A stretch of DNA of 64,000 bases from Geosiphon pyriformis (lineage: Eukaryota; Glomeromycota; Glomeromycetes; Archaeosporales; Geosiphonaceae), in NCBI GenBank assembly GCA_016748015.1, contig JAAOMT010000705.1:4502-68501 (forward strand). The letters are read 5' to 3'. Both the position numbers and the translations under genes were made by a program. Under the pieces are notes generated by a model. That model made no database searches, had not been told where the DNA came from, and saw nothing but the letters and a program-made list of their open reading frames with translations. Shown in pieces: positions 1 to 64,000 of the stretch. The stretch's first letter is position 1; every line of letters starts with the position of its first letter.

Positions 1-1050
1 ATTCGACTTATTATTGGTTATATATAGAGATTTTATTGGATTCTTAATCAATAAAAAAAATAATTTTCAATTTATAAAAGATTATAAATTATAATAAATA
101 AAAATAAGTTTTATGTTTATTATTAATAAATATTAAATACTTAGTTATTTTAAAGCTTTATTTTATTATTAATAACTTTTTTTACTTGTAAAAAATAGTA
201 TCAGCTATATAAATATTATTGTCATGAGTTTTTAAAGTTCGAGTTTTGGGCAGATAAATAGTATTATTATGTAAATAACTCCAATTATTGATTAAAAAAG
301 AGAGTATATGTGAATTTTTGATTAAGAAAAAAAGTTATTTTTGTTATTAAAATATCTAATATTTTTTATTTTTATTTTTATTGTTATTATTTTTTTACAA
401 ATAATATATATAAGCATTTAATAATGAAAAAATTGAAAAAATTATTTAAAACTATGAAATTATTAAGTAAATTTATATTTGTTAATGTTTATAATTGTAA
501 ATAATCAAGTTTATACTTTTATTGATAAAATTAATTCTTTGTTTTGTTATAATTATAAAAAGAAGATAATATATAATAGCCAAAAAAAAGTGTTTTTAGA
601 CATTAAAAATTAAAAGTTTGTTTAAAAAATAAACATATTAATACTAAATTCATATCTTAACTATTAAAAACTTATTAATAAATAGACTAAACAAATAATA
701 AATAATTAATAAGAAGATATTTTTATAATTGAAAATACTTATTTGCAAAAATTATATATTGGTTTTTTTATTATTAAGTTGTTCATAAAAATTCCAAACT
801 TATGTTTATTTTTTTTTAGTTATAATAACTATTATATTGACTTTAATATTATTATCAAACATATTATTTTTAGAAACAAATATTATTTTGATATTTGTCA
901 TTTTTTAAGTTAAAAAAAGCTAAATTAAGATTTAATCTACTTATATATAAGACTTAGCAAGTTAAATTATAAGATTTTGACTTGTATTATTTTAAGTTAA
1001 AATATTTATAACTTAAATTCAATTCTTAAGAGTTAAATATTAAATCAAAA
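1..1050. other. AT-rich stretch, no gene seen
   Basis: Very AT-rich sequence with stops in all frames and homopolymer A/T runs. I see no protein motif, RNA gene or clear repeat boundary. It may hold the 5' part of the decayed LINE L1 that becomes recognisable further right, but nothing in it proves that. Confidence 0.5.
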
Positions 1051-2715
1051 AGAGTTAATTTAACTTTTTTAAAGCTTTAATAATAAAAAAATAATAAATT
1101 AATCTTAAAATGATTAAAATTTTAGTAAAAATATTTATTAAAAAATTTTATACATAAAAAAAAACACTATAGTAAAAATATTGGTTATTTAAAAACTGAT
1201 TACAACAATAAATAAATTTAAAGAATTATTACTTTTTTAAAATTTAACAAAATTATCAAATTAATATTTAATTTTGAAAAATTTTTAAATAAAACTATAA
1301 CTTTAATTATTAACAAAAAGATTTAAGTAAACAATAATCTTAAAAAACAAAAAAATTATTTAAATTAGGCTGTAATTAAGAAAATTATTATAAATATATT
1401 AAAAAAAATAATTGTTTTAATTTTGTTTAAATTTGGTTAAATAATATTAATCTAATTGTAATTTATTAGACTATAGCAGAAAATTATAATAGAATTTGCC
1501 AAATTAGTTCAAATAAATCTGTTAATATTAAAGTAATTAATTTTAATTAACAAAAATTTAATATATATAATTAAGACTAATATAGATTAAACAACTTAAT
1601 TATTAAAAAATTAATTCAAGATATTATTGTTTATTCTTTTTATAACCACAATTATATATAATTTTAGTATTTTTTTAGAAAAAGCTAATAAAAAAATATG
1701 TATTATTAATTATATATTTACTATAAATACTAAAGTTCAATATATAATAATTTGTTTTAATTTAAAAAAACTTTATATTAAACTTATTATATTATTTTTG
1801 TGTTTAATAAAATTTTTTTTTAAATTAAGCTAATTTAATTTACTATAAAAATTGAAAATTTTAATTACTTTGTTTTAAAATATGATTTTTCTATTTTTTT
1901 TAATAAATTTTCTAAAAAATTTTGTAAATATAAATTTTTTAAGATAAACTGTTTTTATTTTGTTTATTTTAAGCCAAAAAAAAAATTTATCTTATATTCT
2001 GTTATGTTTAATAATAAATCTTAAATTTAAATAATTTTTTTTAATAAACAATTTTTTTTATTTTAAAATGTTTTTTATTAATACTTTTTTTAACCAAATA
2101 TCTTTGATTTTTAAAAAATTAAATTTTTTTTTGTTATTTTATTAATTAAAAATATATTTTTTTCGATACTAGTTATTAATATTGATATAATTTTGAATAA
2201 TTTTTTAAAAAAATTATTAATATACTATTTGTTAATATTTAAATTCTTATTGTTATTATTTTTTAACTAAATAGCTTAAAAGTAAAAGTGTTTGTTTTTT
2301 TGTTGCAATTTTATTAAGACTTGATTAATTGTTTTTTAAACAATTAAATTAGTTTAAAAAATTGTTATATATAATATAAGAGAAATAAACAAGTTTATTA
2401 AAGCAAAAAAACATTATTAGGTAGTACAAAAAAATAAATAATTTGATATTTATAGTTATTAAAACAAAACTAAAAAATTAAATTAGATTTTAAATTAAAA
2501 ACAAGTTTAAAAATATACAAATTTTTATTTTTGGTTTAAACTTTAATTATTTAAGTTTTAAAATTGCAATTATTATAAACAATAGTTTAAATTATTATAT
2601 TTATAAAGTTTTTAAAATAATTGATTAATTTTTGTTAATTATATTGCTTTTTAAAAACAAGTTTTTTGTTTTTATTTTAAATATTTATACTTGAGTTTTA
2701 TTGATTATATTTTTG
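1050..2715 (+). pseudogene. L1: decayed LINE ORF1 (nucleic-acid-binding protein) remnant
   Basis: Remnant of a non-LTR retrotransposon ORF1, the RNA-binding protein that packages the element's RNA. The clearest part is 1627-1833, where a frame reads LEKANKKICIINYIF. This matches the block before the zinc knuckle in other ORF1 copies here; L3 has LERTGKKTCIINQLF at 11.3 kb. About 1840-1890 a zinc-knuckle remnant follows (ENFNYFVLKYD), with the ligand His and last Cys turned to Tyr. Near 1970-2020 the frame KPKKKFILYSVMFNNKS corresponds to the usual 'YAKK..P.S...FGGKSWAQ' block. The remainder to about 2.7 kb fits the Leu-rich tail of ORF1. No ORF2 is seen; the copy stops at the 3' end of L2. 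The start is uncertain by several hundred bases. Confidence 0.6.
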
Positions 2716-3845
2716 ATTTTTTTATTATTATGAGGTTTTATGAATAAAACTTAACTGCTATCTAGTATATAGACCCAAACTAAGTAGTTCAGATCAAATA
2801 CAGTTTATGCTTTTACTACATATAACCAGTCATTCGGACCAGATAAAGCAATATTATATGTTTATACTAACAAATATATCACCATCTAAACCAGAAAAAA
2901 AATAACACAATTTGCATTTACTAAAACTAACAGCAAAAAATTTTACAATACCAAGCATATAAACTATTCTATCCAATAAAATAGATATCAAACAATGAAA
3001 TAAGCCTGAAATCACACTCTTGTCTCTAACTAACTTAGTTCTTTTTATATTTGCTTTGTGTTTGAACCAAACAAGTCACATCTTAATACAATATAACTCT
3101 ATCATAAACCTAATATAATTAATAAGATTTGAAGCAGTTTTTTTTCTCCTATTAAAGACCAAAACAGCTTCAGCAAACCAATTTTTTAACACAAAACTTT
3201 TACAAATTCTAGTATACAGACTTATATTCAAAGAACACATTGACAATAAATGTAGAATAGCAAAAGCAGGCAAACAAAAACCACTAGCCAATAATATTTA
3301 TTTCTTAACAGTTTCAGCCAAAGTGTCTTCATAGAAACCAACATTACTAATACAAGTAAAAGCATAGTCAGACAATTCAACTTTACTGTATAGTAAACAT
3401 AGTATCTTAAAATAATTCTTGTAATATAATCTCTTCTTAACTACTACTGACAATTATTTATATATTGCCTTTATCAAATATGTATACAAATTAGCCAAAG
3501 TTCTGCTAGTGAATTCAGAGAGCATGTGTAAATCAGAATGCAAGACTCTTACAATAACAGCCCAATCTATCTTCCCAATTATAATACTTGGAATCACATT
3601 ATAACCAAAACCAGTCTTCTAATGAACACAACAAATTAATCAGTACAAATTACATATAAAGTGACAAGTATTATCAGACACAGCCATGTTTTCAACTACT
3701 AAATACTGTTTTTGAATTCCAAAAAACAAAGAAAAAGAAGATAAAATGGCCTTATCAGCCAATATATCAGCCCTTATATTGCTCGAAATTTCCAAATGTT
3801 CTTTAATCTTTATTTACTCAACAGAAATATCTTTATTCTTAATAA
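2716..3845 (-). mobile_element. L2: 5'-truncated LINE, 3' end of ORF2 plus 3' UTR
   Basis: Minus-strand 3' fragment of a LINE. Reading leftward from about 3845, a frame resembles the end of an RNase H domain (the 'VKGHSG..GN.RAD' block, here decayed to IKEHLEISSNIRADILADKA). Next comes the cysteine-rich C-terminal region, then 3076-3291, which contains CKSFVLKNWFAEAVLVFNRRKKTA. That last segment is typical of the ORF2 C terminus and close to L9. The 3' UTR at about 2740-2860 is shared with L6 (23.05 kb) and L9 (50.67 kb), including the block around 'actacatatgaccagtc', and ends in an AATAATAAAA-type tail near 2716-2735. It is 5'-truncated, as is common for LINEs. Stops and frameshifts are throughout. 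Confidence 0.75.
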
Positions 3846-5879
3846 AATTTTTGAATTAAGCTAATAAAATCAATTTTTTTATAATTAAAACCATGAATAA
3901 AAGTTTTTATTATTTTAAAAAGCAATTTTAATGAAAATAATTTTAGAAAAAATACTAATTTTAGAAAATATTTAGATTTAGGTTTGGTTAATTTTTTAAT
4001 AAGTAGTTTTATAATTAAAACAATAATATAATACAATTTATAAAAGATTATAAAAACTATTAATTATATTTTTCTTTTTGCTTTGCTTATTAACATTGTA
4101 ATTAATTATAATATTTTAGATATAAATATTTTTTTTAACATTAATTACAAAGTTATTTTTATTTTAGTAAGCTTGAATAGCTTTTTTAATATATAATTAA
4201 ACTTTTTACAAAAACAAATTAATAAAAATTGGTAAAAATACAATTTAAAATATAAAAATAATATTAAATAGATTTACTTTAAAAATATTACTCTGTTAAA
4301 AATAATAAAACTGTTTAAAAAAAAATTTATTTTTTAAAAAAACGGAAATTTAAAAATAATATAAATATAAAGTATTTTTAAAATCTAGTTTTATAGTTTT
4401 AATAATATTATGTATTTGAAAATTTTTTTAAATTGAAACTTTTAGTATTTAAAATCGTTAAAACAACTGATATTATTTTGGCTAAAAAGTTTTTATATTT
4501 ATTAAACTTGTAATTTTTTTTAATTAAGTTACAATTTTGAAAATTCAAATTTTAATAAATATAATCTCTAATTTTGTTATTATCAAGTCTGGTTTATTAA
4601 AAGCATGTTATTATTATTGGACTTTTAAATTACATAAGTTTTAAGTAATTAAAAATACATGAATTAAATTTGTTATTTTTAAGCATATAAAAAGTTTTGT
4701 TAATAACAAAAATTATATAATCAAAAATAGTTTAAAATATTATTTTACAAGATAATATTAAATTATTTAGTGGTTAATAATAATAATTTAAATTTATTTT
4801 ATATTAAATTTGAAGTTAATTAGATTATAAAAAAATAATTTAAAAAAATTATTTCTAAAATTATTTTAGCAATTTAATATAATTAATATACTTTTTTGAT
4901 TTATTGATTTAAGTGTAAATAATTTTTAGAGTTTTAAAAAGTTTTGTTTATATATTTTTAAAAAAAATCAATTATTAAGTTAATAATCACATTAATAATT
5001 TAGTTAATAATTACTTTTAAAAATAAATGACTATTTAATAATATTAATAATTTATATATATGATTAATTATAACTAAGTAAATAAATAAAACTTAAAAAT
5101 AAAAGTTTTAATTATAATATTATTATTTATAAAGACTTTAATATTAATATATATAACTAAATCTATAATAATATTATTTTTTTTATTTTTTTTGATTTGA
5201 ATAATTGTAGTTTTTATAAAGTATATTGAATAATTATTTATTAAAAAATAAAATTAATACTTAATATTAAATCCAAAAAGTGCTAACATAAATTATATAG
5301 AATTATATTAGTGTATTATTTTTTATTAATAATATAAATTATTTTTAGATTTTTAGATTTTTTTGTTATTTTTTAAAAAGAATAATAAATGAAATATTTA
5401 TAAAATTAATCTTGAATATTAAATTTTTACTAATTTAATTTATTTATTAAAATTAAATTACTTTTTAATTATTATATAATATTGTTTTTTTGCTATTTAT
5501 TAGTATATTATATCTAACTATAATAATAAAATTTAAATTATCAGTGATTATATTATTATACAAAAAATTTTAAACATAATTATTTAAGTTTTTATTATTA
5601 ATAATATTTTACAAACAATAATAAAACTATTATTATTTTTATTAATATTATTAATATTATTAATTTATTAATATATAATAATTCTATTATTATTGCTAAA
5701 ACAAATTAATTTTATAATACTTAAATATTATGTTTTTTATTAAAATATTTAATATTTCTAATTTAAAAAAAAGAAATTTAAATGTTATATTTTTTATAAT
5801 CTTAAATTTTAAAAGTTAATTTTAAATAAACAATTAGTTTATATTATTATAATAATTTTTGTTTTTATAATTAATATTT
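3846..5879. other. Extremely AT-rich interval between two LINE copies
   Basis: About 2 kb with almost no G or C and no open frame above chance. The first 200 bases on the plus strand weakly resemble the L1 ORF1 segment around 1793-1840 (shared 'ttaataaaattttt...attaagctaat'). An older plus-strand LINE ORF1 may therefore lie under L2. The rest is unresolved. Simple (ATT)n-like stretches occur at about 5640-5700. Confidence 0.4.
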
Positions 5880-6025
5880 TTTTTATTAATTGTTTTACAA
5901 ATACAATCCAATTACTACCTAAAATTATAAAATTATATAAAATTTTATATTAAGTATGGCTCATGCTTTTTTATATATAATTAACTACTTAAGTTAATCA
6001 AAACAGCACTATATTCTTAAACTAC

Positions 6026-9000
6026 TTATAACAAAAAAGTTATACAAAAAACTAAAATATATACTGGAAAATTAAAATACAAACCAAAATAAACATAAAC
6101 ACCCAATCTAATACTGAACTCATAAATTATTTTAAAAAACCACAAAAATGTCAAATTAAATACAGCCAAAATTATGAACTTATTATATAATAAAAAACAA
6201 TACTTTTTATAATGCACTCTCAGCTTGGCAGTTGACAACCATATAGTAGATCTGTGATTTTTAGTAAAATTTCAGTCCAAATTAATGACTAATAATATAT
6301 TATTAGACTAATTACCCAATAAACATACTGTATTAACTATTTACTTCCTTATTACAAAATCTTTGACCAGTAATATATACAAACAGTTAGAAGATTCAGT
6401 CTTATACAAAGACTGAATTATTATATTATTAGTAGTACAGACATTCAATAAACCAGTTTACATTTTAATAGTTTTTAAAATCAGATCTAATTTAGTGCTA
6501 TTATTATAGATACAAAAAAATGTGTATTTAAAATCCTTAATTAATTTATATTAAATATACAACATATTAGAATAGCTTGAATTATATAGTCTCTTTCTTT
6601 TTACTACAGATAACTGATAATGTAGAGATTTTATAAAGTAAAACTAAAGTGTTGTAGAAATTGAGCTGGTAAAATTTGAACAAATTCGATTATCAAAATA
6701 CTATATATTAAAAGTTCTATATATATTAATTAGGTTATATATAGTCTTGTTTACAGCATTATTGGCATATTTGAAATTTCAATTAACAAAACTAATGGTT
6801 TTAAAAAAACACCTAGCAAAATAACAGATGTTCTCAAAAACAAGTCTGTTTTTAATAGTGAAAAATCAGCATAACACTTTAACAGGTAGCATAAAGTCAG
6901 ATATGATGACAGTATCAATAAAAAAATTACCATATTTATTGCCAACAATTTTTAATTAATTAACAAATTTTTGAAACCAATAGTCTAATGAATATGTTCT
7001 CTTTTTATTCAATATTTATTACAAAAATCAAGACTGACATTTTTTTTAATTAAGACACTTATATTTAATAACATTTAACTATTTATAAACAACATAATAA
7101 ACACTAAAACATGTTTTAAAGCAAAAACAATAGCTTGTAGTTCTATTAAAGTTAAAGATAATAAGCTATTTACTTTAACACTTATATTTATGTTAATGTT
7201 TAGAAAATAGACAACAGCACTACTATGAACATTTACAGATTCCAAACTCTTGACTAAACTATTTGTATAAACAACAATATTATTAAACTTATTTTTAAAA
7301 AAATGTTTATCAACAGAATTAAATTCACTTAAGTATTAAACAAAAGTGGTTTAAAAAGTCAAAGGACTACTGCTATTTAAACCATTATTTTCAATAAACT
7401 TGACCAGCAAACTGAATTAATTAGGAACTGAATCTTTAAAATTCAGTTTTTTTTATTTATAAAATATACTTTATATAAAACATATGTCACAACAATCCAG
7501 AAGTTAGTTTGCAAAAACAATACAAAATCTTTTCAACAAACTTACTATACTCAAATATTATTTCAAGTTCAATACATCTGCAATAGTGATGCTATTATCA
7601 ATCTAAAAAATATTAGACAGATTATTGCTTAAGAATAATCCAAAAAATACAAAAGTATTAATAATATCAGCTAGAAAACAGTTGATAAAATTAATTGAAA
7701 ATATAATTGAAAAACAAAAAAGTTGTTAAGGCATTTAATTAATGACCTGCAAATTCATAGTTTTATGTTCAAACAATCTGTGAGAATGTTTTTCAAGTTG
7801 GCAAAAACTATTATATTTGTCAAAAAATTTTTGGCTTGCATTTGTTTAAATAATTTTAGACCATATAACTCAGAATAAATAATGGTTTTATTAGAAAAAT
7901 TCTTAAACAAATTGGTTTTAAGTTTTAGTTTTTTTCTCAACATTTTGTCTTATTTTTTATATGTATTTACAAAAACATGACTAAATTACAGTCTGTAGCC
8001 AACTATTGGCTACAGGATAGCAGACATTAGATACAAAAATTGCTTATCAAACACAGTCTTTTTCAAAACCAGATTTGTAAAAAAATTAATGTTTAAGTAA
8101 ATCTTAATAAGATTTGATTTAAAAAGACTATTTATAGACAAAAAAATGCCCAAATATCTATATAATTCACTTTTTTTAGCTATAAAAATATTTAATTTAT
8201 TTATTACTAAATAAAAAATCTTTACTCTATAATTAATAAATATGATAACCATCTTATCTGTATTAATTGAAATGTTATTAATTTGAAAAAATTCATTAGC
8301 TATATTCAAAATATACTGAGTAGTGGCCATGCCATTTCCAACCCAAATTGTGTCATTCACAAAAGTCTTTGCTATTAGAAAAAATATTATTCTACTTCTA
8401 AATTTTGCTTGCCAGTTTGCATAAAAAATTTTAAATCTAATTTGTAATTATACAAACTGCTATGCTTTTTGATTTTACAGAACAAAGAATTGTAAAAAAT
8501 TTTTTACAGTAGAAACAAAAATATTTTACTCTGATCCAGTTTATTATAAACAATATACTCTTTTATAAACTTAAAATTTGTTATCACTCAGTTGATTTAA
8601 TTATTGTATATATTCTCAAACAACCTAATATAATAAAGACATATTTTGATTTTAGCCAAATTGTTTTTCAAATAAAACTATCTAACAGAATTGTATATTT
8701 TACACATATTCTAAAAGACTAGTTACAACTTTCTGTTTTTTCTCAATACATTTTTAATAATAGAATTAACAGTAAAAATTGGAATTTGAATGAACATGTC
8801 TTTTAAATTGAGAAATTATTATTATGCAAGATTTAAAATTACTACAGCCTAAAAAAATTCTATTTAAAAGAATCTTAGATAAAATTTTTCAGGCTTTTTT
8901 AATTAAGACTATAAGTTTGGTATTTGTAAGAACCTTTTTTTAATCATATAGCTTTAGTATTATAAAGACCCAAACTCTTTTTTATTGTATAAAAACTATA

Positions 9001-10620
9001 TTTAACACCAAATATATATTAAAAATATTCAATAAATCATCTAAAATCTGCATATTACTATGTTTTCAGAGCTCATTAGGAATTTCAGAAAAATCAACTG
9101 CTTTTCTATTAGGTAAATTCTTGACAACTTACAGAAATTTATCAAACTTAATATTACATATTACTTTTAAGAAAGCATTATTATTAACATAATCCAGAAA
9201 AGCATATTAATTAAACTATCTATCGAATAACATATTGAGCACTACATACTTTTTTGTTTATTTTTTTATAATTGTGTTAATTGTAAACTTGACTTTATGT
9301 GGCTTTAAAATTAGTTTATTATTAACTACTAAATAATTGAATACCATTTTTTTAAAAGACAAATTAAAACATTCTTAATTATTCTTCTCTTATTAGAACA
9401 AAAATTTTTCATATACTTATTTATAACTTTTCTAATGAAATTTTTTTTAGTAATCTTAAATTTATAATACTTGGATTTATAGTACTTTTTTTAACTTTCA
9501 ACAGATAATATAGAATTTTTTCTAATTTTTTATTATTATCAATCATAATACACAATTCAAAAGCCTTTTTTTTATCAATATTAATTCAGATATTAATAAA
9601 ATAATTAGTTTTAGAATTTAGAATTTAAGCTTTTCATAATTTTGGCCACTAATAACTTCAGTTTGAAAAACTTGAATAATTATCTGTTTTTTGAACACTC
9701 AAATTTACTAAACCAAAGTCTAAAAAATATTGTATTAATAGAGCTTATTACTATTTTTTTTAAAATTTTTTACATAGTATCCAGCTTATTACAATCTTTT
9801 GTACTATTAAAATCAACTATCTTTTTCAAAAATTTGTCTAATAAAAGCTTTTTAAATTGCAACTACTTATTAACTTTATTATCCTTAATTTTAAGCTTTT
9901 ATCTATTCTTATTAGTCTGTTTACAAATATTATTAAGACAAATATTTAAGAGCTTATCTAAGCCAATCACAATTGAAGCTGCCTTGTGATTAGTATCAAA
10001 GAACTTAAATATAGTGTCAATTTTATGACTAATGATTACAAATACTAGATTTTGGTTTACAAAAATAAAATCAAAAATCTTTTCAGCATCTCTAAAATTA
10101 TCTCAAATAGAAGTCTTGGCCAATAAATGTCTACTAAATGAGTTAATTAAGTCTAAATTCATACAAAACCTAAAACTTGCACTTTTTTTTAAACTGTCTT
10201 TATTAAAATTTTCACCCAATACCACAAAAATACTTGAGTTAACTGCCTTAACAATGAAAGAGTCGATTTTTAATGCTTGACAAAATCTGGTTTCAACAAA
10301 AGCACTTATATATAAACCAAAAATCATAATTAATAATTTGCTTTTGAACAGAAATTTTTTCTATCTTTGAAACATGTCAAGCCAGAGAATTGTCTATAAT
10401 AATTATCATTCTAATACCAAAAAAGCTTTTGTTCAAATCAAATGTAAAAATTTTTATTTTATTAAACTTACTTACAATCTATGACCTAATATAAAATCTT
10501 AACTTTGTTTTTATATAATAGAAATCCTATTATTTAATTTTATATATCAACAAACAATATTCTTCTATTTAGCAAAAACATTAATATTATAAACATTATA
10601 TGTAGCAATTTTTTAAATTA
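6026..10620 (-). pseudogene. L3 ORF2 remnant (endonuclease-RT-RNase H)
   Basis: Decayed polyprotein for target-primed reverse transcription. In order: apurinic-like endonuclease (10327-10103, FVVLGENFNKD, from the family's GGDFN-type motif); RT entry block near 9110-9060 (VVKNLPNRKAVDFSEIPNEL, compare L8 NLPDGKAAGLSGITNEL); RT active site at 8363-8352 reading FVND instead of FVDD; and the following block at 8350-8010 (NNISINTDKMVIIFIN). An RNase H-like zone lies at about 7.2-6.75 kb, then a C-terminal part at about 6.7-6.5 kb (IKSLHYQLSVV, RKRLYNSSYSN). The last recognisable frame is 6238-6026. Many Trp-to-stop and Gly/Asp/Cys losses follow G-to-A changes. The first catalytic Asp of the RT is Asn. 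Confidence 0.8.
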
Positions 10621-10629
10621 AATCAGTTA

Positions 10630-12228
10630 TTAAGATAAAACAAATACAAAACTTAAGTCAGCATACAACAAATTTAACTTTGCTAAAACAAAATCAATAG
10701 AAGTTTTAAGAGCCACCAATTTTGATTTTAGACAGCTTATCTTAATGGTTAAGATTTTTGAATTGCTTAAACTTAATATTAAAGTCTTAGTCAAAACCAA
10801 AGAAAAAAATAGGAGTAAGATCTGTGAATTATTTAATACTATACTTAAATTTAAATTTAAATCAAAAGTTAATAGACCCATAAAAACTTGCAACAAAAGA
10901 AGTAAAACTAAAAGCATTAACTTTATATCACTAAATTTACATATAATATTTAATATTTAATCAGCCAGTAGCTTCAAAAAGCATTTCAAAGAAGCTAACT
11001 GAGTATTTAAAAAAGAGTTATCTAGCAAATTAGAAGAAATTTTTCTATTAAAACAAACTTTTTAAATACTTTTAAAGATAGAGAAATATGAGGACCAAAT
11101 GTATTATACTCTAAAGTAAAATGATCAAAATTTTCATATTTCTTACATCAAATTAAATCAATCCTAGCCAAAGAAAATTTTATATTACTAAAAATTGGTT
11201 TTGTACAAAAGATAAATTTTAGCTTTTTATCTAATTTAAAACCAATTACAGTACAGCAAACTTTGTTGCCAGTTTTAAATAATTGATTTATAATACAAGT
11301 TTTTTTACCAGTTCTTTCTAATAAAAAATTAAAATTATAAGCAGTTGTTTTTACAGACAAAGTAAACAGAAGTGCTCTAAACTAATCTCTTAATATTCAT
11401 ATATTACAATTTTTTACAGCTTTGATTACAGCTTTCTGTTACAGCCCAATAAGTTTTAATTTGATCAACACAATTTGATCATATTCAGATACTGCAGCAA
11501 TGATTATTTTTTTGGCATGTTTATGAAAATTTCCTTGATTATTACAGTCTAATCTGACCTAATTTTTTGTCTCTTGAGATTATTGTTTATTTTGATTCTT
11601 TTTTTTTAAACAATAATACAGTTTTATTCGTATTTTTTTCTAAAGTAAATGTTGATTTAATGATTCCTTTAAATTTTAAAAGAGTAGTAATATCCTTAAA
11701 ACCATTGATTGCTGAAAAAATTTTTCTGATAATCTGAGTTTTGGCTATACCAATTTTTTTTCCATAGCTAAAAAATTAATATCTAATACAAAGAATTTTC
11801 TAATGATCACTTTGATCTGGATTTTTACTATCTTAAAATCTATCTATCTTTTTTTAGGAGAAAAATTAAAAAAAAGAGAAGAGTTTTTCATTCTCATCTA
11901 TGTCATAATTAATTGAGCCAATAAGAAAGCCACAAACTATACCAGAATTTATCCTCTTTGCTTTAAAGATATTTGCTATCAAGCCAAAAGAGAGCCACCA
12001 CTAATACTTAATAAGACACTATCATCCTTACTATTACCAGGCTCACTGTTTATATCTGAGTATACACTAATGTTATACCAGATTTAACTAAAGAGATATC
12101 TTTTACATTACCAAAATACTTGATATTACCAACTAAATTCTTTTTTTGGAAAAAAAACCTTTAACAGAACTATAAAAAGCTCTCTTGGGTGCTTTTTTTT
12201 TAGACATAATACTATCTGAGACAGCCAT
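10630..12228 (-). pseudogene. L3 ORF1 remnant (RRM-like / CCHC protein)
   Basis: Start chosen at the ATG at 12228, giving MAVSDSIMSKKKAPKRAFYS, which matches my recollection of one glomeromycotan LINE ORF1 subfamily. Around 11.47-11.40 kb a frame reads VLIKLKLIGL*QKAVIKAV, the RRM-like core (compare L8 VSIRIQLIGLWQKALIEFES), with Trp changed to stop. At 11360-11148 the frame reads LERTGKKTCIINQLFKTGN. It ends in the zinc knuckle at 11147-11106, C-X2-C-X4-H-X4-C, now C..Y....H....Y. At 10917-10630 the Leu-rich, possibly coiled-coil C terminus is visible (KSKLVALKTSIDFVLAKLNLLYAD). The protein would bind element RNA. It is dead from internal stops and lost Cys ligands. Confidence 0.8.
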
Positions 12229-12378
12229 TTGGTTTATCACAAAAGGATTATTTGCTTGAGAAATTTTTACAAAAAAATAACCAAAAAAAATAAAAACTTT
12301 TTTTTAAAAATATGCTTTTGAGAAATTTGAAATGTAGAAGAGAAAAAAGTATTTTTATTTAATATTATACTTAATTTA

Positions 12379-12406
12379 CAGAGGGTGATCAAAAGTTTCC
12401 GAACAA
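12379..12406 (+). repeat. Left TIR of Tc1 derivative
   Basis: Starts CAGAGGGTG and ends CCGAACAA. It pairs as an inverted repeat with 12957-12984 and differs at four positions. Preceded by TA. Confidence 0.93.
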
Positions 12407-12510
12407 GATTTTATTTAACAATAATATTTATTTTTTTATAAAATAAAATAAAATAAACAACATATTTATAATTTTATAGTAATTTTCTAAATTTTTCTCT
12501 TAAGTGTTAC

Positions 12511-12735
12511 TCAACGTTTAAGTCGGCGATATTTTTGGTGAGTAAATGGACGTGGACGTCCTGAACGAGGTCTTGAATCAATTGAACCAGTTTCTTTAAA
12601 TCGTTTTATTGTATCCGAAACTGTTGTCAAGCTGCAATTGACTATGTTGGCAATATCACGATATTTCTTGCCATGCTGTTGTAATAAGCATATAGTATTA
12701 CGTTGAGCAATCATTAATTCTTTTTTTGCTCCCAT
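12511..12735 (-). CDS. Truncated Tc1-like transposase, HTH DNA-binding domain only (74 aa)
   Basis: Intact short ORF from ATG at 12735 to TGA at 12511. Residues about 8-50 form the first helix-turn-helix of a Tc1-type transposase (KKYRDIANIVNCSLTTVSDT is the recognition part). A GRPR basic motif follows at about residues 58-63 (PRSGRPRP), as in the linker of the family's paired-like DNA-binding region. Full-length Tc1 transposases are around 340 residues with a DDE/D domain, so this keeps only the N-terminal fifth. In the intact protein this domain binds the TIRs. If expressed, the fragment could occupy ends without cutting. No promoter is recognisable. The codons are not AT-decayed. Confidence 0.85.
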   Translation of the reverse strand: MGAKKELMIAQRNTICLLQQHGKKYRDIANIVNCSLTTVSDTIKRFKETGSIDSRPRSGRPRPFTHQKYRRLKR

Positions 12736-12956
12736 TTCATTTTAATAAAAACGACGAAAAAATCTTATATGCACGTTACATTTCATTTTTAGAAAAAAAC
12801 GAGTATGAATAAAATCGATTATGCGCGTCGCGAAAAAACATTATACACACGTGTTTAAAAAATAAAAAACGCGTAATTAAATAATTAACTAACTTAATTT
12901 AGTAATAAACTTGTGCTTTTCTAATTATTCAAGCATGTGGAATGTTACTCCAAAGT

Positions 12957-12984
12957 TTGTTCGGAAATTTTTGGACACCCTTTG
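12957..12984 (-). repeat. Right TIR of Tc1 derivative
   Basis: Reverse complement starts CAAAGGGTG and ends CCGAACAA, matching the left TIR. Followed by TA at 12985-12986. Confidence 0.93.
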
Positions 12985-12986
12985 TA

Positions 12987-14560
12987 GTTTTATTAATAAT
13001 AAAATTTTAACAAAATAAGATAATTTAATTTATAAATACATTAAAATAAAAATTAATTTATTCAAATATTTTTATTATATAATATTAAGATCTTTTATTA
13101 GATAAAAACTAAAAATAAAATTGTTTTTATTTAAAAATTTGTAGATAATTTCAGTTTGCTAAAATAGTTGTTTGTATATAGATTTACTAACTTATATATT
13201 TTTAATAAAAAGCTGTTAATTTATTTTAAATTATCTAAAAGTTATTATAAATTTTGTTAATTTTTTTTTAATTAGTATAATTAGTCTATTAAAAAAATTT
13301 GAAATTATTTTAAATACTATTAAAATTTATTTATTTTGTTGTAGTTTAAAATTGTTTGTTTTTTTATTTTAAACAAATTTAATTTTCAAAAATTGATAAA
13401 ACATTTAAAAAAATTAAGTATTGCTTTTGTTAATTAGTTTATAAGCAAAAATAAAAAAGTTTTTAATTAAAAAAGTTTAAAAAAAAAGTATTTTAAATCT
13501 AAAATTTAATACTAAATTAATTTAAAATGTTTTAAGTTTTTATTAATTATGAATTTTATAGTAAATTTTTAAATTATAAATTTGGTTATAATAAGTATTT
13601 TTATATTTATTTTGCTTTTTACTTTGGTTTTTGGTTTAAAATTAAAGTTAAATTCTTGTAATTTAAATGTTTTAAATGTTTTTATTAATAATTTTGTTAA
13701 AAATTTGTGCTTTTTTTCTGTAATTAATAATGTTGTTGTGTATTTTAAAAACATTATTAGTGATTTAAATATTAAATTTTATAATATAATATTAATTAAA
13801 ATTAAAATTACAACAATTACTTTGGTTTTAGATTGTATTTTTGTAAAATATTTACGTAATATTTTAATAAATAATTTGATTATAATTGTTATTTACAGTT
13901 TTATTAACTTTAACATATTTAAATCTATAAATTATTATTAAATAAAAAAATAATAAATAAATAATTTTAATAAATATAAAAGTTTTAATATAAATCAAAT
14001 TAAGTTAAAAAATATTTAATATGTTTAACAATAAAATTATTGATTATTTAATTAATATTACTTGTTTTTTAAATTATGTTTTATCTTTTAAAATTGGTAA
14101 CAGTTTTTTTATAGTTATAAAAATATAATTATTTTTAGTTATATTTATTACTTTTTGTATAATATATATTATATTATTTATATTAATTTAAATATTAGTT
14201 TAAATAATAATATAAATTAAAACAAAATTATTGGTCTTAAACTTATTATATAAAAGTATTTTATAATAAATTATTAATAATAAATTATAAAAAAGAATAA
14301 AATAGATAATTCTAATATTATTTATATTAAATATAGTATTTTTGAATTATATATTTATATATAATAAAAATGTTTTATTAAGCAAAAAAACTATTTTTTA
14401 AAATATTGGTTTATAATATAATAATTTAAATTATCTATTAAAATTTTAAAATATTGTATAATCTGTTTGTTTTAGTATTTTATTATTTTTTTTAAGTTTT
14501 TAAGATTAAACTATATTAATTACAAAAAATTTGATTTTTTTTTTGTAATAATATTAATTA
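12987..14560. other. AT-rich interval, no recognisable gene
   Basis: Long A/T-rich sequence. The open frame at 13582-13941 (+, 119 codons) is composed almost only of Ile, Leu, Val, Asn, Phe and Lys. It has no motif I recognise, and an antisense frame overlaps it. I read it as chance openness in decayed repeat DNA rather than a gene. A deeply decayed transposon is possible. Confidence 0.45.
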
Positions 14561-15660
14561 TATAATTTTTACTTTTTTGGTTTTTGTAAAATTGTAAATA
14601 AAATTGTTGTGTTTTTTAATAATCTTAAATTGGATATTAATATATAGATTTTTAGTTTGGCTTTGTTAACATATGCTGAATTGCAAGCTATTTTGTTAAT
14701 TTTTAAATGCATATTTCTATTTAGTATAATTAATATTTATTTAAATAGTTAGATAATACTTGACACTTGTGTTTTAGAATATAATTTGCTTAGACTTGAT
14801 GTTTACAATAGTTGTTAAATTAAAAAAAAGCAGATTTATAATTTTATATATAATAAAGATATTAGTATAAAGTAAACTAAGATCAAAAGTTACTTAAATA
14901 TATTAAGTAATATAATTACAGATAAGTTATCGGATATTGTTATTATTTTTATTTATTTTTAGTTTTAATTGATAAAAATTATTTTAAGCAAATAGTATAG
15001 CTATTTTGAACAATACTTATTATTTTATTTGTTAAATCTATTAATTAATTAAATATACTAGATAAAAAACTGATAACTATATTAATATAGTTCTTTATAA
15101 TATAATTATAAAAATTATTTAATATTATATATCTATATATTATAATTAAATTGTATATAAGTTTCGGCTTTATTAACAGATTTACAATTAATTTGTATAT
15201 ATATTTTATAAAAACTGTTTATAAACAACTTTTTATTATTGTTTAGAAATAATTATATAATAAGTAATATCTTAAAATAATTTGTTTTTATTATAAAAAA
15301 ATTAAATTCTTAGATTATATTTTTATATATAAGTTTAATATTAGTATTTAATTAAAATTATTAAAAGATTTGTTGAAATTTTGGCTTTTTTGTTTAAATA
15401 TTTTGGTTTTTTGTTTTTCTATAATACAATTTTTAAATTCAGATATTTTAAACAGCTTAATTTATATGGTTTTGTGTAAAGATATAGTCTTTAATAATTA
15501 ATATGTTAATATATTAACAGTTTTTAAAAATATTAAATCAGTTTAAATATCTGTAATTATATTTGTTTATTATTTGATAAAAAATTATCAAAAAAATATT
15601 TATTATATAAATTTAAATATAGAATAATAATAAAAAAAAGTGGTTTAGTAAATAATATAT
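14560..15660 (+). pseudogene. L4: LINE ORF2 3' part (RNase H to C terminus), decayed
   Basis: Plus-strand remnant of LINE ORF2. At about 14600-14830 a frame reads VVFFNNLKLDIN, then LLTYAELQAILLIFKCIF, then IYLNS*IILDTCVLEY. These are the RNase H blocks 'LAELQAIALALECV' and 'SDSQAALDAC'. The 'VKGHSG' block follows as IKSYLNILSN near 14880-14930. At about 15420-15570 the C-terminal block reads VLNSLIYMVLCKDIVFNN*Y (compare L10 DIAMYMVLYKGFVLNNWY). No RT or endonuclease is recognisable upstream, so it is 5'-truncated or too decayed. Catalytic Asp of 'LFSDSQ' is Asn here. Confidence 0.6.
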
Positions 15661-16760
15661 ATTCTGTTTTATATGATTTAATAACAAATTTGTTAAATAA
15701 AGTTATTTAGTTAATAAATATTAATAAAGTTTTTATTGTTAACTTTAAATTATGTAATTAATATATATATTTTTCTGATTTGAGTAATTATATTAATATG
15801 GTGCTAAATATATAGTATAGTTTTAATTGGTTTAAATAGTTAGTTATATATATTAAGAATATAAATTATACTTAGTTGTAAATTTTTAATTTGTTTATAT
15901 ATATTAAATAATAATTAGACTATAAATAAACATTTTTAAAATTTTAATTTTTTTTTATATAACAAGTTTTTATTAATAAACAAAAACTTTTTAAGTATTT
16001 TTTCAAATATATTTAAAAATTATATTAATTAGCTATTTAATTTACTATCTGTTTTTTTATTTTAATAATTGTTTTTTAATTTTAAAAAAAATATATATAT
16101 CTATTATATTAATTATTATAATCTAATTTTTAATAAATAATATTTGGATAACTAATTATTTAATAATTATAAAAAATATTAAAAATATTTTAAATATTTT
16201 AATTTACAAAATAATTATTTATATTAATTAACAATATTTTAGTTTTAAAATAATATATTTTTTATATTTGATTTTTGTTGATTATTAAAGTTAATATTAT
16301 TGTAATAAACAATAAATTAAATTATTTATAATATTTTTTAAATTTAATATTATGTACAAATTAATTGTGTTTTATTGGTTTATAAAATATATAGTTTATT
16401 TTTTAATATTTTGTTTATAACAAAAAGTTTTTTTTAATAATTAAAAAACTTATTTATATATATTGTTTTTATTTTTGTTTTTATTAATAAAGTTGTTATT
16501 TTTTAAAATAAACAAAAAGATTAATAACTTATAATTTTATAATTTATATTTTTATATACAAATAAAACTAATAACAATAAGTTGATTTTTTGTTAATTTT
16601 AATTAAAACTTTATACAATATTATATTATATTATTTTATTAAATTATTTGTTTATAAATAGTATAAAAAAAAATTTATAATATATTTTTAATTTTTTATA
16701 AATATTTAATAAATTTGTTAAAAATAGTTTTTGTTTATCAAATTAAAGTTTTTAGTGTAT
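15661..16760. other. AT-rich interval, nothing recognised
   Basis: A/T-rich, no open frame of note, no hallmark motif. It probably includes the 3' UTR of L4 and the 5' UTR of L5, but neither boundary can be seen. Confidence 0.4.
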
Positions 16761-16802
16761 TTATAATAACATAATAATTTGAGAACATAAAAAACTTGTT
16801 TT

Positions 16803-18620
16803 TTGTCTATTCTAATAATTATTAAAGAATTAAATTTTGATAAAAAAGTTTTTTCTAGTTTTTTTTTAATTATTCAATTTGATATATTTAAACTATTTTT
16901 GCTTAAATATAAAGCTGTTGTTAGTCTTAGTACTGTTATCATAAGAAAAACTGTTAGAAACTCTAGTTTTAGTGTTGCTAATAAGAATATTTTTTCCAGA
17001 AAAAAGAGAAAAGAAAGAGTTTTGGAGGATAATATTGTTAGCAGAAACAATTTTACTAAAAAAGTAAATAAGAATTTTTGGAGTTTTAAAGCTGGTAATA
17101 CTACTAAATCTAATAGTATTAATATAAAGAAGAAGTTTTTGGTAGAAAAAACTAGTATTAACTATAATAATAGAAATGTTTTCAATTAAAAAAGCTTTGG
17201 AAATACTATTAGAAAAAATTAATTTCTTGAATAGTAATAATAGTAATATTTTGTCAGATATTTTTCTAGTTTTTTTATTTTCTTTGAAAAATTTGGTTAA
17301 TGTATCTGTTAAAAAGTTTTTTACTCTAAATATTGACTTGAATAAAATCATTAAAAAGTTGTCTTAAGATAAATTTATAGTAATTAGAAAATTATTCTCA
17401 AAAATTAATAGTTTTAAAAAAGTCTTTATTTTCTTGAAATTTACTAAAATTATTTATACATCATTTATATTTAAATTAAGCTTAATATAAATAACAAAAA
17501 AGACAAAAATTCCAAATATTTTAATAAATACCAATTAAAAAAAATTACCAATACATTCAAATTAGAATAATAAAAAAATTCCAATTAAAACATTAACTAA
17601 AACTGTATATGTTGTATTGTTCAAATTTGGCAAAATTAAGTCAATCAAAATACAATTGGTAAGACTGTAGCAAAAGATTGTAATTGAATTTAATCAATTA
17701 AATCATGTTAATTTGGTCATAAATAAATAGTCTGTTTTGATTAGAAAAAATATAATGTATGTAGTTAGAGCTAATATGAACAAAAATTATAAGATACAAA
17801 AAACTACAATAGAATACTGTTTTATATACTATTAATAAGCATTAATCCTTATGATATTTGAAATTTTATTAAATCCATAAATAAGAAAACATGTGTTATT
17901 GATTATTATCTAATTATATATACCTGTGTTAAATGTACAATTGTTTGTTTTAAGTTTGTTAAGTTATTAGATATTGTTATAAAAATTATATTAATACTAA
18001 AAAACATTAATCTATATTGGTTTGTTTAAATTTAACCAAATATGCCAAGTATAAGAACTTAAGTTATATGTTATTAAACTATACTATAAGTAAGAAAACT
18101 TTTTCTGGTAGTTTATTTTATAAGATCTTATCAAAAGCAAATAAAAACAGATTGATAGTTATTTATGTTAAATGTTCAACTTTTATTGTTTATTTTGTTT
18201 TTTTTAATAATATTTTTTAGACAAAAGTTGTTGGTAAGTCTTTATTTTTTTTTTTTTTTATGTGTAATAATTCCTTAAGTTTTGATTACTCTTTGAAAGT
18301 AAAGTTTTTTCCACTTGTATTAAAAGAATAAATATTAAGTTTGCTGTTTTTGAGCACAGTTTTGCTAATTTTACAGAATAAGTTAACAAACTAACTAAAA
18401 AATTAGATGTATTTAGACCAAATATTTCTTTGCTTAATTTTAAATATTAATTATTAGTAATCTTTTTATTATAAAATTAAGAGATGAATACAATAATAAG
18501 TAAAAATTTAAGTACAGCCATTAATAGTAAAATTGTTGTAAAAACAATATTTTTAGATCAATTTATTATTTCAAAATTGAAAAAAACATGAAAAATTTGT
18601 TAGTTATAGTAATAGGTGTA
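16803..18620 (+). pseudogene. L5 ORF1 remnant, zinc knuckle with all four ligands lost
   Basis: Residues about 60-120 of the 16803-17189 frame read KERVLEDNIVSRNN and WSFKAGNTTKSNSINIKKKF. This resembles an ORF1 subfamily I recall with acidic residues at these places, so Glu-to-Lys and Asp-to-Asn changes dominate. The next block is at 17176-17367 (LEKINFLNSNNSNILSD, then LKNLVNVSVKKFFTLNIDL). The zinc knuckle C-X2-C-X4-H-X4-C lies at 18041-18082, and every ligand is a TAT Tyr codon (YAKY, Y, Y at the correct spacing). Past it, KTFSGSLFYKILSKANK continues the usual sequence. The original function would be RNA binding; this copy cannot bind zinc there. Confidence 0.75.
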
Positions 18621-18684
18621 TTGGTCAAAATAAACAATAATGGTTTAAGTTTGATTATTTCTTTTCAACAATAACTAATTTGGT

Positions 18685-20660
18685 TTGAAAAATTGTAATA
18701 TGTAATGTTTAAGATATTAATATTTTTGCTAAACAAGAAAATATTGTTTATTAACACATAAATTTAGATAATTTAATTTTTATTATTACAAAGACTAAAT
18801 TAAGATCTAGTATTAAATTATAGATTATGAATAAGTTTAATAGTATCTGTATTTTCATATCTGGTTTGGATAATAGTTTTCTTGGGGCTAGTATGGCAAT
18901 TATTATGAATAGTTTTTTGGCTTATTATGTCTTAAAAATTAATAAAATTTTAAACAAAATTATTTTGATTTAACTTTTGTTTAAGAATAAGCTCTTAGTT
19001 ATAGTTTTAAAGTTGTATATTAATGTTTTTGCTAAGATTAAATTTGGACAAGTGTTATAAATCAATTTTTTTTATTGCCAAAACAGTTAATTTTAATACT
19101 ATTATAGTTTTAAACAGAAATCTTATTAAAAATAGATTTAAAAAAAGTACAAGTTTCAAATTTTACTTGAATATAAATTTAGTTAATTAATTTAATGAAC
19201 ATCTGTTGATAAAAATTTCTACTTAAAGCAATTTTAAAAGTATTAAAAAAATAATAAATTTTGTGTTTGTAAATAAAAACTTGGCTTTTGTAGTTACAGA
19301 CCACAAAATTAATAGTGTGTCTGAGTTTTTTAATATAAATCACAAGACAGTCTTAGTTTTAGTTGGTTTAGGTGACTTTTTAAATGTTTGTCTTAATAGC
19401 ATTTATAAATAGACCAATAAAAATCAATAGAAGTTTAAGATAAAAAATACAGATAAAATTAAATAAATAAGATTTAAAAAGTGTTTTTTACTAAACTGTT
19501 AGTAGTATTGAATATATTTAAAAAAAAAATTGTAGTATTTTAAAAACAATATAAAAAATATTAAGAAAAATTAAGATATATTTTGACAATATAGTGTTTT
19601 TTAAACATTGGTATAGTAAATATAATTGTTTAAAAAACAAATAATTATTGAAATTTTTTAAATTAGAGCTGTTTAGTGTTAAAATTATAAAGAAATTAAA
19701 TTCAAAATTTTTTTTAAAATTTAGATGTCTTGTTAAAATTTGGTTGATTGTTAATTATATTAAGATTTCTAAAGTTATTAATATAATTTAAAATAGTATA
19801 AATCAAAAAATATTATTAAATATTTGTTAATAGTTAAGAAAAAATATTGGAAATCTAAGTATTATAAGTCAAAAACATCAAAAAATATAACAATTAAAAA
19901 AATAATTAAACAGAATATGAAAAATTTTTGCTTTAATAAAAAACAAATAATAAAAAGTATTTTAAAATGGCTTTTTTGTAAAGTTGTTTTAAATTACTTG
20001 GTAATTAAAGAAAAATTAGTTATAAAACCTAATAAAATAAAACTTAAGATTAATAAAATTATAAAAAAATAAACAAAAAAGAAATTTGTGTTTTCAAAAA
20101 TGCCTGATTTTTAGTTTTATCAATATTTGCTTTTAAACTATGTAAATAACAGTGTATTTTTTGGTATAATAAAGAAAATTAACATAGAAAAATTTGTTTT
20201 AATAGTTAATAGTTTGTCTAATAATAAGACTGCTAAGTTGTTTTGTATTTTAAATAAACTTTAGAAGCATTATAGTAAAGTTATTTTAAAATGTTTTTTA
20301 AGTTTGTTAAATTTTTGTTTGGTTTCAAACAATATTCTAGTTTCTTAAAAAAAAGTATAAGTTTTAATAATTTTTACGTCTTATGAATAAAATAGTATTT
20401 TAATAAACATTTAACTTATTGTGTTAATTAAAACAACAAAAAAATTTTTATTTAAAATTTTCTTTAATCAAAATGCTTTTATATATAGCAAAATTTAATG
20501 TTTTTTATGGTAATAACTTTTCAATATTAAAAGATATCTCAATTTAGTCTTCCATTTTTGCTATTAGATTAGTTGTTGAAAATGCTCTGAAAAAAATAAA
20601 GAGCTTTGGTTGGTTTTATAGAATATGTACAAAGCTTATAATTTGATAGAATAGCATTAT
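18685..20660 (+). pseudogene. L5 ORF2 5' part (endonuclease and start of RT), decayed
   Basis: Starts with a CNV-type block at about 18690 and continues to KTKLRSSIKL at 18800. The endonuclease body at 18830-19100 includes NKFNSICIFISGLDNSFLGA and AIIMNSFLAYYV, which aligns with L9 (FGLEKSFLSAEVVIIINNFLAYYV). The GDFN block near 19110 is degraded. At 19824-20072 the linker carries an AVVLDHLVV-like block (CKVVLNYLVIKEKLVIKPNKIK). The RT begins near 20200. Stops and shifts are frequent. The RNase H and C-terminal domains are absent from this copy. Confidence 0.7.
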
Positions 20661-20829
20661 TTAAAGACTAGTTTGCACTATTTTTCTATTAGCTTATTTT
20701 TATAATCTGTTCTTATATTTTTTTTTGTATTTTTTTACTATAAGTAACAATATCCAAGCTGTTAATTTAGTCATAAATAGAACCTTCAATATTAATACAA
20801 AGCTTATCTAATTAAGTAAATGTAACCTT

Positions 20830-22300
20830 AGAAAATTAAAAATATTTTTGCTAGAAATTCAGAAATGTATCAGTTTTTACAATGCTAAAAAAATAACAAT
20901 ACTACAAAGTATTAACAATAGCAATACTGCTAATAATAACAACAGTTTTAAAAACAAGATTTTTGCAATTGTTACTATTGTTAAAAATCTAGACATATTA
21001 TTAGAAACTGCTAAAAAAATGTTAGATTAAAATTAAAAAAACCAGTATTAATAATTACAATATTCCTAATTAAATAGAAGCCAATACTTTTTATTTCAAT
21101 ATTAACAGTTACAATACATATTACAACTATTTTATCAGTACTATTCAAATCTTTAAATTGCAGTTTTATCTAAACCACAATATTAAGTCCTAAAATACAA
21201 CAATTTTAGATCTTAAACTATTAATTATAATTAAAAATAAAAAAATATGACTAAAAATCTAATACAGTTAATCTTTAAATTATCTCAAAATCTTAATTGC
21301 TCACTATTATATATACTATTAGCAAGATATTTCAACCAAGCTTTATATTTTGGTTTTATTAAAACTCAAAATAATAGTAATATTATATTTTAAAAAAAAA
21401 GCTATAGTTAATATTATTGATTTTTTTTTTATAATAATATAACCACTATTAAAATAATTTCTTTAGCAATAATTACCAAAAGAAAACACTTGTAGTTATA
21501 TTTTTATTTGATTTTAACAGTCTGACCACTTTTAAACTTTTTATCAAAACTGCTATTAATTAAAACAAACTAATTACAACAATATATATTAATATTAAAA
21601 CAGAACTAATAAACATTAAATTAATTCTAAATAATAAATTAACTAGCAGCTTAATTACAAAACAACTCATAAATTTATTAAGTTATTAAGTAAATTGTGT
21701 TATTACTATTAAAATAATTATTACAAATAATAATATCAAAATACTAATTGGAAAAATTGATAATTTTTTTTTGAAATAAATAGAATTTAAATTTTTACTA
21801 AAGTACTTATCATAAAAGCTATTTAGTATTAAGCATTTATAGATAATAATTGATTAATAAAAATCTATATTATATTTGACTAAAACATTCAAAAATTACA
21901 GAATATATTTAATAGACAATATATTTGAATATCTATTATATATAAATATATCAAAACAGTTGTTTCAAAGCAACTTTTAATTAAATTCGGAAAATTCATA
22001 TCATAATTGATTTTAAAAACTTATCAAGTTTCTTGAACCAACAATTTTAAAATAAAATTACTACTACTGTTTTTATAGAAAAAAAAAGACAAAAAATAAG
22101 CTGATAAAAAACTCTAAACATTAATTTCAAACTATTTACTTTTAAATCAAAGAAGTTAACTATATAAATTATTAAAATATATTTGTATTGATTATAAAAA
22201 AAATTATTTTCAATAGATATATGTGCTAAAGATAATAAATTATAGTTAATTGTTACTTAATATTACTGCTGTTTGTGTATATTAAAATAATTTAAATATT
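20830..22300 (+). pseudogene. G1: Ty3/Gypsy gag tail and aspartic protease remnant
   Basis: Plus-strand A-rich fragment. At 20848-21030 is an Asn-rich stretch (NNSNTANNNNSFKNKIFAIV) of unproven origin. At about 21590-21700 the protease reads LILNNKLTSSLITKQLINLL. Its catalytic triplet, expected D-S/T-G, is NNK at 21630-21638. The flap side follows at 21700-21830 (KILIGKIDNFFFEINRI, then TKVLIIKAI). G3 carries the same block at 37.9-38.2 kb, and the two align well. This protease would cleave Gag-Pol. No RT follows; L6 begins at 23.0 kb. I assign it to Ty3/Gypsy because G3 continues into a Gypsy-order pol. Confidence 0.65.
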
Positions 22301-23019
22301 TAGCTTATTAAAACAAGTAAAATTTTATGTTCTGTTTTATTTATAATAAAGTTTTATTAAATAAAAATGTTATAATTAAAAAAATATACACTATTAAAAA
22401 AATAATAATAACAATAAAAAAATAAATAATTTGTTTACTAATAACTTTTAAATTTTTTAAAACCAATATTAAAAACTTATTTTTATTCATAAAAAACAAA
22501 AACAAAGATTGATTGATCTTAATACAAAACTGTATAATTATTATTTAATTTTTTGTTATTTTTTGTATTTTAATAAGTGTAATCTTATATTTAACTTATC
22601 TTTTTAAATATTTTATCAAATTGCTAAACTAAAAGAGTCTAAAAAAAATACAAAGTAAATATAAAAAACTTTCAATTTTAAAAGTCAAGTATAACTACTA
22701 AAATTAAACAATAAAAAAATATTTATTTAAACAATTTAATTTAATTTTTATTTAATTTACTAAAATTAATTAATAAAACCAAAAAATTCAAAAAAATTAG
22801 CTTATTATTATTGGTTTGTTTTATAAAAAACATTGTTAAATATATTAAAATCTGTAATTTGTTAAAAAAAATTCAATATAAAAAAAAACATTTATTTAAC
22901 AGAATTAAAATTAAAATTAATATCATTAAATTTTTAATAATAATTTTTAATAAAAAAAAAAATTATATTTAATTAAATAATAATTTTAATAACTAAATTT
23001 ATTTATAAAATATTATATG
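22301..23019. other. AT-rich interval, nothing recognised
   Basis: A/T-rich with many A runs and no clear motif. It may continue the G1 pol region, too decayed to read. Confidence 0.4.
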
Positions 23020-25837
23020 TTATTTTTTTTATTACTATTTAATAAATAAAGCCTAACTACTATTTAGTACATAAAACTAAACTAAGTAGCTTAAACTAAA
23101 TATAACTTATGCTTTTACTACATATGACCAGTATTTAGACCAAACAAAACAATATTAAACATCTATATTAATATATATATTATTACTTAAACCAGAAAAA
23201 AAAAGATACAGTCTGCATTTAGCAAAATTAACTGCAAAAAATTTTATAATACCAAACAATCAAACTATTCTATTAAATAATATAAATACCATATTATAAA
23301 ATAAACCTAATAATATACTATTATTTCTGACCAACTTAGTTTTTTTTATATCTATCTTATATTTAGATTTTATAAGTTATATTTTAGTACAATATGATTT
23401 TACTAATTGTCTTACATACTTAACAATAGTAGAAGTAGTCTTTTTTTTCTTATTAAAAACTATAACAGCTTTTGTATACTAATTTTTTAACACAAATATT
23501 TTGCAAATAATTATATATAGACTTATATTTAAAAAACACCTGAAAAGCATTTGCAAAACAGCAGAAAAAAATAGACTACAAGTATTTACTAATAAATCTA
23601 CTGTTTAAAAACTTCTATTAAAATTTTTTCCTGAATACTATCATTTTTAATACAAATAAAAACATAGTTTGATAACTCTATTTCATTACACAGCAAATAC
23701 AGTACACTTTAATATGCTTTATTATATAATCTTTTTCTAAATGTTATTAAAAATTGTTTATATACTGTTTTTATTAAGTATATATACAGATTAACAGACT
23801 TTTTATCAGTAAATTCAAAAAGCATATGTAATTTAAAGTGCCAAACTTTTATAGTAACTAACTAATCCATTTTTTTAATCAACACACTTATAATTATATT
23901 ATAACTAAAGCCAGTTTTTTATTAAGCATGACAAATAAATCTGTACAAATTGCAAACAAAATGACTAGCATTATTAAATACAGCTGTGTTTTTAGTCATC
24001 ATAAAATGTTTATACATTTCAATTAACAAAAAAAAGAAGAGTAAACAATCTTATCATTATTATATTAGTTTTAATATTGTTTGAAATTCTTAAATAACTT
24101 TTAATCTTCATTTAACTAACAAAAAAATTCTGATTTCTAATTAAATTAGCAATATATTTTCTTTTTATTTAGCATTAATTATAAAAGTCTGGTGTAATAA
24201 ACAAAATTTTAGATATATATGTATTAATAGCAACTTGACTATCTAGATACAAGACTATTATACAGAAAAATAGAACATATTCTAAAAACAAAACAATAGT
24301 CTGTAATTTTAGCCATTATAGAAAACAAAAGTTTATATACTTCAATACCAATATTTATATTACAACTAGAAAATAAGCAGCCATTTTATTAGTAACATTA
24401 GTAAAATTAGCACATTTCAAAAATCTATTTATGTAAACTACAATAAAATCAGATCAAATCTTATGTAAACATTTCTGCACATTAAAAAACTCTTTAGAAT
24501 TCAGAATATTCAAGTCAAATAATTTATTAATATTGGCAGAATTAATCATTAAAAAACTTTTATTATACAAAAATTTTAATACCAGTTCGAACCAATAAGG
24601 CATAAAGTCTCTTAAATTCAATTTTTTTTATTAATAAAACATTTTTTAATTCATTATACTACTTTTTTTGTTCAGAAGTTTGTTACTAAATCTAATTTCA
24701 AACCACTTTAAAAAATAAACAGAATCATAATACATAGTCTTTTCTAAAATGTCTAATATCAAGTACTTACTAGAATTATAAAATGTATTGGGCAAATTAT
24801 TTATCAAAAATAAATTATTGTCCAAAAAGATTTTTACCATTTTAGCCAAAAAATTATTCACAGAACTAACATGTAACTTGACAAAAAACTGACAAAAATT
24901 CAAAAAAGCCTATTCTAAAATCTGCAAATTTAAGAATTAATAATCAAACAAACATATAAAAATACTTAAAGCATTAAAAAAATAATTTATAAAGCCAACT
25001 TTCTTTTAAATTGTACTTGATTAAAAGACTTTAAACTATATAAAGAGAAATAATACAAAGCTTTATTAAGAAAGCTTTATAGCAAATTAGTCTTAGTTTT
25101 GATACCTCTTTTGATTATTATATTCCACTTATAATATATATTTAATGAAACAAAACTAAACTACAACTAATAATTAATTATAAGTTGTAAAACAGTTAAC
25201 ACCAAATAAAAAAACTGCTTATTTATAATTGCTTTTTTAACACTATATTGGAAAAAAATTTGACATTAACATAAACTTAAACTATATTAAATTTAAAAAA
25301 ACTTTTAGTTAACAAAAATATTTTCAAGTACTTATGTAATTTACTCTTTTTAGCAATTAAAATAAACAAGCTACTAATTATTAACAAAACAATTTTAACA
25401 CTCTGGTTAATAGGGATAGCAATTGTTGTTTTATTATTAATTGAAATATTATTAATACCAAAAAACTTGTTAGTGATATTCAAAATATATTGTATTAAAG
25501 TTTGACTATTTTTAATTTAAATTGTGTTATTATTAAAAGTATTAAAAGCAAAAAATAATGTTTTTTTTTACTATCCTTAAATCTGCCAATCTTAGCCACA
25601 AATCTATTATTAATTTGGTATTTACACAAGTGTTTATGTTTTTTAACTTTATATAAAAAAAGATTATAGAAAATTCTTTAAAGAAAAAAAGAAAAAATTT
25701 CATTCTAATTTAATCTATTATGTACTTTATAATAATTTGAAAGCCTAAAATCAGTTATTATTTTATTGATCTTGTCTTCATATATGTTGTCAAAAAACTT
25801 AATAAACTGATTACATATCTTAATAAACTACTCAATA
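23020..25837 (-). mobile_element. L6: 5'-truncated decayed LINE (RT to 3' UTR)
   Basis: Minus-strand LINE copy closely parallel to L9. The 3' tail and UTR at 23020-23150 match L2 and L9. Reading leftward from 25837: RT palm; active site at 25537-25526, where the expected FVDD reads FNNN; then 25483-25277 (NKFFGINNISINNKTTIAIPINQSV and IAKKSKLHKYLKIFLLTKSF). The thumb/linker is at 24903-24646 (NFLAKMVKIFLDNNLFLINN). RNase H and the C terminus follow. Similarity to L9 ends at about 25837, where LTR A1 begins, so the 5' truncation coincides with that junction. Only ORF2 parts exist. Confidence 0.8.
25277..25540 (-). pseudogene. L6 ORF2 reverse-transcriptase active-site region
   Basis: Conserved block after the RT catalytic motif. 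It aligns with L8 46580-46717 and L3 8363-8010: 'FVDDTIW' is F-N-N-N-T-I, then NISINNKTTIAIPINQ and the 'IAKKSKLHKYLKIFL' block. Both catalytic Asp are Asn (GAT/GAC to AAT/AAC), so the enzyme is dead. Confidence 0.75.
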
Positions 25838-26640
25838 TATAAGCATATTTTCGGTAAATTATAACATATTTTCAAAAATGTGCACATTTGCAAAAAATAA
25901 GCATGTTTTTAAAAAATTATGGCATATTGTTCAAAAATGAGTACAGTTTTAAAAAATAGCATAGAAAAAAGTAAGAATATATAAGATTTTGTATAACAAA
26001 AATTAGATATATATAGCAATAATATTAAAAGTAAAAAAAAATGAAAATAAATTTTTAGTTAATTAACAATAAATATTTATAATATTTTTTTTAAAAAAAT
26101 AGTTTTTAATAACTTGAAAAAAAATTATTCAAATATTAAATAAAATTATTATTTGATTATTCAATTTATGTCATTCTTTTCATTTGATTAAAATTGTTAT
26201 TTCCAATTTTATCAGCAACTTATGTTAATAATATTTACTATTTAATTACATTAAATCAATAACTATTGATTATAGCTATTAACAAAATACTAACTTCTTA
26301 TTTCTTTTCTTTTTCTTTTCTTTTTTTATTTTTTATTTATTTATTTTTTTTGTTGTTTACTAATTAATTAAAAAATTAAGCACTAAATATTGATGTCAAG
26401 AATAGCCTGATAAAAAAACTGTAAAACAAGAGTGAAAATATAAAAATAACTTACTTAAAAGACATAATTTTCAGATTAAACCAATTTCTATACTAAAAAA
26501 AAATTTAAAAAAACAACTATTAAATAAATCTTTGTCTATTATATATAAAATTTAATTAAAACTTTAAGATCTGAAAACTTTTAAAACTCAACTTTAGAGT
26601 TTGTTATTTATTCTAACATCTCAAATAATTATCTGTAATA
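25838..26640 (+). repeat. LTR A1: 5'-truncated LTR of family A
   Basis: About 800 bp that aligns with LTR A2 (32724-33531), ending in the shared 'ctcaaataattatct.taata' terminus (decayed from TAACA). Its central part and right end also align with the reverse complement of LTR C (55315-56295), including the stretch 'tagttttctataacttaaag' in A2 and C. The first roughly 90 bases of A2, from its TGTTACTTATA start, are missing. The left part holds two to three imperfect repeats of about 40 bp around 'aattatggcatattgttcaaaaatg'. It abuts LINE L6 directly. Confidence 0.75.
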
Positions 26641-29225
26641 GTGTAATTGACTTTTTGTTTTGCTGATTCAAAGTTATAGACAAATATTACTGTTTTTTAT
26701 AAGTTGTCAAAATGTTGAAATTTAATAGATTAAAAAATATTGTTTCTTAATTTTTTAATAAACTAATTTAGAATTTGGTCAAATGTATAATAGTTCTGTT
26801 TAATAGTTTGAATTTAATAAAAAATTTGATTAAATTAATCAAAATAAGTAGTAATTGCTTTATAGTTTTTTTTGTTTTATAATGTTAAATTGATTTTATA
26901 GTAAAATTAGAATATTAGATTACAAAAATACTGTAAAAAAGCAAATTTAAAAATGACATAGTCAGTTGGTTTTATTAAAACTTTGATATTACAAGTTTGT
27001 AATTTCAATTAAAAAAAAGATAAAACTTGAATTATTCTGGTCTTATTTTAGTTGTTGGCTATAATTGCTTTTTTAGTTTTTGCAATTTATATATATGTGT
27101 TTTTTTCTTTATTAGAAATTGTTTTCAGTTTAGCAATGTTTCTGTAAGTTATAAATAAAATAATAGAGAGTTGTTTATTTGTTGACAAAGAAGATATCAA
27201 AAGAAGTATGTTTAGTTGTTTTGTTAAACTTAAAGTTAATTGTTTCTTTTATTGGTTACTATAATAAGTTAAAATAATAATATTTTTCTTAAAAGAGTAA
27301 TTGTTAATTTGGCTGGTAATTTTAATATTTGTTTTTTTTAAGAAAAAATATTTCAAAAAGTGGTATTTGTTATAGCAATAAAGTTTTTAAATAGTGTTTT
27401 ATATTCTCTTAATAATTTGGTCTAGAGATTTCTGTTGAAATTCTAAAAATAAAAATTTCTTAAAATTTTTGGTTATAAATTGTTTGGCTGATTTAATAAG
27501 ATTCTGTTTTCTGAATTTTAATAGTAAAATAATATTAATAATAAAAAAACCTTGATTTTTGCTTACTATAAGTTAAATTTTTTTTGGTAAAAGTTTGCTA
27601 CTAAGTATTACATTCTGTATTCAACTTAAATTTTCAAAAAAAGCTTTTGTACTGTAATTTTTTTTAAGCTATAAATAATAATCTTACATATATATCTCAA
27701 TTTTTTTGTTAATAAAAAAAAAGTTTCTGTAATTGCTTATTTAATAGTTAAATTGAATATAATAACAAATTTTAATAAATCTGTTTTTTAAATTTTCCAA
27801 TATCTGTTGTTTTATTTAAATAATAATAAACTTTGATATATATATAATAAAAAAAATTACTTTTATTGATAATCATTTTTTTAAAAATTTTCAGATCTTT
27901 TTAAAAGTATTAATATAGTGTTTTTCTAAAAAACAAATAATTTTTTTCGACTATTTTAATAGTTATTACTTTTTGTGAATTTTCAGAATACTCTGTTTTT
28001 GTAGATTTTATAATTTTACAAAAAGCATCAAATATTATAAATAAATTTGGTGATAATCTTTTATAACTTTTGGGTATTTATAATTTAATATTTGAAAAGC
28101 TATAAGATTTCTCTTTTTAATTTGTATAATATATATAGTGTATTATCAGCTTTTGAAAATTTTTGCTATATATAGTTTTATCTGCAGAGTTTTTTAGTTA
28201 TAAAACACAAAAATGTATTTTTGACAGTTTTTATTGTAAATGTGAGCTTTCTTTTTTAAGTTAGTCAAATACAATTATTAAGATCTAGCATTATTTTTTT
28301 ACTTTTCTGGTAAATTAACAAGATAGAATTAATATCTAATATTAAGAAAAGGTTTTTTTTTATTAAGCTATTATAAAGTTTATTTTCAAACAGTTGATTT
28401 CCAATATTTTTGCTTTACAAGATAAAAAAAAAATTTTAAACTAAAGAAAAAATAATAAAAAAAAGTTTAGTCTTGTCTGTTGTATATCTTTTTTTTGTTA
28501 AAATTCTTCGTTTTTATATATATTTTTAATTTTATAAGATTGTTTTTAATTGCTTATTATTATTAGTTATTAGTTATTATTTTTATTATTGCTTTATTTT
28601 TTTATTTTATAACTAGTTATTTTATATTATAACCAATTATTCTGTGCTATTTCATAATATTGTGTTTTATTTTGTATTATTCTAAGTTGATTTATGTTAT
28701 TATGCATTATTTCATATTATTTTGTTTTTTTATATTATTATGTATTAATCACATTTTTTTTAATAATTTTAAATTGGTTTTTTTATTCAAGTAATACTGA
28801 TCTTGTTTTTATTATGGTTTTAATCAAGTAATAAAAATAGTTTTATATTATTAGAAATTGGTTTTAACAATAGTGTTTTAATTAAAATATTTTAGTTATG
28901 TTTCTTTTATTTTTGCTTTTAAAACAGACTTTAAATACCACATATTTTTGATAACTACTTGAAAAAATTCTGGTTATATTTTTGTTAAATAGTTTGTTTT
29001 TTGGTTTTGATTTGCTTTTTATATCTTAAATGTAAATTTAATTATTTTTTTTTATAAAAATTTATATTAAGCTAGTTCTTGTTCAAAAATAAAATAGTAA
29101 AGACAATTTTTTTTACTTTAATAATTTATTTAATACTTTTTTGCTCTCTTAAATACTGAAATAATTTATATAATTATGTATATATTATAGTTAATAATAA
29201 TATATATAACCATATATATTGTTAA
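26641..29225. other. Unresolved T-rich interval (possible decayed retroelement)
   Basis: About 2.6 kb, T-rich on plus. Its left end adjoins LTR A1 and its right end adjoins LTR B1, which points the other way. One plus frame near 27290-27340 reads VNLAGNFNICFF, similar to the GDFN motif of LINE endonucleases. Alternatively the T-rich plus strand could be the complement of A-rich Gypsy coding sequence belonging to B1. I cannot decide. No open frame is long enough to call. Confidence 0.35.
28590..28760. repeat. Imperfect short tandem repeat of TTATTTTATATTATT type
   Basis: Repeated 'attatttcatattattttgt' and 'tattattatgcattatttc' variants, about 18-25 bp apart, embedded in T-rich sequence. Boundaries are approximate. 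Confidence 0.5.
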
Positions 29226-29229
29226 AAAA

Positions 29230-29900
29230 ATTCCCAAAACCATGTTTTTTTATTAGTAATAACAAAAAAATCTTATTTGTAAACTTTTTAAAAATATATA
29301 TAGTTATTTTGCTGTAAAAGTCAATTTTTTTACAAGAAATCTCAATTATAAATTACTTAATAATATAAAAAAATATAAAAAAATAAACTAAAAAATAAAA
29401 ATAAAAAATATGTTAAGAAAGTTGTTTCAAATCCAGATCTAAAAGTTACTAATAATTACTAAAATTAATAGTTAATTAATTTCAATAGTTAATATAAAAT
29501 AGTTAATTTTGAATAAAAATAAATAAAAATTTTATGTTTTTTAAAATGAATTTTATTGTAATTAATTTGTAAAAAAGATAATTATAACTAAAATATTGAG
29601 TAAAAGATATTTAATTTAGATAAGATATATTTTTAAAAAAAAAAGCTTTTTTTTTATACAATCTGTTGTAGTATTATTTTATGATCTAGCTTTTTTTTTT
29701 TAATTTTTAGCAAACTAAAGATACATTTTATCAAACTACAAGTTATTTTTATAAACTATAAATTTTTTTAGTAAACTGTTAAATATTTTAGTAAATTATT
29801 AAATATTTTTTGTAAATTTTTTAATGTTATATAATTTAATATATTGTATACTTTGATTATCATAATTTGGTTACTTTTTTGTTTTATACAAATTGAATAA
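29230..29900 (-). repeat. LTR B1 (inverted copy of LTR B2)
   Basis: The reverse complement aligns with 34960-35600. The clearest shared stretches are 'attgtataaaaaaaaagct' followed by a T run and 'atatatctta', 'aataacttgtagttt', and 'cagcaaaataactatatat' at the inner end. Ends are not sharply definable because both copies are decayed. It points opposite to B2, so it belongs to a minus-strand element or is a solo LTR. Confidence 0.65.
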
Positions 29901-30059
29901 TAATTCAGATAATAAATGATAAATCGAAATAATAATATATATTAATTAATAATAGATATTATAAAGATAATTTTAGTTAATAACAATAGTTTTAATAAAG
30001 TGTTTTATTAGATTAATTTGTTTAAAAAAAATATTTTTAATTAGTAAATTTTTAATATT

Positions 30060-31950
30060 TATTTTTTATAATTTATAACACTTTTTTTCTTCTATTTTTA
30101 TGACTACAAACAAAGTAAAAAGTAAAAAAATTTTAAATATTACTTTTTTTATAGTAATTAATAAAGTTTTAACAAAAAAAAATTTTTCTATTATCAAAGC
30201 AACTAAACAAAACATTTTGATATTATTTTCTTTAAATATTAGTTGTAAAAAACTGTTTTTAGTAGTTTTTAAAACATCTTTGACTAGTAATTTTTTTCTA
30301 ATTAAAGTTTTTTATAAAAACCACATTTAAGTTAGTTTTAATATTGTTTTTCTTTTTTTTAAAAATCTTAAAGTTTTTAAAAACAGACCAGTTAACAAAC
30401 TGGTCTTTTTTGTTTTTACTATTAACATTATTATTATCTTTTTACAAATGGCCAAAAAGGCCAAAAATTCAAAAAAATAATAATAATTACTTGTATTTAT
30501 TATTATTATGTCAAATTTCTTTATGATTTCAAATAAAATTTTAAATAAAATTTTTTTAGCAGCAATTAGTTTTTTTTTAATATAGACAACAATAATAATA
30601 ACATATCTTTTAAAATAAACTAAGATTAATTATTGGTTGTATTATCAATATAATGTTTTTTGACAGATTATTACTGATTCTAAAAGCAAAACAATTTATT
30701 AGATTATCTAATCTTTAAAATTGAACTGATCAAATAGAAATTAAATTAATTTTTGCTTTTTTTTTTCTGGTGTTGTTTTTGGTAATACTTAAAAAACAAT
30801 TTTTAGTTGTCAAAAGTTTTTTAAATAAATAATTTTTACTTTGGTATCTGGTTTTTTTTTAAAATCAAATTAGCTTTTGTTAATTTTTTATTTTATTTGT
30901 TGTCTAACTTTGTTAAATTTAAATTAGTTTTAAAAGACAACATTAAGTTGTTCTGTTTTTTGATTGCTGTTATTAAAGTTTTTATTAATAGTTTTTTTAA
31001 TTATACTTAAAATTGCAAAATCTTTTGTAATAACTTTTGGCTTTTTTTTTTATATTTGTTATACTTTATTATATCTTTTTTAACACATTTTTTAATAATA
31101 TTAAAAATGTTCTTGATGTTTTTAGTGTTATTAATTTTGTTAAGTTAAAACTTATTGACTTATGGTAATATACTATTGTTACTTTTAAAAACTTTTTTTT
31201 TGCTGCTATTGTTTTTGACTATTAATCTGTAGTAATAAAAAAAAACAATATTCAAATTTTTTTTCTTTTTAACCAAAAAATTATTATTTTAAAAAATATA
31301 TTTAAGACCAAATTGGTCAATTTTTTATTTAGTTATATTGTTTTTTAAATCAGTAATATGATTTTTAATGTTGGTAATTATATTTTTTTTATTTTTTATT
31401 TTTCTAATTTTTATTGTTATCAATGTTTTACTATTATAATATTTGGCTTTTATAAGTTTTTAAATTTTGTTGTTACTAAAACTATTACTTTGTACAAGTA
31501 TTATATCTGGTAAAAAACTTTTGGATGTTATTATTATTATAGATATTAAAATTTAAACCACTTATTTGTTAATTATAAAATGTTTTTTTCTGTTTTTTAA
31601 GCTGTTGTTATAAAATAGTTTTTTTGATATATTAAATATTAATATTCTGTTTTAATTGTAATTATTTTTTTGTAAATTTATTAATTTTATTTGTATAATA
31701 ATATTAATATTTATATTGAAAGCTTTCTTTTAATATTACAATGTAAATTATTTTTTAATTATTAATTGTTATATATATATTTATGTACTTTTTTTTAAAA
31801 GCTAAATCAAAATTTACTTACTGTTTGGAGTCTTTTTTGAGATTATTTTTGCATTTATTTAATGTGTTTTTCTAATTTAAAAACACAAAATATTAATAGT
31901 TTTTAGTGTTTTTTCTAATTTTTACTATTAATCTGGTATTTACTGCTATT
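30060..31950 (+). pseudogene. L7: ORF1 of a second LINE type, decayed
   Basis: Starts at ATG 30100 after a short T-rich leader. The frame reads MTTNKVKSKKILNI and continues in the same frame past a stop at 30328-30330 into KNLKVFKNRPVNKLVFFVFT (30385-30444) and MAKKAKNSKK (30448-30477). This matches my memory of an ORF1 family in Rhizophagus and Gigaspora that differs from the MEPVGS and MAVSDS families. The rest to about 31950 is T-rich and unreadable. A Gypsy integrase fragment follows from about 31985. No ORF2 for this copy is seen. Confidence 0.55.
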
Positions 31951-31984
31951 ATAAGTTAGTAATAACAACTATTATAAGCTAATA

Positions 31985-34200
31985 CTTGTTATTATTACAA
32001 AATAGTACTTACTAATATGTTAATTATTATTTTTATAAGATTATTACTGTACTATATTATGATATATAATATTATAAAAAAGTTAATTATTAAAATATCA
32101 ATGCTTTTTCCAGCTTTATTATCAACTAATAGCATAACTATCTTTACCAAATTAACTTAATTATTAGTATAACTGTTTTAATCAAACACAATAATAGACT
32201 TGGACAATTATTTTGTCTTAATAAAATTTTTAAATAAAGAACAATACTTACTAAATTACATTCAATAGCAAAAAAAACATTTGTGCAAACAATCAAATTT
32301 TTATTTGATTTATTAAAATCAGTTATATAAAAAAAAACAGAAAAAATTTTAATTATTCTTAAAGAGTCATAAGATTTAAAAAAAATTGTAATTTATAATA
32401 TATATACTAATTTATTAGCTAAATACTTTGAAAAAACAAAAACAATTTTAAAAAAACATTGTTAAGTATATTAAAACTTGTAATACCTGCTAAAAAAATC
32501 CAATTGCAAAAAAGATATACATTTAATCTTTGTTAACCAATTATTTAATAAAATTAATATAGATATTGTTAAACTTTTAATAATAATTTTTAATAGTAAC
32601 AGATATATTATTACAGCTGCTAACTATTTTATAAAATAGGTAGAAGCAAGAATCACTTCAGATTAAATAATAGCTTTTATTGCTAATTTTATTTATAAAA
32701 ATATTATTTATTATTATGACTATTGTTACTTATAAAAAAAGTACAAAAAAAAAAGTACAAAAAACAAATAGAAAAATAAACCAATAAGAGAATAGTACTT
32801 AACAAATAAGCACAATATTAAAAAATTATAACACATTGCTCAACAATAAGTATATTGTTAGAAAATTATGACATATTATTTAAAAAAATGTGAGATCTTA
32901 TATAACAAAAATTATGTATATATAATAAGAGTATTAGAAACAGAAAAAATAGAATTAATTCAGAAAAATCAATTATAACTTATTAATTATCTAATATTTC
33001 TTTTTTTAAAAGCTAGTTTTCTATAACTTAAAGTAAAATCAAATTACATATCAATAAAATATAAATTATTACCTAAATCCATGTTACCATCACTTAATTA
33101 AAAAATATTAATTGATTCTATACTATTAATACTTTATATTAATAGGATCTAAGACTTAATTATACTAAACTAATAGCTCTTAATTATGATTATTGACAAA
33201 ATACTAATTTTTTTTTTGTTTGCTAATTGATTAAAAAGATTAAACACTGAGTATTTGATATCAAAAATAGCCTAATAAAAGATCTGGAAATAAGAATAGA
33301 AATTTAAGAATAGTTTACCAGAAAAACATAATTGCTAAAATAAACTGGCCATCATGTTGAAAAAAAAATTCATGGAAAAAACAATTAATTAAATCTCTGT
33401 CTATTATACAAAAAATTCAATCAAAACTTTTAAATTTCAAAATCTTCAGAAATTATTTACATTACCAACTATTGAGTACCAAGTTACAAGTTTGTTATTT
33501 GTTCTAACATCTCAAATAATTATCTATAATACTGTTTTAAAAAGCTTTTATTTGATAAAAAAGAGCTTTTTTTAATACACTAATTGAAGAACTTTGTAAA
33601 AAAAAATAGAAATATATTATAAATTCTCTTTTTTTATTACTTTTAAACAAATAGCTTAGTAAAATATTTCAATAAAATATTATATAAAATCTTGGCCAAA
33701 ATTAATAAAAAACAAATTTATAGAATAAAATACAGCTTTTAGTTTTGTTTACTTATAGATAATAAGTTATAAACTTTTTTATTTGCTTTATGAAAAAATA
33801 GTAATACTACCAATAAAAACTAATATTAAAACAATATTTTTGAAGAAATTACAATAAAAAATACAAAAATACCTTGCAAAAAAAACTTTGTACAATTTTT
33901 AATTTACTAGTAAAAACACAAATAATTGTTTTTGAAAAGATAAAACAATTTAAAAGAAGTTTAAGAAAAAAAATCTACAAAATATTTTCTTTAAGTGTTG
34001 ATAATCTAGTTTTAAAATATTGCTTAAACAAAAATAATGTCTATAAATATAAGTTTTTTAGTTAGTAAAAAAAAATTTTTATAGTTAATAAAGTTTTAAA
34101 TAATAGTTCTTATATTCTATAAGATTAATATAAAACAATTTTTAATAATTAGTTTATATATAATATATAACTTAAAAAATAATACAAACGACCTAATTGG
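31985..34200 (+). mobile_element. G2: Ty3/Gypsy 3' pol fragment (integrase), split by solo LTR A2
   Basis: Plus-strand decayed integrase. The N-terminal HHCC zinc domain is at 32405-32495 (NLLAKYFEKTKTI, then CNTC in the next frame). The core domain begins at about 32556 (DIVKLLIIIFNSNRYIITAANYFIK*VEA, where family members read DIVGPL and DYFTKWVEA). The sequence breaks at 32723 and resumes after 33531 with CFKKLLFDKKELF (the 'SDRGTEF' Asp block, Asp kept). It continues to TNSLVKYFNKILYKILAKIN at 33645-33710, where the catalytic Glu of 'NGLVERFN' is Lys. The C-terminal domain is at 33874-34065 (VDNLVLKYCLNKNN). The left border is uncertain. Confidence 0.75.
32724..33531 (+). repeat. LTR A2: solo LTR inserted in G2 integrase
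   Basis: 808 bp from TGTTACTTATA to ATCTATAATA (decayed from a TAACA end). It splits an integrase reading frame that resumes in register on the other side. Flanks are CTAT at 32720-32723 and CTGT at 33532-33535, a 4-bp target duplication with one G-to-A change. No internal region is attached, so this is a solo LTR left by recombination. It aligns with A1 and, over the central and right parts, with the C LTRs. Confidence 0.85.
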
Positions 34201-34950
34201 TTATTTATTATGATAATATCAATCCAAATAATCAACAAAAATTAGTTATAAATAAATATACTATTTTTAAACAAAAGTATCTTTAATTAATATAAACAAT
34301 TATTTTTTAAATCAAAATATTTAAAATGCTTTTAATATTTTTTATGAGTATTAAGTCAAAAACTATTCAAATATTACTTTAATCATTAGAAAACAGATTA
34401 TTATAATTAATAACAATAGAATATATACTGTTATTAAACTAAAGAAAACTATTATTAAAAGTAAAAAAACTGGTAACAAAATAGATAAATATATGCTTAA
34501 ATATAATATTAGCAATATTACTACTTTTTAATATATTTGAAAAAATAATTAAAAAAATTTTAACTATAAACAAAAACTTGTTATATTAAAAACAATTAAA
34601 ACTTTATAGTCAACTTAATGAAATTATAAAAGACATAAAGCTTTTAAAAAAAACATTTTTAAAAATACAAACAAAAATTTTGGACATTATAAGTTTATAT
34701 ATTCTAAGAGTTTTAACTATTGTTAAAAAGCCAAATCTTTTATATAAAAATTTGGTTTCTTGAATACAAATGTTATTTTATCTCAAATTTAGTATATTTT
34801 ATTAACAAAAAATTTTACCAAACTAATCAGTTTTGAGTTAAATAAAATCTTTTAATTAGAATATTTTATAAAATAATTTAATTTTGTCAAAGCTTAATTT
34901 CTTTGAAAAAAATAATGTTATGATTAAAAGTTATAGTTTTTGTTAATTAT
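34201..34950. other. AT-rich interval between G2 integrase and LTR B2
   Basis: A-rich sequence after the integrase C-terminal domain. It may include the non-coding tail of G2 before LTR B2. No motif recognised. Confidence 0.4.
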
Positions 34951-34959
34951 TACATATAT

Positions 34960-35600
34960 TAATTATTAATATTATACAATTAGCTACTTTATTTTTAAAT
35001 AATATTTACTAATTTGATCAATAATCTGGTCATTGATCTGATTATTAATCAAATTATTGACTTAGTTGCTAATCTGGTTATTAATTATTTTGAATAGCTT
35101 TAAAAAAGCATGTTTAAATATATAAAATATTGTTATTAATATAATTTTAGTTATTAATTTAATAGTTTATCAAAATAACTTGTAGTTTAAGAAAAATATA
35201 TTTTTAATTTGGCAAAACAATAATAAAAAAAAAGTGTAAGTTTATAGACTAATATTATAACAAATTGTATAAAAAAAAAGCTTTTTTTTTAAGAAAATAT
35301 ATCTTAGTTAGAATTATCTATATTAAAAATTATTTTTTAGTATTTATACAAATTACTCTAATAAAAACCACATTAAATACAACAAAAACTTATAGTTATT
35401 TTGCTTAAAATTTTCTGTATTTCAACTAATATTTTGAAATTAATTAGCTACTAATTTCAATAATCTATTAATAACTTCAGACTTAAACAGAAAACAATTT
35501 TCTAAACAAAATTTCTTTTCTTTTACTTTTTTTATTTTTTATTTATTTTTTTATCATTAGTATTAGGGTAAAAACAGATAAAATTCCTGTAAAAAAGTTG
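34960..35600 (+). repeat. LTR B2, upstream of Gypsy G3
   Basis: Inverted homologue of B1 (29230-29900). It lies just downstream of the G2 integrase end and just upstream of G3 gag. It could thus be the 5' LTR of G3, the 3' LTR of G2, or shared by both. The left part (35020-35090) holds short repeats of 'aatctggttatta' type. Exact termini and a primer-binding site are not identifiable through the decay. Confidence 0.6.
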
Positions 35601-35699
35601 ATTTTTATAGCAAAATAACTATATATTTTAGTGAATTTTTAAACAAGCATTTTCTAAAAAAAATTAACTTTTATTGCAAAATAATTATACAAAGTAACT

Positions 35700-37600
35700 A
35701 GTATAAAATTAGTTATTTTATTTATAAGTTTAGCAGTTCAAATTATAATAGATAATTTAAAGATAAATTTAGCTATTAAAAGTTTAACAGCTTTTAATAA
35801 TTGAAAATTAACAGCAAATTGACATTAACAATATTCAAAAAAAAATCAAAATTTTTGGTAATATTTGGTGCTTTTTTAGAAATAATACAGCAATAATTAA
35901 ATCAAAGTAACAATTGCATTAAACATAACAACTTTAGAATACTATTAATCAATTTATATTTATTGTAAATAACAATTTAAAATTCAAAACAGAATCATAA
36001 CTTTTAAGAAAACATTTTTTCAATATATTAAAAACTATAATATTATAAAAGTTAAGTAAAATCTTTTTAAAAATTTTATCTACTACTCAAATAAAAACTT
36101 AAAAAATATTAGTGCTGATAATTGCACTACTTATTTTGAAGAACTTGGTTACAATATTATCAAATTTTCTAAAGAAAAATATTTTACCAACTTATAATTT
36201 GTTTTTAAACTTAAATCTAAATTTAAAACAAGCAAAAAAGACAAAAAAAACACTTAACTAGTTTATACAATAACTAATACTTCAAAAACAACTTTTTAAC
36301 ACTTGCAGACACCTAAACAAAAAGTTAGTTCTAAATTACCACTTTTAATCACATTTTTTTCAGTTTTATTTGCTTAACTTTAGATACTAAATTTACTTTT
36401 TAACTGTTTTTCAAAATTAATAAACTTTATATTATCAAAAAACCTAATACAACAGTCTAAACAAATTTTCATTAGCACAAATCTTCTTTATTATTTAACA
36501 GAAAACCAGAATAATTACTTTGACAATATAGACAATAACAAAAATATTTTTGAATTTAATAAAAAAAACTACTAAAAACAAAAATACAAAGAAAATAGCA
36601 ACTATTTATATTGCAAAAATTACTGAATTTACAAAAAAAATACTGACACTAGTTTTCAAAAATAGCTAAACAAAGTTTTAAAAGCAAAAGATATTAATAG
36701 ATAAAATACTATAAAAATACTTAAAACTATTTTTTACTTTTTTAAAAAATTACAAGTAAATAGTTTGAAAACTTGAATGAACTTTTTAAAAGCTAACAAG
36801 TATTTAAAAATGCTTTTTTAAACCAGTTTACTAATAACAACATTTCTATTATTTTCTGAAATCAGTTTTAAAATATCAAACAAAAACTATTTAAATCTAT
36901 TATAACTTATTTTGGAAAGTTTAACAAACTTTTCTGAAGAATTTGCTAATTAAAAACCAATAATTACTATTTTAATGCTTAAATTTTAGACCATCTTATT
37001 ACTGAACTTAAAAATAAATTAATTAAGAAAATTTGTTTATATGCTTTAGAAAATTTAATCACAGTTATTTAATATGCTAAGATTTATAAAATAACAATAA
37101 AAAAAGTTAACTACACAAAACTTATTAATTTTATAATTAAAAAAACCAGCTTAATAGCTAAAAAAAAAATCAATCAACTTATTAAAAAAGTCGAAAATTA
37201 TTTTACTAATTAATAATAACAGTAATAACAGAGGTATTAACTATTATAATAATAAAACCAAAACAGCTTTTTGTTGTTATTTAACAACCAATCTTACAAT
37301 TATTATTTTTGTAAAATTTTAGAACATTAAAAATAGGATTATAAAAAAATACAAAAAGATCAACAACAAAAAAGTAATCAATATTATTTTTAGCTATAAC
37401 AATCTTAATACCAATCTTTATTACCAGCCTATTATTTACTAAGATTTTAATACTAATTAATCTGTTCTATAATCAATTTAATAACAATATTAACAACCAA
37501 TACCTGCTTAAAAATACTAAGTATTTGCAAAAAAATTGAGTTAATAAAACCAATTTGCAATCCAAAATTGATTTTTAACAAATAACAACAAAATTAATAC
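35700..37600 (+). pseudogene. G3 gag remnant with decayed zinc knuckle
   Basis: At 36990-37200 a frame reads KINQLRKFVYML and later ITIKKVNYTKLINFIIKKTS, fitting a capsid C-terminal helix region. The zinc knuckle at 37301-37342 keeps the exact C-X2-C-X4-H-X4-C spacing but reads Y-X2-C-X4-H-X4-Y. After it comes a Gln/Asn-rich stretch (IQKDQQQKSNQYY) typical of glomeromycotan Gypsy Gag tails as I recall them. Many stops; dead. Confidence 0.65.
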
Positions 37601-37859
37601 CAATAATTAATTAGTTTTCTAATACTATTTACAGCAGAAATTTACATATTATCACACTTAATTTAGTTATTTAATAATACCAAAAAAACTGGATTTTCAA
37701 TAAACTGTACTTTTTAAAAATAAAATTACAGTACCAAAATAAAATTCTTTTAATAACATAATTTTACTTACAAAAATTACCAAAAATACCAATCTTTCAG
37801 ATATTTTTTTTTGAATTCAAAACCAATAAATTACCATTTTTACTTAGCAATATAACAGT

Positions 37860-38260
37860 TACAGAACAAAAAACACTCATAATTATGTACATTAAAGTTA
37901 AAGTTAAAGGAAAAACAATTTAATTAATCTTAAACAATAAATTTACCAGAAGCATTATTATTTACCAACTAATACAACAGCTTAAATAAACTGTTAACAG
38001 GCCAGCTCAAACAGTTATTATAATATTAATAATATAAAAAAGACTCTAATTAAAAAAATTGACAATTTTCTATTCACAATCAATAGAATTATTATTTAAT
38101 TAAAGTTTTAATTATAAATACATTCTAATACTAAGCTTTTAGTTAAAAATGATTAGCTTTTTAAAACCAATGCAAATCTAAATTAAAAAACCCAATAATT
38201 AAAATTTTTATATTAAGGACAATATATTCAAGTATCTGTTACTTATAATATTTTTAACAA
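37860..38260 (+). pseudogene. G3 aspartic protease remnant
   Basis: The frame reads TVTEQKTLIIMYIKVKVKGK, then LILNNKFTRSIIIYQLIQQL. The catalytic Asp-Ser-Gly is Asn-Asn-Lys at 37933-37941. The second half has LKKLTIFYSQSI and then a VLVM.A.QYQALVGNDWL-like block (YKYILILSF*LKMISFLK). It aligns with G1 at 21.6-21.85 kb, which shows the identical NNK. It would process Gag-Pol in an active element. Confidence 0.75.
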
Positions 38261-40199
38261 ATAATCAAAAAAACCCTTGTATTTAAATTTGAAGAGAAAA
38301 AAAAAACTAATTACCAAAACTTATATGACTTTTAAATTAGCATCTAATTGGGCTGAAAAAAATAAACAGCTATTTAAAACAATCATATTACAACTAACAT
38401 TAATATAATTTAAAAAGATCAGTTAATAATCTATTTTTATAACTAAACCAATAACAATTAATATGTTCTATATTTAAAACCAAAACAAAGAAAAAAATTA
38501 TCTTATATCTTACTTAAATGTAAAGATTACAATAAAAAACTTTTATTTATAGAAGCTTGTATATTATCAAAAAAAATATAAAACTTGTATTTGTTATTAC
38601 TGTAAAATTTGTTACTAAGAACAATTTAGCAGTTTAAAATAAAGTAAAAAATAAAACAACATACTCTGTTTTACATGTAGAAAATTATTGTTTAAAAAAT
38701 ACAATTGGATTAATATTGCAATAAAAAAAAGTATACAATTAAATCTGTCAATATTCATTTTTTATTTTTAAGAAAATAAAATATAAAATACTATTTACAG
38801 TAATATATAATAGCATTTTTAACAAACTATACTATTATTTTTATAATGCTAAAATAATCTATGTACTAATTTTAATTAATAAAAAATTTTAAGAAGATGT
38901 TTACCAAATAAAAGAAGCAAAATACATTGAATACAGAATAAAATTAGTCAAATTTGATTACAAAAATAAAGTAAAACTTTACCACTTAATTTCTAGTCAT
39001 ATTTATCTTTCAAAAGAAACCCAAATTCAATAATTAAAACAAATAAATATTCAACTGTACAAAGAATGCATTATGTTTTGTAATGATTAATAATGTCCAA
39101 AATATTATGCTTTTAGTTTATTATTACTTATTAAAAATGATAAATACAAAATCGAATTTAGAACATACAAAAAAGAAAAAAAATTGCTAACAATATTAAT
39201 TTATTTATTTAAAAACCAACTAGCTTTACAACTAAAATATTTTAACAACAATGAATAAAAAATTAAACCAAAAAAAGCTCATAAAATTAATACAGAATAT
39301 GACCTGCAATATTTTAACAAAGATATTTTAGTTTTTTAACCAAAGACATTTACAAAAATTAACTTAAAAATTGTTCTTAAAATTTTATTAAGAGCAATGA
39401 TTCAAATTGTTTTTTGATTATTATTTGCAAGGAAAAAAATTAACATTAAAAAAAAGTTATAAATACAGAATTTACCGAAAATATCACAACTATATTACAA
39501 AATAAAACTGACAAACTTTTCAAAATTAAGCATGTTAAAAAAATTATCCAAATTATTTACTTACTCCTAATTTACATTTCGAGTTTGCAATTAATTCTAT
39601 CATAAAAACATTAAGAAAAAGCAAAAGAAAAATACAAAGTTTTGGTTTAATTAAACAATTTACAATTTTAATAAATATAGCTCTTAATATACAAAATAAA
39701 TCTTATTAGACTCTTTAACCTTTTTAATTAATTACTATTTTATTATTTATAAAACATCACAGAATTTAAATTTGTTCAAAACCAACTATTATTTAACAAA
39801 TTTTCGAACCTAATAAGTAGATTTACAAAGAACATGATATTTTAATTCCAAATATCTATATTTTCAAGAAAATAAAAAAGTTCTAAGTTATATTTTATAA
39901 TCCTAATAATTACTCTATTATTTTATTAAATAAACTAGAAATTAGAATCATATATAATAATATTTTTAAAAAAAAAACTTTTCAAGTTCTTAATTTTATT
40001 AAAATATAAGACATATTCATTTTTCAAACCCAAATATTACTTTCAACACTAAAAACTATTATATTATTAAAAAAAAACTTGTTTAAATTAATATGAGTCA
40101 TTTAAAATTTTAACAACAAAGATAATTAAAACAACTTATTACAAAGTATACTAATATATTTGCCAGAAACAATAATGATTTATGAAAAACTAATATTAT
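38261..40199 (+). other. G3 protease-RT linker, unreadable
   Basis: Lies inside G3. A frame at about 38320-38370 reads TYMTFKLASNWAEKNK, similar to spacer sequence after the protease in related elements as I recall. Otherwise A-rich with stops. No separate gene is apparent. Confidence 0.4.
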
Positions 40200-40900
40200 C
40201 TAATATTAAATTTATACAAAAAATACTTTACTAAAATGATAATAAGCATACTAAATTCTATCTGCCAATCAATAATTCATTAAAAAAAAGTGCAACAGAT
40301 GTTCAAGATTGAACTAATTCAATCATTAAAAAATCTATAAATTTTATCTATTATACTTATTAAAAAAAATAGAAAAAATCAAATTCTGTGTTAATAATTG
40401 TCAACTTAATAGTATTATAATTAAAGATATTTACTTATTATCAAAAATTAACAATATATTAAATGTTTTAAAAAAAGCCAAATACTTCTTAACTTTAAAC
40501 TTAAAAAACAGATACTAATAAGTCAAAAAAATTTAAAAAACTGGCCAAAAACAGTATTTACTATCCAAAAAGAAAACTATGAATTTAATATAATGTTTTT
40601 GAACTTTGCAATACACCAGTAATATTTTAGTGACTTATAAATATTGTATATGAAAAATTCTTATAATAATCAATAATTGTTATATTAACAATATTAATAT
40701 TTATTTTTTAATCTTTGAAGCTTATTTAATTTACTTGTAAAAAGTTTTTTAATGATTACAAAAAGCGGAATTGAAGTTAAATATTGGCAAATATTATTTT
40801 AAAAAAACAAATTTGGTTTTTCTTGATCATATTGTTAGCAAAAATAAAATCAAGCCAGATTTTAAAAAAATTAGTACTATATAAAACTTCAAAGTTTTTT
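40200..40900 (+). pseudogene. G3 reverse transcriptase remnant
   Basis: Gypsy-type RT. A frame at 40379-40510 reads KFCVNNCQLNSIIIKDIYLL, then KINNILNVLKKAKYFLTLNL. These match 'RFCVDYR.LN', 'IDD.LD.LG.AKYFSTLDLKSGY' with Asp-to-Asn changes. KTVFTIQKENYEFNIM follows at 40550-40595. The catalytic Y-I-D-D is YINN at 40681-40692, followed by INIYF. All three catalytic Asp positions that I can place are Asn. The frame shifts at least once. Confidence 0.85.
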
Positions 40901-40989
40901 AAAATATTTTTGAATTAAGAGAATTAAAATTTTTTTTAAAATTGCTAAATTTTTTAACTACCTAACCAATAAAAATATAAAATATTAAT

Positions 40990-41440
40990 AGAACTCTAAT
41001 CTAATAAAAAGTTTTTAATATATTAAAAATTGACAATAATTCTAATTCTTGTATACTTTGATTTTAATAAATAGTTCTAATTAGTTATTAATACTTTATA
41101 TATAGCATTTGGTATTATTTTATTATAAATAGATAATAAAAGCAATAAACATATTATTGCTTATATTATCAAAATTTTCAAATCTACAAAAACAAAATAT
41201 GAATTTATTAAATTAAAAACAACAGCTGTTATTTAAATCTTTAAGTATTTCTAATAAAACTTGCAAAAAGAACTAGAATTTACTATTATTACAGATAATA
41301 TTAGTCTTAAATAATTTAACAAAAAGAGTTTTGAACTCAGTGCCAAACAATTTTGATAGACTAATTTTCTAGCTAATTATAAATATATTGTTTATTTGAA
41401 ACCAAAAAAATTATATACAAATATTGATAATTTTTTAAGA
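40990..41440 (+). pseudogene. G3 RNase H remnant
   Basis: At 41100-41160 the frame reads IAFGIILL*IDNKSNKHIIAY (from 'GLGAVLSQ...H.IAYASR'). KTKYEFIKLKTTAVI*IFKY follows at 41190-41250 (from 'E..Y...ELE.LAVVWA'). Then FTIITDNISLK at 41278-41310 and LANYKYIVYLKPKKLYTNID at 41370-41430 follow. This is the normal Gypsy RNase H order directly after RT. Confidence 0.8.
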
Positions 41441-41599
41441 ATGAGACAAAATTAAATCAAAATTAAAAATTCATTAATTTAAACAAACAATAATCAACAA
41501 ACAATGAACTTTAAAAACTACAACAATATTAAAAATTATTTAAAAACTTTTATTATATTAGAAAATTTGTTTTTAAGTAAAAAACATCAAATATAATAC

Positions 41600-42298
41600 C
41601 AATTAAAATAATATTTTCTATACTATAACAAAATTTATTATTAAAATTGCAAAAACTTAACAAATTTATTCAAAGTAGTTTAACAACATAAAAAAAACAA
41701 TTTTATATAATATATATAAATTTTTTATCAGCATATTTAAAAAAATAAGTACAATTTAAAGAATACTTGAATATTATTTTTGGTTTTATATACAAAAAAC
41801 ATTCAATAATATATAAAATTATGTAATAATTATTAAAAAAAAAGAAAAAACTTATTCCACTAAACTTTTAAATTCAATTAAAATTGAACAATCTTTTAAT
41901 AAAATTAATATTAATTTAATTAAATTATTTTTTATTATTAATTAAAAATATTGTTATATTACAGTTACAATAAATTATTTTATTAAATAATTTAAAATTA
42001 GAGTCATTTAAAAAGCAAATACAAAATTAATAGAATATTTTTTCTATGAAAACATTATTTGTAAACATAAATATCTAAGTGAATTTTTATCTAATCAAAA
42101 AACATATTTTTATAAAAAAAATTTGTAAACAATTTAATATTAAATAACTCTTATTATTACTTTATAATTTATAAATAAATAGATTAATAGAATAATTTAA
42201 CTAAATATTGTGTAAATTATTAACCAAAATTTAAACTAATTTTGAGCAAAAATAAGATATATTTTTATTTTATCAGTATTATTAGTATATAAAATATT
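41600..42298 (+). pseudogene. G3 integrase, first part
   Basis: Zinc-domain end CNNY near 41823 (from CxxC). LINE-like decay then runs into the core: YCYITVTINYFIK at 41945-41990 (from 'RYIVVATDYFTKW'). KANTKLIEYFFYENIICKHK and LSEFLSNQKTYFYKK follow at 42010-42110 (the second catalytic Asp of 'SDQGTHF' is Asn). The frame runs toward the NGL.ERFN region and stops at the L8 insertion point. Confidence 0.75.
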
Positions 42299-42310
42299 AA
42301 AACAAAATAC
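42299..42310 (+). repeat. Left target-site duplication of L8
   Basis: AAAACAAAATAC, repeated exactly at 49097-49108. Some of the leading A's could belong to the L8 tail on the right side. Confidence 0.88.
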
Positions 42311-42450
42311 CACACCTGACAAATTCGATTCTCTCTCGTCGATCCCCTGACCACAATGAAAGTAAAAAATAATTTTGAAAAAATCGCTTTTTCTCTTCCC
42401 TTTCCCTTTAATCCCTGTTAACTATTTCTTCTAACTTACTTTTATTTGTT
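42311..42450 (+). promoter_or_regulatory. L8 5' UTR
   Basis: Runs from the left target duplication to the ORF1 ATG. It contains 'ttctctctcgtcgatcccct' and pyrimidine-rich 'tctcttccctttccc' blocks, the least AT-rich non-coding DNA in the window. LINE 5' UTRs of this kind usually carry the internal promoter; no specific element is identified here. Confidence 0.55.
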
Positions 42451-44282
42451 GTGATGGAACCAGTGGGATCGTCTGCTGGTGGTTCTGGTTCAGGTTTGGC
42501 TGGTTTGGGAACCCGCCAGAGTGCTAAAAACAAGTGTATTGACATGGTCTACTCCCATGGTGCATCCTACAAAAAGCCTAAAAAGCCTGCAGCTGGTATT
42601 TTGATTGAGTTGTTTGCTAGTCCTCTATGTTTGGAAGATTTGAATGGTAATGATAGTAAGCCAGCAGTGTCTTGGGGAAGCAAAGTGATAGTGTTTTTGG
42701 CAGTGTAAGTGGTCTTTCAGATGTCAAGAGCTTGGAGAACTTGGTTGCCAAGGAGACAAGCTACATTGATTCAGGTGAGAATGACAAAATGAATGAAACT
42801 ACACTGTAAAGGACTCATACTTGAATGTATGTGTTAGAACAACTTCTTAAGGCACCTCTATTTGCTACTATAAATGACAACAATGACAATTCCATGTTAT
42901 TGCCTCCTAAAATCAATGGGTCCAATCAGCTGCTATCTTTTAAATCACATATTCTCGAGAGTCGTAGTTTCGGGCCAGTGAAATTGTTTGCTCTGGATGT
43001 GAATTTGTCAGCTGTTCCTGGCAGAACTAATAGTAATAAGCTTATTTCAATCAAAAAAATTTTTTACAAAATTGTTGTCAATAGTGATCTTAAAAAAGCA
43101 AACATTTGTTCAAATCAGGAAGTGATCATTAAGGAGATCCCAGTTGATTTTACAAAGTTGGCTGTGGAATCAGTTTTTTCTAAATTTGACAAGATTGTTT
43201 CCATCAGGATACAATTAATTGGTCTTTGGCAAAAAGCCCTGATTGAATTTGAGTCATCAGAAGTTGCCAGTTTGGTCACTTCTAAGTGGTCTGTTTTTGT
43301 GAGAAAGGATTTAGTTCGCGTAGCTCTGGCCATCAATGATAAGCAAACATGGGTGTCAAAAGATTGTCATCGGGTGTTGCTCTATACTCTTCCAGTTGGT
43401 ACTTCAGTCCATGATCTGTCTGATTTGTTGGTATTATATAGTGGGAAAACTTGTTTCATTGACTGCAATTCTGGTTCATATGTCCGTGATTAGTGTGTAA
43501 TTATTTGTTTTGAGAATGAGGATGCCAGATTGGCTGCTGTTAGTACTGTTTCAATTTTCAAGGGTGTTAGTTTGCATTGGGCTAGTCTTGTTTTGGCTAG
43601 CTGTACCAAGTGTGAACAGTTTGGTCATACCACTACTAACTGTTCTATGGGTGGAAGTTCTGGTGTTCATGAAAAGAGGGTAGTTTCTGATCAGAATCAG
43701 ATTTGTCTGGCTGGTATATATAAGAAAAAGTCGGCTCCTATTGCTTGTCTAGTTTCGTTTGGTGGCAAAACATGGGCCCAAGTTGCTAGTGGTATCTCTT
43801 TCTGTGTGTTTCTTTCTGGTTTTCCTGGGTCTGGTTTGTGTACTGGTTTGGTTCCTCCTTCAGCAGTCTCTAATCATCTTGTTGTTTCCTGTTTGAATAA
43901 TTGTTTGGTGGTTTTGGAATACTCTTTGAAGCTTTTGGCTGACCATGTTTTTGGCATTCTGGTTAAGTTGGATTTCTTTAGTGTGGTTTCTTTGGTTTCT
44001 TCTTTTCTGGCCCCCCTTTCTGTTGTTCATGCAGCTTTGAGTTCTGAAGTGAATTCAGATATGATTGTAGACAATACTTTGAGTTCTTCTGATATTACTC
44101 CTCCTGTCATTATTGATGCTGTTGTCGACCTCAGTGTTAGTAGTTCTAAGGTTTTTACTGCCAAGGTGGGTGGTTTAAAGACGAAATTGGTTGCTTTGAA
44201 GGCTTCAGTTGGTTCAGTTTTGGATAAGTTGAATCTTTTGTGCTCTGGTTTGGGTCTTTCAGCTCCCATGTCATCTCAATAA
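42451..44282 (+). pseudogene. L8 ORF1: RRM-like / CCHC nucleic-acid-binding protein, disrupted
   Basis: Start ATG at 42451 (MEPVGSSAGGSGSG; then a Lys-rich patch SYKKPKKPAAG at residues about 45-55). The frame shifts near 42683. Stops lie at 42807-42809 and 42822-42824, and a further in-frame TAG at 43491-43493. An RRM-like fold lies at about 43120-43330 (VIIKEIPVDFTKLAVESVFS, then IVSIRIQLIGLWQKALIEF). An intact zinc knuckle C-X2-C-X4-H-X4-C is at 43602-43643 (CTKCEQFGHTTTNC). FGGKTWAQVASG follows. The Leu/Val-rich tail, possibly coiled coil, is at 44150-44260. It ends at TAA 44280-44282, just before ORF2. Role: RNA packaging and chaperone in the RNP. Confidence 0.88.
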
Positions 44283-44289
44283 CTCACTT

Positions 44290-47200
44290 AATTTAGAGGA
44301 TTGCCACGTGCAATGTCAGAGGTATAAACAATTGTGCAAAGCAGACAGACATTGTTCATTGGCATAAAGATATGAACAATATGGTTTCTATTGTCGCTAA
44401 AACAAAGTTAAAGGGAAAAATTTGCCCTTGAATCACTGATAAGTTTGATGGTGTTTATGTTTTTATTTCTGGACTGAATTCTGGTCACATGGGATCTGGT
44501 GTTGCAATCATTTTGGACTCTTTTTTGGCAAAACATGTGTGTAAAGTTTCAGAGGTGCTGGTCGGCTTCTGTTAGTTAGATTGCTTTTTAAGAACAAACT
44601 CTCTGTGTCTATTCTGAGGCTGTATGCTGGTGCATCTTTAGCAATTTATTTTTCTCAGGCTGGTGAGATTAACTCTCTTATTGCTAAGGCTGTGAATAAG
44701 TCCTCCTTTGTTATTCTTGGTGGTGATTTTAATAAGAATGGTTTTCACAAGTGTGCAAGTTTCAAAAAATGTTTTAATTTGGGTTTGATTAACTCTCTGG
44801 AAGGGAGCTCTTTTGTAAAGTTACCCACTTGGTGCAATTTTTGTCATCACTAAAACGAGTGACTACATGCTCATTTTCTCTAATTTGGTTGGTACAGTGA
44901 TAGATCATGGTGTGGATGGTGTTGAAGACTATTTTAATACTGATCACAAAGCTGTGTCTGTTTCTGTGGGACTGGAAGGCCTGCTCAATGTCAAGCTAAA
45001 CTCACTGCACAAGCAAGCAAATAGAGATTGTTGGAAGTATGATATCAAAAATGCCAATGAGGTTAAGTGGTCTGAGTTTAGGGATGCTACAGCTGCTAAT
45101 GCTGTTATGTTCTTGGATGAGTTTGTTACAGCTAAGCAGTTTTCTGATCTAGATGCAATGTGGAATGTTGTTCATAAGATTATAGTTCTTTCGGCTGGTG
45201 GAATGTTTAAGAAAAAGTGGTCTAAGAGTTTTAATTGTGTTTTTAATAAGGTATCTTCCCAGTTTCATAAACTGGAGCTACTAGTGTCTAAACTGGTAAA
45301 GACTTTTCAGTTGGTTTCTGGCAGGAATTTTTTCTCATTGTTGAATACTTGGGACAGACTTGATTCTGTGAGTGCTTCACTAATGAAATCTCTGTTTTTT
45401 TTTGGCACTGGTTTTGATACAATCTATTCTGGGCTGGCTAAGGCAAGGAAGTCTTACTGCTCTTCTAAGTTGTTGAAATCTAAGTGTGCTGAAGAATTTA
45501 CTGTAAGGCAGGCTATTGAGAGGAGAATGTAGAGTTTTGAGGTGGATAAGGATCACACCATTAGAAGTGTTTTGGAGCGTTCTTTTTGTAAAGTGGTGTT
45601 GGATCATTTGGTGGATGGTAGGGAGTTGGTCTTGGAGCCTGAGTTAGTTAAATCTAAGGTGAATAAAATCATAGAGGGTTGAACTAGGAAATATGTGGTG
45701 GCTTCTGATATCTCTGGTGATTGGGCAAGGCAATTTCGGCCTTTAGATTATGTCTTCGATGGTGCCTTCTCTGATGTAATGCATTCAATCAGTTTTGATA
45801 AGATGTTTGGTGTTATTTCAAATTTGCCTGATGGGAAAGCAGCTGGTCTTTCTGGTATCACTAATGAACTTTGGAAACATTGTGACAAGTCGGTCTTAGA
45901 TATGCTTTTGGTGTTCTTAAATTTTTGTTTGGGTTGTGAGTTAGTGCCTGGACCTTGGAGAGAAGCCTGGATCTCAATAATTCCTAAACTTTACGAGTGG
46001 GAAGAGGTTCTTACAAATACCTGCCCCATTGCTTTGATTGAGACAGCTCACAAGGTCTTTTCCAAGATTTTTTCAGACTGGATCTCTCTGGCTTGTAGCA
46101 TTTTTGATGTCTTCTGTGGGAACAATTTCTCTGTTCTGAAAGGTATATCTACTCAATTGCCTATCTTTGCTATTGGTTTGATGATCGAAGATGCTTTAGA
46201 AAAGAACTGAGAGTTGTGGCTGGTTTTACAGGATATGTGCAAAGCTTATGATTCTGTTGGTTGAGAGCATCTCAAGAAAAATTTGATCAAGATCAAGATG
46301 TGTGACAAATTTATCAGATTTTTTGGTAGCATTCATAATGGTCGCACTAACAGAGTAATAATAGATTTTGGTTTGACTGATGGATATCATGTTTATGATG
46401 AATTGGATCAGGGGAAGATTTTTTTGCCACTTCTCTGGTGCATATTTTATGACTTGCTTTTATGTGAGGTTAAGAAACAAGAGAGCATTTGTGATTACAG
46501 GTTGATTTCTCATTTTGTTTCTAAGACTGGCTGGGTGGAATCTCAAGCTGGACTGATGTCATTTCTGGCCACTGGTGCTTTTGTTAATGATACCATCTGG
46601 GTCAGCAGCAGCCAGGTTGCTATACAACACATTTTCAATGTTGCTAGTGATTTCTTTCATTTAAATGACATTTCAATAAATAATGACAAGACTGTAGCCA
46701 TTCTTATCAACTGTTAGGTCATTACTCCTTATCTAATTATCAGTGGTCTGCCAATTTCCATTGCTAAAAGAGGTGAACCTCATCATTATCTGGGAATTTT
46801 TTTGTTTTCTGAAAGTCTTTCAAAGCCTAGCTTGGTTAAGGCACATTTGGATGTTGGTTTTTTGTCAATCACGTTCTAAGAAAAGTTATTTCAGATAAAC
46901 AGTTTGCTTATTTGGTGTCTTCAATTCTCTTTCCAATCGTCAGCTACAGAACTCAGTTCAGTTTTATTCTTCTCAGTGTATGTAATAAATGAGACACTTT
47001 GATTTGCAAGGGCCTGAAATTCAAATCTGGGCTGCCTCTGGACTTTTCCAATGATGTGCTTCATTATTCTTTCTTGTACAATTTAAAAACATTTGAGCAG
47101 ATTTAGGCTGAAAGCAAGTCAGCTTTTGTCATTGCTTTTGCGAATTTGGTTGGTGTTTTGGGTCGCTTGTTTTCTTATAGGTCTTACAATCTCCAAATTC

Positions 47201-48963
47201 TCAGCTGGCATTCTCATCACCCTTTGTTGTTTCCTGTTCATGTTAGAGTCAATCCTTCAAACAACTTTTTGGCAGGTGTGATTTGTATTTTTTCTGGGTG
47301 TAATTTATCTTTGAATGGCTCTTTGGCTGGTGCTTTTCATCTTCAGAGTGGTACTCCTATGTTTCTAGTTCTCAGTGAGACAATTTTCTTCAAATGTGTC
47401 TCTTTCCTTAGGTGTTATAGTATTGCTTTTATAGAACAGCTTTGTGACCGTAATAGTGTTGTTTTTGATTGAAAGACTTTCAAGCATTGGAAAAGACTGG
47501 ATTTTTGTGGCCTATTTCCCTTCTGGTTTGATTTCTCTGTTTGTTTTCTTAGTGGTGTTGCTTTTCCTTCTGGTTGTTTTTCTTATGAAAGTGTTTATGG
47601 CTCTTTTGACATCCGTTAGTCTCTTGGTTTTGGTGTTATTTGTAATGATCTGTTGAATGTTGGTGCCGCCTGCCTCTCTGTATACACAGATGAATCTCTG
47701 AGTGATTTGGGTACTGTTGACATATTGGCTGGTGCTGTGGTTTTCTTTGAGGACATTGATTCAAGTCTGGATGTGAGAGTTTCTGGTTTGGTTTCTTCTA
47801 CTTTGGCAGAGTTACAGGCCATTGCTTTAGCTCTTAAGTGTGTTTTTTTTTTCATTCAGTTGACTTGTTCTCGGACAGCCAAGTGGCTTTAGATGCTTGC
47901 AGGTCGGAGTCTTTATCGGTTGGCCCTGATTTCAGGAATTGTTGTTGGATTGAGTATCATCATATCGCCAATGTCATTTGTTGCAAAAATTTGGATGTTA
48001 ATTGGATTAAAATTAAGGGCCATTCGGGCATTTCAGGCAATGAGCGGGCTGATGCGCTTGTAAAAAATGCTGTCCTTTCTGCCTGGCACCTGCTCCACTT
48101 GGTCAGTGAGAGGTTTTTGAAAGCTGGTGTTGATACGGTTTCTAGTAATTCGAGGCATTTTGTTCATGACGTATTTAGGTCAATCCATCACATGTATTGG
48201 GAGATTGGTTCTGGTTCCCAGGTGGTTTCAGGTTGTTTGTGTGCTAATATTGACTGGTTGAGGTCTTCTCTGGTGTGGCACCTGAATTCTCACATGGCAA
48301 CTGGTTTTACTAATATTTGGACAGCTGGCTTTCGTACATATTTCATGAAAGCCCTTTATTATCGCCTTCCTGTTTCTGTGCAAAAGCATCTGTATGATAG
48401 GGAGTATTTCAGTGTAGTTTGTTTGTTCTGTGGTGAGGTTGAAGTCTCAGATCATGTCTTTTCTTGCTCTTCTGACACTGATAATTGTGCCGGTTTGTTG
48501 GACACTTATGCAACTGCCTGGGAAGTGTGTTTTGGTTTGTTTTGCTCTTTTTTGTGCGTATTACAGTTGTTGTTGACTTGCATTTCAGATGTAACTGTTA
48601 GTACAGTCCTGTGTAAGGGCTTTGTTTTTGACAAATAGTATCACGAATCTGTTTCTGTTTACAAAGATCCTAAGGTGGCAGTAGTTAATGTTGTGAATTT
48701 TGTACATAAGTTTTGTCTTGTATTTCGTGATAGTATTTGGCTGGTTCATGCGAAACACTGGGCCATTATGGAGAAAAATAAGCTGATTCCATGTGATGGT
48801 TTCATTTTTGTTACTGTCTCTGGTTTTTTTATGTGGCTTTTGGCTGGGGTGATTAGGTTGTTGGGTGTTGCTGATGCACTTGGCATCAATTTTGGGTATT
48901 GTAAGCATTATTTGTTTTATGCAGGTGTTGGTGACATGGCTTCTGTTCATATAAGTGCATAGT
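44290..48963 (+). pseudogene. L8 ORF2: endonuclease-reverse transcriptase-RNase H, disrupted
   Basis: Domains in order: EEP endonuclease from RIATCNVRG (about 44303) with LGGDFNKN at about 44715-44738; RT from NLPDGKAAGLSGITNEL (about 45830) with active site FVND at 46580-46591, where the family expects FVDD; RNase H at about 47680-48060 (VYTDES, AELQAIALAL, LFSDSQVALDAC, KGHSGISGNERAD, so the acidic residues remain). A zinc-finger-like C terminus lies at about 48420-48470 (CLFCGEVEVSDHVFSC), and the end is SVHISA. Stops: TGA 44429, TAG near 45530, TGA 45680, 46208, 46262, 46990, TAG 47104, TGA 47470, TAG 47617, TAG 48636. Frameshifts lie near 44563, 44850 and 46860 and in a T run at about 47842-47851. 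It carries out target-primed reverse transcription when intact. Confidence 0.9.
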
Positions 48964-49096
48964 GTTGTTCTGACTAGTCTAAGTGTCTGGTCATGTATAA
49001 CAAAGGCATGATTCACATTTAATTTAGATTATTTGTATGATATATAGCACTAAGTGGCATTTAAACTTCACTCGTTAAACTTTAATAATAATAAAA
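48964..49096 (+). other. L8 3' UTR and tail
   Basis: Begins after the ORF2 stop, includes the block around 'gcatgattcacatttaattt' (shared with L3 and L10 in decayed form) and ends with AATAATAATAAAAAAAA before the target duplication. Confidence 0.75.
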
Positions 49097-49108
49097 AAAA
49101 CAAAATAC
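49097..49108 (+). repeat. Right target-site duplication of L8
   Basis: AAAACAAAATAC directly after the AATAATAATAAAA tail of L8; identical to 42299-42310. Confidence 0.88.
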
Positions 49109-49560
49109 AATAAAACATACATTATTTAATTTAATTTATAAGAGAACGGCAATATTATTAATTAATTTTATAGTAAAAATTTATTTAATACAATTAATTA
49201 CAGAAGAAAATTTTCAAAAAACACTTTAATAAAAAGCATATATTTTTCTTAGCACTTTAGAAAAAAACCAATAAATTACAACTATCTATATTAAATATTT
49301 CTAAGCTCAACAAAAAAATAACATAATAATAAACTGCCACTTATTATTAATAAATTTTAAATTAGAAACAAAGTTTTTTTATATAAAATTAAGATTAAAA
49401 AACAATAGAGTAAAAAATTTGATTATAAATAAAATAGATTATTCTATATTTACAAAGCTATAAGCAATAAATTATACAAATTAAGACTTAATAATAAAGT
49501 TCTAATAAAAGTTGTACATAGAAATTAATTGAAACACTATTACTTTAAAAACAATCTCAA
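49109..49560 (+). pseudogene. G3 integrase, part resumed after LINE L8
   Basis: Immediately after the L8 target duplication a frame reads KHTLFNLIYKRTAILLINF (49115-49170). This is the 'T.F.LVYGR.A.LPI' block that normally follows the integrase core. Further right NFKLETKFFYIKLRLKNNR (49355-49410) matches the C-terminal domain 'F..GDKVL.Y.AAKE'. This shows that L8 landed inside G3 rather than next to it. Confidence 0.75.
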
Positions 49561-50624
49561 ATTATTAATTTTACAAATTAATATATATTTTCCTGTAATT
49601 AATTCCAAAAATATTTTTTAAAACTTAAAACCAATAATTATAATAAAACAACAACCAAATTTGAATATTAAACAAAAATAAGGAATAATTGCTAAAAAAT
49701 ATTAAAATAAAAAATATATAAAAACTTTTATACCAAAAATAAAATTTTTATTTTTTTCCGTAAAATTTTATTATTATTAATTTTTTTTTAAATATTTTAT
49801 AATAATTATTTTTTGAAAAATTTAACAATATTCTAAAAATTAATATTAACTTTAAAAACATTTCTTAATTTATTTATAATATTCAATAAAAGTCAAATTA
49901 ATTACATTTAGAAAAAAACTATAACTTTTAATAGTAAATAATTTTTTTAAATTATTAGTTTTATAAAAAAAACACAAGAAATTATTTTAAAATATATTTA
50001 CTAAAACTCTTGAAGCAAGCTTTGAAAGAAGACTAATTTTTTATCCCTATAGACATTTTTTCGAATGTTACAATACAACAAAAATTTCAATTGTGTCTTA
50101 ATAAAAATAATAAATATACTTCTATTTATTAATACTTTTAAATTAAGAAAACACTTTACCAAACAAAAACTGGAACTCAAAACAACAAATTTTACTTTTA
50201 AAGCAGTATAAAAACAAATACACAATAAATTCAAAACAACAATAGAACCAACAAATACTTATTACAAACTTAGAGCAGCTTATAGATTTTATAACTTATT
50301 CAATATTTGTAAAAGCATTTTACAAAATCTAATACTTTAACCAATAATAATACAATATATTAACAAGTTTACAAAACAAAAATTTTAACAATTTTTAGAC
50401 CAAATTACTTTAATAATTCTGGTTTACTATCTAAACATTATAAATAATACTTGAATTTTAATAAAACTCAATCTTAAGAAGAAAAGTATGTTATTAATAG
50501 AATTTTAGTAATTAAATTAACATAAAATTATTCTTATAATTTTTATTATTAGTTAAAATATATTATTATTATTTTAATTAGCACTTATTAATTAATCAAA
50601 TTATTAAATATTACTATTTAATCA
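49561..50624. other. AT-rich interval between G3 and L9
   Basis: Where a G3 3' LTR is expected, but I find no match to LTR A, B or C. At 50010-50095 a plus frame is open (LEASFERRLIFYPYRHFFEC), preceded and followed by stops. It is unusually rich in non-AT codons for this interval, and I cannot assign it. Confidence 0.4.
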
Positions 50625-53600
50625 TTATTTTTTTATTATATTTATTAATTAGTAAAGCCTAACTGCTATCTAGTATATAGAATCAGACTAAATAGCTCAA
50701 ATTAAATATGATTTATGTATTTACTTTATGTGATTAGTCATTTAGGCCAAACAAAACAACACTACATACTTATACTAATACTTATGTCACAATCTAAACC
50801 AGAAAAAAAAAGGCACAGTCTATGATAGCCAAAACTAACAGCAAAAGATTTAATAATAATAAGCATCTTGATTATCCTATCTGATAGCATTAATGCTAAA
50901 CTACATAACAAGCTTGACACTATACTGCTGTTTTCAACCAAACCAGTCTTTTTTATATCAACCCTAAACTTAGATCTCACCAGCCAGACTCTAGAACAAT
51001 ATAACTTCACCAAATACTTTATAAAATCAACAACAGCAGAGATGGTTTTCTTTCTATTATCAAAAATTCTGATAGCTTTTACACACTAATTCTTTAGCAC
51101 AAATCTTTTGCACATAACTACATAAGTTTTAGTATTTGACAAACAACAAGAAAACATCTGTAAAACAGTCAAAGATAACAAACTATAAACACCTACCAAA
51201 GCAACTCATTATATAAAAATCTCAGCCAAAATTTTTTCCCAAATACTGATATCCTAAACACATGTAAAAACGTAATCTGACAACTCTATTTTGCTATACA
51301 GCAAACACAATACACTAGAATATTCTTTATTATATAATTTTTTCTTAACAACTACTAATAATTATCTGTATACAGCTTTTATTAAGTATATGTAAAGACT
51401 AAATAACTTCTAACTAATAAAACCAGTAAGCATGTATAAGTCAGAGTGCCAGACTTTTGCAATAACATCTCAATTAATATTCTTAATTAATGTATTAGGA
51501 ACCATATCATGGCCCAGATTAGTTTCTCAATAAGTACAACAAACAGATCTAAAAATGTTCCTGACAAAATAGCAAGCATTATTAAATACAATAGTGTTCT
51601 TAGCAACCAAAAAACATTCACACACCCCTATTGGCAAGGAAAAAAGAGAGCCAGCAATTATACTTGTAACAGTATTGGCTTTTATATTACCACAAATCTC
51701 AGAATGGTCTTTAATCTTGATCCAATTTACTGTAAAATTCTTATTCCTAATTAAATTAACAATATGTCTTCTCTTAATTCAACATTAATTATGAAAATTT
51801 GGCTTAATAAATAACATTTTAAACACATATGTATTAATAATAGCTTGGTTTTTGAGATACAAAACCAAAGAGCAGGAAAATGAAACACACTTCAAAAACA
51901 AAACAACAACTTACAACTCAGCCAAAGTAAAAGACACAAAACCATGAACACCAATATTAATACTTATATCCAAAGCTAAAAAATATGTAGCAGCACCACT
52001 ATTAACACCAGCAGAACCAGTATTTTTCAATGACTCATTTGTGTATATCTCAAAAAAACTAAACCAAATTTTATGTAATCTATTTTGTACTTTAGCAAAC
52101 CCTTCAGAATTCAATATGTCCAAGCTAACTGGCCAAATAAACACAGGTAAATCAAGTAATAAAGAATCCTTACTATGCAAAAATTTTAACATAACCTCAA
52201 ACCAATAAAAAATAAAGCCTCTAAAATTCAATCTTTTCTACCAATGAAATGTCTTCCAATCTATCACACAGCCTTTCTTATCAAAAAATCTATTACCAAA
52301 AGTAATCTTAAAACATTTTAAAAAATAAACAAAACTAAGATACAAAACCTTTTTAAGAATAGACAACATAAGAAAAACACCAAGACTATGAAAAGCATTG
52401 GGCAAATTGTTTGTCAAAAATAGCTCATTACTTAAAAAATCTTAACTATACCAGCCAGAAAATTGTTCACAAAACTAACAAACAATTTAATAGGGAATTG
52501 CAATACACACTTAATAAGACAAAATTAAACTGAGTTCTATAACTAACAATAAGCTACAAAACAACCAACACTAAATAAGAAAACTGCTTATCTATAATAA
52601 TCTTTCTAAGCACCACATTAATAAAGAAATAGACATCAAAATGAGTTTTAATCATACTTAACTTGAACAATCTTTTAGTCAATAAAAAAATTCCCAGATA
52701 TTTGTGTATTTTATTCTTTTTGGCAATCAAAATTGGTTGACCATTGATATTCAAAGAAGCAATCTTAATATTCTAATTAATAAGAATGGCCACAGTTTTT
52801 TTAGTATTAATTAAAATATTATTGATCAAAAAAAATTCATTAGCAATATTCAAAGCATATTATACAGAAGCTTGACAATTTCCAATCCAAATTGTATTAT
52901 CCACAAATATGCCAGCTGTAAAAAAAAAAAAAAAACTACTACTATTTTTAATCCTGCCAATTTTTACCACAAACTTAGTATTAATCTAATATTCACATAA
53001 ATGCTTATGTTTTTTAACTTCATATAAGAGCAGATTGTAAAAAATTTTCTAAAAAAAAAGGGAAAAAATCTTACCTTAATCTAAATTATTATGCACTTTA
53101 TAGTCCTCTAAGAGACTGAAATTTGTTATTATCCTATTAATCCTATCACCATATATGCTGTTAAAAAATTTGATAAACTTATCATACATTTTGATCTGTT
53201 TTAAACTAGCTTTCAAATAATACCAGCCAACCTAGTTATATGTCTTATACATATTTTGCAAGACCAACCAAAGTTCCCAATTTTTCTTTAATACATCCTT
53301 AACCACCAAACCAATTGCAAATACAGGAGAATAAATAAACATATCCTTCAAAATAGAAAAGTTATTATCACAAAAAACACTACACTTGCTGTATACAGAC
53401 AAAATTCTATTAAAAAGAATCTTAAAGAAAATCTTCTTGGCAGTTTTGATTAATGCAATAGGTTAAGTGTTTATAAAAACTCTATTTCAGTTATAAAGTT
53501 TAAGGATTATTAAGACCCAAGTTCTTTTTTACAAAACAAAAACACTACCAATTGTTAAATATATATTCAACAACTCTAAAAAGCATCTTATTACTTTTTT

Positions 53601-55314
53601 TTTACTATGTTTCTATAGTTCATTAGAAATGCTAGACAAGCTTGTAACTTTGCCATTAGGCAGACTATTAACAACTAAGAGCAACTCACTTATACTAATT
53701 GCACATATTACACCAGAAAATATATTATTTTTTATGTAATCTAATAGTATATATTAGCAAGTTCAAAGATCAGACACTGTCAAAGACACATTCTGCTTTC
53801 TTGCCCAATTTTTCATAATTTTATCAATATTGAACTTTATTTCTCCCAGTTTTAAAACCAATTTATTATTTACCACCAAGTAATACAGAACTACTTTGTG
53901 AAAAGACTAATCTAAAACACTCCTAATTATACTACTTTTATCAGAACAAAACTTATCTATTTGTCTTTCAATTGTCTTCCTAATAGATACTTTTTTGGCC
54001 AATTTTAACTTATACATCTTGGACATTCTATATTTTTTCTTAACTAATGATAAATGTTTGAAAATATTTCTCAATTTCCCATTATTCTAAACTATGTTTG
54101 TTATTATAAGAGCTCTATCAGCATCTAAAGTTGACCACTTCCTTATAAGACAATTGAAACTAAGAATGTTATCTGAGTTAAACTTCTTAACAATTTTGGA
54201 AACCAATAACTCCAACCCAAAAAATTTTGAAGACTGTCTGTTCCTTAAGCACTAAAATTTACTGAATCAATATTTAGAAAATATCTTATCAGTAGACTTT
54301 ACTATCATTTTTTCTAGCAACATTCACATAGTATTCAAATTATTATGAGTCTTAGCATCAAAAATTTATTCACTACCACCAAGATTTTAGCAAAAAAACA
54401 ATTTTTAAATCACATCTACTTGATACTATTTGTATCTTTGATCTTGAATTTCTAACAATTTTTGTTAAGCTGTTTGTACAAGCTGTTTAGGCATTTGTCT
54501 AAAAGACTACCCAAACCAATTGACACCATAATAGTATTGTAATTAGTATCAAAAAAATCAGAAACAGAATTAATTTTATAACTGGCAACTGCTAATAATA
54601 ACTTTTTTGACACCTCTTAAATTGCTCTAAATAAAAGCTTTGTCCAAAGAATACTTACTAAACAAATTGACCAGGTTTAGACCCAAACAAAATTTAAAAC
54701 TCGTATTCTTTTCAGATTTATTTTCATTGAAATTCTTACCTAAGACCACAAAAGTGCTGAAGTTAACAGCTTTAGCAATAAGAAAATTGATTTTATAAGT
54801 CTGACCAAACCTAGTCTCAGAAGAAACATCAACATATAAATCCAAAACCATAACTGGAAGCTTGCTTTTGAACATAAGTTGCACCAAAATAATCCAACCA
54901 GAAATCTCCTCTACTTTAAACACATAATAAGCCAAAAAATTGTTTATAATAATAACCACCTCAGCACTAAGAAAGCTTTTTTCCAAACCAAACATGAAAA
55001 TTTGTATCTCCTCAAACTTATTTGTAATTTATGGTTTAATATTAGATCTCAACTTTGTCTCTGTAATAAAAAAAACCACATTACCTTAACTCATATGCCA
55101 ATGAACAACATTTTCTTGCTTTGCAAAGATATTAACACCCTTAATATTACATATAGCAAACTTCTAAGCCAAGTTTGTCATTGAGATAAAAAAAAAGCTA
55201 AAAAATCTGAACCAGAGCACAACCAATCTAACTTTCTCAAAACCAAGTTAACAAACACCTCCAAAACAACTATTTTTGATTCCAAACTACTTGAACCAAA
55301 CTCAAAAAACATGC
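50625..55314 (-). mobile_element. L9: LINE from ORF1 tail to 3' UTR, cut by LTR element C
   Basis: Minus-strand LINE copy. Reading from 55310 leftward: the ORF1 tail (SSSLESKIVVLEVFV...KLDWLCSGSD), then ORF2 with endonuclease, RT, RNase H, C terminus and 3' UTR, shared with L2 and L6. The upstream 5' part of ORF1 is absent because LTR C begins at 55315. I do not find it beyond the LTR cluster, where L10's 3' end begins. Damage is intermediate: more readable than L5 or L6, less than L8. Confidence 0.85.
50762..55190 (-). pseudogene. L9 ORF2 remnant (endonuclease-RT-RNase H)
   Basis: Endonuclease at 54995-54627: FLSAEVVIIINNFLAYYVFK and FVVLGKNFNENK (GEDFN/GGDFN changed to GKNFN). RT: 'AVNSLPNGKVTSLSSISNEL'-like at about 53670-53600; active site FVDN at 52907-52896, so here the second Asp is Asn while the first is kept. 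The block at 52754-52554 reads IAKKNKIHKYLGIFLLTKRL and LRKIIIDKQFSYLV. RNase H at 52231-51911: FEIYTNESLKNTGSAGVNSG (family TDGS, Asp to Asn) and SFTLAEL. C terminus at 51013-50762: SRVWLVRSKFRVDIKKTGLV, SFAVSFGYHRLCLFFSGLD. This C terminus places L9 in a subfamily distinct from L8 and L10. Confidence 0.82.
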
Positions 55315-56295
55315 TGTTACAGGTAATTATTTGGGGTTTGAAAACAAATAACAAATCTGTAACTTGGTGCTCAATAGTTGAATTATGTTTAGTAATTTGA
55401 AGGTTTTGGTTGTCTAAAAATTTTAGTAATTTGAAGGTTTTGGTTGAGTTCTTTGTATAATGGACAAAGATTCAATAATAATATTCTTTGATAATGTTTT
55501 TAGTTTCTTTTCAACCCTCAAATTGGTATGTTTTATTGTTTATTACTTCCCAGAATTGCAATTTTATTAATTTTTTTTTTGGCTTAATGACCAGTAATCT
55601 CCTAGTAAGCTATTTTCAATCTTGAATGTTCATCCTTATTCCTAGGTCTTTTACTAGTGCTATATTCTAATGTTAATATCCCATGTGTTAATCTTTTAAT
55701 CAATTAATAAATCTACAATAAAACAAAAAGAAAAAAAAAATTAAAGAAATAAAGAAAATAAAAAAAATAATAAACAGAAAAATAAAGAGATAAATCAAGG
55801 CAAAAAAAGTTAATATTCTGTCAATAGCCATGATCAAGAGCTATTGGTCCAAGGTAGTTAAGTATTAGATTTTATTAACATGTAATGTTAATAGTGGTGA
55901 AAGTAATTAATATTCTTAATTAAGTAATAATAACATGAATTTGATAATAATAGATAATTTTATTAATACAAAAATGATTTCACTTTAAGTTATAGAAAAC
56001 TATCTTTTGAAAAAAAGATATTGTTCTAATTTAATATAACTTCTATTGAATTTTTCTGGAATTGTTTTTTCTGTTTTTAATACTTTTGCTATATATATAT
56101 AATTTATGTTATATAAAATTCTTTGAATTTTTCAATTCTTTAGCCAGAAATCCTGGAATTTTTCATATGAAATTCTGTAATTCTGGAATTCTACAATTTC
56201 TTTAAGAAGAATTTTGGAATTTTCTATTTTACTACATCTATTCTAATTGGCTAATTTATGTACTAATATTTAATTCCTATATTCTATGAGTAATA
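55315..56295 (-). repeat. C 3' LTR
   Basis: 981 bp, closely similar to 58141-59188. The right terminus is TAATA on plus (the TG start on the minus strand has decayed to TA). It contains a TATA-like (AT)n at 56090-56115 and repeated TTCTGGAA-type motifs at about 56045-56220. Confidence 0.88.
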
Positions 56296-56396
56296 TTATT
56301 CTCTTTTTTAATATTGAGCTTTTGTGAAATCTTTTAAATTTTTTTTTTGTATCAATGTTGTTGCTGTAATTTCTATTGCTATTTTTAAATTTAATT

Positions 56397-56837
56397 TTAT
56401 ATGTAACTAGAATTTTTAAATATAATAATCTGTCCAAAATATCTAAGTTCAAATCTTGTATCTGTATTATATACATGTTCAAACATAATGTTTTTATTAT
56501 TATCATTGAATTTAGTTAATTTCTGCTCTATTGTAAGATCTAGAAGTGTAATATATTGTTTGGTGTTTGAAATGGAGTTTGAATTATTGTTGGCAGAGTT
56601 TAAATTATCATTGTCATTTAGTAGAATTTGAATCATTGTCATCATTAGCAAAGTTTGAATTATTGTTGTTATTAGTGAAGTTTGAATTATTGGTATTATT
56701 AATGGAATTTGAATTGTTGCTGTTATTAATAGAGTTTGAATTGGAATTAAGTTCCAATTCCGATTTCTATTTGTTCTCACTGATTGGCTCTTTTTCGAAT
56801 ATATAACACATAAGAGTGAATTGTGACTACATTCCAA
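56397..56837 (-). CDS. Internal ORF of element C (146 codons), function unknown
   Basis: Open frame in the sense orientation of element C. The middle overlaps a 27-bp tandem repeat (about 56590-56740). In this frame the repeat codes Ile/Thr/Leu-rich sequence, but in another minus frame it codes Asn-Ser repeats (NSNFTNNNNSNF). The C-terminal part (LDLTIEQKLTKFNDNNKN, then FEHVYNTDTRFELRYFGQ) has varied composition and looks like real protein. The likely original product had an Asn/Ser linker followed by this C terminus, with a frameshift now between them. I recognise no domain. It could be a gag fragment or a captured host sequence. Confidence 0.4.
   Translation of the reverse strand: MECSHNSLLCVIYSKKSQSVRTNRNRNWNLIPIQTLLITATIQIPLIIPIIQTSLITTIIQTLLMMTMIQILLNDNDNLNSANNNSNSISNTKQYITLLDLTIEQKLTKFNDNNKNIMFEHVYNTDTRFELRYFGQIIIFKNSSYI
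56590..56740. repeat. 27-bp tandem repeat in element C
   Basis: About five to six imperfect copies of 'gtttgaattattgttgttat' plus a variable 7-base end (27 bp in all, nine codons). In one minus frame it encodes Asn/Ser-rich repeats. Confidence 0.7.
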
Positions 56838-56929
56838 TATTTTAACTTAAGGCCATCAGATAAGTTTTATTAATTAATTTGTACTGTGGAAATTAGGTTT
56901 TATTGGACTATTAAAGATAAGTTTAGTTG

Positions 56930-57945
56930 TATAATCACAGGGTTTGAAATTTATTGGACTTTGAATGTTCAGATTTTTGAATAATTTCCGAAGTTTGAAT
57001 TGCTAGAGATTTAACAAGTTTTATTAATAGTAAGTTTTTTTGTATAATAGCAGGATTGAGATTATTAAGTTTCAAATATTTGAGTTTTTGAATAATCAGG
57101 TCTTAAATAATCAGAGTTTTAATGAGTTTTAATGAGTTTATTAAAGGTAAGTTTTGAATGTTTGAAGTTTTAATAATCGGGTCTTAAATAATCAGAGTTT
57201 TAATTTAACAAGTTTTAATGAGTTTATCAATGGTAATTTTTGAATATTCAGAGTTTTAATAATCAGATTTTGAATAATTGGAGTTTTAATTTAACAAGTT
57301 TTTAACAAATTTATTAAAGATATGTTTCAAATGTTTGGAGTTTTAATGATTGGGTTTTGAATAATCAAAGTTTTTAATTTAATAAGTTTTAATGAATTTA
57401 TCAATAGTAATTTTCGAATGTTAGAGGTTTTAATAATCAGATCTTGAATAATTAGAGTTTTAATTTAACAAGTTTTTAACAAATTTATCAAAAGTAAGTT
57501 TCAAATGTTTAAGGTTTTAATAATCAGATTTTGAATAATTGGAATTTTTAATTTAACAAATTTTAACAAATTTATTAATAGTAATTTTCAAATGTTTAGG
57601 ATTTTAATGATTGGGTCTTGAATAATTAAAGTTTTAATTTAATAAGTTTTGAATGTTCAGGATTTTACTAATCGGATTTTGAATTATCAGAGTTTTTAAT
57701 TTAATAAGTTTTAACAAATTTATCAATAGTAATTTTCGAATGTTCGGGGTTTTAATGATTGAGTTTTAAATAATTAGAGTTTTAATTTACTGAGTTTATC
57801 AACAGTAATTTTCAAATATTCGGGGTTTTAATAATTGGGTCTTGAATAATTGAAGTTTTAATTTTTAATAAGTTTATCAAAGATAAGTTTTAAATGTTTG
57901 GAGTTTTAATAATTGGGTTTTGAATAATCAGAGTTTCAATTTAAC
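56930..57945. repeat. ~86-bp tandem array in element C
   Basis: About eleven imperfect units, each containing 'agttttaatttaacaagttt', then 'ttatcaatagtaattttcga' and 'gttttaataatcgggttttg'. Spacing between like motifs is roughly 80-90 bp. The array fills most of the space between the internal ORF and the primer-binding site. Some units retain CG ('aatcgg', 'ttcgaatgttcgg'). Confidence 0.8.
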
Positions 57946-58128
57946 ATGTTTTTTAAAGATAATACCAAAATACGGATTTCACAAATTCTAAATGATTTTC
58001 TTTTGTTTTCTTTTGGTTTGCCATTTTCCTGCATGGTTGTTGCTGGTGCTGGTTCTCTGTTGAATTATACCTTACAAAGAGCACCAAATATTACAAGTGA
58101 TTTGTTTTCTGTTAGATTATATTTCACA

Positions 58129-58138
58129 GGAAGCACCA
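58129..58138 (-). promoter_or_regulatory. Primer-binding site of C, tRNA-Thr-like
   Basis: On the minus strand, two bases after the LTR end, TGGTGCTTCC is complementary to a tRNA 3' end GGAAGCACCA. From memory, fungal threonine tRNAs begin GCTTC and end GGAAGCA plus CCA, which fits. A partial duplicate ('agcaccaaatattacaa') lies at about 58079. Confidence 0.65.
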
Positions 58139-58140
58139 AA

Positions 58141-59188
58141 TGTTATAGATAATTATTTGGAGTCTAAAAACAAATAACAAACCTGTAACTTGGTGTTCAA
58201 TAGCTGAATTATGTTTAATAATCTGAAGATTTTGATTGTCTAAAGATTTTGATAATCTGAAAGTTTTGGTTGAGTTTTTTGTATAATAGACAAAGATTTA
58301 ATAGTAATATTCTTTGGTAATGTTTCTAGTTTCTTCTCAACCTTTGAGTTAGTATGCTTTGTTGTCTATTACTTCCCAGAATTGCAATTCCATCAATTTT
58401 TTTTTGGCTTGATGGCCAGTAATCTCCTAGTAAGCTATCTTCAATCTTGAATGTTTACTCTTATTTCTAAATTTTTTATCAGTACTATATCCTGACATCA
58501 GTACCCTATGTATTAATCTTTTAATCAATTAGTAAATCTATAATAAAACAAAATAAAAAAATAAAAAAATAAAAAAATAAAAAAAATAAAAAAAATAATA
58601 AACAGAAAAATAAAGAGATAAGCCAAAGCAAAAAAAAGTTAGTATTTTGTCAATAGCTATAATCAAGAACTATTGGTTCAAGATAGTTAAGTATTAGATT
58701 TTATTAACATAAAGTGTTATTAATGGTAAAAATAATTAATATTTTTAATCAAGTAATAATAACATGAATTTGATGATAATGGATAATTTTATTAATAGAA
58801 GAATGATTTCACTTTAAGTTATAGAAAACTATCTTTTGAAAGAAGAGTATTGTTCTAATTTAATATAACTTCTATTAAATTCTTTAGAAATTCTTGAATT
58901 CTTCTGGAATTGCTTTTTTTGTTTTTAACTCTCTTGCTATATATATATAATTTATGTTATATGAAATTCTTTGAATTCCTCAATTTTCTAGCCAGGAATT
59001 CTAAAATTCCTGAAATCTTGTAATTTTTCAAGAGAAATTTTGGAATTTTGCAATTTTTCATATGAAATTCTGGAATTCTGCAATTTTGCAATTTTTTTAG
59101 AAGAATTTTGGAATTTTTCTATTACTATATCTATTCTGATTGGCTAATTTATGTACAAATATTTAATTTTTATATTCTATAAGTAACA
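58141..59188 (-). repeat. C 5' LTR
   Basis: 1048 bp. Starts TGTTATAG and ends AAGTAACA on plus, i.e. TG...CA in both readings. It is longer than the 3' LTR because of extra GGAATTC-type repeats (58880-59110) and an A-rich simple repeat at 58540-58600. Confidence 0.88.
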
Positions 59189-59247
59189 ATAACTTTAACT
59201 ACCAAGAAAAAAAAAATAGGCAGTATTAATGGATTATTCATAACCAT

Positions 59248-60208
59248 TGTTACAAGTGATATGATGGGATCTCAAATCAAACAACAAACCTGTAACTTGG
59301 TGCTCAAAAGCTATTTATGACAATATAAATATCTGAAAATATTGGTGTCTGAAGGTTTTGATAGAGTTCTTTGTATAATGAACAGAAATTCAATAGTAAT
59401 AGTGTTTGCATGTTCAGTTGTTTCCCAATTTCTTTCTCAGCTTGGTGGCCGGATTTATTCTGGCAGTTGTGCCTTTTTGGTAAGCTAACCAATAATATAT
59501 ATAAATCTATCCTTATTTCTGGGTCTTTTACCAGGCTATCTATGACGTCAATAACTCAGTACTTTAATTCTTAATTAATTACTATGCAACAATGAAATCA
59601 AAGAAAAAAAGAAAATAAAGTTAAAGAAAATAAAAGAAGTAAAGAAATAAGCCAAGGCAATTTGCAAGTTAGTATTCTGTCAATAGCTGTGATCAAATAC
59701 TCAATGCTAATTTTTTTAATCAATTAGTAAACAACAAAAAAATAAAACAAAAAAAAAAATAAAAATAAGAAAAAAATAATAATTAATATCCCATTAATAG
59801 CCATAAAAAAAGCTATTAATTTATGTAATTAAGTATTGGATTCTATTAACATAAAGTATTAATAGTATAAAAATAATTAATATTTTTTAATCAATTAATA
59901 ATAACATAAATTAGATAATAATTAAATATTTTATTAATATTGATATAATTTTACTTTAAGTTATAGAAAACTATTTTTTGAAAAAAGAAGTAAAAATAAG
60001 TAGTTATTACTAGTTACTATTCTATTTGAATCAAATAAATATTTTTTTGCTTTTAATACTCTTACTATATATATATAATTTGTATTATATGAAATTTTTT
60101 AGCATCTTGCAATTCTCTAAAAAAATTCTGGAATTTTCTTTTTTATTATACTTATTTCTAATTGGCTATTTTATTTATTATTATAATTCTTAATTTCTAT
60201 AAATAATA
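59248..60208 (-). repeat. C3: third LTR copy (solo or remnant 5' LTR)
   Basis: 961 bp aligning over its length with the two C LTRs, starting TGTTACAAG and ending in TAATA. It is more divergent and AT-shifted than both. It is separated from the C 5' LTR by 59 bases that include 'aagaaaaaaaaaatagg'. No duplicated flanks: CCAT left, TTAC right. It may be a solo LTR or the 5' LTR of an older element whose body was lost. On its minus-strand 3' side, ATGGTTATG could be a decayed primer site. Confidence 0.75.
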
Positions 60209-60214
60209 TTACTT

Positions 60215-63200
60215 TTTTTATTTTTTTTATTTGCTTAATAAGTGAGATTCAAACACTACCTAGAACAATATATCAACCAAATAATCTAAACTAGGTGTGA
60301 ATCATGTATTTTCTACATATGACCAGCCACTCAGGCTAATCAAAACAACACAAATTGTTTATATAAACTGATACCACTTGACATAAATCTGAAAAAAACT
60401 TACAAGATTTATAAAAACTAAAACTAAATCCTAAAGCATTAGTAATACCCAATAAATTAATTATGCCAGCAGAAAGAACCAAAGAAAGCTCAGATACTGA
60501 GTCTGAAACCGACTTATCATGTGGAATAAGACCATTTTTTTTATAAAAACTTGGTATTTAACATGAGTCAACCAAACCTTCTTTCTAAATGTAAAACTAA
60601 ACTTGTGCATGAAGTCTGCAATTTTTTGACCTGTAATTTTGGGATTTTTGAAAACAGAAAAAAATTCTTGATACCAATTATTAAGAACAAAACCCTTGTA
60701 TAGAACCATATACATAGCAATATCAGAAGTGCAAGAACTCAAACACTATAAAACACATGAAAACAAACTAGACAAACCAAAAAACACTCTTCAATTAGCT
60801 GTATAGGCATCCAACAACTATACATGAGCACCAGAATTAAACAAGCAAAAAAAAGTGTAGTCAGAAACCTCAATATTCCCATAAAAGAAACACAATGCAC
60901 TCAAATAATTATTGACATACAAACACTTATGAATAGTGACAGGGAGTCAGTAATGTAAAGCTTTCATAAAATATGTGCAAGCACTAGTAGTGTCTTTACT
61001 AGTAAAGCTGGTGGCCATATGTGAATCAGAATGTTACACCAAAGATAATCTAAACCATTTAATGTCTACATGCAATCTGCTTATCACAATCCAAGAACCA
61101 AAGCCAACTTCTTAGCACATTTGACAAACAGATTGGACAAAATGCCTAGAATTACCAGAGACTACACTACTACCAACTCTGATAAAATGTTTCTTGATCT
61201 AATAAGAGAAATACTGACCAAAGAAGAAAGCAGATCCTGCCAAAGCATTAATGGTTTCATTGCCTGAAACACCTAAATGTCTCTTTACTTTGTGCCAGCT
61301 GACCTTCAAATACTTATCATAAATGACTCTCACAATATGGTGATATTCAACCCAGTATTGATTCCAAAAATCCAGATGCAACAAACTCAATTCAGACTTG
61401 TAAGCATCCAAAGCAGCTTAACTGTCTAAAAAAAAATGAACTAAACTAGAAGGCAGAACACACTTAAGTGTTAGAACAATAGTTTGCAATTTTATTATTG
61501 TTGAAGACACCAAATCTAAAACTCCAACACCCAGGCCCAAATTGATATTCTCAAAAAAAACAGCTGCACTAGTTTTCATATTAGCAATTCTCAAACTGCA
61601 TAGAGATCCATCCATATAAACAGAAAAAGAACCAGCACTAACACCCAACAAATAGTCATAAATGATCCTAAAATTATCAGATTCAAGAATGTTTAATAAA
61701 CCTACACTCCCTAGAAGAAGAAAGCTAGTAGAAAAAGGAGCTGAACTATTAAGAAAATGAATAAAAAGGTTAAACCAGTCAGGAACAGGACTATATGGGC
61801 TCAATCTTTTCTAATGCTTAAATGTTTTCCAATCAAAAATTTCACCATTCTAGTTACAAAGCTGTTCTGCAAAAGCAATTCCATACTGCTAAAATGAAAA
61901 AGCACATTTATAAAATTTTAACACATCAAGAACAAGTAATATAGAAGTTCTATTTCGAAAACAAAAAGCATTGGTTATAAAACCACCCAAAGACAGATTA
62001 CACTCCAGAAAAATACAGCTATGTTAGCTAAAAAATTGTTCAAAGGATTGATATTCACACAAACCAAAGACATCAAAGGGTAACATAGAAGCCAGCTAAG
62101 AACCTAAAAATTATGTGACTTATGTGCAAACAAATAGCCCAAAATCCCGGTTGAATTAGCAAAGCAAACTATGAAAGCCAACTTGTCCTTAGCCTGAATT
62201 TGTTCAAAAGACTTCAAACCATAGAGAAAAGAGTAATGAAGCACATTGTTGAGAAAATTACAAAGAAAACCAGATTTGAACTTCAAACCCTTGTGAATCA
62301 AAGTATCCCACTTATTATACAAACTAACAGGAATGTAATTGAACTGAGTTTTGTAACCAATAATTAGATAAAAAACCACTAAAACCAAATACAAAAATTG
62401 TTTGTCAGAGACTGTCTTCTTTAAAACCAAATTGGTAAAGAACCAGACATTTAAATGTGCTTTAGTCAAGCTAGGCTTTGACAAGCCCTTAGAAGACAAA
62501 AATATATCCAAATAGCAATGAAATTCCCTCTGTTTGGTAATAGAAATAAGTGCTCCACTGACTAACAAAGAAAGATTTGTAACTCTGTAGTTGATAGGGA
62601 TTGCCACAGTCTTATTATTATTTATAGAAATGTTATTGATTTTAAAAAACCCACTGGCAATATTAAGAATATGTTATACAGCAGTCTGACTATTACCAAC
62701 CCAAATCATGTCATTAACAAAAGCACCAGCAGCTAAAAACAAGATTAGCCCAGCCTAAAATTCTACATGCCCAGTTCTTAAAACAAAATGAGAATTCAAC
62801 TTATAACTACACAAACTCTACTGTTTTTTGACTTTATACAGAAGTAAATCATAAAATATGCACCAAAAAAAAGATGAAAAAACTTCTCCCTGATCCAACT
62901 TATCATGAACTTAATATCAATCAATTAGACCAAAATCAGTTATAACCCAGTTAACATAATTATTATGAATGCTACCAAAAAATTTAATAAACCTGTTGCA
63001 CATTTTGATCTGAACCAAACTCTTCTTAAAATTCTTCCATTCAACAAAATCATAAGTCTTACACATGTCTTGCAAAACCAGCCACAATTTTTGGTTCTTT
63101 TTTAAGGCATCTTCAATCATTGAACCAATAACAAAAATGGGAGACTGTATAGTTATACTTTTTAAAACAGAAAAATTGTCACCTCTAAGAACATCAAATT

Positions 63201-64000
63201 TGCTGTAAGCCAAAAAAATCCTGTCTAAAAGAATTTTAGAAAAAATTTTGCAAGCTGTTTTGATTAAGGCAATGGGACAGATATTCATAAGAACACTCTC
63301 TTATTCATATGGTTTTAGAATCATTAAAACCCAAGTCTTTTTTCAAGAAAAGGAGACCAATTTATATGTCAAACTAAAGTTCAAAAGCACTAGCAGCATG
63401 TCCAAAACTGACTTATTGCAATGTTTTCACAACTTATTAGAAATGCTAAAAAGGCCAGCAGCTTTTCTACCAGGCAGATTTGTGATAATGCTAAGCATTT
63501 TGTCAAAACCAATTGGAATCATTACCTCAGAAAAAGCACTATCAAAGATATAACTCAATAGTTGGTATTGACAAGACCAGTCATTAAATACATTAGAAAC
63601 TATCTTATGCTTATAAGTTCAGTATTTTATAATCTTATCAACCTTAATCCTAATCTTATCAGGCTCTAAAACCAGTTCTTTATCCACTACAAAATGGTCC
63701 AAAACAACTTTGCAAAAAAGATGTTCTAGTATATTCCTAATAATATAATCTTTATCTAACTTGAAACTCTTTATCCTCTTATTAATAGCCAACTTGATCT
63801 GAGATTTCTTTGTGTGCTTAGATTTAGACAGTTTAAAAATGCAATAAGATTTTTTAACCTTAGCCAAAGCTGATCTAATATCATTAAAACAAAATTCAGA
63901 ACTAATAAGCAACTTCACAATAGCTGCATTAACAGTATCAATGTTCTTCTATTTAACAAACAAAGAATTAAACTTATTACAAAAAACCAATCCAGAGACT
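60215..64000 (-). mobile_element. L10: LINE, ORF2 and 3' UTR, runs off the window
   Basis: Minus-strand LINE copy whose 3' UTR begins near 60215-60240, just after C3, and is shared with L8 ('gaatcatg', 'catatgaccag'). ORF2 is readable from the C terminus to the region upstream of the RT at 63918. The endonuclease and ORF1 would lie beyond 64000. The damage level is intermediate. Its C-terminal sequence groups with L8 rather than L9. Confidence 0.88.
60461..64000 (-). pseudogene. L10 ORF2 (RT, RNase H, C terminus), disrupted and partial
   Basis: From the window edge leftward: linker 63918-63619 (ALAKVKKSYCIFKLSKSK, then KVVLDHFVVDKELVLEPDKI). RT 63288-62917 (CPIALIKTACKIFSKILLDR; NFSVLKSITIQSPIF; LWLVLQDMCKTYDFVEW). 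Active site FVND at 62721-62710. Thumb 62607-62104 (VLKKTVSDKQFLYLVLVVFY). RNase H 61804-61199 (VYMDGSLCSL with Thr to Met; IIKLQTIVLTL where the family has LAELQA, so catalytic Glu is Lys; WHKVKRHLGVSGNETINA). C terminus 60742-60461 (MYMVLYKGFVLNNWYQEFFSVFKNPK). Open segments are long, but stops and shifts separate them. Confidence 0.85.

What the first reader, a model, noticed from the sequence alone, without database searches (positions are those of the whole stretch)
1..64000. RIP-like or deamination decay of every retroelement class, with an age gradient
Seen: in LINEs and Gypsy copies alike, differences from working relatives are mostly G-to-A and C-to-T. Cys goes to Tyr, Asp to Asn, Glu to Lys, Gly to Glu/Lys, and Trp or Gln to stop. 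Several sit in TpG/CpA context: TGT to TAT, CAT to TAT, GTTGAT to GTTAAT. CpG is almost absent outside L8, the C tandem array and the Tc1 remnant. Known: repeat-induced point mutation (RID/Dim-2 type methyltransferase dependent) and 5mC deamination give such patterns in fungi, but to my knowledge RIP is not an established process in Glomeromycotina. Inference: a repeat-directed mutator or long heterochromatic methylation acts here.
Basis: partly seen in the sequence, partly recalled or inferred. Interest (0 to 1): 0.75.

Follow-up and report, generated by a model that had tools for sequence, protein, structure and literature searches.

The report
Targeted C-to-T mutation of mobile DNA
In this probably arbuscular-mycorrhizal fungal genome, copies of mobile DNA are being destroyed by almost pure C-to-T mutation, in sequence contexts unlike those of the known fungal system RIP, while ordinary duplicated genes are spared.

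Summary
In 30 genome copies of the window's L8 LINE, differences are nearly all C>T/G>A. LINE pairs at about 90% identity have Ts:Tv of 315:4 or 291:2 (17:1 over independent pairs); host kinase paralogs at 81-90% identity have 0.85:1. L8 itself carries 125 GC>AT, 18 AT>GC and 8 Tv private changes. The same holds for an older LINE, an integrase-bearing retroelement, a window LTR pair and 2 of 15 copies of a Tc1-like MITE. LINE copies form a star: each was hit independently at about 12% of G:C sites. This is not general AT pressure: host loci keep CpG (o/e about 0.9) and a normal spectrum. It is not canonical RIP: CpA is not favoured and RIP indices are negative. The preferred contexts are CpG and pyrimidine-C; decayed DNA shows this as TpC loss and GpC excess. 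No RID-type methyltransferase was found, but DIM-2-like and DNMT1 genes exist. Best reading: a RIP-like, TE-directed C>T mutator, perhaps DIM-2/heterochromatin based. Chronic 5mC deamination remains the main rival, weakened by unmutated MITEs in equally CpG-poor surroundings.

The parts
42300..49160 (+). L8 LINE copy, youngest LINE in the window, hypermutated (125 GC>AT : 18 AT>GC : 8 Tv private changes over 3.06 kb)
   Evidence: CpG o/e 0.22
60213..63866 (-). older LINE copy; relatives at 78-84% identity differ by Ts:Tv of about 9-44 to 1
50457..55246 (-). older decayed LINE sequence, CpG o/e 0.00-0.07
22862..25816 (-). old decayed LINE remnant, GC about 0.19
18669..20674 (+). old decayed LINE remnant, no CpG in 18-20 kb
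7992..10692 (-). old decayed LINE remnant
2612..3849 (-). old decayed LINE remnant
41060..41380 (+). LTR-retroelement RNaseH remnant (RT_RNaseH), with stops read as X
12415..12990 (+). Tc1/mariner-like MITE with about 28-bp terminal inverted repeats and 23 CpGs; lightly hit copy (9 GC>AT : 2 : 3). Two of 15 other sampled genome copies are heavily hypermutated
55311..56295 (+). putative LTR copy A (TGTTA...), differs from copy B by 114 Ts : 13 Tv, i.e. after insertion if the LTR reading is right
58139..59190 (+). putative LTR copy B (TGTTA...TAACA)
57066..57963 (+). 87-bp tandem array between the two LTR-like copies, keeps some CpG; copies differ mostly by transitions (Ts:Tv 3-5)
1..42299 (.). 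AT-rich decayed compartment (MITE excluded from the figures): GC 16.6%, CpG o/e 0.10, TpC 0.74, GpC 1.81, the compositional footprint expected from a CpG + YpC mutator

Best explanation
A TE-directed cytosine-to-thymine mutator acts in this genome after insertion. SHOWN: it hits both strands of inserted DNA, in every C context, at about 12% of G:C sites per LINE copy, with preference CpG > TpC/CpC > GpC/ApC. It hits copies one by one and independently, and mutated copies do not propagate. It spares two duplicated host gene sets and most copies of a short (575 bp) MITE. INFERRED: this is an active, RIP-like genome defence that recognises transposons as such (by chromatin mark, small RNA or length of homology) and converts C to T through a DNMT1-clade methyltransferase. 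The best candidates are the two DIM-2-like genes at C327 and C355, acting with an H3K9-methyltransferase system, because no RID was found and genomic repeats are RIPed without RID in Neurospora.
For: Transition-only divergence in LINE copies against Ts:Tv 0.85 in host kinase paralogs and about 40:22 in a duplicated DNMT gene. Fixed differences between LINE subfamilies are normal (62 Ts: 30 Tv), so the excess lies only on dead terminal branches. Star phylogeny with no linkage structure (top eigenvalue 1.38 vs null 1.33+-0.04). The same YpC preference appears in three unrelated element types (odds ratios 2.05, 1.83, 3.82) and as a fossil footprint in old DNA (TpC 0.74, GpC 1.81). MITE loads are almost all-or-none: 0-4 in 12 copies and 9 in the window copy, but 36 and 58 in two copies whose other substitutions are no more numerous and whose flanks are no different. 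Enzymes: DNMT1 (C96) and DIM-2-like (C327; paralog C355); Pre-SET H3K9 methyltransferases. Precedent for RID-independent RIP of genomic repeats: PMC11969663; DIM-2 methylates all CpN contexts and occurs in Phycomyces: PMC13297926.
Against: Older families show higher loads at a still high Ts:Tv, and LINE mutations show no strand or distance clustering, which also fits slow independent deamination. The LINE sample was chosen by similarity, so the narrow spread of loads is biased. Only two MITE copies are heavily hit. Methylation, expression and timing were not measurable here. Identification of PDB 9bap/9baq as Neurospora DIM-2 rests on its length and sequence, not on its record title. DIM-2 has a reported CpT preference (PMC13297926), which is not seen here.
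Confidence: 0.52

Rival explanations
1. Chronic deamination: TE chromatin is permanently methylated in CpG and non-CpG contexts and 5mC deaminates steadily over long times, with no dedicated mutator.
For: Known TE-biased CpG methylation in Rhizophagus (PMC8647823). CpG is the fastest context. The genome is split into CpG-null (11 of 20 samples, pooled o/e 0.06) and CpG-normal DNA (9 of 20, 0.80). Mutations are independent with no strand clustering. High Ts:Tv persists at 17-20% divergence.
Against: About 94% of the LINE C>T changes are outside CpG, needing dense non-CpG methylation. The C>T to Tv ratio is about 20 times the host ratio. Clean MITE copies sit in equally CpG-poor DNA with a similar number of other substitutions.
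Confidence: 0.3
2. Canonical RID-dependent RIP of the Neurospora type.
For: Pure C:G>T:A on both strands, terminal branches only, all sampled long repeats hit.
Against: No CpA preference. 0 of 180 1-kb windows of LINE loci and 2 of 127 in the window pass the standard RIP index thresholds (thresholds from PMC7882544). All C5-methyltransferases found carry ENV rather than the EQT/EET that defines Masc1/RID (PMC6709928). Kinase and DNMT duplicates at about 90% identity are spared.
Confidence: 0.05
3. An AID/APOBEC-like or other cytidine deaminase acts on the elements, giving the pyrimidine-C preference.
For: YpC preference is typical of APOBEC3-type enzymes (own knowledge) and is strong here.
Against: No APOBEC_N or OTT_1508 deaminase match, though those negative searches lack a working positive control. 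Both strands are hit about equally with no strand clustering in LINEs, unlike cDNA editing. CpG is the most mutated context.
Confidence: 0.1
4. Assembly artefact: methylation-dependent base-calling errors (C read as T) in TE copies.
For: Such errors are C>T/G>A and favour methylated DNA (own knowledge); the assembly technology is unknown.
Against: Load of 12% of all G:C sites, accumulation with family age, fossil dinucleotide footprint and GC of 10-17% in old DNA are not explained by base-calling.
Confidence: 0.03

Closest known systems
Repeat-induced point mutation (RIP), Neurospora and other Ascomycota
   Same: C:G>T:A only, both strands, post-insertion, inactivates long repeats, makes AT-rich decayed DNA, mutated copies are dead ends
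   Different: Context is CpG and pyrimidine-C, not CpA; standard RIP indices are negative; no RID-type methyltransferase found; duplicated host genes and most MITE copies spared
DIM-2/heterochromatin-dependent branch of RIP in Neurospora (PMC11969663, PMC13297926)
   Same: Does not need RID for genomic repeats; DIM-2-like and H3K9-methyltransferase genes are present here; all CpN contexts affected
   Different: Enzyme role, methylation and sexual timing untested here; YpC preference is not described for DIM-2 in the papers read
CpG/TpCpG-biased TE mutation in basidiomycetes such as Microbotryum (PMC4352252)
   Same: C>T in TEs with CpG preference and a role for a 5' pyrimidine; no RID
   Different: Here most changes are non-CpG, and the 5' pyrimidine effect is seen outside CpG
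CpG methylation of TEs in Rhizophagus irregularis (PMC8647823)
   Same: TE-focused methylation system in the same presumed subphylum; DNMT1-related enzyme expressed
   Different: That study reports epigenetic silencing, cites no RIP signature in Gigaspora margarita, and measured CpG only

Membership tests
Canonical RIP (RID-dependent) | Nearly pure C:G>T:A transitions in repeated DNA | tested here: met
Canonical RIP (RID-dependent) | CpA dinucleotide preference | tested here: not met
   LINE CpA 0.112, CpC 0.144, CpT 0.102
Canonical RIP (RID-dependent) | Positive RIP product/substrate/composite indices | tested here: not met
   LINE loci 0/180 windows; window 2/127
Canonical RIP (RID-dependent) | Masc1/RID methyltransferase with EQT/EET in motif VI | tested here: not met
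   All PF00145 gene loci whose motif VI could be read show ENV (criterion from PMC6709928); assembly gaps could hide a gene
Canonical RIP (RID-dependent) | Acts on any duplication above a length/identity threshold, host genes included | tested here: not met
   Kinase paralogs Ts:Tv 0.85; DNMT duplicate about 40:22. These duplicates may be old or below the threshold
Canonical RIP (RID-dependent) | Premeiotic timing | not testable with these tools
   needs crosses or spores
DIM-2/heterochromatin-type mutation | DIM-2-like methyltransferase present | tested here: met
   C327 best match is the 1456-aa fungal enzyme 9bap/9baq, slightly ahead of DNMT1; C96 is clearly DNMT1
DIM-2/heterochromatin-type mutation | H3K9 methyltransferase present | tested here: met
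   three Pre-SET matches
DIM-2/heterochromatin-type mutation | 5mC in all CpN contexts at targets | not testable with these tools
   no methylome available
CpG-methylation decay | Excess C>T confined to CpG | tested here: not met
   CpG accounts for about 6% of LINE C>T changes
General AT mutation pressure | Same spectrum in non-TE DNA | tested here: not met
Uracil-repair loss | UNG missing | tested here: not met
   UNG exons at C271:277442-278345

The most novel reading that the evidence does not exclude
An independent transposon-directed hypermutation defence exists outside the Ascomycota and Basidiomycota, with its own CpG + pyrimidine-C signature and without RID. It picks out transposons but not duplicated host genes, and kingdom-wide RIP screens missed it because they use CpA-based or k-mer indices.
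Probability: 0.42. Interest if true: 0.87.

Novelty: new variant of a known kind. Interest (0 to 1): 0.73.

Why it matters
Published work reports no RIP signature in the arbuscular mycorrhizal fungus Gigaspora (cited in PMC8647823) and finds RIP-like signatures unique to ascomycetes (PMC12543289). A transition-only, TE-specific mutator with a different context in such a genome would mean that mutational defence is older or has evolved more than once, and that index-based screens have blind spots. It would also explain how a TE-rich genome keeps its transposons dead while its large gene families survive. It gives a simple test (TpC loss with GpC excess plus alignment-based Ts:Tv) for other early-diverging fungi, and candidate enzymes to test.

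Tried and rejected
General AT pressure: rejected by host paralogs and host-locus composition. Loss of uracil repair: the UDG-family search looked poor at first, but the UNG model found a split gene, so rejected. CpG-only decay: rejected, about 94% of changes are non-CpG. Canonical RIP indices: uninformative or negative. RNA or cDNA editing: rejected for the LINE because both strands are hit about equally, without clustering or a gradient along the element. Location alone as the cause: not supported by MITE flanks. OTT_1508 and APOBEC_N searches gave nothing, but without a working positive control. The window's own Gypsy remnant was too old to analyse. Majority-rule polarity was checked with a stricter threshold (0.85), which keeps the YpC preference, and with unpolarised pairs.

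Full report
The window is C178:4502-68501 of a 124.7 Mb, 406-contig assembly. It is very AT-rich (10-23% GC over the first 42 kb). The genome size, the very large kinase family and a Sel1-like repeat gene beside a DNMT2 gene are consistent with it, but I did not test it directly.

Observation. I collected 30 genome copies of the L8 LINE (1758 candidates) and compared each with the column majority over 3.3 kb. GC>AT changes number 5229, AT>GC 872 and transversions about 458. Unpolarised pairs say the same: the closest copies, 90% identical, differ by 315:4, 337:7 or 291:2 Ts:Tv, and 13 independent pairs give 4948:286, or 17.3. Changes private to the window's own L8, where both sister copies and the outgroup agree, are 125 GC>AT, 18 AT>GC and 8 Tv. 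Of 134 new in-frame stops in 27 copies, 125 arise by GC>AT.

Generality. The same pattern appears in four more cases. An older LINE family represented at window 62 kb has pairs at 78-84% identity with Ts:Tv of 9 to 44, for example 87:2. An integrase-bearing (rve) retroelement family of 15 copies has 4069:288 over all pairs. A putative LTR pair in the window (55311-56295 and 58139-59190), identical at insertion if the LTR reading is right, now differs by 114:13. Two of 15 fetched copies of the Tc1-like MITE have 36:1:3 and 58:1:0 GC>AT, AT>GC and Tv.

Controls. Nine independent host kinase pairs at 81-90% identity over 0.6-3.3 kb give Ts:Tv of 691:812, or 0.85. A duplicated DNMT gene on contig C318, one copy decayed, gives about 40:22 and keeps its CpG. 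Host loci have CpG o/e of about 0.9, including their outer 700 bp. Random genome samples split into CpG-null (11 of 20, pooled o/e 0.06) and CpG-normal (9 of 20, 0.80). General AT pressure is therefore excluded as the cause. UNG is present as a split gene, so loss of uracil repair is not the cause either.

History of the copies. Fixed differences between LINE subfamilies are ordinary (62 Ts: 30 Tv), so the excess is confined to terminal branches. Among 22 long copies the C>T sites show no linkage structure (top eigenvalue 1.38 vs 1.33+-0.04 under permutation), meaning a star: every copy was hit independently at about 12% of G:C sites from one source sequence. No strand or distance clustering was found, and the rate is flat along the element. 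The spread of loads is about Poisson, but the copies were chosen by similarity, so I do not lean on that. None of the 30 copies examined is unmutated, although an unmutated one should have ranked near the top of the search.

Context. CpG is fastest (LINE 0.32, MITE 0.49), but CpG makes up only about 6% of LINE changes. Outside CpG, C after a pyrimidine mutates about two to three times as often as C after a purine in three unrelated elements: odds ratios 2.05, 1.83 and 3.82. CpA is not favoured. The old AT-rich part of the window carries the matching footprint: CpG 0.10, TpC 0.74, GpC 1.81, against 0.90, 1.00 and 1.08 in kinase loci. Standard RIP index thresholds (PMC7882544) are passed by 0 of 180 LINE-locus windows and 2 of 127 windows of the 64-kb stretch, so index-based screens would miss this.

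Copy-specific action. Twelve MITE copies carry 0-4 GC>AT changes, the window copy 9, and two carry 36 and 58. Most of the clean copies sit in DNA as CpG-poor as the surroundings of the hit ones, and their counts of other substitutions are similar (1-4 vs 4 and 1). On transversions they are as old as the least diverged LINE copies, all of which are mutated. This favours targeting of particular elements or copies over passive decay of a whole compartment. Only two heavily hit copies carry this argument, so it is suggestive rather than final.

Enzymes. All C5-methyltransferase loci found carry ENV in motif VI where it could be read; Masc1/RID enzymes carry EQT or EET (PMC6709928). C96 is DNMT1. 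C327, with paralog C355, aligns best with 9bap/9baq, a 1456-residue enzyme that I take to be Neurospora DIM-2 from its length and sequence; its lead over DNMT1 is small, but the match extends further towards the N-terminus. C307 and C346 look DNMT2-like, and C318 holds a short DNMT plus a decayed duplicate. Pre-SET H3K9 methyltransferases are present. APOBEC_N and OTT_1508 searches found nothing but had no useful positive control. In Neurospora, genomic repeats are RIPed without RID (PMC11969663), so a DIM-2-type route is a reasonable but untested candidate.

Verdict. It works like RIP, but it fails RIP's context, index and enzyme tests, so I do not file it as RIP. Against the literature (ascomycetes unique in RIP-like signatures, PMC12543289; none in Gigaspora, cited in PMC8647823; RID limited to Ascomycota, PMC13297926) this is a new variant of mutational transposon defence, with chronic 5mC deamination as the main rival.

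Noticed in passing
G000 C318:786780-790872 and 819213-822836 (L001/L003, L005): A short DNMT gene and a decayed duplicate 32 kb away; the decayed copy shows a normal spectrum (about 40 Ts : 22 Tv) and keeps CpG, so it was not hypermutated.
   Followed up: yes
G000 C327:679525-683048 and C355:1326028-1329426: Two DIM-2-like methyltransferase genes in a presumed Glomeromycotina genome; the review read reports DIM-2 outside Ascomycota only in Phycomyces.
   Followed up: partly
window 55311-59190: Two LTR-like copies (TGTTA...TAACA) flank about 1.8 kb that contains an 87-bp tandem array; possibly a non-autonomous LTR element. A third, diverged LTR-like copy lies at about 59.27-60.14 kb.
   Followed up: partly
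L087-L101: The rve retroelement majority sequence has no CpG in 491 columns (about 16 expected) and the L8 LINE has few, while the Tc1-like MITE is CpG-rich: long-resident element lineages seem to have lost CpG, newcomers not.
   Followed up: partly
random samples L117-L136: CpG o/e is bimodal, about half the samples near zero and half near 0.8, which suggests two genome compartments.
   Followed up: partly
G000 C307 and C346 (L007-L009): Two DNMT2-like genes; the C346 one lies beside a Sel1-like repeat gene.
   Followed up: no
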